Of a DNA stretch of 49,625 nucleotides, positions 1-49,625 are shown in pieces. Numbering within the stretch: position 1 is the stretch's first letter; the number at the start of each line of letters is the position of its first letter. Location of the stretch: positions 1-49,625 of the forward strand of contig CAMDOO010000013.1 in the NCBI GenBank assembly GCA_945903545.1, written 5' to 3'. Source of the DNA: Opitutus sp. GAS368. GTDB lineage: Bacteria > Verrucomicrobiota > Verrucomicrobiia > Opitutales > Opitutaceae. The notes under the pieces were generated by a model that saw nothing but the letters and a program-made list of their open reading frames with translations, did no database searches and was not told the DNA's origin. A program made the translations under genes and the position numbers.

Positions 1-86
1 TATGACGGGGTTCATGGGGTTTTGCTAGGCCTCTGACGGAGGAACGTCAACCCGCAGTTCCGCGGGCTGAGCCAAAGGGGCAGGAC

Positions 87-114
87 GGGACCAGCGATAA
101 GGGACCAGCGATAA
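87..114. repeat. 14-bp tandem duplication
   Basis: The unit GGGACCAGCGATAA occurs twice head to tail, followed by more G residues. It lies in the gene-free first 400 bases. No function is evident. Confidence 0.6.
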
Positions 115-161
115 GGGGTCGGGCCGTTTATTGTTTAATTCCGAAACGAAGGTGGCCGAAA

Positions 162-264
162 TCTAACGATATAAGCCCAGACTCCTTACGGCAGCCCTCA
201 GGGCTCGATCGTTAGTGGATTGTCTCAGTTTTCGGTGCGGCGGATCAGAAATGAGACAATCCAC
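162..264. repeat. Two adjacent inverted repeats upstream of the DJ-1 gene
   Basis: CTAACGAT (162-169) is matched by ATCGTTAG (208-215). Directly next to it GTGGATTGTCTCA (215-227) is matched by TGAGACAATCCAC (252-264). Both can form hairpins or bind a dimeric protein. They lie about 150 bp before the first gene of the dehydrogenase run, so they could be a regulatory site or a degenerate REP-type element. I see no coding sequence in 1-411. Confidence 0.55.
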
Positions 265-411
265 AAACCTTTCATGGGCCAACGCGTTCCACCCGCTCCG
301 AGCCGGCGGTTTTTTTCTTTGCGCCCTTGCCAGCGTGGCGGCCGCCAGCTCCACTGCGACGCATCCCCCGACGGGCGCAGAACCCCCAAGTCCCGTCGCC
401 CGGGCTTCCCC

Positions 412-1164
412 ATGAACTCCTCCTCCGACCCCGCCCCGGTTCGCAATGCCGCCATCCTGCGCTCGCAGACTTTGATGACCCCGGCGCTCGTGCCGTCGAT
501 CTCGACCGAGCTGCTGGCCACCGCCGACGGCGAACTGAACCGCGAGCTGCACCACTTTCTCCTCGATCCGCCCTCCAATCCCGCGCTGCTCAAGGGCAAG
601 AAGATCGCCATCTGCTGCACCAACGGCGTCGAGGAAGTCGAGATCACCGGCTCGATCCGCTGGCTGACCGAGCACGGGGCCACGGTGCACGTGGTGTCGC
701 CGCGGATCGGCGAATTTGATCCGACGCTCGGCCTGCGTTTTCCCACGCAGTGCGCCACGCACGTCCTCGCGATCCGGCTCATGGAAAACGCCGGCTGGCT
801 GAAGATCGACCGCCATCTCGACCAGGTCGCGGTCGCCGACTATGACGCCTGCATTTTTCCCGGCGGCTGCTGGAACCCCGATGCCCTGCGCGCCGATCCC
901 CTGGCCCGGGCGTTTGTCCGCGGCATGTGGGAGGCCGGCAAACCCACCTGCGCCATCTGCCATGGCCAATGGGTGATGGTGAGCGCGGGCATCCTCAAGG
1001 GCCGGAAGGCCACCGCGGTCTGGAACATCCACACCGACCTCGCCAACGCCGGAGCCACCGTGCTCGACGAACCCTGCGTGGTCGATGGCAACCTGATCAC
1101 CGCGCGCTTCCCCTACGATCTGCCGCGCATGATCGCCGCGCTGGTGAAACAACTGGTCGGTTGA
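412..1164 (+). CDS. DJ-1/PfpI family protein
   Basis: This is a 250-residue DJ-1/PfpI-superfamily protein (class I glutamine amidotransferase-like fold), probably cytoplasmic. The nucleophile elbow reads PTCAICHGQW, with Cys183 followed by His184, and the partner acidic residue lies in NGVEEVE near Glu74. The family includes deglycases/glyoxalases, peptidases and chaperones, so the reaction cannot be read from sequence. I chose ATG 412 over ATG 220 because the 64 codons in between are Arg/Pro-rich, lack domain character and cover inverted repeats. It leads a same-strand run with an iron alcohol dehydrogenase (25 bp later) and an aldehyde dehydrogenase, which suggests a role in reactive-carbonyl handling (inference). 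Confidence 0.9.
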   Translation: MNSSSDPAPVRNAAILRSQTLMTPALVPSISTELLATADGELNRELHHFLLDPPSNPALLKGKKIAICCTNGVEEVEITGSIRWLTEHGATVHVVSPRIGEFDPTLGLRFPTQCATHVLAIRLMENAGWLKIDRHLDQVAVADYDACIFPGGCWNPDALRADPLARAFVRGMWEAGKPTCAICHGQWVMVSAGILKGRKATAVWNIHTDLANAGATVLDEPCVVDGNLITARFPYDLPRMIAALVKQLVG

Positions 1165-1189
1165 ACCAGCGCCGCTCCCGCACCTCCAG

Positions 1190-2407
1190 ATGAGTCTGTT
1201 TGCCGCCCTTCGGTTGCCGCGCGAGATCCTGTTCGGCGCGGGCCAGCGTTTGAGTCTCGGCAAGGTGGCCAAGCGTTACGGCGCCCGCGTCCTCGTCTGC
1301 ACCGACACGCGCCTCGCCGCCGATCCGGTCTTCACCGCTCTGCTCGGCCTGCTCGCCGCCGAGGGCCTGACCGTGCAGGTTGATGCCACCGTCCAGCCCG
1401 AGGTGCCGGTCGACTCCGTCCTTGCCTCCGCCGCATCGGCCCGGGCCTTTGCCCCTGAGGTCGTCATCGGCCTCGGCGGCGGCTCCTGTCTCGACCTGGC
1501 AAAATGCGTGGCCCTGCTCCTGACCCATGGCGGCCGGCCGCAGGATTATTACGGTGAGTTCAAGGTCCCCGGCCCGGTCCTGCCCATCATCGCCGTCCCC
1601 ACCACCGCGGGCACCGGCTCCGAGGTCACCCCGGTCGCCGTGCTGTCCGACCCCGACCGCGCCTTGAAGGTCGGCATCTCGAGCCCGCACCTGATCCCCC
1701 AGGTGGCGATCTGTGATCCCGAGTTCACGCTCACGTGTCCGCGCGGCCTCTCCGCCGTGGCCGGCGCCGATGCACTCAGCCATGCCGTCGAGGCGTTCAC
1801 GGCCATCCGCCGCGCGCCCGACGCGGCCCTGCCGCAGGAACGCGTCTTCGTCGGCAAGAGCGCTTTCACCGATCATTTTGCCCTGCTCGCCATCCGCCTG
1901 CTCAACCAAAGCCTGGAGCGCGCCTGCACCCACGGCAGCGACCTCGCCGCCCGTTCCGACGTAATGCTGGCCGCGACGGCCGCAGGCCTGGCCTTCGGCA
2001 CCGCCGGTACCGCGGCCGCGCACGCCATCCAGTATCCCATCGGCACCGTGACCCACACCCCCCACGGTCTGGGCGTCGCCTGCGTTCTCCCCTATGTCAT
2101 GAGCTTCAACCGCGCCGCCTGCGTCCCCGAGCTTGCCGAGATCGCTCGCACCATGGGCCTGACAGCGTCCAGCGACGACGCCCTGGCCGATGCCGCCATC
2201 GCCCGCGTCGCCGCCCTCTACGCCGCCATCGGCATCCCCGCCAACCTGCAGGCCCTGGGCCTGCCCGCCGACAAGCTCGCCTGGACCGCAGCTCAGGCGC
2301 TCGGCATCGGCCGGCTCATCAACAACAACCCGCGCCCCCTCGACGCCGCCAGCATGGACCGCCTGCTGCAGGCCGCCTTCACCGGCGACCTTCAGGCCGC
2401 GCGCTAG
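1190..2407 (+). CDS. Iron-containing alcohol dehydrogenase
   Basis: This 405-residue protein belongs to the group III (Fe-dependent) alcohol dehydrogenases, which oxidise alcohols with NAD(P) or run in reverse. The nucleotide-binding GGGS is at residues 96-99 and PTTAGTGSE at 137-145. Likely metal ligands are Asp194, His198, His278 and His292; the spacing of the last two (14) matches FucO. Length is normal for the family. It is followed after 27 bp by an aldehyde dehydrogenase, so alcohol to aldehyde to acid is a natural reading. 4-Hydroxybutyrate to succinate is one candidate, because 4-hydroxybutyrate dehydrogenases belong to this family, but the substrate is not shown by the sequence. Confidence 0.93.
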   Translation: MSLFAALRLPREILFGAGQRLSLGKVAKRYGARVLVCTDTRLAADPVFTALLGLLAAEGLTVQVDATVQPEVPVDSVLASAASARAFAPEVVIGLGGGSCLDLAKCVALLLTHGGRPQDYYGEFKVPGPVLPIIAVPTTAGTGSEVTPVAVLSDPDRALKVGISSPHLIPQVAICDPEFTLTCPRGLSAVAGADALSHAVEAFTAIRRAPDAALPQERVFVGKSAFTDHFALLAIRLLNQSLERACTHGSDLAARSDVMLAATAAGLAFGTAGTAAAHAIQYPIGTVTHTPHGLGVACVLPYVMSFNRAACVPELAEIARTMGLTASSDDALADAAIARVAALYAAIGIPANLQALGLPADKLAWTAAQALGIGRLINNNPRPLDAASMDRLLQAAFTGDLQAAR

Positions 2408-2434
2408 AACATTTACCGCCAACGATCGGAGACC

Positions 2435-3904
2435 ATGACTGCCACCGCCGACACCTTCGTCCCCACAACGCTCGACTGCCGGCTCTATGCCCAGGGCCTT
2501 TACATCGGCGGCCAATGGCGTCCCGGCCGCGGCATCCCGGTGGTCAACCCGTCCGATGGATCCATCCTGGCCGAAGTCCCCGACGCCTCGGTGGCCGAGT
2601 CCTTGACCGCGGTCGATGCCGCCGCCAAGGCCGCCCCCGCCTGGCGCAACACCCCGCCGCGTCGCCGCTCCGAAATCCTGCGCCGCTGCTACGAGCTGAT
2701 GACGGCCCGCGCCGAGGAACTCGCCACACTGATCTCCCTGGAGAACGGCAAGGCCCTGCCCGACGCCCGCGGCGAGGTCGCCTATGCCGCCGAATTTTTC
2801 CGTTGGAATTCCGAGGAAGCCGTCCGCATCGGCGGCGAATTCCGCACGGCCCCCGCCGGCACCAACCGCATCCTGGTTGAGCAGCAGCCCATCGGCATCG
2901 CGGTGCTGATCACGCCGTGGAATTTTCCCGCCGCGATGGCCACGCGCAAGATCGCGCCCGCCCTCGCCGCCGGTTGCACCGTCATTCTCAAGCCCGCGAG
3001 CGAAACCCCGCTCACCGCCTATGCCCTGGCCGCGCTCTACGCCGAGGCGGGCGTCCCGGCCGGCGTCGTCAACGTCATCACCACCACCCAGCCCGGTCCG
3101 GTTACCAGCGCCCTGCTCGCCGACCCGCGCGTGCGCAAACTCTCCTTCACCGGCTCGACCCCCGTCGGCCGCGTCCTCCTCGCCGAGGCCGCCAAGTCCG
3201 TGATCAGTTGCTCGATGGAACTGGGCGGCAATGCGCCCTTCGTGGTGTTCGACGATGCCGATCTCGAGGCCGCCCTCGATGGCGCCCTCGTCGCCAAGAT
3301 GCGCAATGCCGGCGAGGCCTGCACCGCCGCCAATCGTTTCATCGTCCAGTCGGGCATTCACGACGCCTTCGTCTCCGGCTTGGTGAAGCGCATGGCGGCG
3401 ATCAAGGTGGGCCCCGGCACCGATCCGGCGACCGGTTGCGGTCCGATGATCACCCGCAAGGCCGTCGACAAGATCGAGCGGCTCGTGGCCGACGCCGTCA
3501 CCCGCGGCGCCCAGGTGCAGCTCGGCGGCACCCGCCCGGCCGGCCCGGGCTTCTATTATCCCCCCACGGTCCTGACCGGCGTCTCGCCGCAATCCGAGAT
3601 GAAGCACGAGGAAATCTTCGGCCCCGTCGCCCCTGTCTATCGCTTCGACACCGAGGAGCAGGCCGTGGTCCTCGCCAACGACACCGAGTACGGCCTCGCC
3701 GCCTATGTCTTCACCCGGGACCTCAAGCGCGGCCTAGCCGTCGCCGGCCGCATCGAGGCCGGCATGGTCGGTCTCAACCGCGGCCTGGTCTCCGATCCCG
3801 CCGCTCCCTTTGGCGGCGTCAAGCAAAGCGGCCTCGGCCGCGAGGGCGGCGTGCACGGCATCCTCGAGTATTTGGAAGCCAAGTATATCGCGACGTCGTT
3901 CTGA
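2435..3904 (+). CDS. NAD(P)-dependent aldehyde dehydrogenase, succinate-semialdehyde type
   Basis: This 489-residue protein has the full aldehyde dehydrogenase layout. PWNF with Asn163 and Lys186 mark the cofactor site, FTGSTPVG is the Rossmann loop, Glu262 in MELGGNAP is the general base, and Cys296 in NAGEACTAANRF is the catalytic thiol. The C-terminal GGVKQSGLGREGG motif and overall similarity fit the succinate/glutarate-semialdehyde dehydrogenase group. It oxidises an aldehyde to an acid in the cytoplasm. Position directly after the iron alcohol dehydrogenase supports a two-step oxidation. The true substrate is unknown. Confidence 0.93.
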   Translation: MTATADTFVPTTLDCRLYAQGLYIGGQWRPGRGIPVVNPSDGSILAEVPDASVAESLTAVDAAAKAAPAWRNTPPRRRSEILRRCYELMTARAEELATLISLENGKALPDARGEVAYAAEFFRWNSEEAVRIGGEFRTAPAGTNRILVEQQPIGIAVLITPWNFPAAMATRKIAPALAAGCTVILKPASETPLTAYALAALYAEAGVPAGVVNVITTTQPGPVTSALLADPRVRKLSFTGSTPVGRVLLAEAAKSVISCSMELGGNAPFVVFDDADLEAALDGALVAKMRNAGEACTAANRFIVQSGIHDAFVSGLVKRMAAIKVGPGTDPATGCGPMITRKAVDKIERLVADAVTRGAQVQLGGTRPAGPGFYYPPTVLTGVSPQSEMKHEEIFGPVAPVYRFDTEEQAVVLANDTEYGLAAYVFTRDLKRGLAVAGRIEAGMVGLNRGLVSDPAAPFGGVKQSGLGREGGVHGILEYLEAKYIATSF

Positions 3905-3927
3905 TGGGTCATTTTCCGCGATATCCC

Positions 3928-3978
3928 GTAGCTGGCCTCGCTGAGGCCGGCTGACCGGGGTCGACGACCCCGGCTGCA
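3928..3978. repeat. GTAG-headed palindrome (REP-like), CTGGCCTC family
   Basis: GTAG is followed by hairpin CTGGCCTC-GCT-GAGGCCGG and then hairpin CCGGGGTCG-AC-GACCCCGG, ending CTGC. A closely related copy is at 13257-13312. It sits in the 97-bp gap between the aldehyde dehydrogenase and the next gene and may attenuate read-through. Confidence 0.75.
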
Positions 3979-4001
3979 ATTTCAACTGACCCGCTTCCCT
4001 C

Positions 4002-4817
4002 ATGACCGGGATCGACCCCTTCCGCACCCGCGACGCGGTGCCCGATTTCGACCGCTATGTGGCGCAATATGTCGCCCGTAGCGCCGTCACCCGGGCCACG
4101 CTCCGTTCGCAGCGTGACATCCCCTATGGCGACGCTCGTTCCGAGCAGCTCGACCTTTTCTTTCCCGCCGCCCCCTCCGGACCGGCGCCGGTGCATTTGT
4201 TCATTCATGGCGGCTATTGGCGCGCGTGGGCGAAGGAGGACTTCTCCTTCATCGCTGACACCGTCACCACCGCCGGCGCCATCGCCGCGATCATGGACTA
4301 CGACCTGATGCCCGCCGTCCGCATGGCGACCATCGTTCACCAGGTCCGTCGCGCCGCCCAATGGCTCGCCGCGCACGCCCCGGGCTTTGGGGGTGATCCG
4401 ACGCACCTGACCATCTCCGGCCACTCCGCCGGCGCCCATCTCTGCTGCTTTCTGCTCAATCCGCCGGTGGTGCCGATCCAAGCCGCCCTGCTCGTCAGCG
4501 GCGTCTACGATCTCAAGCCGCTGCAATCCTCGTTCCTGCAGCCTGAAATCGGCCTCACTGACGACGAAGTGGCCCGCTACTCGCCGCTGCATGCCGCCCA
4601 CGCCGTCGGCACGCCCACCACCATTCTCGTCGGCGAGCACGAAACCGTCCCCTTCCACGATCAGGCCGCGGCACTTGCCCGACACCTGCGCACCGCGCCC
4701 GTCACGATCCTGCCCGACGCCAATCACCTGAGTGCCGTGCTCGACCTCGGCACGCCTACCACCCAGGCGGCCGGGGTCCTCACGCGGATGATCGAGGGCA
4801 CGGGCATCCCGATCTGA
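4002..4817 (+). CDS. Alpha/beta hydrolase, kynurenine-formamidase-like
   Basis: A 271-residue cytoplasmic alpha/beta hydrolase. HGGYWRAW (residues 70-77) is the oxyanion-hole motif of the HSL/BD-FAE type seen in kynurenine formamidases and carboxylesterases. GHSAGAH gives Ser142 as nucleophile, and DANHLSAV near the C-terminus supplies the catalytic His. There is no signal peptide. Same strand as the three upstream genes but separated by a REP-like palindrome, so co-transcription is uncertain. The substrate could be an N-formyl amide or an ester; tryptophan-pathway partners are not nearby. The stop codon lies inside a short AT-rich repeat. Confidence 0.88.
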   Translation: MTGIDPFRTRDAVPDFDRYVAQYVARSAVTRATLRSQRDIPYGDARSEQLDLFFPAAPSGPAPVHLFIHGGYWRAWAKEDFSFIADTVTTAGAIAAIMDYDLMPAVRMATIVHQVRRAAQWLAAHAPGFGGDPTHLTISGHSAGAHLCCFLLNPPVVPIQAALLVSGVYDLKPLQSSFLQPEIGLTDDEVARYSPLHAAHAVGTPTTILVGEHETVPFHDQAAALARHLRTAPVTILPDANHLSAVLDLGTPTTQAAGVLTRMIEGTGIPI

Positions 4818-4840
4818 AATCTGAGAGCTGAAATTTGAGA
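4812..4840. repeat. AT-rich ATCTGAAAT-type dispersed repeat
   Basis: Overlapping copies of ATCTGAAAT and CTGAAATTTGA begin at the stop codon of the hydrolase gene. The same motif set recurs at 6948-7005. Base composition is far more AT-rich than the surroundings. Confidence 0.6.
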
Positions 4841-4922
4841 ATCCCACGGAGCCAAGCCGAACTCACGGTGAATTCATCGCCGCTTCATCCTCGCTTCGCG
4901 GGGCGGTGCCGTCCTCGCTGCC

Positions 4923-5411
4923 ATGCAAGAACCCAACATTAAAAGCGGCTCCGCCCTATTCCTTCAGAGTGTCGTGGTGCTCATCGCTCTGGGCACGCTC
5001 GCGCTCATGCTCTGGGAGCCGCACCTTGAGGGCCGGAATGCCCACGCCACCACCTTCGAGATCTACTTCAAGGATCCCTTCCTGGCGTATGTGTATGCGG
5101 GCTCCATTCCGTATTTCGTGGCGCTCCATCGGACCTTCGGGCTGTTCGGGGACCTCAGGCGAAAGGGGACCTATTCGCAGGTAACCGTGGATGCCTTGCG
5201 CGCCATCAAGCGATGCGCGATCACCGTGATCGGTTTCGTGGCGGGAGCGGTCGTGATCATTCTGCTGACGGGCGACCCGGACGACCGCCCGGCAGGGATA
5301 TTCATGAGTCTCCTCGTTACCTTGACGGCAAGCGGCGTCGCGACCGCGGCGGCGGTGTTCGGCCGGAATCTGCAGAAGGCCTTGGACCGGCCCGCGGGCG
5401 GCCGCGTCTGA
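4923..5411 (+). CDS. DUF2975 family membrane protein
   Basis: A 162-residue inner-membrane protein with four predicted membrane segments at about residues 11-31, 51-72, 97-116 and 124-146. The layout and the GIFMSLLVTLTASGVATAAA segment fit the DUF2975 family, whose function is unknown; members often sit next to small HTH regulators, but none is visible here. ATG 4923 gives the best N-terminus, while the alternative ATG at 4906 is in another frame with no hydrophobic pattern. It stands alone between the hydrolase and an exported esterase. A 12-bp sequence, CACGGTGAATTC, flanks the gene at 4864 and 5460. Confidence 0.82.
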   Translation: MQEPNIKSGSALFLQSVVVLIALGTLALMLWEPHLEGRNAHATTFEIYFKDPFLAYVYAGSIPYFVALHRTFGLFGDLRRKGTYSQVTVDALRAIKRCAITVIGFVAGAVVIILLTGDPDDRPAGIFMSLLVTLTASGVATAAAVFGRNLQKALDRPAGGRV

Positions 5412-5625
5412 GGGGTGGGAAAGGCGCGCCGAAGAGGTTGGAGGAAATGCACCTTAAACCACGGTGAATTCCCGAAGCCCGGAGCGAAATATATAGGGGT
5501 GGGGCAGGGCTGGCGGCTTTGACTTCCGAATCTGTCGCCCGCCACCATTTGCCACACATCCCCCGCCAACCGAACCTCAGCTGGGTTCGGCTGCGATTAT
5601 TCCTAACTCGAAAGGAAATCACACC

Positions 5626-6858
5626 ATGAGCCGTCTCACCCGCATTCCCCATTGTCTCATTCTCTCGGCGGCTCTCTTGATGCCGGCGATTTGTTTGCAG
5701 GCGCAGCCCGCGGCGCCGGCTGCCGGCCGCGGCGCAGCCCCCGCCAACCTGCCCGGCGCCACCGCCGAGCAGAATAATGCCGTTACGCAAATGAACTCCG
5801 GATTGGCGAACCTGGCCGCGGCCGCCACCACCGCCCGCACCGATCTCGCCAAGGCGAGCCTCCAGCTTCCAATCAATCCGAACGACATCCGGGCGAAGGC
5901 CGAAGCTCTCGGCAGCGCGGAGAGCGCCCTCGCCGGGGCCCGCTCCGATGGCTTTGCCGTGCTGCAGGCGTCGGCGAACAAGCTCAACGCCGCGCAGGTC
6001 CAGGCGCTCGTAAGGCCTCCGGCGCCCGCGGGCGCCGGAGGCGGACTGAACACCGCGGAAGCGGTAGCCCCCGAGGAAGGCATGGACAAGTATCCGGTGC
6101 CGCCGGAGGGGTTCAATGTCGCGCGCGACAACATTCCGCATGGCGAGGTGAACATCGTCGAGTACGACTCCAAGACGCTGGGGCTGCGCCGCATGCTGCG
6201 CGTTTACACGCCCCCGGGCTACAGCGCGGATCGCAAGTATCCGGTGCTCTATCTCCAGCATGGCCTGGGCAACACCAGCACCGAATGGACCCAACGGGCG
6301 CGTGCCCCAATCATCATCGACAACCTGCTGGCCGATAAAAAAATCGTGCCGTTCATCATCGTCTTCCCGAGCGGGAATGCGACGGCGGTGCAGGGCGACG
6401 AAAAGCAAGGTGACCGCACGCAGGAGTCCTACGGGCAGCCCTACACGGACGACTTGCTGAAGGAGATCATCCCCTTCGTCGACTCCCACTATTCAGTCTA
6501 TACGTACCGCGATCACCGCGCCATCGGCGGAATGTCGATGGGGAGTGGCCAGACCCTGAACATCGGCCTGACCCATCTCGACCTGTTCAACTGGATCGCC
6601 TCGGTTGCCGCGGCCCCGAACATGAAGAAGCCGGTTTCCGATCTCATTCCCGATCCGGCCGCCGTCAACAAGTTGAAGCTCTTCTGGCTCGCCTCCGGTA
6701 ACCACGATTCCCTGTTCCTCCAAAACACCCTGGTCATGCACAATTACCTGAAGGAAAAGGGAATTTCGCATATCTGGCGCGTGGACAGCAATGGCCACGA
6801 CACCGGCGTCATGAGCGCCAACCTGTATCATTACGCCCAGCTGCTCTTCAAGGAGTAG
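5626..6858 (+). CDS. Exported esterase with N-terminal helical module
   Basis: This 410-residue protein has a Sec signal peptide (residues 1-26, ending LQA) and an Ala/Pro/Gly-Arg linker. A predicted helical module covers 46-129, followed by a putative-esterase domain (esterase D/feruloyl-esterase type) at about 160-410. Catalytic residues are visible: GGMSMGSG with Ser304, Asp361 in SGNHDS and His391 in NGHDTG. The first module aligns with residues 57-142 of the dehydrogenase at 20413-23565 and is not a domain I recognise. The start is well supported by AAGGAAA about 10 bp upstream. A strong terminator follows. It probably deacylates polysaccharide esters in the periplasm; the substrate is inferred from the family only. 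Confidence 0.9.
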   Translation: MSRLTRIPHCLILSAALLMPAICLQAQPAAPAAGRGAAPANLPGATAEQNNAVTQMNSGLANLAAAATTARTDLAKASLQLPINPNDIRAKAEALGSAESALAGARSDGFAVLQASANKLNAAQVQALVRPPAPAGAGGGLNTAEAVAPEEGMDKYPVPPEGFNVARDNIPHGEVNIVEYDSKTLGLRRMLRVYTPPGYSADRKYPVLYLQHGLGNTSTEWTQRARAPIIIDNLLADKKIVPFIIVFPSGNATAVQGDEKQGDRTQESYGQPYTDDLLKEIIPFVDSHYSVYTYRDHRAIGGMSMGSGQTLNIGLTHLDLFNWIASVAAAPNMKKPVSDLIPDPAAVNKLKLFWLASGNHDSLFLQNTLVMHNYLKEKGISHIWRVDSNGHDTGVMSANLYHYAQLLFKE

Positions 6859-6882
6859 GGGAACCAACTCACCCAGCCAAAA

Positions 6883-6910
6883 CCCTCGGAAGCGATTCCG
6901 AGGGTTTTTT
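6883..6910 (+). terminator. Rho-independent terminator
   Basis: Stem CCCTCGGAA (6883-6891) pairs with TTCCGAGGG (6896-6904) around a GCGA loop and is followed by six T. It lies 24 bp after the esterase stop codon. Confidence 0.93.
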
Positions 6911-6947
6911 GTTGGGCTGAGGCCAAGGGGTTGGACACCTGGACCCC

Positions 6948-7005
6948 ATCTGAAATTTGAAATCTGAAATGCCCCATCTGAAATCTGAGATTTCAAATTT
7001 CAGAT
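6948..7005. repeat. AT-rich inverted repeat, ATCTGAAATTTGAAATCT family
   Basis: An 18-nt arm ATCTGAAATTTGAAATCT (6948-6965) has an exact reverse complement at 6988-7005, with further ATCTGAAAT copies between. It is strongly AT-rich in a GC-rich window. A related stretch is at 4812-4840. No coding potential. Confidence 0.75.
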
Positions 7006-7158
7006 TTCTGATTCGGTTCCTGACGCGGGACGAGGCCAGGTAGGACTCAAGGTTGGGACGGAGGGAGCACTAGACCCCATGGCGACGACGGGGCCGGCGA
7101 CTTATGATCGGCCGCAGCCCAGTCGGCGCGCGCATCTTCCGGAAAACTCCTGTCCAAA

Positions 7159-7332
7159 ATGAAACCACCAGCCGTTCCAGAACCCAAGATGGACCTCGCC
7201 AAGGATCTGGCGGTCTTCGAGCGCCTCCCCGCGAAGACCAAGGAGTTGGAGCTGCTGCAGGCCCGGGCGGAAAAAGCGACCGGCCTGGAAAGTGCCGCCC
7301 TCAACCTGCTCATCCGCGACAAGACCACCTGA
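7159..7332 (+). CDS. Small hypothetical protein
   Basis: A 57-codon frame with ATG 7159 and TGA 7330-7332. It has genome-like codon use and a helical, charged sequence: KTKELELLQARAEKATG in the middle and LNLLIRDKT at the end. No signal peptide or membrane segment. I do not recognise a family. The lack of a clear ribosome-binding site and the short length keep confidence low. It could be a small cytoplasmic protein or a chance frame. Confidence 0.4.
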   Translation: MKPPAVPEPKMDLAKDLAVFERLPAKTKELELLQARAEKATGLESAALNLLIRDKTT

Positions 7333-7432
7333 GTCCATTGGCCTTGGCGGGCCGCCGCGCGATTGGACCGAGAAAAGAAACCCAGGAACTTCAAGGCGCC
7401 GGCGGTCTCACCCGCCCGCAAGCGGTCGAGGC

Positions 7433-7990
7433 TCACTCCGCCTTCGGCGCGCTGAAGCTCTTGCTGTAGAACCCGGACCGGTCGAAGCAGCAGACCCGCC
7501 GCTTCCCCTTGGCGAGCATGTCGCAGGCCCCGGCGATCCGGCTCGCGCGCGTTTTCTCCGACTTGGCGGAGATGATCCAGTGGATCCAGTCGGTGCGCGC
7601 GCCGACCGTAAGGTCCGCCCACCCCGCCCGCGCCTTCGGGGCGGCCGCGAGGGCCTGCTGGAGATCGGCCGGCACCGTGGGTTCCCGGTCCGAGTGGGCG
7701 AGTTCCAACGTGACAGTGTCGCCGGCCGTGGCGCCCGCAGCGGCGCCCAGCTTCCGGCTCACCTTGAGCCAGTGACTCTTCTGGCCATCCGGATCCAGCG
7801 CGGCCTCAAACGGGGCGCCGTTGAGCGTGCCTTCGACCAAAGCGAGGCCCCGCGAGGGGAGCTGCGCACTGGCAGCCTTGGGCAGGACGAGAAAGGTCCA
7901 CGCTTCACCCGGTGCGTTCCCCGCCGGCCGGTGAAGGGTCGCGCTGAAGCGGATCCTGGCAGAGGTCTTGGGCATACTGCGCGGGATCAT
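7433..7990 (-). CDS. YdeI/OmpD-associated family protein with DUF1905
   Basis: A 185-residue cytoplasmic protein. The N-terminal half (residues 8-95) resembles the DUF1905 barrel (RIRFSATLHR, HWLKVSRKLGAAAG, GDTVTLEL). The C-terminal half resembles the YdeI/OmpD-associated region (PADLQQALAAAPKARAGW, TDWIHWIISAKSEKTRASRI). Members are annotated as bacteriocin-protection or stress proteins without a settled reaction. The ATG at 7990 overlaps the TGA of the TIR gene (ATGA), which fixes the start and implies translational coupling. Confidence 0.85.
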   Translation of the reverse strand: MIPRSMPKTSARIRFSATLHRPAGNAPGEAWTFLVLPKAASAQLPSRGLALVEGTLNGAPFEAALDPDGQKSHWLKVSRKLGAAAGATAGDTVTLELAHSDREPTVPADLQQALAAAPKARAGWADLTVGARTDWIHWIISAKSEKTRASRIAGACDMLAKGKRRVCCFDRSGFYSKSFSAPKAE

Positions 7991-8778
7991 TTTCCCGCAT
8001 CCTGCGGGGCGATTATTTTGAGGTTGCGGGAGGGATCGGGGTCGGGCGGTCGCGGGCCTGTGCCGCCGGAGACGAACATCAGGAAGCGGATGAGGAGGAA
8101 GATCGTGGCCAGGACCTGCGCCCAGCGCGGCAACCGGTGCCAGAGCACGTCAATCATCCGCCCACCCCAGACCACGAGGTCGTAGATGAAACGCTCCCGG
8201 TGCCCTTTTTCCGGAAACGGTGGAAACACGGGGAACGGATGCTCCCGGGCCCCTCCGGCCGGCTTGGCCGCGGTCCTCTGCGCCTCACGCGCCGCGCGCT
8301 CGGGATCCCGTGGCTGGTGTCCGGTGGCAAACTCCGCCACCAGCCGTTCCGCCATCGCGGTGAGCGCGGGGTTCTCGCGGCCGTCGGGACACTGCGTCCA
8401 GTGGACGGAGAGGAATTTCTCGGGCACCCGCGCCGTCCGCTCCGACGTGGCGTCGATGACCACGGGGACGAGGAACGTGACATCGTCGGCCATGTCGAGG
8501 TTGCGCTCGACCCCCAGTCGCCACTCGCGGCGGAAGTAACCCTCCCGGCGCGTCTCGGTCGACGACGAGATGATCGGCATGAAGTAGGTGCAGGTGCGGA
8601 TCTGTTGCCGGATCTTCGCATCCCACGCATCGCCACCGGTCAGCTCCTCCTCGTCGAGCCAGACCTCGAGGCCGGCCCTGGCCAGCGTCTCGCGAATCGT
8701 CCGCGCCGCCGGGCGGTCCGCCGAGGCGTAACTGAGGAAGACCGAGGGCCGCGCGGGTGTCTCCGGCTCGCTGGACAT
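7987..8778 (-). CDS. TIR domain protein with C-terminal membrane segment
   Basis: A 263-residue protein with an N-terminal TIR domain (about 10-150). SVFLSYASADR is strand A and VWLDEEELTGGDAWDAKI the BB-loop region. SSSTETRREGYFRREW contains Glu85, the likely NADase catalytic glutamate. A Pro-rich linker (about 175-195) leads to a hydrophobic segment WAQVLATIFLLIRFLMF near residues 221-240 and a short tail, so the TIR domain is probably anchored at the membrane facing the cytoplasm. Bacterial TIR proteins cleave NAD+ or make NAD-derived signals, often in phage defence. No recognisable sensor domain is present in this protein. It forms a four-base overlap with the YdeI-like gene downstream. 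Confidence 0.9.
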   Translation of the reverse strand: MSSEPETPARPSVFLSYASADRPAARTIRETLARAGLEVWLDEEELTGGDAWDAKIRQQIRTCTYFMPIISSSTETRREGYFRREWRLGVERNLDMADDVTFLVPVVIDATSERTARVPEKFLSVHWTQCPDGRENPALTAMAERLVAEFATGHQPRDPERAAREAQRTAAKPAGGAREHPFPVFPPFPEKGHRERFIYDLVVWGGRMIDVLWHRLPRWAQVLATIFLLIRFLMFVSGGTGPRPPDPDPSRNLKIIAPQDAGK

Positions 8779-8830
8779 CGCGGGCGAAGCTCGCCACTGG
8801 CGCAGGGCGAGTCAAGGCGGGCGCGGCGTG

Positions 8831-8928
8831 GGTCCTGCCTCCTTTTCACGTAATAAGTGAAAAGTGCGCAACGCGCCCCCAGGGCTACTCCCAGCATTTC
8901 ACGTATTACGTGAAAAGGAGGCAGGACC
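8831..8928. repeat. 98-bp element with perfect 25-bp terminal inverted repeats
   Basis: The left arm 8831-8855 (starting GGTCCTGCCTCCTTTTCACG) has an exact reverse complement at 8904-8928. Each arm also contains a smaller palindrome: TTTTCAC-GTAATAA-GTGAAAA at 8844-8864 and TTTCACGTA-T-TACGTGAAA at 8898-8916. It lies between two minus-strand genes, upstream of the TIR gene, and is not followed by a T-run. It looks like a miniature mobile palindrome or a regulatory cruciform. No coding sequence is inside. Confidence 0.9.
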
Positions 8929-8954
8929 GGGGCGTGAGGGCACGCGCCTCTGCC

Positions 8955-8990
8955 AAAAAAAGATCGGCGCCGGGAAACCCGGCGCCGATC
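8955..8990 (-). terminator. Rho-independent terminator of the minus-strand esterase gene
   Basis: A 13-bp perfect stem (8962-8974 with 8978-8990; arm GATCGGCGCCGGG) has a three-base loop. On the minus strand it is followed by seven T (8955-8961). It lies 23 bp after the stop codon at 9014. Confidence 0.93.
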
Positions 8991-9013
8991 GGAATCGAAA
9001 GCGGAGCGACCGC

Positions 9014-10309
9014 TTACTTGGCCGCCGGGTAGAAGACCGAGTCGAAGAACGCCTTCATCTCGGCGGCGTACTTCACGCCGTACTGGGCGAAGGTGGCCTT
9101 GGTGCGGGCGTCGGGTTTCCAGTCGAAGAACGCGTGGCCGGCGCCCTCGACGAGGACATACTCGGCGCGCTGGCCGGCGGCCTTGAGGGCGTTGGTGTAG
9201 CCCTGGACCTCCGCGTCGGGAATCGTCCGGTCGTTCGTGCCACGGAGCAGGTACTGGGGGACGGCGCGGTCCTTGATGTTCGGAATGTGCTCCTGGGGCG
9301 CAATCGCGGCAGCGGCGGCGGGGGCCGCGCCGTTCATTTGTCCACCGAGCATGGTGGCGCTGAACACTCCGTAGCTCGGGGCGGCGGCCTTGAGGGCGGC
9401 GGTGAGCGAGGTGCGCACCTGCGCGGCGGTCTTGCCCGCGGGAAGATAGGTGGGCTTGAACTGGTACACGCCTTCCTGCACGCCGAAGCCGCCATCGCCG
9501 ATCATGTCAACGAGGTTGATCGCGGCCGCGGAGAGGTGGCCGCCGGCGCTGTCGCCCGTCACCGCGAGGCGGGTCGGGTCGGCACCGTACGAGGCGGCGT
9601 GTTCCTGGAAGTGGGCGAGGGCGCCGAACACGTCCTCGACCAGGGCCGCCATGGAGTTGGGGGACGCGTCGCCGTCGGCGGTGCCGATCCAGCGGTAGTC
9701 GACGCTGGCCACGACGTATTGCCCGCCGCGGACGAGCTCGCGGGCGAGGCCGCGCATGATGTCCTCGGTGTTCGCGGCCCAGCCGCCGCCATGGATGATG
9801 ACGATCGCGGGCAGGTTCCGGGCGCCGTTGGGCGTGAACACATCATACTTCAGCGTCTTCACCCCGGGCTTCGCATAGACGATGTTCTGTTTCACGGTGA
9901 AGCCCTCGAGGGCCTGCGGGTCAATGAAGGAGGCGCCGACGCTCTTGTTGCGGTCCGCGGTGACCTTGATCTCGGTGCCGGTGAACTCCTCGAAGCCGGG
10001 AAAGCGCCCCGCGATGGTGTAGTTCACGCTGTCGATCGCGAAGCCCGGAGCGGGAGTAGCCGTGACGGTGAAGACGGTGCCGGGGGCCACCTTGCCGTCG
10101 GCGGGGAGGGCGGGTGTGATGGCGATCGTGCCGTTCTCGGGGTTCCGGACCGTGATGGTGAAGGTGGTGGGTGCGGCCGCGGGGGCAGCCGCGGGAGCCG
10201 GGGCGGGGTTCTGCGCGCGGGCCGGGAGGCAGCCCAGGGCGCAGAGCAGGCCCAGTCCGAGGGCGGTGAGAGGACGGGAATCAGCGTTTTTCGAGTGGGG
10301 ATGTGGCAT
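9014..10309 (-). CDS. Exported alpha/beta hydrolase with InlB-like repeat domain
   Basis: This 431-residue protein has a Sec signal (ALGLGLLCALGCLPARA, cleavage before QNP) and an Ala/Pro linker. A divergent InlB B-repeat-like domain follows (FTITVRNPENGTIAITPALP onward, about residues 50-130), then an alpha/beta-hydrolase fold of the HSL/BD-FAE type. HGGGWAAN is the oxyanion motif, GDSAGGH holds the nucleophile Ser, GTNDRTIPDAE the acid and GAGHAFFDW the His. I start at the ATG ending at 10309 because the signal peptide begins there; the upstream 59 codons look non-coding. It probably cleaves a carboxylic or sugar ester in the periplasm or at the cell surface. The repeat domain may bind a surface or substrate (inference). 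Confidence 0.88.
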   Translation of the reverse strand: MPHPHSKNADSRPLTALGLGLLCALGCLPARAQNPAPAPAAAPAAAPTTFTITVRNPENGTIAITPALPADGKVAPGTVFTVTATPAPGFAIDSVNYTIAGRFPGFEEFTGTEIKVTADRNKSVGASFIDPQALEGFTVKQNIVYAKPGVKTLKYDVFTPNGARNLPAIVIIHGGGWAANTEDIMRGLARELVRGGQYVVASVDYRWIGTADGDASPNSMAALVEDVFGALAHFQEHAASYGADPTRLAVTGDSAGGHLSAAAINLVDMIGDGGFGVQEGVYQFKPTYLPAGKTAAQVRTSLTAALKAAAPSYGVFSATMLGGQMNGAAPAAAAAIAPQEHIPNIKDRAVPQYLLRGTNDRTIPDAEVQGYTNALKAAGQRAEYVLVEGAGHAFFDWKPDARTKATFAQYGVKYAAEMKAFFDSVFYPAAK

Positions 10310-10546
10310 GGAGGGTGGGGGTGTAAGGTTCGGGGTTGGGAAAGCCGGTTCCGTCAGGACGGGCGACGGGGTGGCGGCAGGAAGGGACGGAAGTTGATTG
10401 CAGGGGAACGACCGGGTCCAGCATGGCATGGCGGCTTCTCCGGCGTCTTGCACCGCCTGACCCAATATTTTGTCTGCCGGCGCCAAGCCAATTCAGGCTG
10501 AATCGACCTGGCCGAAGGCGCCGGATTTTGAATCCCAAGACCATCC

Positions 10547-10590
10547 GGGCTCCGCGCCCTCTGCGGCCCTTGCGTGCCAAACGGTTTGAA
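10547..10590. repeat. Dispersed CTCTGCGG..GCGTGCCAAACGG repeat
   Basis: The segment TGCGTGCCAAACGGTTTGAA, preceded by GCGCCCTCTGCGGCCCT, recurs with few changes at about 31780-31820 (GTGTGCCAAACGGTTTGAA) and 34112-34145. All copies are intergenic. Its role is unknown. Confidence 0.6.
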
Positions 10591-10602
10591 TTAGGCCGGG
10601 CC

Positions 10603-11361
10603 TCACCGTTGGGTCAGCTGGCCGAACACGATCCGGCCCGTGCGGATCATCCCGGCTTTTTCCAGCGTCCGCTGGGAGGCGAAATTGTCGGGACTGGTCC
10701 GGGCGGCGGGGATCGCGCCGAGGTCGCGGGCGGCCCGCTTCAGCTCCTGCGCGAGGTACGCGCCCAGGCCGCGCCGGCGGAATGGCCCGGGGATGTCCAT
10801 GGCGATGTCGGCATGCGGAACATTATAGTGGAAGAGCAGGGTGCCCTTGCCCACCTCGGCCCCCTCAAGTTCGAGCACCCACTCGCATTGGCCGGCGCGT
10901 TCCTGGAGGCACAGCTGCGTTTCCTGCACGGAGGTCATCTGGCGCAACCGGGCGCCCTGCGAGGGCAGGGTGGTGGTCTGGCCCTCGGCGTAGACGAGGC
11001 GATCTATTTGGTGCGGGCCGGGCAGCCGGCCGACCAGCTCAGGCATCAAGGGCAGGTTGGTCTGCAGCTCGTACGAGTCGGCCCGGCTCGCCTGGGCAAA
11101 GGTGTCCCACAGCTCCGGCCATGAGTCGCGTTCGGCGCGTTGCAGAAAAAAATCAAAGACGGTGCGCCGTCCCTTCCATGGGCCTGCGACTGCCAGGCCC
11201 GCGAAGCCGACCGGCGTGCCGCCCAGCTGCAGCAGGTACTGCAGGCACCAGTCGCGGCGTTCGTAGAGGGAGTCATGGACAATCTGGCACGCGGATTCGG
11301 CGCGCAGCTCGTTCCGCCACGGGGCGATTTCCGGGCGCGGGACTTCGACGGCGGTGAACAC
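10603..11361 (-). CDS. GNAT family N-acetyltransferase
   Basis: About 252 residues. The C-terminal region carries the acetyl-CoA motif A of GNAT enzymes (PGPFRRRGLGAYLAQELKRA) and the following NFASQRTLEKAGM strand-helix. The N-terminal half (PVGFAGLAVAGPWKGRRTVF) looks like a degenerate second GNAT lobe. It transfers acetyl from acetyl-CoA to an amine; the substrate is unknown. The GTG at 11361 gives VFTAVEVPRPEIAP and is preferred. An in-frame ATG at 11493 would add 44 residues that look non-coding. It stands alone, convergent with nothing obvious. Confidence 0.78.
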   Translation of the reverse strand: MFTAVEVPRPEIAPWRNELRAESACQIVHDSLYERRDWCLQYLLQLGGTPVGFAGLAVAGPWKGRRTVFDFFLQRAERDSWPELWDTFAQASRADSYELQTNLPLMPELVGRLPGPHQIDRLVYAEGQTTTLPSQGARLRQMTSVQETQLCLQERAGQCEWVLELEGAEVGKGTLLFHYNVPHADIAMDIPGPFRRRGLGAYLAQELKRAARDLGAIPAARTSPDNFASQRTLEKAGMIRTGRIVFGQLTQR

Positions 11362-11559
11362 GGCTTGATTCCGCCGGGAAGTGGCGGCGGAGCAAATCAC
11401 TTTGGGCGCAGTCCTGATTTGGTCGGGCGGAGTCCACGCCCTTCCGGCGGGAAGATTATCCAAGCCAGAACACTGCTTGGCTTGGCTCCGCATTTAGCTC
11501 CGAGCGAAATCTGGAAACATCTCGCCCCGCGACCTGTAGTATAGCCGATTACGTTCCCG

Positions 11560-13215
11560 ATGCCCACCTCCTCAGCTCTGGCTCGCATTTGGTGCCGCTG
11601 GCTTTTCTCGGCCTGCCTGCTGGTGCTCGCGTTTTCCGCCCGGGTCCAGGGCGCGGTGGAGGAGGCCGACGATGACAACGACGATGTCACGGTCATGGCG
11701 CCGTTCACCGTCAACGCGGCCCCGGTGGAGGAATTCGGCTTCCGGGTGAATTTGAATATCACGTTCGGCCTGTCCGGCTGGGATTCCACCGTCACCGTTT
11801 CGCGGGTTTATCCCAACACCGTGGCGGCCCGGGCCGGCCTGCGGCCCGGGGACCGGATCCTCCGGACCGACGGACAGTCGGCGAGCGTCTCGCTTTTTTC
11901 GCTCTCCAAATGGAGGAAGCTGATGGAGAAGAAATCCGTCGCGGCCGCCGCGGACAGGGGCGCCACCTGGACGCTCGAGGTCCAGTCGCGCGACAGCAAC
12001 CTCCCCCGGACGGTCAAGCTGTCCGTGCCTTCCCCACCGCCGCACTGGGGTGCGAAGCCCTGGGTGACTCCGGAAGGTCGCGCTCCGGTCGCGGTGCCGG
12101 AGCCGGGCCCGTTGGCGGCCCTGGCCCGGACCGTCCTCGAGCATGGCGTCTGGACCACACACCCGGACGACTGGAAGGCGCTGGGCTACGACTGGACCCT
12201 GACCACGCGCGACGGCGCCCGGCACCGGATCTTTGTTTCCCGCGATCGCGGCCGGACGGAGATCATCCTCAGTCGCTCGCTCCGCGGAAAATACCGCTAC
12301 ACCTTTGTCACCTCGCCCTCCGGGGCGCTGCAGGAAGCCCGGACGTCGCGCGACAAGGACAGTGAACTGCCGCTCGACCAGGCGCGTGCGGCGTTCGAAC
12401 AGGAGATCGGCTTCTGGCTCAAGGACGTCGAACGTGTCACCGGCCGCTGGCCGTTCGAGGTCAGCAATCCCGCCCTGGCCGTCGTGCCCATCGCGGGTGC
12501 CGCGCCACGCGCGCCAGCCGAAGGCCTGGCCAAGGCTGGGAATCTGGCCAAGCCGCCGGACTCCTTTCTCAAGCTTCCGAAGGCCACGACTGCCCAGCGG
12601 GAACTGTTCACGGACGCGCTGGCGAAACTCGGCGCCGATGAGGACCGGTGGGCGTACACGGAGACGTCGCGCGGCCTGGACGACAAGTACGTGACCGTGA
12701 CGCGCTTCGATCCGTCGAAGACGGGCGAGGCCCGCGCGACCCTGCTGAAGCTTGATGGCAAGCCGCCCACCCCGGCGGCGGTGAAGAAATGGCGCGATGA
12801 AGGCCGCGACACGCCGGCGACGCTCTCCGAGCTGCCGCCGCTCCGGGATCTCGTCGATCTGGAAGAGGTGCGGGTCTTCGCGGAGGAAACGGCCGGCGTC
12901 GTTTTCGAGCTGCCCCTGCGCTCCGGGAACAAGGATTTTCCCGCCGACAAGTTCCAGGCGCTCTTTCGCGTGAACAAGACACACCGCGGTTTCGAGGATT
13001 TCTCGGTGAAGCTCCGCGAGTCGTTCCGCGTTGCCGGGGTCGTGAAGGTGACGGATGCCGGGATGGAGGCGCGCTTCCAGACCCTCGACCCCGCTTACTC
13101 ACCGCAACCCGTGCTGCTGAAAGCCGGCGGCGCGGTTCGCGTCCTCCTCGTGAAATTCGGCCGCTCGTTCGAAGCCACCCGCCAGGATTACCAGCGCGTC
13201 GAGCCCGCGCCCTGA
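11560..13215 (+). CDS. Exported PDZ-domain protein
   Basis: 551 residues. A signal peptide (WLFSACLLVLAFSARVQGA) is followed by an acidic stretch and VTVMAPFTVNA, a motif like the APF/SPF segment found after signal peptides in many Opitutaceae TonB-dependent receptors. A PDZ domain spans about residues 60-140 (VSRVYPNTVAARAGLRPGDR is the carboxylate-binding region). The remaining 400 residues match no family I know. There is no protease triad, so it may be a binding or scaffold protein in the periplasm. The start ATG 11560 directly precedes the signal peptide. Confidence 0.85.
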   Translation: MPTSSALARIWCRWLFSACLLVLAFSARVQGAVEEADDDNDDVTVMAPFTVNAAPVEEFGFRVNLNITFGLSGWDSTVTVSRVYPNTVAARAGLRPGDRILRTDGQSASVSLFSLSKWRKLMEKKSVAAAADRGATWTLEVQSRDSNLPRTVKLSVPSPPPHWGAKPWVTPEGRAPVAVPEPGPLAALARTVLEHGVWTTHPDDWKALGYDWTLTTRDGARHRIFVSRDRGRTEIILSRSLRGKYRYTFVTSPSGALQEARTSRDKDSELPLDQARAAFEQEIGFWLKDVERVTGRWPFEVSNPALAVVPIAGAAPRAPAEGLAKAGNLAKPPDSFLKLPKATTAQRELFTDALAKLGADEDRWAYTETSRGLDDKYVTVTRFDPSKTGEARATLLKLDGKPPTPAAVKKWRDEGRDTPATLSELPPLRDLVDLEEVRVFAEETAGVVFELPLRSGNKDFPADKFQALFRVNKTHRGFEDFSVKLRESFRVAGVVKVTDAGMEARFQTLDPAYSPQPVLLKAGGAVRVLLVKFGRSFEATRQDYQRVEPAP

Positions 13216-13256
13216 GTGGGCGAAGGGTTTGAAATGCAGGAGCCTGCTTGAGCTTT

Positions 13257-13312
13257 GTAGCTGGCCTCGCTGAGGCCGGCGGATCGGATCCGGGGTCAAC
13301 GCCCCCGGCTAC
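13257..13312. repeat. GTAG..CTAC palindrome pair (REPIN-like), CTGGCCTC family
   Basis: It begins GTAG with hairpin CTGGCCTC-GCT-GAGGCCGG, continues to CCGGGGTCAACGCCCCCGG and ends CTAC. The first 23 bases equal those of the copy at 3928. Convergent gene ends flank it. Confidence 0.8.
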
Positions 13313-13324
13313 ATCCTGGGTTCT

Positions 13325-13347
13325 GTAGTCCGGGTGTCTTCACCCGG
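13325..13347. repeat. GTAGTCCGGGTG-type REP
   Basis: GTAGTCCGGGTGTCTTCACC then CGG: a GTAG head followed by a hairpin CCGGGTG-TCTT-CACCCGG. Same family as 14890, 29871 and 41369. Confidence 0.8.
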
Positions 13348-13379
13348 AGATCCCGCAGTTTGCGGCGCCCGGCTGGCGG

Positions 13380-14753
13380 CTACTTCAGTCCCAGCTGCTC
13401 CGCGACCTCGGTGAGGCGTTCCTCGAGGAAGGCGCGCGGGGGCGGCCCGTGGCCCAGCCGGGCGTTGCCGGCAAAGACATCGCCGCGGCGTGCGGCGGCA
13501 GCCCGCTCGGCGGCGAGTGGCGCCGCGATCACGGCCTCGAGCTGGTCGAGGAGGGGGAGGAGCTTCCCACGGGTGAAGACGGTGGTCGCGAGCTCTGTCA
13601 GGATGGCCCGGTAGCGCGCGGTGTGCGCGGGGTCGGAGAGAACCCGCTGCAGCAGGGGGTTGTCGGTTGACCACGGCCGGAGGACGCTGAGCTCGGCGCC
13701 GGGCGAATTGTTGCTGAAGCCGGCGAGGGAAAGATCCTGGTCCCATGGGATGAAGCGGAACCGGTCGTCCTTCGGGTCGAGGTAGAGGAAGTAATTGTGG
13801 CTCCCGCGGAGGAAGCTGTCGTGGTTGACGAGGAGGGCGTTGACCGCGACGAAGCGCAGGAAGGCGTCGACATCCAGGAACGAGGCGATCCCTGCGCGGA
13901 ACTCGGCGATGGGGGCGCGGTTCACGAGGCGCGCAAACTCGATCACGCGTTTCTGCTCGGCGGGCGTGGCCGGGCGCTCGGGGCGGTAATTGTAGAGGTA
14001 GCCCGACCAATCCTCGCCGAGGAAGGGGACCCCGACGCGGGCGCCCTCCGGCTTGAGGAGGAGACCGGTGCCGGGGGGCAGGACCCGCTTGAGGAAACCG
14101 CGGTTCACGTTCTCCACGAGCGTGTAGAGCCCGAGGTTGGTCTCCGCATGCTGCGCGGGCACGGTGAGAGTCACCTCCGCAAAGGACGTGCGCGGGGCCG
14201 GGACACCTGCCGCGCGGAAGACGGCGTAGGAGAAACTTTCGCGCAACCGTGATGGATCCAGCACCTCGGCGTTGAAGTTGAGCGTGCCGTGCCCCTCCCA
14301 GGTGTCCTTGCCGCCATGCAGGTCGGTTTTCAGCTTCAGGTTGCGGTGCAGGCTGCCGAGCGAAGCGTTGTAGCTGGAGTTGCCCTTGTAGCGGAGGCCG
14401 ACGTCCTGCAGGACCAGCCCGTCGAGGCGGACATCGGCGTGCACCCAGGGAAAGGTGCCGCCAAACCCGCCGCCGATGTGGATCGTGCGGCCGTCGGCGC
14501 GGACAAAATCACTCTCGTCCCCGGCGGGTCCGCCCCCCGCGCCCTGGTTGCGCTCCACGATCGTCTCCTGCTGGAGGACGTTCCACTCCGCCGTGGAGAG
14601 CGTGAGCGCCACGCGGTGCAGCCGGGTCAGGCTGAACACCGGGTCGTTATCCGCGGCCTCGCCCGCACGGCTGCGCGGGGCAAGCAGCAGGACAACGAAC
14701 CCGGCCGCAAAAATTCGCAGGAGGGATAACGCGAAGGGGGAGGTCGGCGGCAT
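13380..14753 (-). CDS. CotH kinase family protein
   Basis: 457 residues with a signal peptide (LSLLRIFAAGFVVLLLAPRS). The CotH-like region covers most of the protein: VGLRYKGNSSYN, FNAEVLDPSRLRESFSYAVF, ENVNRGFLKRVL and, at the active-site end, FRFIPWDQDLSLAG, which matches the PWDxD motif of CotH kinases. Spore-coat CotH is a protein kinase; exported bacterial homologues are widespread and of unknown role. I start at the ATG ending at 14753 because the 72 upstream codons cover a REP palindrome and no domain. It is convergent with the PDZ gene. Confidence 0.87.
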   Translation of the reverse strand: MPPTSPFALSLLRIFAAGFVVLLLAPRSRAGEAADNDPVFSLTRLHRVALTLSTAEWNVLQQETIVERNQGAGGGPAGDESDFVRADGRTIHIGGGFGGTFPWVHADVRLDGLVLQDVGLRYKGNSSYNASLGSLHRNLKLKTDLHGGKDTWEGHGTLNFNAEVLDPSRLRESFSYAVFRAAGVPAPRTSFAEVTLTVPAQHAETNLGLYTLVENVNRGFLKRVLPPGTGLLLKPEGARVGVPFLGEDWSGYLYNYRPERPATPAEQKRVIEFARLVNRAPIAEFRAGIASFLDVDAFLRFVAVNALLVNHDSFLRGSHNYFLYLDPKDDRFRFIPWDQDLSLAGFSNNSPGAELSVLRPWSTDNPLLQRVLSDPAHTARYRAILTELATTVFTRGKLLPLLDQLEAVIAAPLAAERAAAARRGDVFAGNARLGHGPPPRAFLEERLTEVAEQLGLK

Positions 14754-14889
14754 CGGGGATGGGCTTCGGGCCAGCGGGCGGACGGCTCCGAAGGCTGGGT
14801 GCGAATCGCATAAAGGCAACCCGGGCTCCGCTGGGTGGAGTCCCCATCCGGTTGCCGGGCGGTCGCTCTGGTTGGCGCCGGGATTTTTC

Positions 14890-14945
14890 GTCGGGGTGCG
14901 CCCACCCGGAGATGATCGTTTTCCGGGTGAGGGCCCCCGGACTAC
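14890..14945. repeat. REPIN-like pair, GTAGTCCGGGTG family
   Basis: Two inverted copies: GTCGGGGTGCGCCCACCCGG at the left (head degenerated from GTAG) and CCGGGTGAGGGCCCCCGGAC ending in CTAC at 14945. It lies between the CotH gene and gntK. Confidence 0.75.
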
Positions 14946-15029
14946 ATTCATGCCATCCCCGCGCGGCATGGCTTGTCGGATGATCGAAAGTCTTGCCTAA
15001 GCCCAAGGCTCGATCCGCATGATGGCGGC

Positions 15030-15551
15030 ATGGCAGCAACCCCGCTCCTCGTTGTCATGGGCGTGTCCGGCTCCGGCAAGTCCACCGTCGGGGCCGCTCT
15101 GGCCCGGCGGCTGCGGGTGCCGTTTGCCGACGGCGATGATTTTCACCCCCCCGCCAACCGGGCCAAGATGACGGCCGGCGAGGCGCTGGACGACGGCGAC
15201 CGGTTTCCCTGGCTCGAGGCGGTTGGACAGTGGCTCGCCGCGCATCCTGAAGGGGGCGTGATGAGCTGCTCGGCGCTCATGCGGAAGTACCGCGACCACC
15301 TGCGCCGCCACGTGCCCGGGCTGCGGTTTGTCCACCTCGTGGGCAGCCACGAGATCATTGCGCGCCGGCAGGCCGGCCGGTCCGGCCACTTCATGCCGGC
15401 CTCGTTGCTGCCCTCGCAGTTCGCCGTGCTGGAGCCGCTTCAGCCGGACGAGCCCGGCGTGGCCCTCGATGTCGGCCGGAGCGTCGACGGCATCATCGAG
15501 GAATTCCTGCGGAGGCTCGACGCGCCCGCCCAACCGGCGGAGAGGAAGTGA
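15030..15551 (+). CDS. gntK: Gluconokinase
   Basis: 173 residues, the usual length for thermoresistant-type gluconokinase, which phosphorylates gluconate to 6-phosphogluconate with ATP. The Walker A motif GVSGSGKST is at residues 11-19. FADGDDFHPPANRAKM and GEALDDGDRFPWL are the typical gluconate-binding region, and SCSALMRKYRDHLR and GHFMPASLLPSQFAVLE follow as in the family. ATG 15030 precedes the Walker A strand directly; ATG 14973 would add 19 unlikely residues. Its stop overlaps the start of the damaged gluconate permease gene (TGATG), showing an ancestral gntK-gntP operon. Confidence 0.95.
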   Translation: MAATPLLVVMGVSGSGKSTVGAALARRLRVPFADGDDFHPPANRAKMTAGEALDDGDRFPWLEAVGQWLAAHPEGGVMSCSALMRKYRDHLRRHVPGLRFVHLVGSHEIIARRQAGRSGHFMPASLLPSQFAVLEPLQPDEPGVALDVGRSVDGIIEEFLRRLDAPAQPAERK

Positions 15552-16613
15552 TGGCCGCCCTGTCCGCTGTTTTCCCCTGGCCGCGGCTTCGCTCGTGCAG
15601 CCCATCGCCGGCGGGTAGCAGCTGATCATCGCCGCCCTGGCCGCGATCGCGCTCATCGTCGGGCTGATCACGGTCGCCAAGGTGCACCCGTTCCTGGCGC
15701 TGATCTTCGGTGGCCTGACCGGCGGTCTCATCGCCGGTGAAAACGTGGATGCTGTCCTGCGGTCCTTCTCCTCCGGCTTCGGTACGACCGCCGCCGGTGT
15801 TGGCGTGTTAATTGCGCTCGGGGCGATGTTCGCCAAGCTCCTCGCCGATTCCGGCGGGGCCGACCAGATCGTCGATACGATCGTCGGCCGGGCCTCCCCG
15901 CGGGCGCTGCCGTGGGCGATGGCGGCGGTGGGCGCGATCATCGGCCTGCCGATGTTCTTCGACGTCGGCCTCGTGCTGCTGATGCCGTTCATCTACCTCG
16001 TCGCCCGGCGCGCGCAGGTCTCCCTGATCACCATCGGCATCCCGGCCCTCGCCGGCCTCTCCGCGATGCACGGACTCGTGCCGCCGCACCCGGGCCCGCT
16101 GACCGCGGTGGATTACCTCGGGGCCGACCTCGGGCTCACCCTCGGCCGCGGCGCGGGCATGTCGGGCCGAGAGATCTCCAAGTGCATCGAGTCCTCGCTG
16201 CCCGGGATCTCGGGCATGCTGCTGATCGTGGCCGCCGGCGGCGGCTTCAAGCAGGTGCTGGTCGACACGGGCATCGGCACGCTGCTCGCCGAATGGGCCA
16301 GGGGCGCCAATGCCTCCGTGCTGCTGCTGGCCTGGGTGTTGTCGGTCTTGATCCGCCTGGCGACCGGCTCGGCAACGGTCGCCACGATCACGGCCTCGTC
16401 GAGGGCTTCTCCCCGGGCGAGAAGTCCCTGGTCGTGCTCGCGGTCGGATCCGGCTCGGTGTTCCTCAGCCATGTGAACGACGCGGGTTTCTGGCTGGTGA
16501 AGGAGTATTTCGGCCTGACGGTCGGCCAGACCATGAAGACCTGGGCGCTCATGGAGACGCTGCTCTCCGTCGTCGGCCTGGTCTTCGTGCTGCTGCTCAG
16601 CCTGGTGATCTAG
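15551..16613 (+). pseudogene. gntP: Gluconate:H+ symporter gntP, disrupted
   Basis: The remains of a GntP-family permease. The frame is lost soon after the ATG at 15551. The conserved N-terminus (QLIIAALAAIALIVGLITVA) follows an in-frame TAG at 15616-15618. About 100-110 residues normally found between the ADLGLTL segment and GREISKCIESSLPG are missing near 16155. A short out-of-frame deletion near 16393 follows TGSATVATITA. The end (FLSHVNDAGFWLVKEYFGLT) is in a different frame and runs to TAG 16611-16613. Remaining length is about 333 codons against 440-450 in the family. Gluconate uptake by this protein is almost certainly lost. Confidence 0.9.
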
Positions 16614-16616
16614 GAC

Positions 16617-17077
16617 TCAGGGCGCATTTGGCGCGGGCGTGGCCTGACCCGTCATTGGAGTGGCCGGGGCCGGGGCGCAGGGATGGCCGTTGATGAGGAA
16701 ATTCCTCGTCGTCAGGTTTTCCAGGACGGCGAGGTTGGCGGCGCCGTTCGTGAGCTTAACGTCGACATTCTCGAAGGTGAAATCGCGCAGCACATCGCCC
16801 GGGTTGCCGCGCACGACGCCGAAGGTGCCGTAGTCGCCGCGAATATTCTTTAGGGTGATGCCGTTCACCTGGCGGGTGGGCGGCGGCTGGCCCTTGAGGT
16901 CGAAGAACTGAGTCCAGGGCGCGATGTTGATCAGCCGGCCCGTGCCCTTGAGAGTGATGCCGTCGAAGGTGATCTCCTCGTAGTGCTGCGGGGTGTCTGG
17001 CCGGAGCTTGAGGGTGAGAATCGTGGCCGATGCCGCTCATCGTGCAGTTGCGGACGAGCACGCGGCGGCTGGGAATT
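16617..17077 (-). pseudogene. C-terminal remnant of a GH28-like polygalacturonase
   Basis: Only the last 150 or so residues of a right-handed beta-helix protein remain. RVLVRNCTMSGIG is in one frame. After a single-base shift near 17035 it continues as LRPDTPQHYEEITFDGITLK and NGITLKNIRGDYGTFGVV. This pattern fits exported GH28 pectinases. The catalytic part is absent, and an in-frame stop lies just upstream of 17077. It ends three bases from the gntP remnant. Confidence 0.7.
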
Positions 17078-17088
17078 CAACCGCGGCC

Positions 17089-17898
17089 TTACCGGAGATC
17101 ACCCCAAAGCGTGCGCAAGCCGGCGCCGAAGGAGTCGGGCAGGACGTTGTAGTGATTGCGCTCGGGGAAGCTGCGGCTGGTGACGTCCAGCCCGGGAAAG
17201 GGCCGGGCCGTGAGCTGCGCCTCGAACTGCTCGAGATCGGCCAGGGTGGAGGCGGAGTCCTTTTCCCCGACGCCGAGGAAAAGGCGCGCGGGCAGGGCGG
17301 TGCCGGTGGCCTGCAGGTTCTGCGCGTCGCACATCAGGGCGCGGTTGTCCCACCAGAGCGACGGGGCGCTGGCGAGGCCGCGGTTGAAGAAGGGATCCCG
17401 CCGGAAGAGGGCGTGCAGCACGAGCAGGGCGCCGAGCGAGTGGCCGGCGAGCCCGCGCACATCCTCGCGCACGGGAAACCGGCGTGCGAGCTCGGGCCAG
17501 AGGGTGTCGATGAGAAAGCGGAGGAAGGGCTCGGCCCCGCCGCTGCCGGCCTCGGTGGCGACCGCGGTCGGCGTGTAGTCGCGCAGGCGCCGGTTGCCCG
17601 GCTTGGTGTAGCCGGCCCCGTAGCCGACGCCGAGGAGCAGCACGGGCGGGAGGTCACCGGCGGCGCGCGCCTGGTGCGCGGCTTCGGCGGCGAAACGAAA
17701 CTGGTCGTCTCCGTCGAGGAACAACATCGCCGGCCACGGTCCGGGCCGATCCGCCGGAGCATCGACGTAGATCGGGTAGTCGGTCCCGGTTTGCGGCGAG
17801 GCGAGGACGAAATCGGGACGGGGATTGGGAGGAATGCTCACGTGGATTCCGGAAAGGAACAAAGCCACCGACCGGTCCGCAACTCCTCGCCCAAGCAC
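17089..17898 (-). CDS. Putative esterase, enterochelin-esterase/YbbA-like
   Basis: 269 residues of the putative-esterase (esterase D/Fes-like) alpha/beta-hydrolase family. PAMLFLDGDDQFRFA is an early core strand, GLAGHSLGALLVLHALFRRD contains the nucleophile Ser, and SFPERNHYNVLPDSF carries the catalytic His. No convincing signal peptide. Members hydrolyse siderophore trilactones, acyl-CoA-like or polysaccharide esters. The ATG at 17898 is given; a GTG at 17841 (VSIPPNPRPDFVLASP) would remove 19 residues and is equally possible. It lies just upstream of the GH28 remnant on the same strand. Confidence 0.82.
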   Translation of the reverse strand: MLGRGVADRSVALFLSGIHVSIPPNPRPDFVLASPQTGTDYPIYVDAPADRPGPWPAMLFLDGDDQFRFAAEAAHQARAAGDLPPVLLLGVGYGAGYTKPGNRRLRDYTPTAVATEAGSGGAEPFLRFLIDTLWPELARRFPVREDVRGLAGHSLGALLVLHALFRRDPFFNRGLASAPSLWWDNRALMCDAQNLQATGTALPARLFLGVGEKDSASTLADLEQFEAQLTARPFPGLDVTSRSFPERNHYNVLPDSFGAGLRTLWGDLR

Positions 17899-18015
17899 AT
17901 CATCGATCCCCGGGCCCGGGCACCGGGGGTTGGAATCACAATGGCGGTGATCTTCGCGGATGCTGGGTCGGGCTCCCGGCTCTCGCCGCTCCGCTCCCGC
18001 CGGCCTGGTTCCGGC

Positions 18016-18492
18016 TCAGAGGCCGGCCGCGGCGGTCCGGAGTGCCGCCAGGCTCGCGGCCTGCTGCAGGCGCTCGGCCTCCGCGACCAGGTTGGCGACG
18101 CGAGTGGCATAGCGGCGGCTCGATGCCGGGGCGCGGCGGGAGGTGACGGACTGCAGGCCGCCGTTCCAAGCGAGGGCGATGTTGAATGCGCTCGGCTCCA
18201 TCCCGGCCTTCACCAGGCCGCGCTTGATCCAATCGTAGTGCTTCGCCGCGACCTCGTCCGCCGTGGCGCGCTCGTTCGCCCGGCTGAAGGGCTCCTGGGA
18301 ATGCATGAACCAGGTGCTCCGGCGAAACTGGTACGCCCCGAGTTCCCCCTTCGGGCCGGGTTGCGTGCGATTGTGGGGATTCTCCACTTGGTTGATGGCG
18401 CGCAGTACCTGGGAGCGCTCGGCGGCGACGGCCAGCGCGGGCAGGCCGAGGGCAAGGGCGATCAGGCAGAGCAGGGTCGGCAGTATCTTCAT
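18016..18492 (-). CDS. Small exported lysozyme/transglycosylase-like protein
   Basis: 158 residues. A signal peptide (LPTLLCLIALALGLPALAVA) is followed by a compact lysozyme-like segment: SQVLRAINQVENPHNRTQPG with Glu37 as candidate catalytic acid, and GAYQFRRSTWFMHS, which matches the GAYQF-type motif of SLT-like domains. A helical tail follows (RYATRVANLVAEAERL). It may cleave peptidoglycan in the periplasm. It is shorter than typical Slt domains, so activity is inferred. The ATG at 18492 begins the signal peptide; the longer frame upstream is Arg/Pro-rich noise. Confidence 0.75.
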   Translation of the reverse strand: MKILPTLLCLIALALGLPALAVAAERSQVLRAINQVENPHNRTQPGPKGELGAYQFRRSTWFMHSQEPFSRANERATADEVAAKHYDWIKRGLVKAGMEPSAFNIALAWNGGLQSVTSRRAPASSRRYATRVANLVAEAERLQQAASLAALRTAAAGL

Positions 18493-18787
18493 ATATGGCG
18501 GGGCGCGGAGAAGGGATGAAGGTCGCGCGGAGTAAAGCGGGAAGATTGGCCCGTTTTTTACACTGTGCGCCGGAATGACGCCCTCTTTGTAAAGAAGCAC
18601 GTAAGTCGCGCATCCCCGGCGAAATTCCTGCGCCAATATTGCGCTGTAATCTGACCCCGGCCGGAAACTATTTTTCCAGCGCGGCGCACCCGGGAGGAAA
18701 GGAGTAGGGTTTGGCCCCATAGTTGTTTCCGGGGCCTGGTGGCACGATGCACGGGTTCAATCATCCCAACCCGAACTGTTTCACCCT

Positions 18788-19204
18788 ATGAAAACCAATC
18801 AAAACTCCGCCCTCCGTCCCGCTTGGATCCGTCACGTCGCCCTCGTCATGGTCGCATGCGTCGGCCTGAACACCCTGGCCCCGGTCGCCTTGGCGGGTCC
18901 GATCAGCTCCGCCACGATGGTGGCCGGCAGCTCCCGCACCGCCGACCTCGCCTCGATCCGGCTCGCGCTGGAACACAAGGTCGTCCAGCAGCGCCTCGGT
19001 GAACTCGGCTTCACCCCCGGTGAGGTCAGCCAGCGGCTTGCGCATGCAAGCGATGCGGAGCTGCACCAGCTGGCCATCCAGTCCGAGAACCTGCAGGCGG
19101 GCGGTTTCCTGATCGGGATCCTCGTTGTCGTCATCCTCGTCATGGTGATCATGCGCCTCGCCGCGACGTCCGACGTCATTCAGCCGGCATCCGGCGCGGT
19201 CTGA
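18788..19204 (+). CDS. PA2779 family membrane protein
   Basis: 138 residues: a signal or N-terminal membrane segment (VALVMVACVGLNTLAPVALA), a soluble helical stretch (EHKVVQQRLGELGFTPGEVS) and a C-terminal membrane segment (FLIGILVVVILVMVIMRLAA). This layout is that of the PA2779 family, which as I recall is found next to PA2778-type cysteine peptidases, as here (7-bp gap). Function is unknown. Confidence 0.85.
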   Translation: MKTNQNSALRPAWIRHVALVMVACVGLNTLAPVALAGPISSATMVAGSSRTADLASIRLALEHKVVQQRLGELGFTPGEVSQRLAHASDAELHQLAIQSENLQAGGFLIGILVVVILVMVIMRLAATSDVIQPASGAV

Positions 19205-19211
19205 GCCAGCC

Positions 19212-20183
19212 ATGCTGCGAAGCATGTTCAGGCTCGGCCTGCTGGCCGGGGTCGCCCTGCTTTCTGCCTGCGCCACGTCCGGATCCGCCGGTCGTGGCAC
19301 AGGTCTGCCCTTGGCGCCGCAATCCAGCAGGCTCTTCCAGTGCGGCCCGACCACGCTCGCGGCCGTGCTCGCGTTTCACGGGAAACCCATCCGCGAGGAG
19401 GCCATTTCCCAGGCGATCTACAGCCCCACGGCCCACGGCGTGCTGGTGACGGACTTGGCGTGGTACGCGCGAGCGCAGGGATTTCAGACCGTGGTGGCGA
19501 CCGGCACCATGGATGACTTGCGCCAGGCTCTGGCGGCCCGGCAGCCCCCGATTGTCCTCCTCGATCTCGGTGCCGGTGGCATCCACATCCCTCATTTCAC
19601 GGCGATCACGGGCTGGACCGAGGCCGGCGTCCTTTTCCAAGGAACGACCCCCGGGGGGGGAGTTCATGACGACGGACAAATTTCAAAGACTATGGCAACG
19701 CGCTGGAAAACAGTACCTCTTGGTCTCGCCCTCACCCTGATGCTGGGGCTCGGCTTGAGCGGTTGCGCCACTCTGCGCCACCGTCCGATGACCGATCCCC
19801 TGACGCCCGCGGAGCATCTCGCGCTGGGAGTCAGCTACGAGCATGACGGCAGCCTGGACCTGGCATTGCGCGAGTACGCGCGCGCCGCGGTGGGCCCGGA
19901 AGCGAGCTCGGCCCTGACCGCGCAAGGCAACGTCCATTTCACCCGGCAGCAGATGCCGGAGGCAGAGGACTGTTTCCGTCGCGCGCTCGCCTTGTCCCCT
20001 GACAACACCGCCGCGTTGAACAATCTTGCCTGGCTACTGGCCCGCCAGCAGCGATCCCTTGAGGAGGCCGAGCGGCTCATCCGGCATGCGCTGGCACTCG
20101 GCGCCGAACCGCGCGCGAGCTTTGACCACACCTTGGAGTTCATTCTTCAGGCAAGATCGGCTGCTCCCTTGTCCGGGCTGTAG
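19212..20183 (+). CDS. PA2778-type cysteine peptidase fused in frame to a TPR lipoprotein
   Basis: As sequenced, one 323-codon frame. Residues 1-150 are a lipoprotein signal (LAGVALLSAC) plus a C39-like peptidase: FQCGPTTLAAVLAFHGK holds the catalytic Cys, and HIPHFTAITGW the His. After a run of eight G (19653-19660) the frame enters SKTMATRWKTVPLGLALTLM, a second lipoprotein signal (LSGC), and TPR repeats (SSALTAQGNVHFTRQQMPEA, NTAALNNLAWLLARQQ). With seven G the peptidase would instead end in DKFQRLWQRAGKQYLLVSP and a stop at 19740, the ending expected of the family. The fusion is therefore probably an artefact or a slip product. Confidence 0.75.
   Translation: MLRSMFRLGLLAGVALLSACATSGSAGRGTGLPLAPQSSRLFQCGPTTLAAVLAFHGKPIREEAISQAIYSPTAHGVLVTDLAWYARAQGFQTVVATGTMDDLRQALAARQPPIVLLDLGAGGIHIPHFTAITGWTEAGVLFQGTTPGGGVHDDGQISKTMATRWKTVPLGLALTLMLGLGLSGCATLRHRPMTDPLTPAEHLALGVSYEHDGSLDLALREYARAAVGPEASSALTAQGNVHFTRQQMPEAEDCFRRALALSPDNTAALNNLAWLLARQQRSLEEAERLIRHALALGAEPRASFDHTLEFILQARSAAPLSGL
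19653..19740 (+). other. G8 slip site and alternative C-terminus of the C39-like peptidase
   Basis: Eight consecutive G at 19653-19660 separate two readings. The frame reached with one G fewer reads PGGEFMTTDKFQRLWQRAG then KQYLLVSPSP and stops at TGA 19738-19740, overlapping the ATG of the TPR lipoprotein (19692). The W..AG..LLV pattern resembles the peptidase-domain end in PA2778-type proteins. This could be a sequencing miscount, phase variation or programmed slippage. Confidence 0.75.
19692..20183 (+). CDS. TPR-repeat lipoprotein (likely independent gene)
   Basis: From ATG 19692 the protein has 163 residues. It has a lipoprotein signal TVPLGLALTLMLGLGLSGC, then two to three tetratricopeptide repeats (LALGVSYEHDGSLDLALREY, GNVHFTRQQMPEAEDCFRRA, NNLAWLLARQQRSLEEAERL). 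A complete lipoprotein signal in the middle of a frame argues that this is a separate gene that overlaps the peptidase end. In PA2778-type proteins of other bacteria, as I recall, a TPR region follows the peptidase in one chain; here the two parts appear split. It is probably a protein-binding partner of the peptidase (inference). Confidence 0.65.
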   Translation: MATRWKTVPLGLALTLMLGLGLSGCATLRHRPMTDPLTPAEHLALGVSYEHDGSLDLALREYARAAVGPEASSALTAQGNVHFTRQQMPEAEDCFRRALALSPDNTAALNNLAWLLARQQRSLEEAERLIRHALALGAEPRASFDHTLEFILQARSAAPLSGL

Positions 20184-20412
20184 GTGACCGGAATCAACGC
20201 CGTGAGCGGTGCCGCGATTCCACCAAAAATTCGCGATCAGAGGCCATTCTTCGACAGGTCATTCCGCTAGACTCCGCGGCGACCGTCCCTAGGTTACGGG
20301 GCTATTATCACCCGCCCGGCGTTGCTTCGCCGGTCAGTTCTCCAACCCCTCCCATCGGTATCGTCCGGTATTGTCCCGTCTGCACCCTGCAGCCTTAGCC
20401 CGAGAAAAACCC

Positions 20413-23400
20413 ATGCACTCCAACCTGCACCCGTCATCCGCCCGTCTCCGTCCGTTGTTTGTCGCCGGCGCCCTTGTCCTCGCCGCGCTTCCCGCCCTTG
20501 CCCAGAACCCGGCCGCTCCCGCCCCCGGCGGGGCCCGCGGTGGTGGCGGCCGAGGAGGCGGCGGTGCCGCGCAGGGCGCGTTGTCCGCCGCCCAGTCCAC
20601 CATGATCGCCGGTATTGATGCGCTCGTGCAGGCCAAGCTGGCCGCGGCCACCGACGCGCGCTCCACCCTCACCCGGGCCTCGCTGACCGCGCCGGCCAAT
20701 CCCGCCGACGTGCGCAGCGCGGCCGAAGCGCTCGCGGCGGCCGAACTCGCGCTTGCGAACGCCCGGGCCTCCGCCTTCGTGCTCGCCCAGGATTCGGCCG
20801 ACCGCCTCACCCCCGCCCAGGTCCAGTCGATCATTGGCACGGCCGGCAATGGCGGCGCCCTCATCGCCGCCGCACCCGCGGGCGGTCGCGGCGGCGGCGG
20901 TGGCGGACCCCAGTTGTCCGATCCCGCGTATGCCAACTTCGATGCCATCTTCCCGAAGAGCGACCCGGTCAAGGCGCAGACTCCCGAAGAGGAGCTGAAG
21001 GAGTTCATCCTGCAGCCGGGCTACAAGATGGAACTCGTGCTGTCCGAGCGCGACGGCATCAAGGAACCGGCCGCCATCGCCTTCGACGGCAACGGCCGCA
21101 TGTTCGTCCTCGAGATCCGCGGCTACATGCTGACCATCAACGCGGCCAGCCAGCGCGATCCCAACGGACGGATCTCGCTCCATGAGGACACGAACAACGA
21201 CGGCGTCTACGACAAGCACTCCGTCTTCGTGGACAACCTGGTCTTCCCGCGCTTCGTGACCCCGTTCGGTCCCAATGCCATCCTCACGATGGAGACTGAC
21301 CAGGACGAACTCTGGAAGTACACCGACACGAACAACGACGGCGTGGCCGACAAAAAGGAGCTGATGACCACCGGCCTCGGCCGGACCGGCAACGTCGAGC
21401 ACCAGCAGGCGTTCATGACGTGGACGATGGATAACTGGATGTACAGCACCTACAATGCGGTGCGCGTCCGCTGGACCCCGAACGGGTTCCTGCGCGAGGC
21501 CACGGGCGCCCACGGCGGCCAGTGGGGAGTGACGCAGGACAACGACGGCAAGCAATGGGTCCAGGGCGGCGCCAGCGGCCTGCCGTCCTATTTCCAGTTC
21601 CCGACCGTGTACGGCAACATCAACGTCGGCACGCAGTGGGACAACGACTTCACGATCCCGTGGGGCGCCCCGGTCCGCATCGCCGACATGCAACCCGGCC
21701 TCTCCTCGGTACGCATGCCCGACGGCACGCTCAACCGGGTGACCGGCTCGGCCGGCAATGACATCGTCCGCGGCCACAAGATGCCCGCCGACATGCAGGG
21801 CGAATACCTCTATGGCGAGCCGGTGGCGCGCATCGTCCGGCGCGTCCACCCGACGGTCACGGAAGGCGTCACGACGCTGAACAACGCCTACAAGTGGAAC
21901 GAGTTCATCAAGTCCACTGACCCGCTCTTCCGCCCCGTCGACATGGCCACCGCGCCAGACGGCAGCGTCTACATTGTCGATATGTACCGCGGCATCATTC
22001 AGGAGTCCCAGTGGTCCGCCCCGATCGGCACCTACCTCCGCGCCCGCGTCGACCAGTACCAGCTCGACAAGCTCCACAGCATGGGCCGCATCTGGCGCCT
22101 GACCTACGAGCCGCTCGGCCGCGACAAGACGATGCCGAAGATGAACAGCCAGTCAGCCGCTCAGCTGGTCGCGAACCTCTCGCACCCGAACGGCTGGTGG
22201 CGCGACACCGCCCAGCAGCTGCTCATCCTCAAGCAGGACAAGTCCGTGGTGCCCGCCCTGAAGAAGATCGTGGCTTCCAAGGAAAACACGCTCGCCCGTT
22301 TCCACGCCCTCTGGACGCTAGAGGGCATCGGCTCGCTCGATGCCAAGCTCGCGCGCGACCTGCTGAAGGATTCCGAGCCCCGCATGCGCTCGCAGGCCAT
22401 CCGCGCCAGCGAGACGCTCTACAAGGGCGGCGACAAGTCGTTCGGCGCCGATTACGCCACGCTCGCCAAGGACGCCGACACCAATGTCTCCATCCAGGCG
22501 CTGCTGACGATGAACACGCTCAAGGTCCCGGAGGCCGTCGCCGTCGCTAAGGTCGTCCAGGACAGCAACAAGGCCCGCGGCGCGCAGGTGGTCTCGAGCT
22601 ACGTCCTCAATCCCCCCGCCGCCGGCGGCGGCCGCGGCGGTGCCGCGCCCGCGAATCTGGGCGCCGCGCAGGCTTCCTACGACCGCGGTCAGGCGATCTA
22701 CGCCAGCATCTGCATCGAGTGCCATGGCGCGAATGGCCTCGGCGCACCGAAACCCGGCACGACCGGCACGATGGCTCCGGCCCTCGCCGGTTCCGCCCGC
22801 GTCAGCGGCCACCGCGATTACGTCCTCAATGTGCTGCTCAAGGGCCTGACCGGCCCGATCCCCGGCACGAGCTTCAACGACATCATGGTTCCGATGGGCT
22901 CGCAGACCGACCAATGGATTGCCGACGTCTCCACCTATATCCGCAACAGCTTCGGCAACCTGTCCGCCGCCATCACCCCCGACCAGGTGGCGAAGGTGCG
23001 CGCGGCCACGGCCAGCCGGACCACTTCCTGGACCTTCGCGGAAATCGAGCCGCGGATTCCCGACCAGCTCATCAATTTTGGTGACTGGACGCTGACCGCG
23101 AGCAGTAACCCCGCCGGCGTGCGTGCGGCCGTCACGACCTTCACCTCGTGGAGCGCCAACACCCAGGGCCAGCAGGGCAACACCTGGTTCCAGATCGAGA
23201 TGCCGGTCGCGGCCAGTGTCTCCGAGCTCCAGTTCAATGTCAGCGCGGGCGGCGCCGGTGGCCGCGGCGCGGGCGGCGGCCGCGGCGGCCCGGTGGCTGC
23301 CGTGGCTCCCGGTGACGAACTGCCCGTCGCGGTGCCGGCGGCTGCCGCCCCGGCGAACCCGGGCGCGCGGGCGTTCCGCGTCGAGGTCTCGGCCAACGGG

Positions 23401-23565
23401 ACCACCTGGACCACGGCCGCGCAGGTCGAGGGTCGTGACGGCCCGAATGCCGTCGCGATCAATGCGTCGTCCCCGGTGAAGTTCGTGAAGATCACCCAGA
23501 CGGCCGGTCCCGCCAACCTCGCGATCGGCGCGCTCCGTCTCTTCGACAACCCGGCGGCTCGCTGA
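20413..23565 (+). CDS. PVC-type heme-binding dehydrogenase (PQQ-like propeller plus cytochrome c)
   Basis: 1050 residues with a signal peptide (LFVAGALVLAALPALA). A Gly/Arg linker precedes a helical module at 57-142 that is shared with the esterase at 5626. A six/seven-bladed sugar-dehydrogenase-like propeller follows (EPAAIAFDGNGRMFVLEIRG, DTNNDG twice, HGGQWGVTQDNDG, MATAPDGSVYIVDMYRG), then HEAT-like helices. A cytochrome c site CIECH (Cys767, Cys770, His771) comes next, and a beta-sandwich tail resembling F5/8-type domains (FRVEVSANGTTWTTAAQVEG). It probably oxidises sugars or alcohols in the periplasm and passes electrons to heme. ATG 20413 starts the signal peptide. Confidence 0.9.
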   Translation: MHSNLHPSSARLRPLFVAGALVLAALPALAQNPAAPAPGGARGGGGRGGGGAAQGALSAAQSTMIAGIDALVQAKLAAATDARSTLTRASLTAPANPADVRSAAEALAAAELALANARASAFVLAQDSADRLTPAQVQSIIGTAGNGGALIAAAPAGGRGGGGGGPQLSDPAYANFDAIFPKSDPVKAQTPEEELKEFILQPGYKMELVLSERDGIKEPAAIAFDGNGRMFVLEIRGYMLTINAASQRDPNGRISLHEDTNNDGVYDKHSVFVDNLVFPRFVTPFGPNAILTMETDQDELWKYTDTNNDGVADKKELMTTGLGRTGNVEHQQAFMTWTMDNWMYSTYNAVRVRWTPNGFLREATGAHGGQWGVTQDNDGKQWVQGGASGLPSYFQFPTVYGNINVGTQWDNDFTIPWGAPVRIADMQPGLSSVRMPDGTLNRVTGSAGNDIVRGHKMPADMQGEYLYGEPVARIVRRVHPTVTEGVTTLNNAYKWNEFIKSTDPLFRPVDMATAPDGSVYIVDMYRGIIQESQWSAPIGTYLRARVDQYQLDKLHSMGRIWRLTYEPLGRDKTMPKMNSQSAAQLVANLSHPNGWWRDTAQQLLILKQDKSVVPALKKIVASKENTLARFHALWTLEGIGSLDAKLARDLLKDSEPRMRSQAIRASETLYKGGDKSFGADYATLAKDADTNVSIQALLTMNTLKVPEAVAVAKVVQDSNKARGAQVVSSYVLNPPAAGGGRGGAAPANLGAAQASYDRGQAIYASICIECHGANGLGAPKPGTTGTMAPALAGSARVSGHRDYVLNVLLKGLTGPIPGTSFNDIMVPMGSQTDQWIADVSTYIRNSFGNLSAAITPDQVAKVRAATASRTTSWTFAEIEPRIPDQLINFGDWTLTASSNPAGVRAAVTTFTSWSANTQGQQGNTWFQIEMPVAASVSELQFNVSAGGAGGRGAGGGRGGPVAAVAPGDELPVAVPAAAAPANPGARAFRVEVSANGTTWTTAAQVEGRDGPNAVAINASSPVKFVKITQTAGPANLAIGALRLFDNPAAR

Positions 23566-23586
23566 GTCACTCCCTCGTCACTTCCA

Positions 23587-23617
23587 GGGCGGGCCTTCGC
23601 GGCCCGCCCTTTTTTTT
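23587..23617 (+). terminator. Rho-independent terminator
   Basis: GGGCGGGCC (23587-23595) pairs with GGCCCGCCC (23601-23609), loop TTCGC, followed by eight T. It ends the heme-binding dehydrogenase transcript. Confidence 0.95.
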
Positions 23618-23648
23618 GGGGTGGTCGGGAGCCGCCGGCCGGATTCCG

Positions 23649-23706
23649 GTAGGGCGGTGCCCCGTCCGCGCTGTCTGCCTCGGCGGCGACGGAGTCACCG
23701 ACCTAC
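23649..23706. repeat. GTAGGGCGGTG-type REPIN
   Basis: GTAGGGCGGTGCCCCGTCC at the left and GACGGAGTCACCGACCTAC at the right form an imperfect inverted pair with GTAG and CTAC ends. A related piece (GGCGGAGACGGAGTCGCCACC) is near 41430. Confidence 0.7.
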
Positions 23707-23770
23707 CGGCATACACCCGTCGATCAGGCGAACCTCAACCGGTGTCCGTCCGTGATCGGGCCGGCGCGGC

Positions 23771-23889
23771 TAGAGCAGTTTTAAGAATACTGTAGCCGGG
23801 GTCGTTGATCCCGGTGCCTTGGGTTCACGAATGAAGGATGGGAAACCGGGGCCAACGACCCCGGCCACAGAAATCCTTAAACCGCTCTA
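23771..23889. repeat. Nested palindrome: REP pair inside a TAGAGC..GCTCTA frame
   Basis: The outer arms are TAGAGCAGTTTTAAG and, inverted, CTTAAACCGCTCTA. Inside are GTAGCCGGGGTCGTTGATCC (23792 onward) and an inverted partner CCGGGGCCAACGACCCCGG near 23846. The whole element lies between the dehydrogenase terminator and the convergent cupin gene. The composite structure suggests a REPIN within, or part of, a larger miniature element. Confidence 0.75.
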
Positions 23890-23896
23890 GCCTTCC

Positions 23897-24363
23897 TCAC
23901 TTCAGGTTGAAGCGACGCCGGAGCTCGGCGGTCCAGGGCGAGTCGCGATGGAAGGCGAGCCCGTGGCGGCGGCAGGCGTTTTCAAAACCGGCCTGGCTGC
24001 CCTCTTCCAGGGCGAGAATTTCCTCGAACCAAGCCTCGCTGCCGGCCGGGGTGAGGAGCTCGAGGATCCGCGCTCCCTGCTCGCCGCGGTTCCACATGGC
24101 GTGCACGACGTCGCGCGGTTTCAGCACCCAGCAGCCGGGACCGGCATGGGAGATTTCCTCGCCGACCAGCACGCGATCTCGCCCTCGAGCACGTAACACC
24201 AGACGTCGTTGCGGTGCGTGTGCGGCGGGATGAGGCGGCGCGGCGGGATGGTTTCCTCCAGCACGGCCATCACGCCGTTCGTCATCGCTGCGCGCACCTT
24301 GATGATCTGGTGGAAATCACCACCCAGGACATGGCCTTCGGGCGGCTGGATCACGACGGACAT
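23897..24363 (-). pseudogene. Cupin-domain protein with a one-base frameshift
   Basis: Two frames together make one cupin of about 155 residues. The first part has the metal-binding motif PPHTHRNDVWCYVLEGEI. After a missing base near 24185 the second frame carries RVLVGEEISHAGPGCWVLKP, the second cupin motif PRDVVHAMWN, and a tail (AWFEEILALEEG). An added base after GAGATC restores the whole protein. It is either a sequencing error or a recently inactivated gene. No substrate can be named. Confidence 0.75.
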
Positions 24364-24445
24364 GGCGGCGAGCAAAACGCCGCGCCCATTGGCGTTAACG
24401 CGGTGGGTGGAGAGTTGATGGTACGGCTTGGGAATGTCGTCCGAC

Positions 24446-24505
24446 TGCAGGAGCGGCTTTACGCCGCGATTCTGGCGATCATTCGCGGGATAAACCCGCT
24501 CCTAC
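24446..24505. repeat. GTAGGAGCGG-type REPIN
   Basis: A left hairpin GGAGCGGCTTTACGCCGCGA and a right hairpin TCGCGGGATAAACCCGCTCC with terminal CTAC. Near-identical copies occur at 31069 and 35365. Confidence 0.85.
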
Positions 24506-24549
24506 AAAACGTACTACTGCCTAGTGGATCCGATCCGGCACCGCCCCGC

Positions 24550-25575
24550 TCAGCGCTTGATCACGGCCGTGCCCTGTACCTCGGGGGCGGTCGGCGTAAA
24601 CTTGATCCGTGCCGGGGCGTGCTCGCCGTGGGCGAGCGTGAACTTGCTCACGCCGGTGACACTCGGGTTGTTGACCGTGAGGTCGTGGTCCCGGGTCAGT
24701 GAGCCGTCTTCGGCGACCTCGAGCAGGATGCGCAGGGGCAGAGTGCCGATGATTTCCGCATCCAGCTTGAGCTGGGCGTTGATGATTTGGGGCGCCTCGA
24801 CGTAGACCTCCACCTTGGGGCGGGTCGCGGTGGCGCCGGCGGCGGCGGCCGGCTCGGGGGGCGCGGTGAAGGCAACCGGCAGGCCGGTGACCTTCACGAT
24901 TGCCGCCTCGCCGCCCTTCTTGGGCGGGGCGAACCTCCAAGTCAGGACGGCCGACGCGGCCGACCAGCCCAGGGCGGGATCGGTGGCCGAAAGCACCTTG
25001 GGCAGGCGCACGATGCCGGCCGGGTCGATGTAGAACTCCAAGACCGCCTGGCCCTGCTTGATCCCGGATTTCCGCAGGCTGGCGGGAAACAGGGCCGGGG
25101 CCATCGGGCCGGCCGGCTTGAGGCCGCCATCGACCTCGCGCACGCCGACGACCACCGCGGCGGGATTCTTGATCACCGAGATGAAATTGAGATCGGTCGA
25201 CAACTGCAGCTGGCGGATGCTGATGCTGAGCGTCTGCGGGTCGGAGAGCACCGGCTGGCCATCGACCTTGGCGGTCTCAAACGCCATCTCCTCGAGGGCG
25301 GCGAGGAAGGCCGCTGCCGCGTCGGGATGCGAGGCCTTGGTGACGGTAGCCCCGGTGGCGGCACCTTCTGCGTCGACCCGGTAGCTGACATCGACCGTCG
25401 CGTCGGTTCCGGCCATCGCCAGGTCGAAGGGATAAACCACCCGGACGAAATTGCTGTTCAGGATCTTCAGGCCCTGGTCCGCGATATCCGGACGGAGCGG
25501 CTGCGCGGAGCAAACGGTGGCCGCCGCGAGGGCGGTCAGGATTCCAAGGCAGATTCGCCGGGGTAGTGCGTTCAT
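24550..25575 (-). CDS. Exported protein with TonB-C-like domains
   Basis: 341 residues with a signal peptide (LGILTALAAATVCSA). Two segments resemble the TonB C-terminal fold: ATVDVSYRVDAEGAATGATV with PDAAAAFLAALEEMAFETA, and GQAVLEFYIDPAGIVRLPKV with LGWSAASAVLTWRFAPPKKG. There is no N-terminal membrane anchor, so it is a periplasmic TonB-C-like protein rather than a full energy transducer. Such proteins are common in PVC bacteria and their partners are unknown. It is the only gene on its strand between the cupin and the permease remnant. Confidence 0.8.
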   Translation of the reverse strand: MNALPRRICLGILTALAAATVCSAQPLRPDIADQGLKILNSNFVRVVYPFDLAMAGTDATVDVSYRVDAEGAATGATVTKASHPDAAAAFLAALEEMAFETAKVDGQPVLSDPQTLSISIRQLQLSTDLNFISVIKNPAAVVVGVREVDGGLKPAGPMAPALFPASLRKSGIKQGQAVLEFYIDPAGIVRLPKVLSATDPALGWSAASAVLTWRFAPPKKGGEAAIVKVTGLPVAFTAPPEPAAAAGATATRPKVEVYVEAPQIINAQLKLDAEIIGTLPLRILLEVAEDGSLTRDHDLTVNNPSVTGVSKFTLAHGEHAPARIKFTPTAPEVQGTAVIKR

Positions 25576-25783
25576 GATCCAGACTCATCCCAAGCGCGCG
25601 GCCAACGCAAACGGAGAATGCCCGCGGCCGCCCGCAATGCGTAACGATGGGGAGGCAATTGGCCGGCCGGCAATTTTCCCCGCCCGGGCTTTGCCTAACA
25701 TGTCATCTCTTGCGTGACAGGCTCGGCAGAGCCGGGGCGGGGCTTACGGCACGGCGTCAGGGCACGGGAAGCCGCGGGAAGGG

Positions 25784-26050
25784 TTACGCGGCGCGCAGGG
25801 CGTCGACCGGGTTGATCCGGGAGGCGCGGCGGGCCGGTGGTTTTCGGTGGCGAAGAACTGCCCGAGGAGCGACTGCCGCCCGAGCCCGGCGAAGCAGTCC
25901 GCCGTCGTGCGCGCCCCCTGCGATGCACTCGGCGGAGACGTCCTCGCCAAACATCGCTTCGGCGGTGGTCCAGCGCCTGAGTTGCTCGAAGCCCGGCGGG
26001 TCCCGCTGGTAGTCGAGATACTGCAACCCAAGGGATGGACGGCGCCGGGC
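25784..26050 (-). pseudogene. Remnant of an ADOP-type ABC permease
   Basis: Scattered pieces in two frames match MacB/ADOP permeases. QYLDYQRDPPGFEQL is the start of a periplasmic core domain. CFAGLGRQSLLGQFFATENH with RPAAPPG matches its middle. RRASRINPVDALRAA and a stop form the typical C-terminus. The middle and C-terminal parts are joined directly, so most of the protein (several hundred residues) is deleted. Not functional. Confidence 0.6.
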
Positions 26051-26177
26051 CGTTGATTTGTCTGATGGGCGGACAAAACAATCCGAGGATGTCAGTCCGG
26101 CCGCCGGCCTGGCCGGGGATTTGTCGCCGAGCCACGACTTGCCGCGCACGTTGCCGCCGCCATGGTCGGCACGCCCC

Positions 26178-28520
26178 ATGGAACACCCGGCTTCCGCTTC
26201 CTCCGCCAGACCGAGGCTGGCCCGCCTGACGAGTCCGCGGTCGGCGGCTGTCATCCTGCTCGCGTTCTGGCTGCTCCTGGTGGCCGCGACCTGGAACCAG
26301 AGCGCGACGGTGGACGAACCCGGGACACCGGCTGCGGGGATCACCCACTGGAAGCTCAACGATTACCGGCTCGACCCGGAGAACGGCAATCTGACCCACC
26401 GTCTGGCCGCGCTGCCGCTGCTGGGGACGCAGCTCCCGCCGCTGACCGACTCGGCCTGGCGGAATCCGGAGCCCTCGGATTTTGGCGACGCGTGGTTTCA
26501 CCTCCCGGGCAATGTCCCCGAGAATATCCTCCGGCGCGGGCGGGCGGTGATGGCCCTCGCGGCCGTCGGTCTCGCCGCGCTCGTCTGGCTTGGCTCGCGG
26601 AGCCTCTTCGGGCCGGTCGGGGGCATGCTCTCGCTGCTGCTCTGCGTGCTCAACCCAACCCTGCTGGCCAACGGCGCACTGATGACCGCCGACACGCTGG
26701 CGGCGCTGTTATTCCTGGCCGCCACCTGGGCGTGGTGGCGGCTGTTGCAACGGATCACGCCCGGACGGCTGGCGCTCAGCACGCTGGCGACCGGCGGCCT
26801 GCTCATGTCGAAGATGTCGGGCGTCCTGATCGCGCCGATCTCCCTCCTGCTGCTCGGCGCGCGTCTCGCCGAGGGGCGACCCCTGGAATTTGCGGGCTGG
26901 AAATGGCGCGGGGAACTGGGCCCGCGTTCGCGCCAGGCCGCGGCGCTCCTCGCGGCTGGCGCCGTGCAGTTCGTCGTGGTCTGGGTGATGCTTTGGGGCT
27001 GCTACGGTTTCCGGTATGCAATGATGGCGCCCGGCCAGCCCAGCACGCGCGGCAGCGAATATCTTTGGGAAGCAGTGCTGGCGCCGCCGAGCCTGCCGGA
27101 GGCGATCGAGGAGCTGGCCCTGCCGCGCGACGTGCTCCGCCGCGCCCGCGCGGTCGTGGACAAGTATGCGTTGCCGCTGGAGGGGGCTTCGGCTCTCACC
27201 GCGGCGGCCCGAGTTGAACTCGGACGCGAGGTCCTGACGCCCTCGCAGTCCGCGGCGCTGGAGGCGCAAATGGCCGCGGCGCCGCCGCAAGGCATGGCCC
27301 GGCTCATCACGCTTCTTGCCCGGCACGAAGTCCTGCCCGAGGCCTACCTGCTGGGATCGCTCCATGCATTGCGCAGCGCCCACATGCGCTGGGCGTTCCT
27401 CAACGGGGAAACCTACCACCTCGGCCGGCCGGGCTATTTCCCCTACACCTTCGCGGTCAAGACGCCGCTCCCGTTCCTGGGCCTGCTCGGGCTGGCCGCG
27501 GCGGCTGCGTGGGTCGGCTGGCGCCGGGAGATCCTCCGGGGCGCGCTACCGTTCTCGGTTCTCTTTCTCTGCTACGGGCTGAGTACGGTGACGAGCGGGC
27601 TGAACATCGGGCACCGGCACATCCTGACCCTTTACCCGCCGCTCTTCATCCTGGCCGGGGCCGCCGGTGGGTGGCTGGGCGAGGGGAGGGCTCGCCGGGC
27701 TGGCGGGGCAGTCCTGCTTTTGCTCGGGGCCCAGACTCTGGAGATCGCGGCGCGCTTCCCCAACTACCTCGCCTATTTCAACGGGATCGTTTCGCCGGCC
27801 CGGGCTTACCGGCATCTCGTGGACAGCTCCCTGGACTGGGGGCAGGACCTGCCCGGGGTGAGAAAGTACCTCGACGCCCACGCGGCGGAAGGACCGTTCC
27901 ATCTGGCCTATTTCGGAGCGGGCGATCCGCAGACCTATGGCATTGAGGCCAATTTCCTGCCGTCGCAACCCGGTCGTTTTCGGACCGGCCGCGGACCGGT
28001 CGTCGTGGCGCCGATCGCCGCGGTCACGCCCACGGCCGCGGAGCGCGAAGCACTCGCTCGCCGCTATCCCGCGTACAGCGTGGTGGCGGCCGGGACCAAC
28101 GACGACGGGCAGACCCGTGCCGTGCTCCTGCGCCGGCCGGAAGCCTGGCAGCTCACCGGTGGGACCTATCTCATCAGCGCGACCTTGCTGCAGCTGCCCG
28201 TGTGGGGCGAGTTCCAGGAGGCGAACTACCAGGAACTGCGGCAGCGTGCGCGCCCCCTGGTTGCCCCGGCCTCGGCGGGGGAATTTTTCGCGGCGCTCAC
28301 TCAGTTGGGCGTCAAGCCGGCGGGCGAGCTGCTGGCCGAGTTTGAAACCGTGCGCATGAACCGGCTCGCGGCCTTTCTTCGTGGCTACACGCCCGACGCG
28401 AGCGTGGGGCATTCCATTCTAGCCTACAAAATGTCGGATGCCGACATCGCCCAAGCTTTGGAAGGCCCGCCGCCTTATCGGAGGTCCGAGCAGGACCGGA
28501 CGCTTTCCGCTGGCCCGTGA
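26178..28520 (+). CDS. Multi-pass glycosyltransferase of the GT39/ArnT-like type
   Basis: 780 residues. After a short basic N-terminus the first membrane segment (AAVILLAFWLLLVAATW) is followed by TVDEPGT with Asp46-Glu47, the acidic pair expected in the first periplasmic loop of PMT/ArnT-like enzymes. About ten more hydrophobic segments follow. NIGHRHILTLYPPLFIL and DSSLDWGQDLPGVRKYL are conserved in the large membrane-glycosyltransferase group of PVC bacteria. It probably moves a sugar from a polyprenyl-phosphate donor to a cell-envelope acceptor. ATG 26178 is preferred over 26058 because the upstream 40 codons overlap the permease remnant. It is convergent with the next gene, with a 4-bp gap. 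Confidence 0.85.
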   Translation: MEHPASASSARPRLARLTSPRSAAVILLAFWLLLVAATWNQSATVDEPGTPAAGITHWKLNDYRLDPENGNLTHRLAALPLLGTQLPPLTDSAWRNPEPSDFGDAWFHLPGNVPENILRRGRAVMALAAVGLAALVWLGSRSLFGPVGGMLSLLLCVLNPTLLANGALMTADTLAALLFLAATWAWWRLLQRITPGRLALSTLATGGLLMSKMSGVLIAPISLLLLGARLAEGRPLEFAGWKWRGELGPRSRQAAALLAAGAVQFVVVWVMLWGCYGFRYAMMAPGQPSTRGSEYLWEAVLAPPSLPEAIEELALPRDVLRRARAVVDKYALPLEGASALTAAARVELGREVLTPSQSAALEAQMAAAPPQGMARLITLLARHEVLPEAYLLGSLHALRSAHMRWAFLNGETYHLGRPGYFPYTFAVKTPLPFLGLLGLAAAAAWVGWRREILRGALPFSVLFLCYGLSTVTSGLNIGHRHILTLYPPLFILAGAAGGWLGEGRARRAGGAVLLLLGAQTLEIAARFPNYLAYFNGIVSPARAYRHLVDSSLDWGQDLPGVRKYLDAHAAEGPFHLAYFGAGDPQTYGIEANFLPSQPGRFRTGRGPVVVAPIAAVTPTAAEREALARRYPAYSVVAAGTNDDGQTRAVLLRRPEAWQLTGGTYLISATLLQLPVWGEFQEANYQELRQRARPLVAPASAGEFFAALTQLGVKPAGELLAEFETVRMNRLAAFLRGYTPDASVGHSILAYKMSDADIAQALEGPPPYRRSEQDRTLSAGP

Positions 28521-28524
28521 GTCA

Positions 28525-29190
28525 CTAGCGGTCCTTGGGCTGGCGATGCCGGTCGGCCGATTGCGCCCAGGCGAACAGCACGACGGCACCGATGATTCCC
28601 ACCCAGGCGATGGCGCTGTCGCTCGGCGGCGGCGATCCCTTCAGATTGGCGACGTAGATTACGGTCAGGAAAGCGATCAGCGACCAGAAGGCGTAGTGCC
28701 CGGCGCGGTCCTTTGCCTGCGTGGCTTGCAGGTAGAGTGCGATTCCCGCCGCGAACAGGGCGCCCTCGATGACAAGAGTCGCGGGTACCGAATTCCAGAG
28801 TCCCAACCCGTACAGCGATCCGCCCGGGTACAGGGGCAGGTCGGCGCGGTGCGAGAGCCAGTCGAGCACCCAATGGCTGACCGCGAGGAACATCACGGCC
28901 CGTCCGCCGCGGAGATCCTTGGTTCCTGCGCGATAGCAATAGCCGGCGACCGCGCCGGTCAGGATCACCAGCAGCAGGCTGTGCGACCACGGGTACGACA
29001 CAAAGTTGAGCGGGGTGAACGCCGTGTCGCCCGGATGGATCTCCACCTTTTCCAGGCCCGCCAGTACAAGCACTGGCCAGATCACGTCGGGCAGCTGCGC
29101 GGCCAGCACCAGCACCCCGAGTGAGGTCCGCGGCGCGATCCGTTTCGCAGCGAGGGCAACGGCGATATGTCCGATGAACACGGCCGCCAC
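28525..29190 (-). CDS. Membrane protein, YdjM/DUF457-like metal-dependent hydrolase
   Basis: 221 residues with about five membrane segments. Conserved His and Asp residues sit near membrane borders: FIGHIAVALAAKR, LAAQLPDVIWP, YPWSHSLLL and VSHWVLDWLSHR. This pattern of HxxH/D resembles the YdjM/DUF457 inner-membrane putative hydrolases. The reaction is unknown. Start ATG 29190 gives the first conserved His within eight residues. Confidence 0.72.
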   Translation of the reverse strand: MAAVFIGHIAVALAAKRIAPRTSLGVLVLAAQLPDVIWPVLVLAGLEKVEIHPGDTAFTPLNFVSYPWSHSLLLVILTGAVAGYCYRAGTKDLRGGRAVMFLAVSHWVLDWLSHRADLPLYPGGSLYGLGLWNSVPATLVIEGALFAAGIALYLQATQAKDRAGHYAFWSLIAFLTVIYVANLKGSPPPSDSAIAWVGIIGAVVLFAWAQSADRHRQPKDR

Positions 29191-29364
29191 CTAATGCGGC
29201 GGGGTTGCCTCTGCCAACCGCTTTCTGGGTGGAGCCGGCCCCTAGGCCGGGCTGGTGCGAGATGGCTCACCGGCCGGTAAATTTCCCGCGAACTTTCCCG
29301 GGAATTTCCTTTCGGCCGACGTTGGGGTTTGCCGCGGCCCGCGGCCCACGCCAGATTCACGGCC

Positions 29365-29760
29365 ATGCCCCGCACCATCCTCGTCGTCGACGACAATGCG
29401 CCTTTTCGGGGCATGCTGAAAAGCATGCTGAGGATGCGTGGCTACGAGCCGGTCACCGCCAGCACCGCCGCCGAGGGCCTGAAGTTTGCGGCCATCCCGG
29501 CGATCGATGCGGTGCTCGTCGATTACGACATGCCGGGCACCAACGGGCTTGAGTTCTGTCGCCAGCTCCGGGAACAGAACCGCACGAGCGGCCGCAACCT
29601 TCCGGTCTGGATCATGACCGGGGCCTTGGATCCGGAAGTGGGCAAGAGCGCAACCGATGTCGGTGCGCTGCTCGTCCTGCGCAAGCCCTTCAATACGGAT
29701 GCGATGTGCGTGATGTTGGAGCGGGAATTCGCGGCGCGGTCCGGTGAGGGCCAGGCCTAG
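29365..29760 (+). CDS. Single-domain response regulator
   Basis: 131 residues made only of a receiver domain. Asp9 and Asp10 (VVDDN) bind metal, Asp53 in LVDYDMPG is the phosphorylation site, Thr85 in MTGA and Lys107 in LRKPF complete the switch. No output domain, so it acts by protein contact like CheY or Spo0F. No histidine kinase is in the window. ATG 29365 matches the usual start of the first strand; the frame extends 12 codons upstream without sense. Confidence 0.93.
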   Translation: MPRTILVVDDNAPFRGMLKSMLRMRGYEPVTASTAAEGLKFAAIPAIDAVLVDYDMPGTNGLEFCRQLREQNRTSGRNLPVWIMTGALDPEVGKSATDVGALLVLRKPFNTDAMCVMLEREFAARSGEGQA

Positions 29761-29870
29761 CAAGGTTTGGGTGATGGGCTGATGTTCCCCGCTCGGGCGG
29801 CGACTCCGCGGCAGGCTCGGGGCCTAGAGCTTGTCGAACGGGCTCCGTTCGCCGCCGCGATGGTTCGAGT

Positions 29871-29893
29871 GTAGTCCGGGTGCCCTCACCCGG
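29871..29893. repeat. GTAGTCCGGGTG-type REP, single
   Basis: GTAGTCCGGGTGCCCTCACC then CGG, identical in layout to the copy at 41369. It lies 60 bp before the DMT transporter start. Confidence 0.8.
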
Positions 29894-29954
29894 GAATTAC
29901 CCTTGGCGCGGGTCTTGCGACGGGTGCGGCCGGGCTGTCACGCTCGACCCTTTG

Positions 29955-30851
29955 ATGTCCTGGATCATCGCCAGTCTCGTCTCCGCCTTCTTCCTCGGGT
30001 GCTACGATCTCTCGATCAAGCATGCGGTGCGGGACAACGCGGTGCTGCCGGTGCTGTTCTTCAGCACGCTCTGCAGCGCGGTGATCTGGTCGCTGGTGAT
30101 GGCGGGGCAGGCCATTGCCCCGGCGAATTTCCCGGCGATGCTGGCGGTGCCGTCGCTCACGGCGGCGCAGCACCTGCAGCTGCTGCTCAAGTCGGCGATC
30201 GTGGCGTCCTCCTGGCTCTGCAGTTATTTCGCGGTGAAGCACCTGCCGGTCTCGATCGCGGCGCCGATCCGGGCGATGGGCCCGGTCTGGACGCTGCTCG
30301 GCGCGCTGGTGCTGTTGCAGGAGCGCCCGAGCCTGCTGGAAACCTTTGGGGTCAGCCTGACGCTGATCTCCTTCGTCGGCCTCTCGTTCGCCGGGCGCAA
30401 GGAGGGCATCCACTTCCATCGCGACAAATGGATCGGCTGGCTGCTCGCGGGCACGGTGCTCAACGCGGTCAGCGCGCTGTACGACAAGTTCCTGCTCGGC
30501 AGCGCCGGCTTCACGGCGTCGACCGTGCAGGCGTGGTTCTCGGTTTACCTTGCCTGCCTCTTCCTGCCCTTTGCGGTCGGCTGGAAACTGCGCTGGTGGC
30601 AGCGGCACGAGTTCCACTGGCGCTGGAGCATCCCGCTCATCGCGGTCGCGCTGCTCATCGCCGACTTCCTTTACTTTGACGCGCTGCGTAATCCGGACGC
30701 CCTGATCTCGCTGGTTTCGAGCTTCCGCCGTGGCAGCACGCTGGTGGCGTTCGCCGGGGGCGCGTGGCTCTTCCGTGAAGCCAATATCCGCCAGAAGCTG
30801 CCGGCCGCGTTCGGGGTCCTGATCGGCATCATCCTGACCATCCTCGGGTAG
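29955..30851 (+). CDS. EamA/DMT family transporter
   Basis: 298 residues with about ten membrane segments in two five-helix halves, the classical DMT layout. The first half includes VKHLPVSIAAPIRAMGPVWT and ends in LLGALVLLQERPSLLE, where an EamA repeat normally ends. The second half closes with AFAGGAWLFREANIRQKLPA. It exports or imports a small metabolite; the substrate is unknown. ATG 29955 begins the first helix. The upstream part of the frame holds a REP. Confidence 0.87.
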   Translation: MSWIIASLVSAFFLGCYDLSIKHAVRDNAVLPVLFFSTLCSAVIWSLVMAGQAIAPANFPAMLAVPSLTAAQHLQLLLKSAIVASSWLCSYFAVKHLPVSIAAPIRAMGPVWTLLGALVLLQERPSLLETFGVSLTLISFVGLSFAGRKEGIHFHRDKWIGWLLAGTVLNAVSALYDKFLLGSAGFTASTVQAWFSVYLACLFLPFAVGWKLRWWQRHEFHWRWSIPLIAVALLIADFLYFDALRNPDALISLVSSFRRGSTLVAFAGGAWLFREANIRQKLPAAFGVLIGIILTILG

Positions 30852-30930
30852 GCCCGGTCCCGGGATCGGACGTGTACGCCTTGGCGTGCGCGTGATTCTG
30901 TGACCTGGGGTCGTTGGCTCCGGCACCGCG

Positions 30931-31041
30931 GACGGCCGCCAGCAACTCATCAACCGGCAGCAGGCGAAGGAAGCCGGCGCCCTGACCGAGCAGGAATACC
31001 AGGACCAGCGCGGCAAGGTTCTCGGGACGAACAATCGTTAG
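30931..31041 (+). pseudogene. Fragment resembling a SHOCT-type C-terminal domain
   Basis: The open piece QQLINRQQAKEAGALTEQEY and the following DQRGKVLG, ending in TAG, look like the short C-terminal helix-turn-helix of SHOCT-like proteins. No start codon or N-terminal part is present. The rest of 30852-31203 holds only a REPIN. Confidence 0.35.
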
Positions 31042-31068
31042 GCCCTGCCGGCAGGCCGTCCGGCCCTG

Positions 31069-31125
31069 TCGGAGCGGCTTTACGCCGCGATTCCGACAAC
31101 TATCGCGGGATAAACCCGCTCCTAC
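31069..31125. repeat. GTAGGAGCGG-type REPIN
   Basis: GGAGCGGCTTTACGCCGCGA on the left and TCGCGGGATAAACCCGCTCC with terminal CTAC on the right. Arms are identical to those at 24446. Confidence 0.85.
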
Positions 31126-31203
31126 ATATCGAGCCAAGGATGACCGGTCCGACCCGGAAAAGAGGTTGGATCAGGGCCGGGGCGGCGCTAGGTTTTCGCT
31201 CCC

Positions 31204-31663
31204 ATGAAGATCCCCGCAACCCTGGCGCTCGGTCTGGTGCTGGCCTCATGCCTGACCGCCTTTGGCCATGTGACCGTGGCGCCTGCGAAATCCAGCGGGA
31301 CCGCGCCCGAGACCTTCACCTTCCGCGTCCCGAGCGAGGGCGGGCGCACGACCACCGGGCTGGTGCTGACCGTGCCCAAGGGGGTGACCGTGCTCTCGGT
31401 CGCCGGTCTCCAAGGAGGGCGGCAGCGTCGCCTTCCAGCGCAAGACAGACGGCCAACCGGACGAGGTGGTGTGGAACCTTGAGATCAAGCCGGGCTCCGT
31501 CGTTCAACTCGCGCTCACCGCGACCATCGCCACCGAGGAGAGCCGGATCGTCTGGAAGGTCACCCAGAAGTACGCGGATGGAACCAAGGGGGACTGGACC
31601 CCCGCGACCGTCATTGAGGAAATCGCTTCTGTGCCGGCCCCCGCCGCGCCGGCTCAACGCTGA
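31204..31663 (+). pseudogene. YcnI-like (DUF1775) copper-associated protein, frameshifted
   Basis: A signal peptide (LALGLVLASCLTAFG) is cut right before the HVTVAPA start typical of DUF1775, in which the mature N-terminal His binds copper. The frame is lost near 31405 after VTVLSVAG and resumes in another frame as KEGGSVAFQRKTDGQPDEVV, then WNLEIKPGSVVQLALTATI, ending at 31663. A one-base change restores a protein of about 153 residues. It is either damaged or mis-sequenced. YcnI proteins are often paired with copper carriers, none of which are seen here. Confidence 0.7.
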
Positions 31664-31689
31664 GCCGTTCAAGACAGGCTAGTGAGCTC

Positions 31690-31822
31690 GGGAACGCTGA
31701 TCTGCGCTAATCAACGCTAATATAGAGCACGGAAGTTATCGGCTGTGGATCGGCGCAGATGAGCTGTTCCTCTCCCGATTCTCTGCGCTCTCCGCGGTCT
31801 CTGTGTGCCAAACGGTTTGAAG
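31690..31822. repeat. Dispersed intergenic repeats (CTGCGCTAATC and CTCTGCG types)
   Basis: GATCTGCGCTAATCAACGCT and the inverted GGCGCAGATGAG are followed by CTCTGCGCTCTCCGCGGTCT and TGTGCCAAACGGTTTGAA. The second part matches copies at 10547 and 34112. This fills the 270-bp gap before the PL11 gene; no gene is seen there. Confidence 0.6.
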
Positions 31823-31935
31823 GATTGGAGGCTGTTCGCCCTGAAGGTCGTCGTTGCCCGCCGGCGGGATGTGGCCACACTGACGCCACCCCATTGGCTC
31901 CGCATGGGTGGAGCGCCTCTGCTTCGTTTACCTCC

Positions 31936-33942
31936 ATGAAAGCCTCCCTTATCATCGGCCTCGCCTGTCTCTTCGCCGGCCTGACCTTGGATGTTGTCCA
32001 AGCCCAGGAGCCCGCACCCTCGGCGCGTCTCACCCCGGAACAACTGCCGGCCGCGGCGAGGTTCGCCGGGCCGCAGGATCCGGATTACGTGGCGCGGACA
32101 CCGCGCAACACCGCGCCGCGGCAGATGGAGAAGCTGGGCCGCGGGGTCGCCGCGCTCAATCAGGGAGAGGGCAAGGTCTGGGTCGCGTGGCGCCTGCTGG
32201 GCACGGATCCCGAGGACATCGCCTTCAATGTTTATCGCGTCACGGGCGGCGGCGCCCCTGTCAAACTCAACCCGGCGCCGATTCGGAACGTCACGTTCTT
32301 CGTGGATGCCACCGCCGACCTGACCAAGGCCAACGCCTACCAGGTCCGCGCGGTGGTCGCCGGTCGCGAAGGTGAGCCGAGCCGGGATTTCCTGAACAAG
32401 CTCCCGGCCAATGCTCCGGTCGGGGCGCGGTTTGAGATCCCACTGAAAATGCCCGCGGGCGGGACGTGGACGCCGAACGATTCGTCCGTCGGCGATCTTG
32501 ATGGCGATGGCGAGTACGAGCTCGTCCTCAAGTGCGAACAGCGGCCGCGTGACACCGCTTCGGCCGGGCTCACCGGCGACACCCTCCTGCAGGCCTACAA
32601 GTTTGACGGTACGCTGCTGTGGACGATCCACCTCGGGCCGAACATCCGCGAGGGCGCCCACTACACGCAGTTCATGGTCTACGATCTCGACGGCGACGGT
32701 CGAGCGGAGGTCGTGGCCAAGACGGGCGACGGCAGCATCGACGCCGCGGGCCAGGTCCTCGGCGATCTCGCGGCCAATTGGTGGGTCAACGGGTTTGTCA
32801 CCGGCGGCCCGGAAAACCTCACGGTCTTCGACGGGCTCACGGGCAAGGCGATCGACACGACGAAGTTCATCGATCGCGGCGACCCGCGCGAGTGGGGCGG
32901 CATCGGGGGCAATGGCGGCAACGACGCGGGCACGAATCGGCGCGACCGCTTCAACGCGGCCATCGCCTACCTCGACGGCGTGCATCCCTCGCTCATCTGG
33001 GCCCGCGGCTATTACGGCAAGACGGTCATCGCGGCCTGGGACCTGAAGGGCGGCAAGCTGGCCCCGCGCTGGGTCTTCGATTCCGGCAGTGGCATCGGCG
33101 GCGAGAACGCCTACACCGGCCAGGGCGCGCACAGTGTGATAGTGGCGGATGTGGACGCCGACGGGCGCGACGAGATCGTGTTTCACTCGATGATCGTCGA
33201 TGACAACGGCAAGGGACTATACTCGACTGGCTTTCGTCACGGCGACGCGCTCCATGTCGGCGCCTTCGATCCCGCGCGGCCCGCCGACCTTCAGGTCTTC
33301 GGCATTCACGAGAACGAGGGCGAGACCGCCAAGTACGGCAGCCCCGGCGTGGCGATGTTCAACGGCAAGGACGGCAAGACGATCTGGCGCGATCTCGACG
33401 GCGGCGACGTGGGCCGCGGCGTCGCGGCTGACATCGACCCACGTTTTCCCGGCTTCGAGGCCTGGGGCGGCGCGAGCGGGCTGCGTGCGATCACGGGCGA
33501 GCGCATCGGACCCCAGCCGCGCTCGCAGAACTTCACGATCTATTGGGACGGCGACACCGGCGTCGAGCTGCTCGACGGCAACCACGTCGACAAGTGGGAC
33601 TGGACCGCCGGCACCGCGAACCCGCTCCTGACCGCGCAGGGCGCGTCGTCAAGCAACGGCTCCAAATCCACGCCCACGCTCAGCGCGGACCTGTTCGGAG
33701 ACTGGCGCGAGGAACTGATCCTGCGTGCGAGCGACAACCACTGCCTCTACATCTACACGACCACGATCCCGACCGAGCACCGGATTTTCACGCTGATGCA
33801 CGATCCGACCTACCGGCTGGCGGTCGCGACGCAGAATGTCGGCTACAACCAGCCGCCGCACCTGGGATTCTATCTGGGCTTCGAGACGAAGTTCCCCGTG
33901 CCGCGACCGAACATCGTGCTGATCGAGCCGAAGGCGAAATGA
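31936..33942 (+). CDS. Rhamnogalacturonan lyase, family PL11
   Basis: 668 residues with a signal peptide (LACLFAGLTLDVVQA). MEKLGRGVAALNQGEGKVWV is the typical start of the PL11 domain, followed by an Ig-like stretch (INVYR-type strand, AYQVRAVVAGREG). The eight-bladed propeller carries calcium loops GDLDGDGEYELVLK, YDLDGDGRAEVVAKTGDG and DVDADGRDEIVFHS. ARGYYGKTVIAAWDL and HGDALHVGAFDP lie in the active-site region. It cleaves the galacturonate-rhamnose backbone of rhamnogalacturonan I by beta-elimination. ATG 31936 starts the signal peptide. It heads the pectin-related locus. Confidence 0.95.
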   Translation: MKASLIIGLACLFAGLTLDVVQAQEPAPSARLTPEQLPAAARFAGPQDPDYVARTPRNTAPRQMEKLGRGVAALNQGEGKVWVAWRLLGTDPEDIAFNVYRVTGGGAPVKLNPAPIRNVTFFVDATADLTKANAYQVRAVVAGREGEPSRDFLNKLPANAPVGARFEIPLKMPAGGTWTPNDSSVGDLDGDGEYELVLKCEQRPRDTASAGLTGDTLLQAYKFDGTLLWTIHLGPNIREGAHYTQFMVYDLDGDGRAEVVAKTGDGSIDAAGQVLGDLAANWWVNGFVTGGPENLTVFDGLTGKAIDTTKFIDRGDPREWGGIGGNGGNDAGTNRRDRFNAAIAYLDGVHPSLIWARGYYGKTVIAAWDLKGGKLAPRWVFDSGSGIGGENAYTGQGAHSVIVADVDADGRDEIVFHSMIVDDNGKGLYSTGFRHGDALHVGAFDPARPADLQVFGIHENEGETAKYGSPGVAMFNGKDGKTIWRDLDGGDVGRGVAADIDPRFPGFEAWGGASGLRAITGERIGPQPRSQNFTIYWDGDTGVELLDGNHVDKWDWTAGTANPLLTAQGASSSNGSKSTPTLSADLFGDWREELILRASDNHCLYIYTTTIPTEHRIFTLMHDPTYRLAVATQNVGYNQPPHLGFYLGFETKFPVPRPNIVLIEPKAK

Positions 33943-33944
33943 AG

Positions 33945-34191
33945 GTAGGGCTGGCCCGCTGGGCCGGCCGCGATGGTCGCGGATTGGTTTCACGCAGAGA
34001 AGGCCGCCTGCCGCAGGCGGCCAAGGCAGAGGGCGCGGAGGTAAAATCCTGTCCGGTCGGGCGCGTCACTTCGTGACCGCCGCGATGTGCCTATCCGTGT
34101 TTTGGTCCGAATCCTCCGCGCTCTCTGCGGTCCCTGCGTGCAACCAATCCGGGATCGAAAGATCGCGGCCGGCTCGTCGAGCCAGCCCTAC
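33945..34191. repeat. GTAGGGCTGG-type palindromes flanking a dispersed repeat
   Basis: GTAGGGCTGGCCCGCTGGGC (33945) and the inverted GGCTCGTCGAGCCAGCCCTA ending in CTAC (34191) are 200 bp apart. Between them lie GCCGCCTGCCGCAGGCGGC and a CTCTGCG-type dispersed repeat (34112-34145). No gene is present in this gap. Confidence 0.65.
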
Positions 34192-34221
34192 CTCGGAGAC
34201 GGCCCGCCGGGACCTCGGGCC

Positions 34222-35343
34222 CTACCGCAGCAGTGCCATCGCCGTCCACATGATGGGTGCCTGCCCATGCAGGTCGCCGGTGGCGCGGCCGCGGTCGAGG
34301 TAGTACTTCAATTGGGCGGCGGGCGCGGTGACCCGCTGGCTGACGGCGGTGTTGGTGCCGATGCAGACGTCGGCCACCGCGGCGTTGGCGTCGAGGTTCT
34401 TGACGAGCGCGAGCCAGGCCCTGCGGGCGGCGGGTCCGTAGGTCTTGGCGTCGAGCCAGCCTTGCTTCACGCCGGTGACCATCGCGAAGGCGAACATGCC
34501 GGTGCCGGACGACTCGAGCCAGGCCTCGGGCTTGTCGACCAGTTGGCGCCAGCGGCCTTCCTCGCTCTGGGTGGCGAGGAGCGTAACCATCATTTTCTTG
34601 AAGCCGGCCAGGATGCGGGCGCGCTGCGGATGATTTTCCGGGAGGTCGGTCAACACCTCGGCGATGCCGGCGGCGAACCACCCGTTGCCGCGGCTCCAGA
34701 AGAAGGGGGTGTCCGGGGCATGGAAGAAGAGCCCGTTCGGCTGCTGGAGCTTGTCGAGGTAGGCGACGGCCATCAGCGCGGCGCGATCGAGGTACTTGCG
34801 GTCGCCGGTGGCGCGGAACGCCTGGGTCTGCACGAGCGACATCATGTAGATGTCATCCACCCAGTACCGCGCCTCGGAGGTGACGCCATCCGCGGTTGGC
34901 TTGTCCCACTGCCGGTCAGCGAAGCCCTTCCCGAGCGTCAGGTACTTCTGGTTCTTGGTCAGGAGGTAGTTCTCCAGCGGCACGGCGCCGAAGACGCTGT
35001 AGTCCACATGGGCGGCCGGATTGATGTGCTTCGCGCCGTCTGGTGTCAGGAAGTAATCGAACTTCCTGACGAACCGGTCCTGCAGGTCCTTGTTCTTGGT
35101 CAGCCGAGCGACCTCGAGTGAGCCATACCAGGAGATGACCTCGGGATAGATCACGAACGGCCGGCTGCCGTCGACGTAATCGAGCTCGTGCTTGAAGAAC
35201 CGCTCGGCGACGCGCGTGCCGACCTCCGCCGGCGACGTGCCCGGGGCCCAGTTGGAGAAATGGGCGGACCGGCCGCCGGACATCGAGGCGCAACCGGTCA
35301 GAAGCAGCAACGCGAGCGAACAGAAGGGGGTAAGGAGTTTCAT
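34222..35343 (-). CDS. Unsaturated rhamnogalacturonyl hydrolase, GH105 (lipoprotein)
   Basis: 373 residues. The lipobox LLTGC places the lipidated Cys at residue 18. The (alpha/alpha)6 domain shows the GH88/GH105 signatures RYWVDDIYMMSLVQTQAFRA, FFWSRGNGWFAAGIAEVL and ESSGTGMFAFAMVTGVKQGW. The Asp in WVDDIYM is the likely catalytic residue. It removes 4,5-unsaturated galacturonate from oligosaccharides made by lyases such as the PL11 next door, and would be anchored at the outer or inner membrane. ATG at 35343 begins the signal; the upstream frame covers a REPIN. Confidence 0.93.
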   Translation of the reverse strand: MKLLTPFCSLALLLLTGCASMSGGRSAHFSNWAPGTSPAEVGTRVAERFFKHELDYVDGSRPFVIYPEVISWYGSLEVARLTKNKDLQDRFVRKFDYFLTPDGAKHINPAAHVDYSVFGAVPLENYLLTKNQKYLTLGKGFADRQWDKPTADGVTSEARYWVDDIYMMSLVQTQAFRATGDRKYLDRAALMAVAYLDKLQQPNGLFFHAPDTPFFWSRGNGWFAAGIAEVLTDLPENHPQRARILAGFKKMMVTLLATQSEEGRWRQLVDKPEAWLESSGTGMFAFAMVTGVKQGWLDAKTYGPAARRAWLALVKNLDANAAVADVCIGTNTAVSQRVTAPAAQLKYYLDRGRATGDLHGQAPIMWTAMALLR

Positions 35344-35364
35344 GGGGTGGTCCTGTGGTTGAAT

Positions 35365-35423
35365 GTAGGAGCGGGTTAATCCCGCGAATGAGGTCGGGGA
35401 TCGCGGCATAAAGCCGCTCCTAC
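35365..35423. repeat. GTAGGAGCGG-type REPIN
   Basis: GTAGGAGCGGGTTAATCCCG and the inverted TCGCGGCATAAAGCCGCTCC with CTAC end. It lies between the GH105 and DUF4861 genes, in opposite orientation to the copies at 24446 and 31069. Confidence 0.88.
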
Positions 35424-35437
35424 AGTGGGAGATCATT

Positions 35438-36628
35438 TCATTCCGTCTTCACCGTCACCTTGACCGGGGCGGCCAGGCCCTGGGCGAACTGGTCGACGTA
35501 GGTCTTGAAGGCGGCGTAGTCGGCGAACTGCCCGCTCTTGTCCCAGAAGAAACCGGCCCAGTAGGAGACGGTGTTGTCGGGCGCGGCCTTCACCAGCATC
35601 AGGAAGTTCCGATCGTCCTCGACCTGCTTGTCGAGGGCCTTGGGGTCGACGACGAGGGCGATGCCCTGCATGCCCTGGTTCTTCTCCACCTTCTCCCACG
35701 CGGTGAGCGTGCCGCGGGCGGCGTTAAAGTCCTTCTGGGCGCCGGCGACCTTCTTCAGGCCGGCGCCAACGGTGAGGGGGCCGGGCGTGGCGGGCCGGTA
35801 GGTGCTGACGTAGTGGTCGAGGTTCTGGCCGCCATCGAGCGAGATGCGCTTGGTTTCGGTGACCTTGAGGCCGTTCACGTCGAAGGCGTCGTAATCGAGC
35901 TCGAAGAGCACGCGGATCGGGCCGTTGGCGAGCACGCGGGAGGCCACGAAGTTTTTCGAGACCCAGAGTTTGTCGGTGGCCCAGAGGCCGCTGCCGCCGT
36001 TCCCGCGGCTGACGCCGGCGGAGTAGAAGTCGGCGCCCTCGCCATGGTCGACGTGATAGTCGTCGGAGAGGTACCAGTCGTTCACCACCATCCGGGTGGT
36101 GCGCTTGGTCCAGATGTCCACCGTGCTGCTGGTGAGCGGCTCGCCCTGCCAGGTCTCCAGGCCCTTGCCGTAGGTGCGGTGGGCGATGCGGTCGTTTTCC
36201 CAGACGAAGTCGTCGAAGCGCTCGCGGTTGAAGCGGCCGAACGCCTTGAACTGCTCCTTCCTGTAGACCTGCTTGGCGCCGACGGTGGCGGTGAACTTCT
36301 TGGTTTCGCCCGCGGCGAAGTCGGCCTGGAAGATCACGGTGTCCGGCAGGTGGAAGGCGTCGAAGTCGGTGTCGACCGCCTGGGCGAGGACCTCACGGCC
36401 GGCGGCGTCGAGGATGTGGATGTTGGCGAAAGCCTTCTCATTGAGCGGGGCGAGGTCCTTGGCCGAGAGCTCGATGGTCTGGCTGGCGCGCGCGAAGGGC
36501 AGGGGATTCGTCGCCTCGATGGCGAGCCGTGCGAGATTGGGCGCGGGAGCCGTGGCGGCGGCGCCGAAAGCGGCGAGCGGCGTGAGGAACAGGGCAAGGA
36601 GAGCGGGAGGCAAGGGGATGGATTTCAT
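35438..36628 (-). CDS. DUF4861 family exported protein
   Basis: 396 residues with a signal peptide (PPALLALFLTPLAAFGAAA). An N-terminal beta domain (RLAIEATNPLPFARASQTIE) leads into DUF4861: FGRFNRERFDDFVWENDRIA, HRTYGKGLETW, DDYHVDHGEGADFYSAG and RGNGGSGLW. DUF4861 proteins occur in pectin-degradation loci of several phyla; a lyase or hydrolase role has been suggested by context only. It is in tandem with GH105 on the same strand, separated by a REPIN. Confidence 0.88.
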   Translation of the reverse strand: MKSIPLPPALLALFLTPLAAFGAAATAPAPNLARLAIEATNPLPFARASQTIELSAKDLAPLNEKAFANIHILDAAGREVLAQAVDTDFDAFHLPDTVIFQADFAAGETKKFTATVGAKQVYRKEQFKAFGRFNRERFDDFVWENDRIAHRTYGKGLETWQGEPLTSSTVDIWTKRTTRMVVNDWYLSDDYHVDHGEGADFYSAGVSRGNGGSGLWATDKLWVSKNFVASRVLANGPIRVLFELDYDAFDVNGLKVTETKRISLDGGQNLDHYVSTYRPATPGPLTVGAGLKKVAGAQKDFNAARGTLTAWEKVEKNQGMQGIALVVDPKALDKQVEDDRNFLMLVKAAPDNTVSYWAGFFWDKSGQFADYAAFKTYVDQFAQGLAAPVKVTVKTE

Positions 36629-36682
36629 GGGGCAGTGGCTTGAAATTTAGCGGGTTCAGTCGGCGGGCTTATGCTTGGAGCT

Positions 36683-36752
36683 GTAGGAGCCTGCTTGCAG
36701 GCGATGTTTCGTTCGAGTGGTCGATCCGGATCGCCTGCAAGCAGGCTCCTAC
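36683..36752. repeat. GTAGGAGCCTGCTTGCAGGC-type REPIN
   Basis: GTAGGAGCCTGCTTGCAGGC and its exact inverted copy (GCCTGCAAGCAGGCTCCTAC at the right end) enclose 30 bp, GCGAT at one inner edge matching ATCGC at the other. A single half-copy, GCAGGAGCCTGCTTGAGC, is near 13236. Confidence 0.9.
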
Positions 36753-36794
36753 AAGGGGAGGCGGTTCTTGGTGGTCGTGGGTTGGTTCAGGCGC

Positions 36795-37520
36795 TCAGAG
36801 CGGGCTCAGGCGGAGTGCCCGCAGTTCGAAGAGATGGCCCTCGAGTTGGAAGCCGATCCGGCCGGAGCTGGGCACGGTCCGGGTGATTTTGTTCTGCGCG
36901 ACGCCGTTGATCGTGCACTCGATGGTGTCGCCGCGGACGGTGAGGTCGGCGGCATTCCACTCGCCGGCGGGTTTCTCACTGGAGTCCTGCTGGCGGCTGG
37001 CCGTGAGCCCGGCGGCGGCTTCGGCGGCGGCCGCGGTGGACATCGAGATCATGTCACCCGCGCGGGCAGCCTTGAGCTGCATCTGGAAGCTGATGGGCCA
37101 CAGGCCCTGCTGGAGGGCGCCCGGGGAAACGTGGAGCAGCACGCCACCGTTGGTGCTGGCGGTCACCGTTCCCGTCCAGCGCCACTCGACGTGGAGCCGA
37201 TAGTTCTCCCGCACCTCGGGCAGCAGCAGGAAGCCGGTGGATTTGCCGGCCACGCCGGTCACGGCGAGCACGCCATCCCGGACCTGACAGACATCGGCGA
37301 GGTTGGCCGGCTGGCCGGCGGCGAGGTAGGTCCAGCCGGCGAGATTCCAGCCGTTGAAGAGCTCGATGGGCGCGGTCACCGGCGCCGGCTGGGCGGCGGA
37401 TAATTGCAGCATCACCACCGGGGCCGGGGCTTCCGCGGCGGGCGCCGGCATCCCCGCGCACAGCAAGGCCGCGGTGTACGCGAGCCAACGGCCAGGGCGG
37501 GTTTTTCCGAGGGACTTCAT
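36795..37520 (-). CDS. DUF1080 (3-keto-disaccharide hydrolase-like) exported protein
   Basis: 241 residues: a signal peptide (YTAALLCAGMPAPAAEA), then one DUF1080 jelly-roll: IELFNGWNLAGWTY, RENYRLHVEWRWTGT, STNGGVLLHV and GRIGFQLEGHLFELRALRL. DUF1080 members are concanavalin-like folds, some of which hydrolyse 3-keto-disaccharides. It is the last minus-strand gene of the pectin locus and is divergent from the DUF4450 gene, sharing a 110-260 bp control region. Confidence 0.87.
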   Translation of the reverse strand: MKSLGKTRPGRWLAYTAALLCAGMPAPAAEAPAPVVMLQLSAAQPAPVTAPIELFNGWNLAGWTYLAAGQPANLADVCQVRDGVLAVTGVAGKSTGFLLLPEVRENYRLHVEWRWTGTVTASTNGGVLLHVSPGALQQGLWPISFQMQLKAARAGDMISMSTAAAAEAAAGLTASRQQDSSEKPAGEWNAADLTVRGDTIECTINGVAQNKITRTVPSSGRIGFQLEGHLFELRALRLSPL

Positions 37521-37604
37521 GATGGGTGATTCCGGCTTCCCGAACCGGGAGCCGCAGGGTAGCGTCAGAGGTTGGTAATTCGCCCCGCCTTCAACAATAG
37601 AATT

Positions 37605-37632
37605 TATTTCACCGGCGGTCGTCTATTTCACC
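37605..37632. promoter_or_regulatory. Direct repeats TATTTCACC between divergent genes
   Basis: TATTTCACC occurs at 37605-37613 and 37624-37632 in the divergent region between DUF1080 and DUF4450. Spacing is 19 bp, close to two helical turns, so it may be an operator for a transcription factor. No regulator gene is nearby. Confidence 0.35.
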
Positions 37633-37705
37633 TGTGAACATTACCCCTTTCGCTTGGCTGTGCGGCTGGATTGGCGGATCGCTCAATCCCGCGAGGATAT
37701 GGCTT

Positions 37706-37807
37706 GGCCGCAAAAAGGCGCAGAAGGCGCAAAAACGGATTCCGAGTGATCGGATCCCCGCCGGATCGGATGGCTCGCTTTTGCGCCTTCTGCGCCTTTT
37801 TGCGGCC
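37706..37807. repeat. Perfect 29-bp inverted repeat at the DUF4450 start
   Basis: The arm 37706-37734 (GGCCGCAAAAAGGCGCAGAA onward) is exactly reverse-complemented at 37779-37807, with a 44-bp loop that itself contains GGATCCCCGCCGGATC-type palindromes. The right arm overlaps the likely start and signal peptide of the next gene. It is similar in style to dispersed GGCGCAGAAGGCGCA repeats and is not a terminator. Confidence 0.9.
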
Positions 37808-40800
37808 ATCCTTCCGCAGCTTGGTTACGATCTCGCGGCCCTTGCCGTCATGCTCAGTGCCTTGGCAGGCACGAGGCTTCCCGCTCAGGTGCCGGCGGCC
37901 CTGAGGGTCACGCCGAACCTGGCCGACCGGATCGAGCACCCGCTGCGTTACCGTCCGGACGGCGCGGACTTCGTGATCGAGAACGGGGCGGAGTTCTTCA
38001 ACCGCCCGCTCTACGGCGGGAACACCGGCTTCCGCGTCGATGCCGGGGACAAGCCCGAGTTCACGCTCTACCTGCCGGGCCGCGGCGGGAACCTGCGGCT
38101 CGGCTTCAAGACGGCCGCGGGCACGAAATGGCTCTTCGAGGCCGCGGGCATCACGTCCCGCTACCGGCCGGGCTCCATGCTCTATGAGTTGCGCGATCCG
38201 CTGCTCGGCCCCGCCGGGGTCCTGAAGGTCACGGTGCTGGCGCTGGCCGACACCGAGGGCTTGGTCGTCCGCGCGGAATTGCTGGGCGCCACGGGGCCGG
38301 TCGAGCTGGTCTGGGCCTATGGCGGTGCGAACGGGCAGCGCGGCGTGCGTGATGGCGACATCGGCACCGAGCGCGTGCCGATCAGCGAGTATTTCGAGCT
38401 CCAGCCCGAATTCACCCGCGGCAACACCTTTGCGCTGGCGGAGCGGACCTTCACCCTGCGCGCCGCACCGGCGACCATCGTCGGCCTGATGCCGGCGGGG
38501 GCGGTGCTCGCCGTGGCGGCCGCCAGCCGCTGGTCCTCCTGGGAGGAACTCCTCGCCTCCTCGGCCGGGCCGGCGCCGGCACTGCCCGTGGTGATCGGCC
38601 GCGTGGCCCTGCGAGTCGACGAGCCGTTGTTCCTCGGCCTGCAGCGCACCGCGGGTGCGGCGAATGCGGCCAGCACGCTGCCGCCGGCCCATGCCCCCGA
38701 CCAACTCCCGGCGGTCTTTACGGCCACGGAGGAGCATTTTCGCGGTCTCCGCGAAAATGTGCGGGTGGACACCCCCGACCCGTTCATCAATGCCGCCGTC
38801 GGCGCGCTCAACGTCGCGGTCGACGCAGTCTGGGACGAGGCGCAGGGCGCGGTGATGCACGGGGCCGTCGCCTGGCGGCAGCGCCTGCTGGGCTGGCGCG
38901 GACCGTATGCGCAGGACGCGCTGGGCTGGCACGACCGGGCGCGGCGGCATTTCGATTACTGGGCGACGCGCCAGAACCTGAATCCAATCCCGGACGCGCT
39001 GCCGCCGCCGGACGAGGCGAGCAACCTCGCCCGCTCGGAGGCCGCGCTCCACAGCAACGGCCACATGTCGAATTCGCACTACGACATGAACGCGGTCTAC
39101 ATCGATGCGCTGCTCCGCCACCTGCAGTGGACCGGCGACGTCGAGTATGCGCGCAAGATGTGGCCGGTGATCGAGCGCCACCTCGCGTGGGAGAGGCGCA
39201 TGTTCCGCCGGCCGTTCGGCCCGAACGGGCTGCCGCTTTACGAGGGCTACGCCATGATCTGGGCGAGCGACGACCTCGGCTACAACGGCGGGGGTGTCAC
39301 GCATGCCTCGGCCTACAATCTCATGCACCACGCGGCCGCCGGGCAGCTCGCCCGCATGCTGGGGCTCGACCCGCGTCCCTACGACCTGGAGGCCTACGCC
39401 ATCGACCGCGCGATGCACGAGCAGCTTTGGCTCCCCGACCGCGGCTGGTTTGCCGAGTACAAGGACCTGCTGGGCAACCAGGCGGTGCATCCGGCCGCCG
39501 CGCTCTGGACGTTTTATCACACGCTTGATTCCGGGCTGACGACACCCTTCGAGGCGTGGCAGATGACGCGCCAGGTCGACACCCAGATTCCGCACCTGCC
39601 CGTGCGCGGTCCGGGTGTGCCGACCGACAGTCGTTACGAGGTTTTGGGCACGAGCAACTGGATGCCCTACTCGTGGTCGATCAACAACGTCGTGATGGGC
39701 GAGATGGTCCACACGGCGCTCGGGTACTGGCAGGCCGGGCGCCACGAGGAGGCGTTCCGCCTGACGAAGAGCGCGCTGCTGGCCAGTATGTACCTGGGCA
39801 TCTCCCCCGGGAACGTCGGCTCGATGAACTATCTCGATGTCTACCGGCGCGAATCGCAGCGCGACTTTGCCGATGGGGGCGGCGTGCTGTCGCGCGCGCT
39901 GGTCGAGGGCCTGTTCGGCCTGAGCCCGAATCTCTTCACCGGCGACCTGCGCGTCTCGCCGGGCTTTCCCGCGGAGTGGGACCGCGCCAGCCTGAAGCAT
40001 CCGGAGGTCGACTTCTCGTTCACCCGCAAGGGGGACACCGACACCTACATCATCGAGCCGCACTTCGGGACGACCCTCTCCCTGACGCTGGTCCTACCCG
40101 CCCGGCGCGAGGGTATTGCCGAGGTGAACATCAACGGTCGCTCTGACAGCTGGAGGACGGTGGACGATGCCGTCGGCGGGCCGCGCCTCGTGTTCATGAC
40201 GGCGGGCGCGGAGCGTTTCGAGGTCGCGATCACCTGGAACGGCAAACCGATCGCTCCCGCTCCGGCTGCGACGAGCGTGGCGCAGGGCGCCACCGCCACC
40301 ATCTTGCTGCCAGGAGTCGAACTGCTGCGCCTGGCGGACCCGCAGCACGTTTTGGACGGGGCCACGGCGGTTCCGGGGGGATTCCTGGGGGAAGTGGTTG
40401 GAACCCCGGGGGCGCGGACGGTTTTTGCCCGCGTCCGGCAGGACACGCTGGATTGGTGGATGCCGGTGAGCCTCGACGTGCAGCCGCGTGCCGCACCGGC
40501 GACTGCGCCGGTCGACTGGAGCCGTCCGCTCGCCGCGGGCAGCCGGCTTGAACCGGTTGATCTCACGGCGCAGTTCAACGACCGCGTCACCCAGATTTTC
40601 AAGAACGAGTACCGCTCGCCGCGTTCGCCTTATGTTTCGCTCGCCATCCCCAAGCAGGGCATCGGCGCCTGGGCCGGGCACGTGAACGCCACGGCGGAGA
40701 TCGACGACCGTGGGCTCCGGGCGTCGCCGCGCGACGGCGCGGGCCGCTTTGTGCTGCCCAACGGCGTGCCCTTTGCCACGCCGGGGGCGGGGGAGGCGAA

Positions 40801-41263
40801 AAACATCCTCTTCACCTCGCAGTGGGACAACTACCCGAAGGAGGCGACGGTCCCGCTCGAAAGCCGGGCGTCACATGCCTACCTGCTGATGGCGGGCTCG
40901 ACCTACTGGATGCAGAGCCGGTTGGACAACGGGGAGATCGTGGTCACGTACACCGACGGCACGACGGCGCGGCTGGCGCTGAACAATCCGGTGAACTGGT
41001 GGCCGATCGACCAGGACTATTTCATCGACGATTTCCAGTTCCGGCGTCCCGAGGCGATCCCGCCGCGGGTGGACCTGAAGACCGGCCAGGTGCGTCTGCT
41101 CGATCCCGCGACCTTCAAGGGCCAGGGCGGAACGGTGGCCGGCGGCGCCGCGACTGTGCTGGACCTGCCGCTCGATCCCGCGAAGACCCTGCAGTCGCTC
41201 ACGGTCCGCTCGCTTGCGAACGAGGTGGTCATCGGCCTGATGGCCGTGACGCTCGTCCGCTAA
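37781..41263 (+). CDS. DUF4450-type large exported glycosidase-like protein
   Basis: About 1160 residues. HPLRYRPDGADFVIENGAEF, FNRPLYGGNTGFRVDAGDKP and EFTLYLPGRGGNLRLGF are the start expected of DUF4450. The middle (NSHYDMNAVYIDALLRHLQW, GYNGGGVTHASAYNLMHH, DRGWFAEYKDLLGNQ) is an (alpha/alpha)-barrel like those of GH65/GH105 relatives. The C-terminal third is beta-rich (YWMQSRLDNGEIVVTYTDG). It is probably a glycosidase of the rhamnogalacturonan locus (inference). The start is uncertain: TTG 37781 gives MRLLRLFAAILPQLGYDLAA as signal. GTG 37634 would put the repeat inside the protein, and ATG 37850 leaves a very short signal. Confidence 0.88.
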   Translation: MRLLRLFAAILPQLGYDLAALAVMLSALAGTRLPAQVPAALRVTPNLADRIEHPLRYRPDGADFVIENGAEFFNRPLYGGNTGFRVDAGDKPEFTLYLPGRGGNLRLGFKTAAGTKWLFEAAGITSRYRPGSMLYELRDPLLGPAGVLKVTVLALADTEGLVVRAELLGATGPVELVWAYGGANGQRGVRDGDIGTERVPISEYFELQPEFTRGNTFALAERTFTLRAAPATIVGLMPAGAVLAVAAASRWSSWEELLASSAGPAPALPVVIGRVALRVDEPLFLGLQRTAGAANAASTLPPAHAPDQLPAVFTATEEHFRGLRENVRVDTPDPFINAAVGALNVAVDAVWDEAQGAVMHGAVAWRQRLLGWRGPYAQDALGWHDRARRHFDYWATRQNLNPIPDALPPPDEASNLARSEAALHSNGHMSNSHYDMNAVYIDALLRHLQWTGDVEYARKMWPVIERHLAWERRMFRRPFGPNGLPLYEGYAMIWASDDLGYNGGGVTHASAYNLMHHAAAGQLARMLGLDPRPYDLEAYAIDRAMHEQLWLPDRGWFAEYKDLLGNQAVHPAAALWTFYHTLDSGLTTPFEAWQMTRQVDTQIPHLPVRGPGVPTDSRYEVLGTSNWMPYSWSINNVVMGEMVHTALGYWQAGRHEEAFRLTKSALLASMYLGISPGNVGSMNYLDVYRRESQRDFADGGGVLSRALVEGLFGLSPNLFTGDLRVSPGFPAEWDRASLKHPEVDFSFTRKGDTDTYIIEPHFGTTLSLTLVLPARREGIAEVNINGRSDSWRTVDDAVGGPRLVFMTAGAERFEVAITWNGKPIAPAPAATSVAQGATATILLPGVELLRLADPQHVLDGATAVPGGFLGEVVGTPGARTVFARVRQDTLDWWMPVSLDVQPRAAPATAPVDWSRPLAAGSRLEPVDLTAQFNDRVTQIFKNEYRSPRSPYVSLAIPKQGIGAWAGHVNATAEIDDRGLRASPRDGAGRFVLPNGVPFATPGAGEAKNILFTSQWDNYPKEATVPLESRASHAYLLMAGSTYWMQSRLDNGEIVVTYTDGTTARLALNNPVNWWPIDQDYFIDDFQFRRPEAIPPRVDLKTGQVRLLDPATFKGQGGTVAGGAATVLDLPLDPAKTLQSLTVRSLANEVVIGLMAVTLVR

Positions 41264-41368
41264 AGGTATGCGGACTGCGTCCGCCGGCTTTTAGAGTCAA
41301 AAATGGCTCCGCATTTTGGCCTGCCTCACGGTAGGAGGGCGGGGACTTCGGCCGCGCCGGGCTTGAAT

Positions 41369-41426
41369 GTAGTCCGGGTGCCCTCACCCGGAGATGATCG
41401 ATTCGGGGTGGGGGCACCCCGACTAC
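41369..41426. repeat. GTAGTCCGGGTG-type REPIN
   Basis: GTAGTCCGGGTGCCCTCACC with CGGAGATGATCG, then an inverted, slightly changed copy ending GACTAC. The left half equals the copies at 29871 and 13325. Confidence 0.85.
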
Positions 41427-41536
41427 ATATGGGCGGAGACGGAGTCGCCACCCTGCCGGGATAGGACCACGACCGGCGGTTTGCCGGACATCGAACCACG
41501 GCTGGAGTTTTTCCCGAAACGGCCCAATCTGGGTCC

Positions 41537-42445
41537 ATGCCGATCCTGATGCGCTTTCTCCGTGGGTGGCTGCCGGTCGTGTTGAGTTGCGGCCTATTGT
41601 CCGCGCGTTTGCCGGCGGCCGAGGGGCGGGTGGCTGCGGGCACCCCGGTCGTTCTCGTCACGGGCTCGACGGATGGGCTGGGGCGGGAGGTCGCGCTCCG
41701 ACTCGCGGCGACCGGGGCGCACCTGATCATCCATGGCCGGAACGCGGAGCGCGGGGCCGCGGTGGTGAAGGAGATCCAGGCGATGGGGAAGGGCGGGGCG
41801 CGCTTTTATCCGGCGGACTTCGCCTCGCTGGCGGCGGTGGAGGAGCTCGCGCGGGCGGTCCGGCGCGACTACGACCGGCTCAATATCCTCATCAACAACG
41901 CCGGGATCTGGCTCACGGGCGACCGGCGCCAGCTGAGCGCCGACGGGCACGAGATGCATTTCGCGGTGAACTACCTGGCGGGTTACCGGCTTACCCGGCT
42001 GCTGCTGCCGCTGCTCGAGGCCGGCGCACCGTCGCGGATCGTCAACGTGGCCTCCGGCTCGCAGCAGCGTCTGGACTTCAATGACCTGATGCTCGCGCGG
42101 AACTACAGCGACATGCGCGGGTATGCGACGAGCAAGCTGGCGCAGGTGATGTTCACGATCGACCTGGCGCGCGAACTGGAGGGCAGGCGGGTGTCGGTCT
42201 ACGCCCTGCATCCCGCCACCCTGATGCCGACGACCATGGTCCAGAACCACGGGGTGGCACCGGCGAGCACCCTCGCCGAAGGGGCCGTGGGCGTGATCCA
42301 TCTCGTGACCGCGCCCGGTCTGGCCAACGGCGGTTATTTTGTCGACCAGCGCCCAGCCCAGCCGAATGCCCAGGCCATGGAGGCCCCGGCCCGGGCGCAG
42401 CTGCGGCGTGTCAGCGAGACCCTGACGGCGCCGGCGGCGCGCTGA
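41537..42445 (+). CDS. Short-chain dehydrogenase with an export signal
   Basis: 302 residues of the SDR family, retinol-dehydrogenase-like. The Rossmann motif TGSTDGLG starts at Thr42, NNAG is at 120-123, Ser173/175 lies in VASGS, and YATSK supplies Tyr196 and Lys200, so the catalytic set is complete. Unusually it begins with LRGWLPVVLSCGLLSARLPA, a convincing Sec signal peptide, although SDRs need NAD(P). The signal could be a membrane anchor with the enzyme on the cytoplasmic side. The rhamnose mutarotase gene follows 4 bp later, suggesting a sugar substrate (inference). Confidence 0.88.
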   Translation: MPILMRFLRGWLPVVLSCGLLSARLPAAEGRVAAGTPVVLVTGSTDGLGREVALRLAATGAHLIIHGRNAERGAAVVKEIQAMGKGGARFYPADFASLAAVEELARAVRRDYDRLNILINNAGIWLTGDRRQLSADGHEMHFAVNYLAGYRLTRLLLPLLEAGAPSRIVNVASGSQQRLDFNDLMLARNYSDMRGYATSKLAQVMFTIDLARELEGRRVSVYALHPATLMPTTMVQNHGVAPASTLAEGAVGVIHLVTAPGLANGGYFVDQRPAQPNAQAMEAPARAQLRRVSETLTAPAAR

Positions 42446-42449
42446 GACC

Positions 42450-42767
42450 ATGAGAATTCGCAAGGCATTCCTCATGCTCGTGCACCCGGGCTGCGAGGCC
42501 GAGTACGAGCGCCGGCACCAGCCGATCTGGCCGGAACTGGCGGAGGTCCTCAAGGCGCATGGCGTGCACCATTACTCGATCTTCCGGGAGCCGGGCACGG
42601 GTCGCTGTTTCGCATGCGTCGAGATCGAGGACGAGGCCCGCTGGGCGGCGATCGCGCAGACCGAGGTCTGCCGGCGCTGGTGGAAATCGATGGCCCCGCT
42701 CATGGCCGTGAATCCGGACCTGAGTCCGGTCGCGACCGAGCTGCCCGAGGTCTTTCACCTCGATTGA
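42450..42767 (+). CDS. rhaM: L-rhamnose mutarotase
   Basis: 105 residues, the normal length. It converts alpha- to beta-L-rhamnose, the form used by rhamnose isomerase or dehydrogenase. Family signatures are complete: YERRHQPIWPELAEVLKAHG with Tyr19 and His23, VHHYSIF, CVEIEDEARWAAIA, TEVCRRWWKSM with the paired Trp at 77-78, and VNPDLSPV. It is cytoplasmic. The position behind PL11, GH105 and DUF4450 genes links it to rhamnose released from rhamnogalacturonan. Confidence 0.96.
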   Translation: MRIRKAFLMLVHPGCEAEYERRHQPIWPELAEVLKAHGVHHYSIFREPGTGRCFACVEIEDEARWAAIAQTEVCRRWWKSMAPLMAVNPDLSPVATELPEVFHLD

Positions 42768-42881
42768 TCCCGGTCTGGATTGTCCCGGGATTGCCGTGGC
42801 CGCGAGCGTGGGCGAGCGGTCTGCCTTCCGTTTGCCCACGCTCGCAGCCACCGGGAAAAGCCGCCGCGCCAGAAAACGAGT

Positions 42882-44516
42882 TCAGGTCGCGGGGGCGGCG
42901 GTGGGTGCCGGTTCCGGGATTGGCCGCGGTGGGGTTTTCTTGAGCGATTCCCAGGGTCCGGTGATGGCGAGGGTGAGGCCGGGCACCTGCAGGTTCAGAA
43001 ACATCGTCGGGTGGTTGGGCGCAAAGCAGATGCCGGCGAGCTCGGCGGCGGTCAGGAAGCGATTTCGTCCCAGGGTGTAGATTTTCCCCTCGGGTGTCAC
43101 GCCGCGCAGGTAATTGGAGGAACCGCCCTGGCCGACCACCGGCGCCGGGGCCGCGTTGTCCTCGCCGATGATCAGGTCGCCCCAGGGCGCCACGGTGACG
43201 TTGTCGCAGCTCTCCAACAGGGCCGAATTGTTGGGCTCCAGATAGAGCTCAAGCGTTCCGGGATAGGCCTCCTCGCCGGGGGTGCCCTCCGCCGGGCTCG
43301 GGCGGTAACGGAAAATCTGCCCGCGTTGGGACAGGCCGCCGTTGGTGCAGGCGAAATAGACCTCATTGTTGCCGAACCACATGCCCTCGCCGCGGGCGAA
43401 GATGGCGGCGCCGAGTGCGGCACCGCGGGTGCGCAAGTCGTCCTTCGGCGACTCGATCTCGTCGATATCGAGCCACTGCACCGCCATGGGCTGGTTCACC
43501 TTGAGCCTGGCGCCGCCGGTCTCGGCGTAGTTGCGCGTCTCGAAGGTTTTCTGGCCGCGCACAGCCAGGACCTGCAGCTTGCCGCCTGCGGCCAGCTGGC
43601 CGGGGGTGACGGGGATGAACCGGTAGATCAGGCCGTCGTTCCGGTCCTCCGTTTGGTAAACGATGCCGGTGTGCGGGTCGACGGCCACGGCCTCGTGGTT
43701 GAACCGCCCCATGGCCTTCAGGGGCGCCGGGGCCGTGAGCCCCATCGCGGTGGAGGCGGGCACCTCGAAATTGTACCCGTGTTCCTTTTCGTTGTTCTCG
43801 TTGACCGATTCGACGGCTTCCTCGCACGTGATCCAAGTCCCCCAGGGCGTGGGCCCGCCGGCGCAATTGCGCAGGGTGCCCGTCAGGCTGAGAAACATCT
43901 TCTCCGTCGTTCCCGTCGCCGGGTTGTAGACAATGGTCGTGGTGCCGCCATTATGCGGCCGGCCCTTGCCGGCATCGTAAATGCGGGCGGCATCGAGCCT
44001 CGGGAGCAGGTAGTAATCCGTTCCGTACGGTCCGCTTTGGGGCGTGGCGGCCTCCAGCTCGTGATTCTGCACGAGGATGACCCGGCCCTCCGGTCCGGCA
44101 AAGGCCGCCATGCCATCGGGCGCCCCGGGATTGAGGAGTCCGTCGCTCATGGTTTCGCCACAGCGAGCGATGACCTTGTAGGTGAAGCCTGCGGGCAGGT
44201 CGAAGATGCGCCGGGGATCGGCGACGAGCGGGCCGTAGCCCTCGATCTCACTGAGGTAGGGCTGGACGCTGTTGGCGCCGCCCCGTCCACCGCGTCCACC
44301 ACCGGCGGCGGCGCCACCGCGTCCGGCCCCGGCGGCTCCCGTGGCGCCGGGGGCGACCGCACTTGGGGCAACCTGGGCGTGCAGGTAGCGGCCGAGTCCC
44401 ACGAATCCGGCGGTGATGCCGATGGCGTGGACAAAGGTGCGGCGGGACAAGAGCGGGCCGGAAACAGTCGGGGCCGAAATCGACGGGGTGGGCTTGGAGT
44501 CGGTGCGCAGGTCCAT
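42882..44516 (-). CDS. PhoX family (DUF839) protein, Tat-exported
   Basis: 544 residues. The N-terminus has a Tat signal LSRRTFVHAIGITAGFVGLG (Arg25-Arg26). A Gly/Arg-rich linker GRGGAAAGGGRGGRGGANS separates it from a PhoX/DUF839 propeller: FDLPAGFTYKVIARCGETMS, LVQNHELE, GTLRNCAGGPTPWGTWITCE, GRFNHEAVAVDPHTGIVYQT, CDNVTVAPWGDLIIGEDN and GICFAPNHPTMFLNLQ. PhoX enzymes are calcium/iron phosphatases, but many DUF839 members are uncharacterised, so phosphatase activity is only likely. Start ATG at 44516; the frame continues upstream without sense. Confidence 0.9.
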   Translation of the reverse strand: MDLRTDSKPTPSISAPTVSGPLLSRRTFVHAIGITAGFVGLGRYLHAQVAPSAVAPGATGAAGAGRGGAAAGGGRGGRGGANSVQPYLSEIEGYGPLVADPRRIFDLPAGFTYKVIARCGETMSDGLLNPGAPDGMAAFAGPEGRVILVQNHELEAATPQSGPYGTDYYLLPRLDAARIYDAGKGRPHNGGTTTIVYNPATGTTEKMFLSLTGTLRNCAGGPTPWGTWITCEEAVESVNENNEKEHGYNFEVPASTAMGLTAPAPLKAMGRFNHEAVAVDPHTGIVYQTEDRNDGLIYRFIPVTPGQLAAGGKLQVLAVRGQKTFETRNYAETGGARLKVNQPMAVQWLDIDEIESPKDDLRTRGAALGAAIFARGEGMWFGNNEVYFACTNGGLSQRGQIFRYRPSPAEGTPGEEAYPGTLELYLEPNNSALLESCDNVTVAPWGDLIIGEDNAAPAPVVGQGGSSNYLRGVTPEGKIYTLGRNRFLTAAELAGICFAPNHPTMFLNLQVPGLTLAITGPWESLKKTPPRPIPEPAPTAAPAT

Positions 44517-44783
44517 GGGATAAGGAGGAGAGAATATTTTTTTGCCGGACTGCGTGACTGCGCAGGTTGGTCCCTGCGTTCGCCGGTCCAAAAGATAGGG
44601 GCTCGCGGAATGGTTCCTGCAAGCCCGGGACCGCGAATGGCCCGCGGTTGGGTTTGGTTTTAACCCGTCCGTCACATTCGGAGCGAAACCGGCCGATCCA
44701 TAGGGACGGGTGGTGGTGCCGCGGGTGGAGAGGGCGCAGATGTCAGTCTTGACTCCCGGCCGCTGGACGAGGGTGCTCGCGGG

Positions 44784-45149
44784 GTGTGCGCGTCGGGGAA
44801 CACCCATGAATTCAAAATCGGCCCCGGCCTGGACCGGGCCGGGTTGGCCGATGTACTCGGCCGGCAGGCGGAGGCGCTGGCCGGGATCCTGATCCCGGAC
44901 CTGCATAGGCTGGATGCCGCCGCCGCTTACGAACCGGGGACGCTGCGGGTCGAGGCGGTCGAAGCCACGGAGCGGCCGGAGACCTACCGGCTCCACTTCC
45001 GCTTCGAGTGGTCCGCCCAGCATGGCTGCAGTGACTGGAGCTGCCGTGACCAGGAACGGCAATCCGCCCTGTTCCGCCTGGTGGGCGATGCGGCGGTTTT
45101 CGAGGTGCCGGCCGATCCCGGGGAACGCACCACCCGGGACGAGTTCTAG
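44784..45149 (+). CDS. Hypothetical protein
   Basis: 121 residues from GTG 44784. HEFKIGPGLDRAGLADVLGR and ETYRLHFRFEWSAQHGCSDW look like a compact alpha/beta cytoplasmic domain. No signal peptide. I do not recognise the family. It overlaps no convincing gene on the other strand. The start is uncertain, since the ATG at 44806 is in another frame. Confidence 0.55.
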   Translation: MCASGNTHEFKIGPGLDRAGLADVLGRQAEALAGILIPDLHRLDAAAAYEPGTLRVEAVEATERPETYRLHFRFEWSAQHGCSDWSCRDQERQSALFRLVGDAAVFEVPADPGERTTRDEF

Positions 45150-45213
45150 CAACGCGGCATCGTTACGGTGCGCAGCTTGTTTTGAGCGCGGTGATCCGGT
45201 TGGCTCCGTGGCC

Positions 45214-45951
45214 ATGAGCTCCCAAGGCCGTCCATCGTGCAAGCTGGCGGAAGGGTGGAGGCTTCTGTTGGCACTCGGCGGGGCCCTGCTCCTCGCGGCG
45301 TGCGAGAGCAGTAATCTTTCCATTCCCGCGGTGCCGTCCAACCCCGGGCCAGGATCGGTCCCCTATCATCTGCTGAGCGTCGAGCCGGCCGAGCCCACCG
45401 AGGCCGCCCAGCACCGGCAGATCGTCGGCTTCGTGCGGGCGGCGCTGGCGGCGGGGGGCATGCACGAGGTGGCCCGCGCGGCCGCCGCCGAGGTGGTGGT
45501 CAGTCTCGATTATCAAGTCGGCCCGCCCCACCAGGGCCCGGTCAGCGAGACCGAGCCGATGTACGAGGTCACTCCCGGCAAGATGGTCGACCAGTCCGTG
45601 GCTGTGGGGATCAACACCGCGGGCAGCACGATCTACGAGATGCGGAAGGTGAAGGAACCGGACGTGGTGACCTACCACGGGGAGCGGCCTGTCGCTTACC
45701 TCCGCACGGTCTATGAGAAGCGCTTGCGGTTGTCCGCCCGGTCGCTGGATGGCATCGCTGCCGACCGGCCCGCCCGCGAACGGTGGAGCATCGAGTTGCT
45801 CGCTGAGGGCCCGAACCGGAGCCTCCGCAAAATGCTCCCGGTCCTGACCGGTCCCGGCCGCCCGTACCTCGGCAGGGAAGCCGAGGGCCCGGCGATCCTG
45901 CGGATCAATGACGACACGGGCGCGATCGAGTCGATCGAGAGTTCCCTGTAA
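45214..45951 (+). CDS. Hypothetical lipoprotein
   Basis: 245 residues with a lipoprotein signal ending LLLAAC (Cys30). The mature part has an early helix with two acidic patches (EPTEAAQHRQIVGFVRAALA), beta strands VVVSLDYQVGPP and STIYEMRKVKEPDVVTYHGE, and a C-terminal LRINDDTGAIESI. The overall pattern resembles DUF4136-like periplasmic lipoproteins but I cannot match it firmly. It is convergent with the RarD-type gene, with a 9-bp gap. Confidence 0.75.
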   Translation: MSSQGRPSCKLAEGWRLLLALGGALLLAACESSNLSIPAVPSNPGPGSVPYHLLSVEPAEPTEAAQHRQIVGFVRAALAAGGMHEVARAAAAEVVVSLDYQVGPPHQGPVSETEPMYEVTPGKMVDQSVAVGINTAGSTIYEMRKVKEPDVVTYHGERPVAYLRTVYEKRLRLSARSLDGIAADRPARERWSIELLAEGPNRSLRKMLPVLTGPGRPYLGREAEGPAILRINDDTGAIESIESSL

Positions 45952-45960
45952 GCGGCGGCC

Positions 45961-46857
45961 TCACCGCCGCTGCACGACCAGGTTGTCGAACGTGTAGAGC
46001 ACGAGGCCGGCCCAGATCAGACCGAAGCTGATCAGCCGGTCGGGCGTGAACGGCTCGTGGTACAGGGCGAGCGCGAGGACAAACTGGACGGTGGGCGCGA
46101 TGTACTGGAGCAGGCCCAGGGTCGAAAGCCGGATCCGCTGCGCGCTGTAGGCGAAGAGCAGGAGCGGGACCGCGGTGACGATCCCCGAGCTGAGCACAAG
46201 GAACTGCTCACCCGCGGCGACGCGGCCGAGCGCCCCGGTGCCGAGATGGTGCTGCCAGGCGATGAAGCCGATGGCCAGGGGCGCGAGCAGGAGGGTCTCC
46301 ACGGCCAGGCCGACGAGCGGGGCGAGGGGCGACTGCTTGCGCATCAGGCTGTAGACACCCCAGGACGCCGCCTCACCCAGCGCGATCCACGGGGGATGGC
46401 CGAGCTGCCAGATCAGGATCCCGACCCCGAGGCCCGCCAGGGCGATCGCGGTCCACTGCAGCGGGCGCAGGTGTTCGTGGAGAACAAGCCGGCCGGTCGC
46501 GACGTTCACAAGCGGCACGAGGAAATATCCCAGGCTGCACTCGATGACGTGGCCGGTGTTCACGCCCCAGACGTAGATCAGCCAGTTCGTCGTCAGCATG
46601 GTCCCGCTGAGAAAGTTCAGGCCGACGGCCCGCCACCCGTGCAGCGCGGCGCCCACGCCGGCCAGCCCGCCCTGCGCGGCCAACACCAGGCCCACGAAGA
46701 CCAGCGACCAGAGGTGCCGGTGCGCGATGAGCTCGACCGCGTTGATGCCGGCCAGCTGCTTCCAGAAGATCGGCACGAGTCCCCACAGGAAATAGCAGAT
46801 CGAGGCGGCGATGACGCCGCGTTCCTGCGCCCGGGTGATCGGAGCTTGGTGGGACAA
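45961..46857 (-). CDS. rarD: RarD-type EamA permease
   Basis: 298 residues with ten membrane segments. RGVIAASICYFLWGLVPIFW, AHRHLWSLVF, GWRAVGLNFLSGTMLTTNWL and IYVWGVNTGHVIECSLGYFL are close to RarD, a DMT-superfamily permease of unknown substrate. LALYHEPFTPDRLISFGLIW is the usual end. The start is given as TTG 46857 (SHQAPITRAQERG), since it yields the family length and no ATG is near; the in-frame ATG at 47160 would overlap the divergent cupin gene. Confidence 0.85.
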   Translation of the reverse strand: MSHQAPITRAQERGVIAASICYFLWGLVPIFWKQLAGINAVELIAHRHLWSLVFVGLVLAAQGGLAGVGAALHGWRAVGLNFLSGTMLTTNWLIYVWGVNTGHVIECSLGYFLVPLVNVATGRLVLHEHLRPLQWTAIALAGLGVGILIWQLGHPPWIALGEAASWGVYSLMRKQSPLAPLVGLAVETLLLAPLAIGFIAWQHHLGTGALGRVAAGEQFLVLSSGIVTAVPLLLFAYSAQRIRLSTLGLLQYIAPTVQFVLALALYHEPFTPDRLISFGLIWAGLVLYTFDNLVVQRR

Positions 46858-47040
46858 GGGATGGATGGCTGGCGCCGGCCGGGAAGTCCCCGGGCGGGAG
46901 GCCCGCAGTTGGACGGGTTTGGGGCCGGCGACCAAGCCCGGATGCGCTGATGACGCCCGCGGAGCCGGCGCGACCGGGGCGCAATCTCCCGCCACGTAAT
47001 TCCGGATTGCGGTGTTCCGCGGCGTTTCAACAATGGGCGC

Positions 47041-47433
47041 ATGTCCAAAGTCATCGGTAATACTGTCAAACCTGTCGACGACGTGAAATGCCCGGATGGC
47101 GTCGTGGACCTTTCGACCCTGACTCCCGGCGGAGAGAACGGCATGAGCGTCTTCGTCCACTACAATGGCTCAACCGACCAGTTGAAGGCCATGTGCACCG
47201 GGATGGCGGTCCTGCAGCCGGGCGTGAGCCCGCATCCGATCCACCAGCATCCGGAGGAGGAATTCCTCATCATCGCCAGCGGCACCGGTGAGATCCAGTG
47301 CGATGGCAAGAACACCAACGTGGGGCCCGGCGCCGTGATGTACTGCGCCGGCAACATCTGGCACGGGATCACCAACACGGGCAAGGTGCCGCTGACGTTC
47401 TACTGGTCGAAGTGGATGGCGAAGGGCTTCTAA
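47041..47433 (+). CDS. Cupin domain protein
   Basis: 130 residues, a single cupin barrel without signal peptide. The first motif PHPIHQHPEEEFLIIASGTG supplies the metal ligands (two His, Glu and the later His), and GAVMYCAGNIWHGITNTGKV is the second motif. Substrate unknown; small cupins act as isomerases, dioxygenases or sugar binders. It has a good start (ATG 47041) and sits alone between a divergent transporter and a DUF1080 gene. Confidence 0.88.
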   Translation: MSKVIGNTVKPVDDVKCPDGVVDLSTLTPGGENGMSVFVHYNGSTDQLKAMCTGMAVLQPGVSPHPIHQHPEEEFLIIASGTGEIQCDGKNTNVGPGAVMYCAGNIWHGITNTGKVPLTFYWSKWMAKGF

Positions 47434-47509
47434 GCGGTTGCGGCCGGCCGCGGGTGACAGCCGAACCGGGGCTTCCCTTGAAGCCCGAGGGCGGACACGC
47501 TGACGGACT

Positions 47510-48223
47510 ATGAAACGCCTTCGATTCCACTTGCTCGCAGGTTTGGTTTTGGCCTCCGCCGCTTCCGGCTTGTTCGCGGCGCCGGCGGAAAATCAACTCA
47601 CGGCCGAGGACAAGGCCGCGGGCTGGCGGCTCCTCTTCGACGGCACGACCCTCGCCGGCTGGCGCGGCTACGGGCTCCCGGGCCTGCCTGCCGCCGGTTG
47701 GGAAATCCGCGATGGCCTGCTCAAGACCGTGCCCGGTGTCCGGGGCACGGAGCTCATCACGACGGATAAGTTCACCGACTTCGAGTTCAGCTGGGAGTGG
47801 CGCATCGCCGAGGGCGGCAACAACGGCGTGAAGTATTTTGTCACCGAGGCCCGCCGCTCCGCCCCCGGCCACGAGTACCAGATGATCGACGATGCGCGGC
47901 ACCCGGACGGGCGGCGCGGTCCGCTCTACCAGACCGCGGCGTTCTACGACGTGCTGATCCCAGCGGCCGACAAGCCCCTGCGCCAGCCCGGGGAATGGAA
48001 CGTCTCGCGCCTGGTTGTGCGTGGCAACCGCGTCGAGCACTGGCTCAACGGCCGCAACGTCCTCTCCTACGAGGCGGGGAGCGACGAGGTGAAGGCGGGC
48101 GTGGCGCGGAGCAAATTCAAGGATCAGCCCGGTTTCGGCGACAAGATCACCGGCCATCTCATGCTCACCTACCACGCGGACGAATGCTGGTTTCGGAACC
48201 TGCGGATCCGCGAGCTCAAGTAG
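47510..48223 (+). CDS. DUF1080 (3-keto-disaccharide hydrolase-like) exported protein
   Basis: 237 residues: a signal peptide (LLAGLVLASAASGLFAAPA) and one DUF1080 domain with the full signature set: GWRLLFDGTTLAGWRGY, WEIRDGLLKT, FTDFEFSWEWRIAEGGNNGV, HEYQMIDDARHPD, GEWNVSRLVVRGNRVEHWLN and GHLMLTYHADECWFRNLRIR. It is more typical than the copy at 36795. The substrate is likely a disaccharide or glycan (inference). Confidence 0.93.
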   Translation: MKRLRFHLLAGLVLASAASGLFAAPAENQLTAEDKAAGWRLLFDGTTLAGWRGYGLPGLPAAGWEIRDGLLKTVPGVRGTELITTDKFTDFEFSWEWRIAEGGNNGVKYFVTEARRSAPGHEYQMIDDARHPDGRRGPLYQTAAFYDVLIPAADKPLRQPGEWNVSRLVVRGNRVEHWLNGRNVLSYEAGSDEVKAGVARSKFKDQPGFGDKITGHLMLTYHADECWFRNLRIRELK

Positions 48224-48248
48224 TTGGGTCCGGCCCGGGGGAGTAACC

Positions 48249-48797
48249 TTACCGCCCGGGGCTGGTAGCGGGGACCACGGGCAGCGGAACGGCCCGGCGG
48301 ATGTAAGCCTGCATGCCCCGCTGGAACGGTGAGATGCCGTAACGCCTGGCCTCCGCCATGGCTTCGTCGACGGACCAGCCCTGCCGGGTGATGCGGTAGC
48401 AGGCGATGACGGTCCCGGTGCGGTCGGCGCCGTGCTGGCAATGGACGAGCACCGGCCCGGGCGATTGCTCGATGAGATCCAGCACGCGGGCGACCTGCTC
48501 GTCGGTGGGGGCGCTGAACCCGGCGAAGGGAACCGAGACGTACAGGATGCTATGCGCGCGGGCGAAAACCGCCTCGGCCGGATCGATGTCGCCGGGCAGC
48601 TGCAGGTTGATGATTGTTTTCACCCCGCGCCGCGCGAGCGCCTCGAGCGCCGGCTTGTCGGGCTGCGCGCTGCGGTACAGGTGGGGGGTGACCGCGCCGA
48701 AGTTCGGAATGGCGTCGGTCGCCGGCACGCCCCGCGGCGACGTGGTGCATCCGCTGCCCCAAACAAGGGCGAAGAGCAGGAGGAGGCCGGTTCGCAC
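48249..48797 (-). CDS. Dual-specificity-type phosphatase lipoprotein
   Basis: 182 residues. The lipoprotein signal ends WGSGC (Cys17). The phosphatase P-loop is HCQHGADRTG, with Cys120 nucleophile and Arg126, and GVKTIINLQLPGDIDPAE before it fits the DSP/Tyr-phosphatase fold. Extracytoplasmic targeting is unusual for such enzymes, and phosphoinositides or phosphotyrosine could be substrates. It shares the convergent end with the DUF1080 gene. Confidence 0.9.
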   Translation of the reverse strand: MRTGLLLLFALVWGSGCTTSPRGVPATDAIPNFGAVTPHLYRSAQPDKPALEALARRGVKTIINLQLPGDIDPAEAVFARAHSILYVSVPFAGFSAPTDEQVARVLDLIEQSPGPVLVHCQHGADRTGTVIACYRITRQGWSVDEAMAEARRYGISPFQRGMQAYIRRAVPLPVVPATSPGR

Positions 48798-48833
48798 GGT
48801 AACAGGATGCTTCCGCGGGCGTCCGCGGTCCTC

Positions 48834-49109
48834 CTACCGCAGGGTCGGCACCGGCAGGATCTCGATGAAGACCGCGGTGGCGCCGGTGAGGGCGATGGCA
48901 TCGATCGCCGGGCCGACATCCTTGAGCGAACGGACCTCGGCGGTTTCCGCGGTGAGGCCGACGCGGCAGTTGAAATCCCACCGGCCGAATCCCTCGGGCA
49001 GGGGCTTCCGTCGCTGGCGCCGGACATCCCGGTTCACCTCCTGCCGGATCTTGTCGCGCACGCGCGCATCCTCCCGGGTGGGTGACTGGAGCGGGAAGAG
49101 TCTCTTCAT
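48834..49109 (-). CDS. DUF6172 family protein
   Basis: 91 residues, cytoplasmic. DKIRQEVNRDVRRQRRKPLP then EGFGRWDFNCRVG is the characteristic segment of DUF6172, followed by AEVRSLKDVGPAIDAIALTG and an IEIL end. Function unknown. A standalone gene; the gap to the phosphatase start is 36 bp. Confidence 0.85.
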   Translation of the reverse strand: MKRLFPLQSPTREDARVRDKIRQEVNRDVRRQRRKPLPEGFGRWDFNCRVGLTAETAEVRSLKDVGPAIDAIALTGATAVFIEILPVPTLR

Positions 49110-49189
49110 TTGCCCGGCATGGTTGTCCCCGCGTGGGGCGACACAATGCGAATCAGCGGCCGGCAGTGGGTCAGTTTATCCGGAACAGC

Positions 49190-49215
49190 TTTAGCCGGGG
49201 TCGTTGACCCGGTTC
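49190..49215. repeat. REP-like hairpin AGCCGGGGTCGTTGACCCGG
   Basis: AGCCGGGGTCGTTGACCCGG forms a hairpin (CCGGGTCGTTGACCCGG core) like that at 23792. The T preceding it is TTTAG, so the GTAG head is degenerate. The rest of 49110-49380 shows no gene. Confidence 0.55.
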
Positions 49216-49431
49216 CGGTCCGCCGGCCCACCGAGGTCAGCTGCCAGCAATCAAAGCAAACCGACCCGCCACCCGCTGGCCGGTTGGCGGAGGACTCGGG
49301 TTCCGGTCCCGGAGCCCCGAACCGATGGGTAAAGAACCTTCGAGTATTTCCGGTCGCCAAGGCGGGGGCGGAACGCACGATGCCGGGCGTGTCGTCGCCG
49401 GTTTCACGTTCCCGCCGCTCGCTCTTTCTGG

Positions 49432-49625
49432 CTGCTCCCGATTGGCGGCTGGCTGATCGCGATCCCGCTTTTTGTGCTGGTTTTGCTGGCGGTCTTTGCC
49501 GACCCGGCCACGGCGGTGCTGGTCGGGTCCATCCGGCAGGTGATGGGATTCGTCATCACGCTGGGCCTGTGGGTGATCTACCGGCGCTGGCCGCCCCGGG
49601 AGTTCCAGTTTGCGCAGCACGCGTG
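49432..49625 (+). CDS. Start of a membrane protein, runs off the window
   Basis: The frame LLPIGGWLIAIPLFVLVLLA continues as ADPATAVLVGSIRQVMGFVI and LGLWVIYRRWPPREFQFAQH, giving two membrane segments. The start is not clear; upstream codons change frame near 49420 (MPGVSSPVSRSRRSLFL in a different frame). The family cannot be told from this piece. Confidence 0.4.
   Translation, partial: MLPIGGWLIAIPLFVLVLLAVFADPATAVLVGSIRQVMGFVITLGLWVIYRRWPPREFQFAQHA

Follow-up and report, generated by a model that had tools for sequence, protein, structure and literature searches.

Palindromes that begin with GTAG or end with CTAC are scattered through the window (the whole 49,625-nucleotide stretch of Opitutus sp. 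GAS368 DNA analysed here), raising the question of what these elements are and whether one transposase or several have spread them. We conclude with high confidence that they are GTAG-tagged REPs, mostly REPINs, and that every family owes its spread, past or continuing, to a RAYT of its own (TnpA-REP, a Y1 HUH endonuclease). Direct reading of the places listed by a sequence-only reading of the window showed the palindromes to be real: a fixed hairpin rule (GTAG, then a perfect stem) gave 12 GTAG-headed hairpins, far above 100 dinucleotide shuffles (mean 0.48, maximum 2), and a second rule gave seven inverted pairs of 56-70 bp against a mean of 0.20 and a maximum of 2 in 50 shuffles. That reading's description of GTAG and CTAC ends holds for most elements but not for the degenerate heads at 14890 (GTCG), 24447 (GCAG) and 31068 (GTCG), nor for the pair at 3928, which ends CTGC; its statement that most are inverted pairs holds, but 13325 and 29871 are single halves and 33945-34191 is a 247-bp composite.

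The association of GTAG with hairpins was also seen in a 450-kb sample of the same genome (the window plus 20 stretches), in which 44 of 1851 GTAG tetramers (2.4%) headed a 7-bp perfect hairpin, compared with an all-tetramer baseline of 0.29% (2631 matches at about 0.9 million places). Tetramers ranking near GTAG as hairpin heads were mostly shifted versions of it, with poly-A as another. A tetranucleotide test of inverted pairs at REP spacing left GTAG outside the best eight in both sample and window, with TTTT, AGTG, TTAT, AAAA and others on top; because this test scores spacing and not arm similarity, it was dropped for the headed-hairpin tests. By a rough gene model, 24 of the 44 headed hairpins lay outside modelled ORFs, in 9% of the bases, and 20 inside. 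Within the window, the elements at 3928, 14890-14945 and 35365-35423 lie in modelled ORFs that we judged over-extended or wrong, the one at 3928 because its true neighbours (an aldehyde dehydrogenase and a hydrolase) leave 3928 in a gap, and the other two because the Pfam match starts 192 and 97 residues in, respectively. Rfam at gathering thresholds gave no match in the window and a tRNA scan of it found none.

Six families occur in the window (A, B, C, D, E and H), and a seventh, F, elsewhere in the genome. The proposal of at least five families sharing only GTAG therefore stands as to number, but A and B also share a GA spacer, and C and E a 3-nt loop starting with G. In what follows, pairs and the composite have no strand assigned, while single halves are given with theirs. 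Family C is represented by a pair at 3928..3977 (C1 half GTAGCTGGCCTC-GCT-GAGGCCGGC, C2 half near, distal head degenerate to GCAG), a pair of C1 and C2 halves running from GTAG to CTAC at 13257..13312, a pair (halves 23792 to 23868) within a longer imperfect palindrome at 23768..23892 whose outer arms start GGCTAGAGC, and a single decayed half that has lost its head at 49187..49216 (+). Family D comprises a half with loop TGTCTTCA and a decayed partner at 13325..13348 (+), a pair at 14890..14945 with the left head degenerate to GTCG, another half at 29871..29894 (+), and a pair at 41369..41426 whose halves differ by one compensated stem pair (TCCGGG/CCCGGA and TCGGGG/CCCCGA). The last of these is adjoined by a family H half with head GCAG at 41432..41456 (-); the H pair itself, at 23649..23706, carries the loop ACTCCGT in its right half, the left half being decayed. 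Family A pairs are found at 24447..24505 (left head GCAG, right head GTAG), 31068..31125 (left head GTCG) and 35365..35423, and the family B pair at 36683..36752 has perfect outer arms of 24 nt. In the family E composite (33945..34191), E halves at 33945-33973 and 34163-34191 surround a CACGCAGAG-type palindromic core; across five composite E copies, the start of this palindrome is 46-52 nt away from the left E head. The E composites are 190-250 bp long.

Genome-wide counts, which the sequence-only reading had proposed comparing with chance, came to 73 sites for A, 35 for B, 47 for D, 190 for E, 49 for F and 30 for H, with about 62 places for C, that is, 30-190 per family and well beyond chance, the reversed pattern of each family having 0 sites in this genome. 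Among the REP traits tested, dispersed copies and inverted pairs are present, and some window heads are degenerate. The loops differ by family: TTTAY in A, TT in B, GNN in C and E, TG.CC.CA-like in D and F, and ACTCCGT in H. Family E stems keep their pairing through compensatory changes, with 37 cells changed on both sides against a shuffled mean of 12.4 (0 of 500 shuffles as high) and 96.8% of cells paired against 80.1 when shuffled and at most 51.2 when slid; two of five covariation measures were unremarkable, namely the number of pairs with changes on both sides (5, a value reached in 29 of 500 shuffles) and pair types (135 of 500).

As the sequence-only reading had stated for the window, PF01797 and NF047646 profile searches found no RAYT in the contig to which it belongs. 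Elsewhere in this draft genome there are six RAYT-like genes, five short and one long and TIRYT-like (C44); PF01797 alone recovered three of the six, and NF047646 was needed for all. Scores with NF047646 (REP_Tyr_transpos, cut-off 80 bits) were 95.1 for C46, 85.9 for C18, 85.5 for C86 and 84.3 for C26, with C83 below the cut-off at 69.3, and the best-matching solved structure for the RAYTs is 4er8, annotated TnpArep. The five short RAYTs are 28-47% identical to one another, fall in two separate RAYT clades, and each has hairpins of one family, and of no other, on both flanks, the family differing from gene to gene (A, B, E, F or H; 5/5). These genes answer the earlier suggestion to look for HUH genes flanked by matching hairpins, and they bear out its first alternative, more than one RAYT lineage. 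RAYTs A, B and E keep both the HUH motif and the catalytic tyrosine, and their families may still be active. By contrast, RAYT F reads DRLH for the DHLH of the others (first HUH His to Arg) and RAYT H has Ser at the catalytic tyrosine, so both are probably no longer catalytic, and families F and H would therefore be relics.

The bracketing of RAYTs by like hairpins is not confined to this genome. By one rule, 55 of the 95 RAYT-like loci from this genome and related ones had like hairpins on both sides, leaving 40 without paired hairpins by that rule, and so did 71 of the 80 named loci that had been located by protein alone. Random places in the own genome gave 0/600 with the head GT[AG]G and 2/600 with G[TC][AG]G, and displaced pseudo-genes gave 0/58. 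At L237, a further RAYT locus of G022, there was no perfect GT[AG]G hairpin of at least 8 bp. Families C and D had no flanking RAYT in the own genome by profile searches. C-type elements do flank RAYTs of a separate clade, in relatives only (L017, L059 and L162), while the full D pattern was found at none of 175 RAYT-like loci (170 distinct), the 10-base start of that pattern occurring once each in five of them. Most likely, the cognate RAYTs of C and D have been lost or are not assembled here. RAYT presence by itself does not predict how abundant REPs are, as three genomes show: in G019 neither of two profiles detected a RAYT, yet there are 98 A sites, 43 B sites and about 25 C sites; G001 carries 221 E sites with one long TIRYT-like gene as its sole RAYT-like match; and 91 A sites occur in G043, where profile A1 detected no A/B-type RAYT. 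Draft assemblies may, however, break at REPs, and in the present genome three of the short RAYTs (C46, C86 and C83) are situated no more than 2 kb from a contig end.

Loop and architecture track RAYT kinship. The Mantel correlation with kinship (n = 117) was strongest in the loop core (r 0.35), ahead of head-to-centre distance (0.20) and outer stem (0.18), each exceeding all 500 permutations, and the GA spacer needs 9 changes on a 148-row tree against a minimum of 19 and a mean of 25.3 in 300 label shuffles. The contrast of loop over stem is less clear than these correlations make it, because RAYTs more than 50% identical have loops and stems equally alike (0.65 vs 0.64, then 0.81 vs 0.78) and because base likeness among unrelated ones is higher for stems (0.40) than for loops (0.28). 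Published assays suggest how such reading could work: a RAYT would bind the folded single strand, recognise the GTAG head with loop bases (Stenotrophomonas and Marinomonas enzymes) or a stem bulge (E. coli enzyme), cut beside the hairpin and then move or copy it, probably when replication exposes single strands. Since stems would mainly need pairing, one family could branch into several stem sequences. A stronger proposal is that head and loop, not stem, form the address read by each RAYT, so that a genome would hold several mutually blind RAYT-REP systems split by loop class; we regard this as doubtful, and slightly more so because close RAYTs show as much likeness in the stem as in the loop. 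Were it true, one enzyme could keep several stem families within a loop class: the orphan C elements would be moved by RAYT E, and D would once have been moved by RAYT F. Transport of cargo would be possible too, the composite E elements being an example.

We reasoned that if a single RAYT of relaxed specificity mobilised all families, with the remaining RAYT genes as bystanders, the loop form G-N-N common to C and E and the TG.CC.CA-like loop common to D and F would be understandable, and, since neither C nor D has a RAYT in this genome, the E and F enzymes might mobilise them in trans. However, each of the five RAYTs has its own family, and no other, on either flank, differences between families in head spacing, stem length and loop parallel the RAYT clades, and C-type elements sit at the separate-clade RAYTs of relatives, making such a general enzyme very improbable. 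The second alternative of the sequence-only reading, one enzyme with relaxed specificity, is not needed for A, B, E, F and H, although it could still apply to C and D. Strong, largely intergenic hairpins could instead be terminators or mRNA 3'-end structures kept for expression, their REP likeness being incidental, and the 2013 survey (PMC3733652) regards transcription and a role as RNA elements as plausible for many REPs. That is scarcely credible as the explanation here, as it would not lead one to expect long copies without a difference (all 22 bases agree at 26 of the 35 B sites), GTAG heads, specific loops, bracketing of RAYTs or the sharp gaps in copy number between congeners (A 73 vs 7, B 35 vs 1).

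Families A and B are similar to GA-type repeats known from Pseudomonas and Xanthomonas. Their recent transfer from Gammaproteobacteria would agree with a 2010 account in which GA between the GTAG head and the palindrome was called unique to Pseudomonas/Xanthomonas RAYTs (PMC2817692), and the Luteibacter hairpin GTAGGAGCGCGCTTGCGCGCGAT closely resembles family B. By contrast, a quick tree, which left out Pseudomonas RAYTs (none among the 80 loci kept), gave no support for such an import: it placed RAYTs A and B within a clade of 54 rows (support 98), all of its named members being Verrucomicrobiota apart from one Kiritimatiellota, and this clade lies in an older GA-type clade with Pseudomonadota, Planctomycetota, Myxococcota and others. 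We consider the transfer very unlikely. The gammaproteobacterial setting implied by the sequence-only reading likewise gives way to one in which the best-matching named loci are mostly Opitutaceae/Opitutia MAGs (Verrucomicrobiota). Spread of each family by its own RAYT remains our preferred explanation.

The arrangement is known in kind and is unusually clear in this genome. The survey of Di Nocera describes multi-family GTAG repeats in Opitutus terrae and repeat-specific REPtrons in multi-family species; both cases lie in Verrucomicrobiota and share several GTAG families per genome and repeat-specific REPtrons; families A-H were compared with those of O. terrae by description only (PMC3733652). 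Partners in the GTAG-17 and GTAG-19 dimers of O. terrae lie 1-2 bp apart, a spacing to set beside the 2-10 nt that separate C1 from C2 stems here, and the RAYTs with lost catalytic residues and the E composites are absent from the passages on O. terrae in that survey (PMC3733652). The literature on RAYTs and REPs in Verrucomicrobia came down to this one paper, and none was found on REP or palindromic repeats with a transposase in Opitutus or Opitutaceae. Likened by motifs and not by subclass profiles, the RAYTs resemble TnpA-REP subclass 2.5 / group 3 and subclass 2.7 in their DHxH, WQ and YIxxNP-like motifs, subclass 2.5 having been reported mainly in Xanthomonads and Pseudomonads and 2.7 in Cyanobacteria and a few other phyla (PMC6006769, PMC8266576). 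A G as first loop base is essential for the S. maltophilia enzyme (PMC8266576), and this G is kept in 28 of 29 E halves.

With the matching genes found, an impression drawn from raw sequence is settled: several GTAG hairpin families are matched here by several RAYT lineages. With five RAYT-REP pairs of different address, two of them with lost catalytic residues, this 3-Mb genome offers a natural panel for asking what domesticated transposases recognise and how a REP family fares once its enzyme dies. The GTAG-GA recognition type is present in Opitutia and, going by record titles that are mostly of MAGs, in five further phyla. Finally, C44 resembles the TIRYT of a TIRtron in being a long Y1 protein without paired GTAG hairpins, and it is adjoined by AAGGGGTTGGGCC-type repeats as in TIRtrons (PMC3733652), in an inverted arrangement judged by eye.

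The window is the whole of contig C13 (49,625 bases), which belongs to a 3.08-Mb draft genome of 122 contigs that is 98.6% complete, and direct reading of its sequence confirmed GTAG-type hairpins wherever a sequence-only reading had placed them. By one fixed rule the window holds 12 GTAG-headed hairpins, compared with a mean of 0.48 and a maximum of 2 in 100 dinucleotide shuffles. Of 1851 GTAG tetramers in 450 kb sampled from this genome, 44 headed a 7-bp perfect hairpin, about 8 times the rate over all tetramers; by a rough ORF model, 24 of these 44 lay outside ORFs (9% of bases) and 20 inside.

When both strands of the whole genome were searched, family A (GTAG-GA-GCGGS-TTTAY-SCCGC-GA) gave 73 sites, B (GTAG-GA-GCCTGC-TT-GCAGGC-GA) 35, of which 26 were exact, D (GTAGTCSGGG-TGYCYYCA-CCCSGA) 47, E (GTAGGGYTG....GNN....CRRCC) 190, H (GTAGGGCGG..ACTCCGT..CCGCC, two mismatches allowed) 30, and F (GTAGGGGCG..TGTCCYCA..CGCCC), which lies outside the window, 49. 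Family C has two half types, GTAGCTGGCCTC and GTAGCCGGGGTC, with a mostly GNN loop; its 61 forward and 62 reverse matches represent about 62 places because the search pattern is near-palindromic. The genome-wide search proposed in the sequence-only reading gave numbers well beyond chance, with 30-190 sites per family against 0 matches in this genome for the backward-read control of every family. Across a set of 57 genomes that includes this one, the number with each family was 15 for A, 11 for B, 16 for C, 4 for F, 11 for H, 2 for D (this genome and a congener) and 22 for E, with more than 14 E sites only in the three genomes of its genus. Single matches in other genomes mean little because the backward control yields single E and C matches there. 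Twice in 450 kb (window 23768-23892 and stretch L052 from about 7385), a C pair was seen within a longer palindrome whose arms start GGCTAGAGC.

Profile searches of the genome recovered Y1 transposases, 3 by PF01797 and 6 by NF047646. Five of the six are short RAYTs (TnpA-REP, Y1 HUH endonucleases), each flanked on both sides by a different family: A on contig C18, B on C46, E on C86, F on C26 and H on C83. Their pairwise identity is 28-47%, and therefore they are not recent copies. The suggestion of the sequence-only reading that more than one RAYT lineage is present holds, since the five fall into two clades, each gene with its own matching hairpins. The sixth gene (locus L009 on C44) is long, falls under the NF047646 cut-off and carries AAGGGGTTGGGCC-type repeats instead of GTAG family flanks, in which it resembles the TIRYTs of PMC3733652; further GGCTCGGCCC-type repeats also lie beside it. 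The best-matching solved structure for the five short RAYTs is 4er8 (TnpArep). RAYTs A, B and E retain the HUH pair and the tyrosine, while at positions aligned with 4er8 RAYT F has DRLH in place of the expected DHLH and RAYT H has a serine for the tyrosine. We infer from these residues that F and H are probably catalytically dead or impaired, though the changes might be sequencing errors. In a relative, a B-like RAYT (L080, genome G028) likewise shows serine where the catalytic tyrosine is expected (FRSIFLNP).

NF047646 matched in 43 of the 57 genomes. Alike hairpins stood on both sides of 55 of 95 RAYT-like loci from own and related genomes, among the matches listed, and of 41 of the 51 among them with an ORF below 300 and a profile score of at least 125. 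The same was seen at 71 of 80 named loci, the best 80 of 442 by an A/B-type protein profile alone, the best-matching of them mostly Opitutaceae/Opitutia MAGs; 5 of the 80 duplicate members of the first set, leaving 170 distinct loci. Under the same flank rule, random own-genome places gave 0/600 (GT[AG]G) and 2/600 (G[TC][AG]G), and displaced pseudo-genes 0/58. Several RAYT-REP systems coexist in a single Opitutaceae-type genome, a real and well-supported case. A published survey reports several GTAG families for O. terrae and states repeat-specific REPtrons (a RAYT plus its flanking REPs) for species with several such families (PMC3733652), and thus the present case belongs to a known kind.

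A quick tree of 148 rows, in which many inner forks are open, was built excluding the 5 duplicates, rows with a domain below 85 residues and rows above 300 residues without hairpins. RAYTs E, F and H fell in one clade (support 97, 35 rows) and A and B in another (support 98, 54 rows), whose named members all belong to Verrucomicrobiota except for one from Kiritimatiellota. This A/B clade is nested in a 65-row clade (support 93) containing all 28 rows with GTAG-GA...GA hairpins; of the other rows in the tree, 91 carry hairpins of a different form and 29 lack a paired hairpin. By record titles, mostly of MAGs, the 28 span Verrucomicrobiota, Pseudomonadota, Planctomycetota, Myxococcota, Thermodesulfobacteriota and Caldifarciminota, and the form requires 9 changes on the tree against a minimum of 19 in 300 label shuffles. 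The GA was called unique to Pseudomonas and Xanthomonas RAYTs in 2010 (PMC2817692); the 2013 survey also lists GTAG-1 repeats (an unpaired dinucleotide after the head) for Thauera and Thioalkalivibrio, and both GTAG-1 and GTAG-2 for Shewanella (PMC3733652).

Across 117 RAYTs with hairpins, RAYT identity correlated with how alike the six or seven central bases were (r 0.35, loops of unlike parity being assigned 0.25) and more weakly with the outer stem (0.18) and head-to-centre distance (0.20), each above 500 permutations. Shared ancestry of gene and flanks adds to each of these correlations. A sharp loop/stem contrast is disfavoured because loops and stems are equally alike for RAYTs more than 50% identical and the baseline similarity of unrelated stems exceeds that of loops. 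In family E, whose outer bases were fixed by the search pattern, the stem pairs covary: 37 cells changed on both sides versus 12.4 shuffled and 96.8% of cells were paired versus 80.1, although two of five covariation measures were unremarkable. Of 29 halves, 24 showed complete Watson-Crick pairing at the four inner pairs left free, with 11 different combinations among them. The first E loop base was G in 28 of 29 halves (27 of 30 under a less strict rule). For the S. maltophilia enzyme, PMC8266576 describes G as the first loop base as essential, GTAG changes as impairing cleavage, a mid-stem mismatch as harmful to it, and the effects of stem block changes as not drastic. The agreement of our sequence comparisons with these results supports a putative head-plus-loop address. 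Among 21 distinct E halves, 17 keep a T-G wobble in the lower stem, at columns 8 and 22 of alignment A3, and 4 have T-A there, the search pattern itself having fixed the T and permitted only A or G opposite; perhaps this is a strand-marking mismatch.

The sample and the RAYT loci of this genome together yielded nine E pairs: five of 60-70 bp and four of 191-247 bp. Each of the longer four (window 33945-34191, L047 18212-18420, L051 17697-17891 and L044 12876-13066) has E halves around a CACGCAGAG-type palindrome, and a fifth composite (L006 from 1663, on C86) has an intact left half, an F element inside the core and a disrupted right half. In all five composites the distance from the left E head to the start of the core is 46-52 nt; the core may be cargo or a nested insertion. 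Cores of this type with no GTAG half in the stretch seen also occur at L043 near 6746, L046 near 304 and L047 near 5873.

RAYT and REP do not always occur together. The drafts of relatives G019, G001 and G043 have many elements yet no matching RAYT gene was found; G019, 97% complete, has 98 A, 43 B and about 25 C sites and no RAYT by two profiles. Such absence from drafts is weak evidence because three RAYTs of the window's own genome lie near contig ends. The full D pattern was found at 0 of the 170 distinct RAYT-like loci. Family C elements flank RAYTs of relatives (L017, L059 and L162), which form a third clade without an own-genome member. The window's genome has about 62 C places and no C-type RAYT, against one or two places each in congeners G001 and G002 (the latter 75% complete), and therefore C probably spread in its own lineage, its enzyme having since disappeared, escaped assembly, or given way to RAYT E acting in trans.

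Other inverted repeats were also seen in the window: a non-GTAG repeat of 33 nt (37705-37808, 97% complementary) near the start of a DUF4450-matching ORF, one of 32 nt with TTTCACGTATTACGTGAAA (8831-8928, 97% complementary) close to where the ORF at 8864 starts, and short ATCTGAAATTTGAAATCTGAAAT-type repeats at 6948-7013.

Follow-up and report, generated by a model that had tools for sequence, protein, structure and literature searches.

The genome of Opitutus sp. GAS368 carries 37 copies of a small module of about 84 residues, which is best read as an unannotated, lineage-specific domain family that can be inserted in frame. The copies are homologous, are predicted to form a helical hairpin, reside in proteins with export signals, can occur as clean inserts, evolve under purifying selection and are abundant in a single genus of uncultured Opitutaceae. 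Two of them lie in the window, i.e. the whole analysed stretch of 49,625 nucleotides (contig CAMDOO010000013.1), within the genes of two exported enzymes with the following features:

5626..6858, forward strand: host 1, exported putative esterase of 410 aa (open reading frame from ATG 5626; PF00756; signal-peptide-like N-terminus)
residues about 1-26 of host 1, forward strand: putative signal peptide (signal-peptide-like N-terminus)
5704..5760, forward strand: Gly/Arg/Ala/Pro linker 5' of copy 1, ..PAAGRGAAPANLPGA (sequence)
5761..6012, forward strand: module copy 1, residues 46-129, predicted helical hairpin of 84 aa, TAEQNNAV...NAAQVQALV (profile E 3e-28; AlphaFold)
6169..6678, forward strand: catalytic domain of host 1, PF00756, residues 182-351, 3' of copy 1 (Pfam, E 1e-22)
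20413..23565, forward strand: host 2, exported PVC-type heme-binding dehydrogenase of 1050 aa (open reading frame; Pfam; NCBIfam; signal-peptide-like N-terminus)
20506..20583, forward strand: GARGGGGRGGGG linker 5' of copy 2 (sequence)
20584..20835, forward strand: module copy 2, residues about 58-141 counted from ATG 20413, predicted helical hairpin of 84 aa, SAAQSTMI...TPAQVQSII (profile E 1.7e-23; AlphaFold)
20836..20907, forward strand: GGRGGGGGG linker 3' of copy 2 (sequence)
20983..22107, forward strand: DUF7133 propeller domain of host 2 (Pfam)

Judged by their sequences, the esterase and dehydrogenase segments are homologous: the alignment of copy 1 with copy 2 shows 44% identity over 85 columns, and BLASTP with composition adjustment returned 54% over 65 aa without gaps (E 4e-12). 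The sequence-only reading had suggested that exported enzymes of different kinds have a helical module in common and that their downstream domains are unrelated. Both points are borne out, the former by this homology, the shared predicted hairpin and the export signals, the latter by Pfam and NCBIfam, which identify a PF00756 esterase on one side and, on the other, a DUF7133 domain (E 3e-77), a TIGR02604 "PVC-type heme-binding" propeller (E 4.5e-37), HEAT_2 and cytochrome c. The label "PQQ" given earlier to the dehydrogenase finds no support in a Pfam or NCBIfam match, host 2 being a propeller dehydrogenase of the PVC-type heme-binding kind. Neither window segment is covered by a family of Pfam or NCBIfam, both of which were searched, and a known domain was rejected for the family as a whole, with no confident match in these databases across the module. 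A PDB sequence search with the module gave a SlyX homologue (E 0.13) as the sole match, and no description of such a domain was found in the open-access literature searched.

AlphaFold, supplied with a three-row alignment for each window copy, predicted helices at residues 17-49, 55-88 and 92-99 of a 105-aa construct for copy 1 (mean pLDDT 80.7), and at residues 8-40, 46-79 and 83-91 of a 95-aa construct for copy 2 (mean pLDDT 84.5). Both models display the same antiparallel hairpin, composed of a helix of 33 residues, a short loop, a helix of 34 residues and a short third helix, with a core pLDDT above 90; the folds predicted for the two segments agree, in keeping with the common module first proposed. 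Conservation is highest in helix B (R 97%, A 98%, A 96%, E/D 96%, Q 88%) and at two positions of helix A (R 79%, A 97%). In a relaxed form, LTxxQ-like motifs recur at both ends of the module, as counted over 85-89 copies: the N-terminal one with L in 40%, T/S in 69% and Q in 80%, and the C-terminal one with L in 72%, N/S/T in 89% and Q in 77%. The short third helix sits at the second TxxQ-like motif in the AlphaFold models.

A profile of two rows already detected 37 places in the 3.1-Mb own genome at E < 1e-4, and a profile of 36 rows returned exactly 37 copies (E 8e-29 to 8e-13), all of them in an open frame free of stops. Two congeners, with assemblies 92% and 75% complete, contain 25 and 24 copies, respectively; like that of the own genome, both assemblies are fragmented. 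A scan of 252 genomes from 49 genera of the family revealed the module in only two further genera, at one or two copies each; G024 encodes two tandem copies within one small exported protein, and G556 has one copy. The phylum, covered by a sample of 388 genomes and not exhaustively, adds one weak match, in G341 (E 9e-5), which corresponds to about 0.03 for the whole 388-genome scan, because E-values were computed per genome. The presence in three of 49 family genera, together with one weak match in the phylum, indicates a high-copy feature of one genus; a scan of genome contigs is weak for this module, since it has no long conserved stretch. The concern that the likeness might reflect a generic Ala-rich helix was rejected, the profile being silent in other GC-rich relatives. 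A plasmid or phage origin of the module was also rejected, with no tblastn match.

The original description of an N-terminal module shared by two proteins fits both window copies, but it is too narrow for the genome, where many of the 37 copies are placed otherwise. Their positions comprise (i) the N-terminus; (ii) internal sites, also inside catalytic domains; (iii) the C-terminus; (iv) small exported proteins in which the module stands almost alone. Internal, N-terminal and C-terminal copies all occur within the single family of ThuA-like hosts. Further hosts recognized by Pfam are esterases, 3-keto-disaccharide hydrolases, SGNH hydrolases, alpha/beta hydrolases, TIM barrels, several DUF7133 dehydrogenases, a cytochrome-linked glucose/sorbosone dehydrogenase, gluconolactonase-like and YncE-like propellers, a sulfatase-modifying-factor-like protein and a DUF6797 protein. 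Judged by a manual reading of the host families and positions, the module was inserted on about 20 separate occasions at least. Export signals were identified on 37 of 37 hosts, 36 by a simple heuristic, which as background flagged 12 of the 32 long ORFs of the window, and one (L016) by a Tat motif. At a distance of no more than 40 aa, GRG/RGG-type linkers accompany the module on the left side in 26 of 37 copies and on the right side in 25. The moving unit is unlikely to depend on GRGG linkers; five copies possess none, and in G001, in G003 and in the paralogue L172 such linkers occur where no module is present.

As all hosts bear export signals and most look catabolic, the module might serve as an attachment or localisation domain for one fixed target of the envelope or the extracellular space (peptidoglycan, outer membrane or matrix), so that the enzymes would be co-located without binding each other. 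The conserved polar residues (R, E/D and Q of helix B, R of helix A) could form a candidate binding site. However, the conserved positions of helix B, spaced every 7-8 residues, may do no more than build the core of the hairpin with its salt bridges, and the module has no Pfam similarity to a known envelope-binding domain. This explanation is considered unlikely.

The insertion itself can be followed at several sites. In L030, an alpha/beta hydrolase, the homologues from three other genera (L181-L183, 43-44% identity) are continuous across the site, and the module is therefore a clean insert of about 84 aa, located in a catalytic-domain loop. In L008 (GSDH), a stretch of about 82 aa between two propeller strands is present in the congener G002 and missing in seven homologues from other genera. 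The orthologue of the window esterase in the congener G001 (L141) is 85% identical and matches in its upstream DNA, lacks the module, and carries at its place a short GGGGAARGGAG linker. The outgroups are also without it; the difference may reflect gain in one species or loss in the other. As regards target-site duplication, this sole close empty site falls in an unalignable Gly/Ala linker, and divergence at the remaining ones is too great. The own-genome paralogues of host 2 (C4, C96, C1 and C113; 51-71% identity) gave no module match, with the alignment check made on the C4 locus L172. The latter retains a GRGGRGGVPGTTLAGG linker at the module place, possibly a remnant.

Selection was analysed on 53 pairs of copies from different genomes, most of them orthologues that share the site; the median identity was 67% in the module against 78% in the host, and the median pN/pS 0.43 and 0.31, respectively. 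The module is thus under purifying selection, which is looser than on its hosts; as a counterpoint to a docking role, this lesser constraint would also fit a tolerated passenger. Between loci of the own genome, the median identity is 37% for protein and 51% for DNA, and the closest DNA pairs belong to paralogous hosts, at 72% or less; recent transposition was rejected on these DNA identities. Purifying selection together with the wide divergence of the copies points to an old spread and retention at the protein level. In the module tree, the copies cluster by orthologous site, unrelated hosts are joined (L017 with L100, L018 with L004, L030 with L008; support 0.83-0.90), and the stand-alone L013 groups with copies of two other genera (support 0.85-0.86). 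Within the limited resolution of 84 residues, the tree is compatible with a stand-alone ancestral protein and later copying of the module from host to host.

These data bear on the possibility that the module is the peptide of a selfish, functionless DNA element similar to Rickettsia palindromic elements (RPEs), inserting at random and surviving where its product is tolerated, in surface loops and linkers of exported proteins. Of the published precedents for in-frame spread across unrelated genes, RPEs come closest; they are elements of about 150 bp, nearly half of them in genes in frame and more than half outside genes (PMC10969869). In-frame copies at many sites of unrelated genes, the presence/absence polymorphism at the orthologous esterase locus inside the genus, the looser constraint on the module and its strong lineage restriction would all be expected of such an element. 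However, none of the 37 copies found with the 36-row profile in the own genome lies outside a reading frame, a count that decayed copies may escape. Near-identical copies are missing, the selection on the module is long-term and purifying, and stand-alone genes with signal peptides encode little besides the module. A palindrome was also rejected, as the RNA fold z against synonymous shuffles has a mean of -0.24, with 4 of 37 copies below -2. Among the rivals, the DNA-parasite explanation loses the most ground by the lack of recent or palindromic copies and of copies outside a frame, with the same reservation for decayed ones, and it is judged improbable.

A faint likeness to Spy/CpxP proteins (LTxxQ) had been suspected from the beginning, and several comparisons point in this direction. 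The sole out-of-family profile match, G341_L047, belongs to the true Metal_resist/LTXXQ proteins (E 3e-14 and 3e-10). Among the Pfam families, PF13801 alone was matched by several module members (four of 36 at E <= 10, best 0.011), and in the three congeneric genomes several sub-threshold PF13801 matches fall on modules. The stand-alone L013 matches this family with E 0.001 and 19.7 bits, under the curated cut-off of 29.2. Alignment of the module with a Spy-type profile by hhalign was colinear over 63-80 columns and gave E 8e-5 with the bridging sequence, a value inflated because one template sequence had been found with the module profile, and E 0.0016 (probability 16%) without it; the lowest E among 100 shuffled controls was 0.21. 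The fold searches were unspecific: Foldseek listed ZraP (3lay), CnrX and CpxP (3qzc/3itf) at E > 1 among unrelated hairpins, and neither Foldseek nor VIA produced a significant or specific fold match, long hairpins resembling many unrelated proteins. The absence of Spy-type chains among the VIA matches listed excludes nothing. A distant homology to Spy/CpxP/Metal_resist (LTxxQ) proteins is, from sequence comparison, more probable than not, supported and not proven. The module is not filed as a member of the Spy/CpxP superfamily; no module member tested, including L013, reached the Pfam cut-off for PF07813 or PF13801.

The possible Spy/CpxP relation would also agree with a built-in chaperone or solubility domain, i.e. 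a Spy-like hairpin acting in cis to protect exported enzymes during folding or stress, and so would the export signals on all hosts and the paired TxxQ-like motifs with their frequent Q. A chaperone would, however, hardly be expected in the middle of a catalytic domain, there are close homologues and paralogues that do without the module, and the module scores under the Pfam cut-off for the Spy/CpxP families. A chaperone in cis appears distinctly improbable.

The explanation put forward, tentatively and as somewhat short of probable, is that the module is a homotypic docking or oligomerisation domain, spread by one Opitutaceae genus and descended from a small exported protein of Spy type. The ancestor would have been of the Spy/CpxP/Metal_resist kind, with the stand-alone protein represented by L013 as its nearest living form. 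By the manual count, the genus has placed the module, each time in frame, at no fewer than about 20 distinct sites of exported proteins. Spy/CpxP/ZraP/CnrX-type hairpins oligomerise. By analogy, the module would have been retained owing to the association of such hairpins with one another; if they do associate, the extracytoplasmic enzymes of sugar degradation would be gathered and held together by homotypic docking, with the module-only proteins as possible connectors.

In its boldest form, which is rather doubtful, homotypic docking would mean that the genus is turning its exported sugar-degrading enzymes into a self-assembling extracytoplasmic consortium, akin in principle to a cellulosome and with a Spy-type hairpin as its building block, by means of module-only connectors and repeated in-frame insertion into linkers and catalytic-domain loops. 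If true, it would also provide a route for the repeated in-frame insertion of a folded domain. As a rule, enzymes acquire promiscuous domains as appendages in the course of long evolution, and whole phyla have such domains in common. In the present case, a single genus holds up to 37 copies per genome, even within catalytic domains, and one site is empty in a sister species. The copies form a rare natural series for the in-frame spread of folded domains in a bacterial proteome, for the tolerance of enzyme loops towards an 84-aa hairpin and for possible enzyme consortia, and the unannotated domain family defined by them can be described at once.

Three known systems are comparable with the module. 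As with RPEs, it is a lineage-restricted repeat lying in frame within many unrelated protein genes. In contrast to RPEs, it measures about 252 bp, is non-palindromic, was never found outside a frame, occurs in exported proteins only and is under purifying selection. Spy, CpxP, ZraP and CnrX (PF07813 LTXXQ, PF13801 Metal_resist) are, like the module, small exported helical hairpins; export and a long antiparallel hairpin are, however, not peculiar to this superfamily. TxxQ-type motifs, relaxed in the module, open the first helix and precede the short last one. To our knowledge, their known members are stand-alone proteins or membrane-anchored sensors, whereas the module, unlike Spy/CpxP, is rich in Ala, is for the most part fused into enzymes and reaches dozens of copies per genome. 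Dockerins, carbohydrate-binding modules and spacer domains place one small domain on many unrelated secreted catalytic domains via flexible linkers. The module resembles them as a small domain attached to many unrelated secreted enzymes, and differs in having no sequence family match, in its high copy number in one genus only and in its position, which is sometimes inside the catalytic domain itself.

The following two frames were identified in the window:

Window 7987-8778, minus strand: TIR-domain protein (PF13676, E 9e-20)
Window 19212-20183, plus strand: single frame, peptidase-C39-like exported protein and TPR lipoprotein

The TIR-domain protein possesses a hydrophobic stretch close to its C-terminus. 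The TPR lipoprotein part of the second frame has its own internal signal and lipobox (LGLGLSGC), and the frame represents either a gene fusion or two genes joined by a lost stop or a frameshift between them.

The first module search, with the two-row profile, revealed three partial sub-threshold matches in the Opitutus genome:

Contig C58, 19020-19100
Contig C101, 3965-4045
Contig C110, 2791-2898

These matches (E 0.09-0.4; a stop in two of the three) are absent from the results of the 36-row profile search; they might be decayed module copies, or else noise.

In G024, a genome of another Opitutaceae genus, one locus (L042, on contig C193) encodes tandem modules:

L042 1111-2220: 370-aa frame with a signal peptide
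C193 2272-2961: its two tandem modules

This frame also carries a GRG-rich linker and, beyond modules and linker, no recognisable domain. GRGG-rich linkers have been located in the dehydrogenase frame:

Window 20506-20583: GRGG-rich linker before module copy 2
Window 20836-20907: GRGG-rich linker after module copy 2
Residues ~780 and ~996: two more GRGG stretches

GRGG-rich linkers are present at many other loci, and the Opitutus genome is enriched in them: the pattern coding for GRGGRGG matches 38 times, its reverse 11 times. Genomes G003 and G025 are likewise enriched, and no module was found in either. The linkers look like an older and independent feature of Opitutaceae exported proteins.
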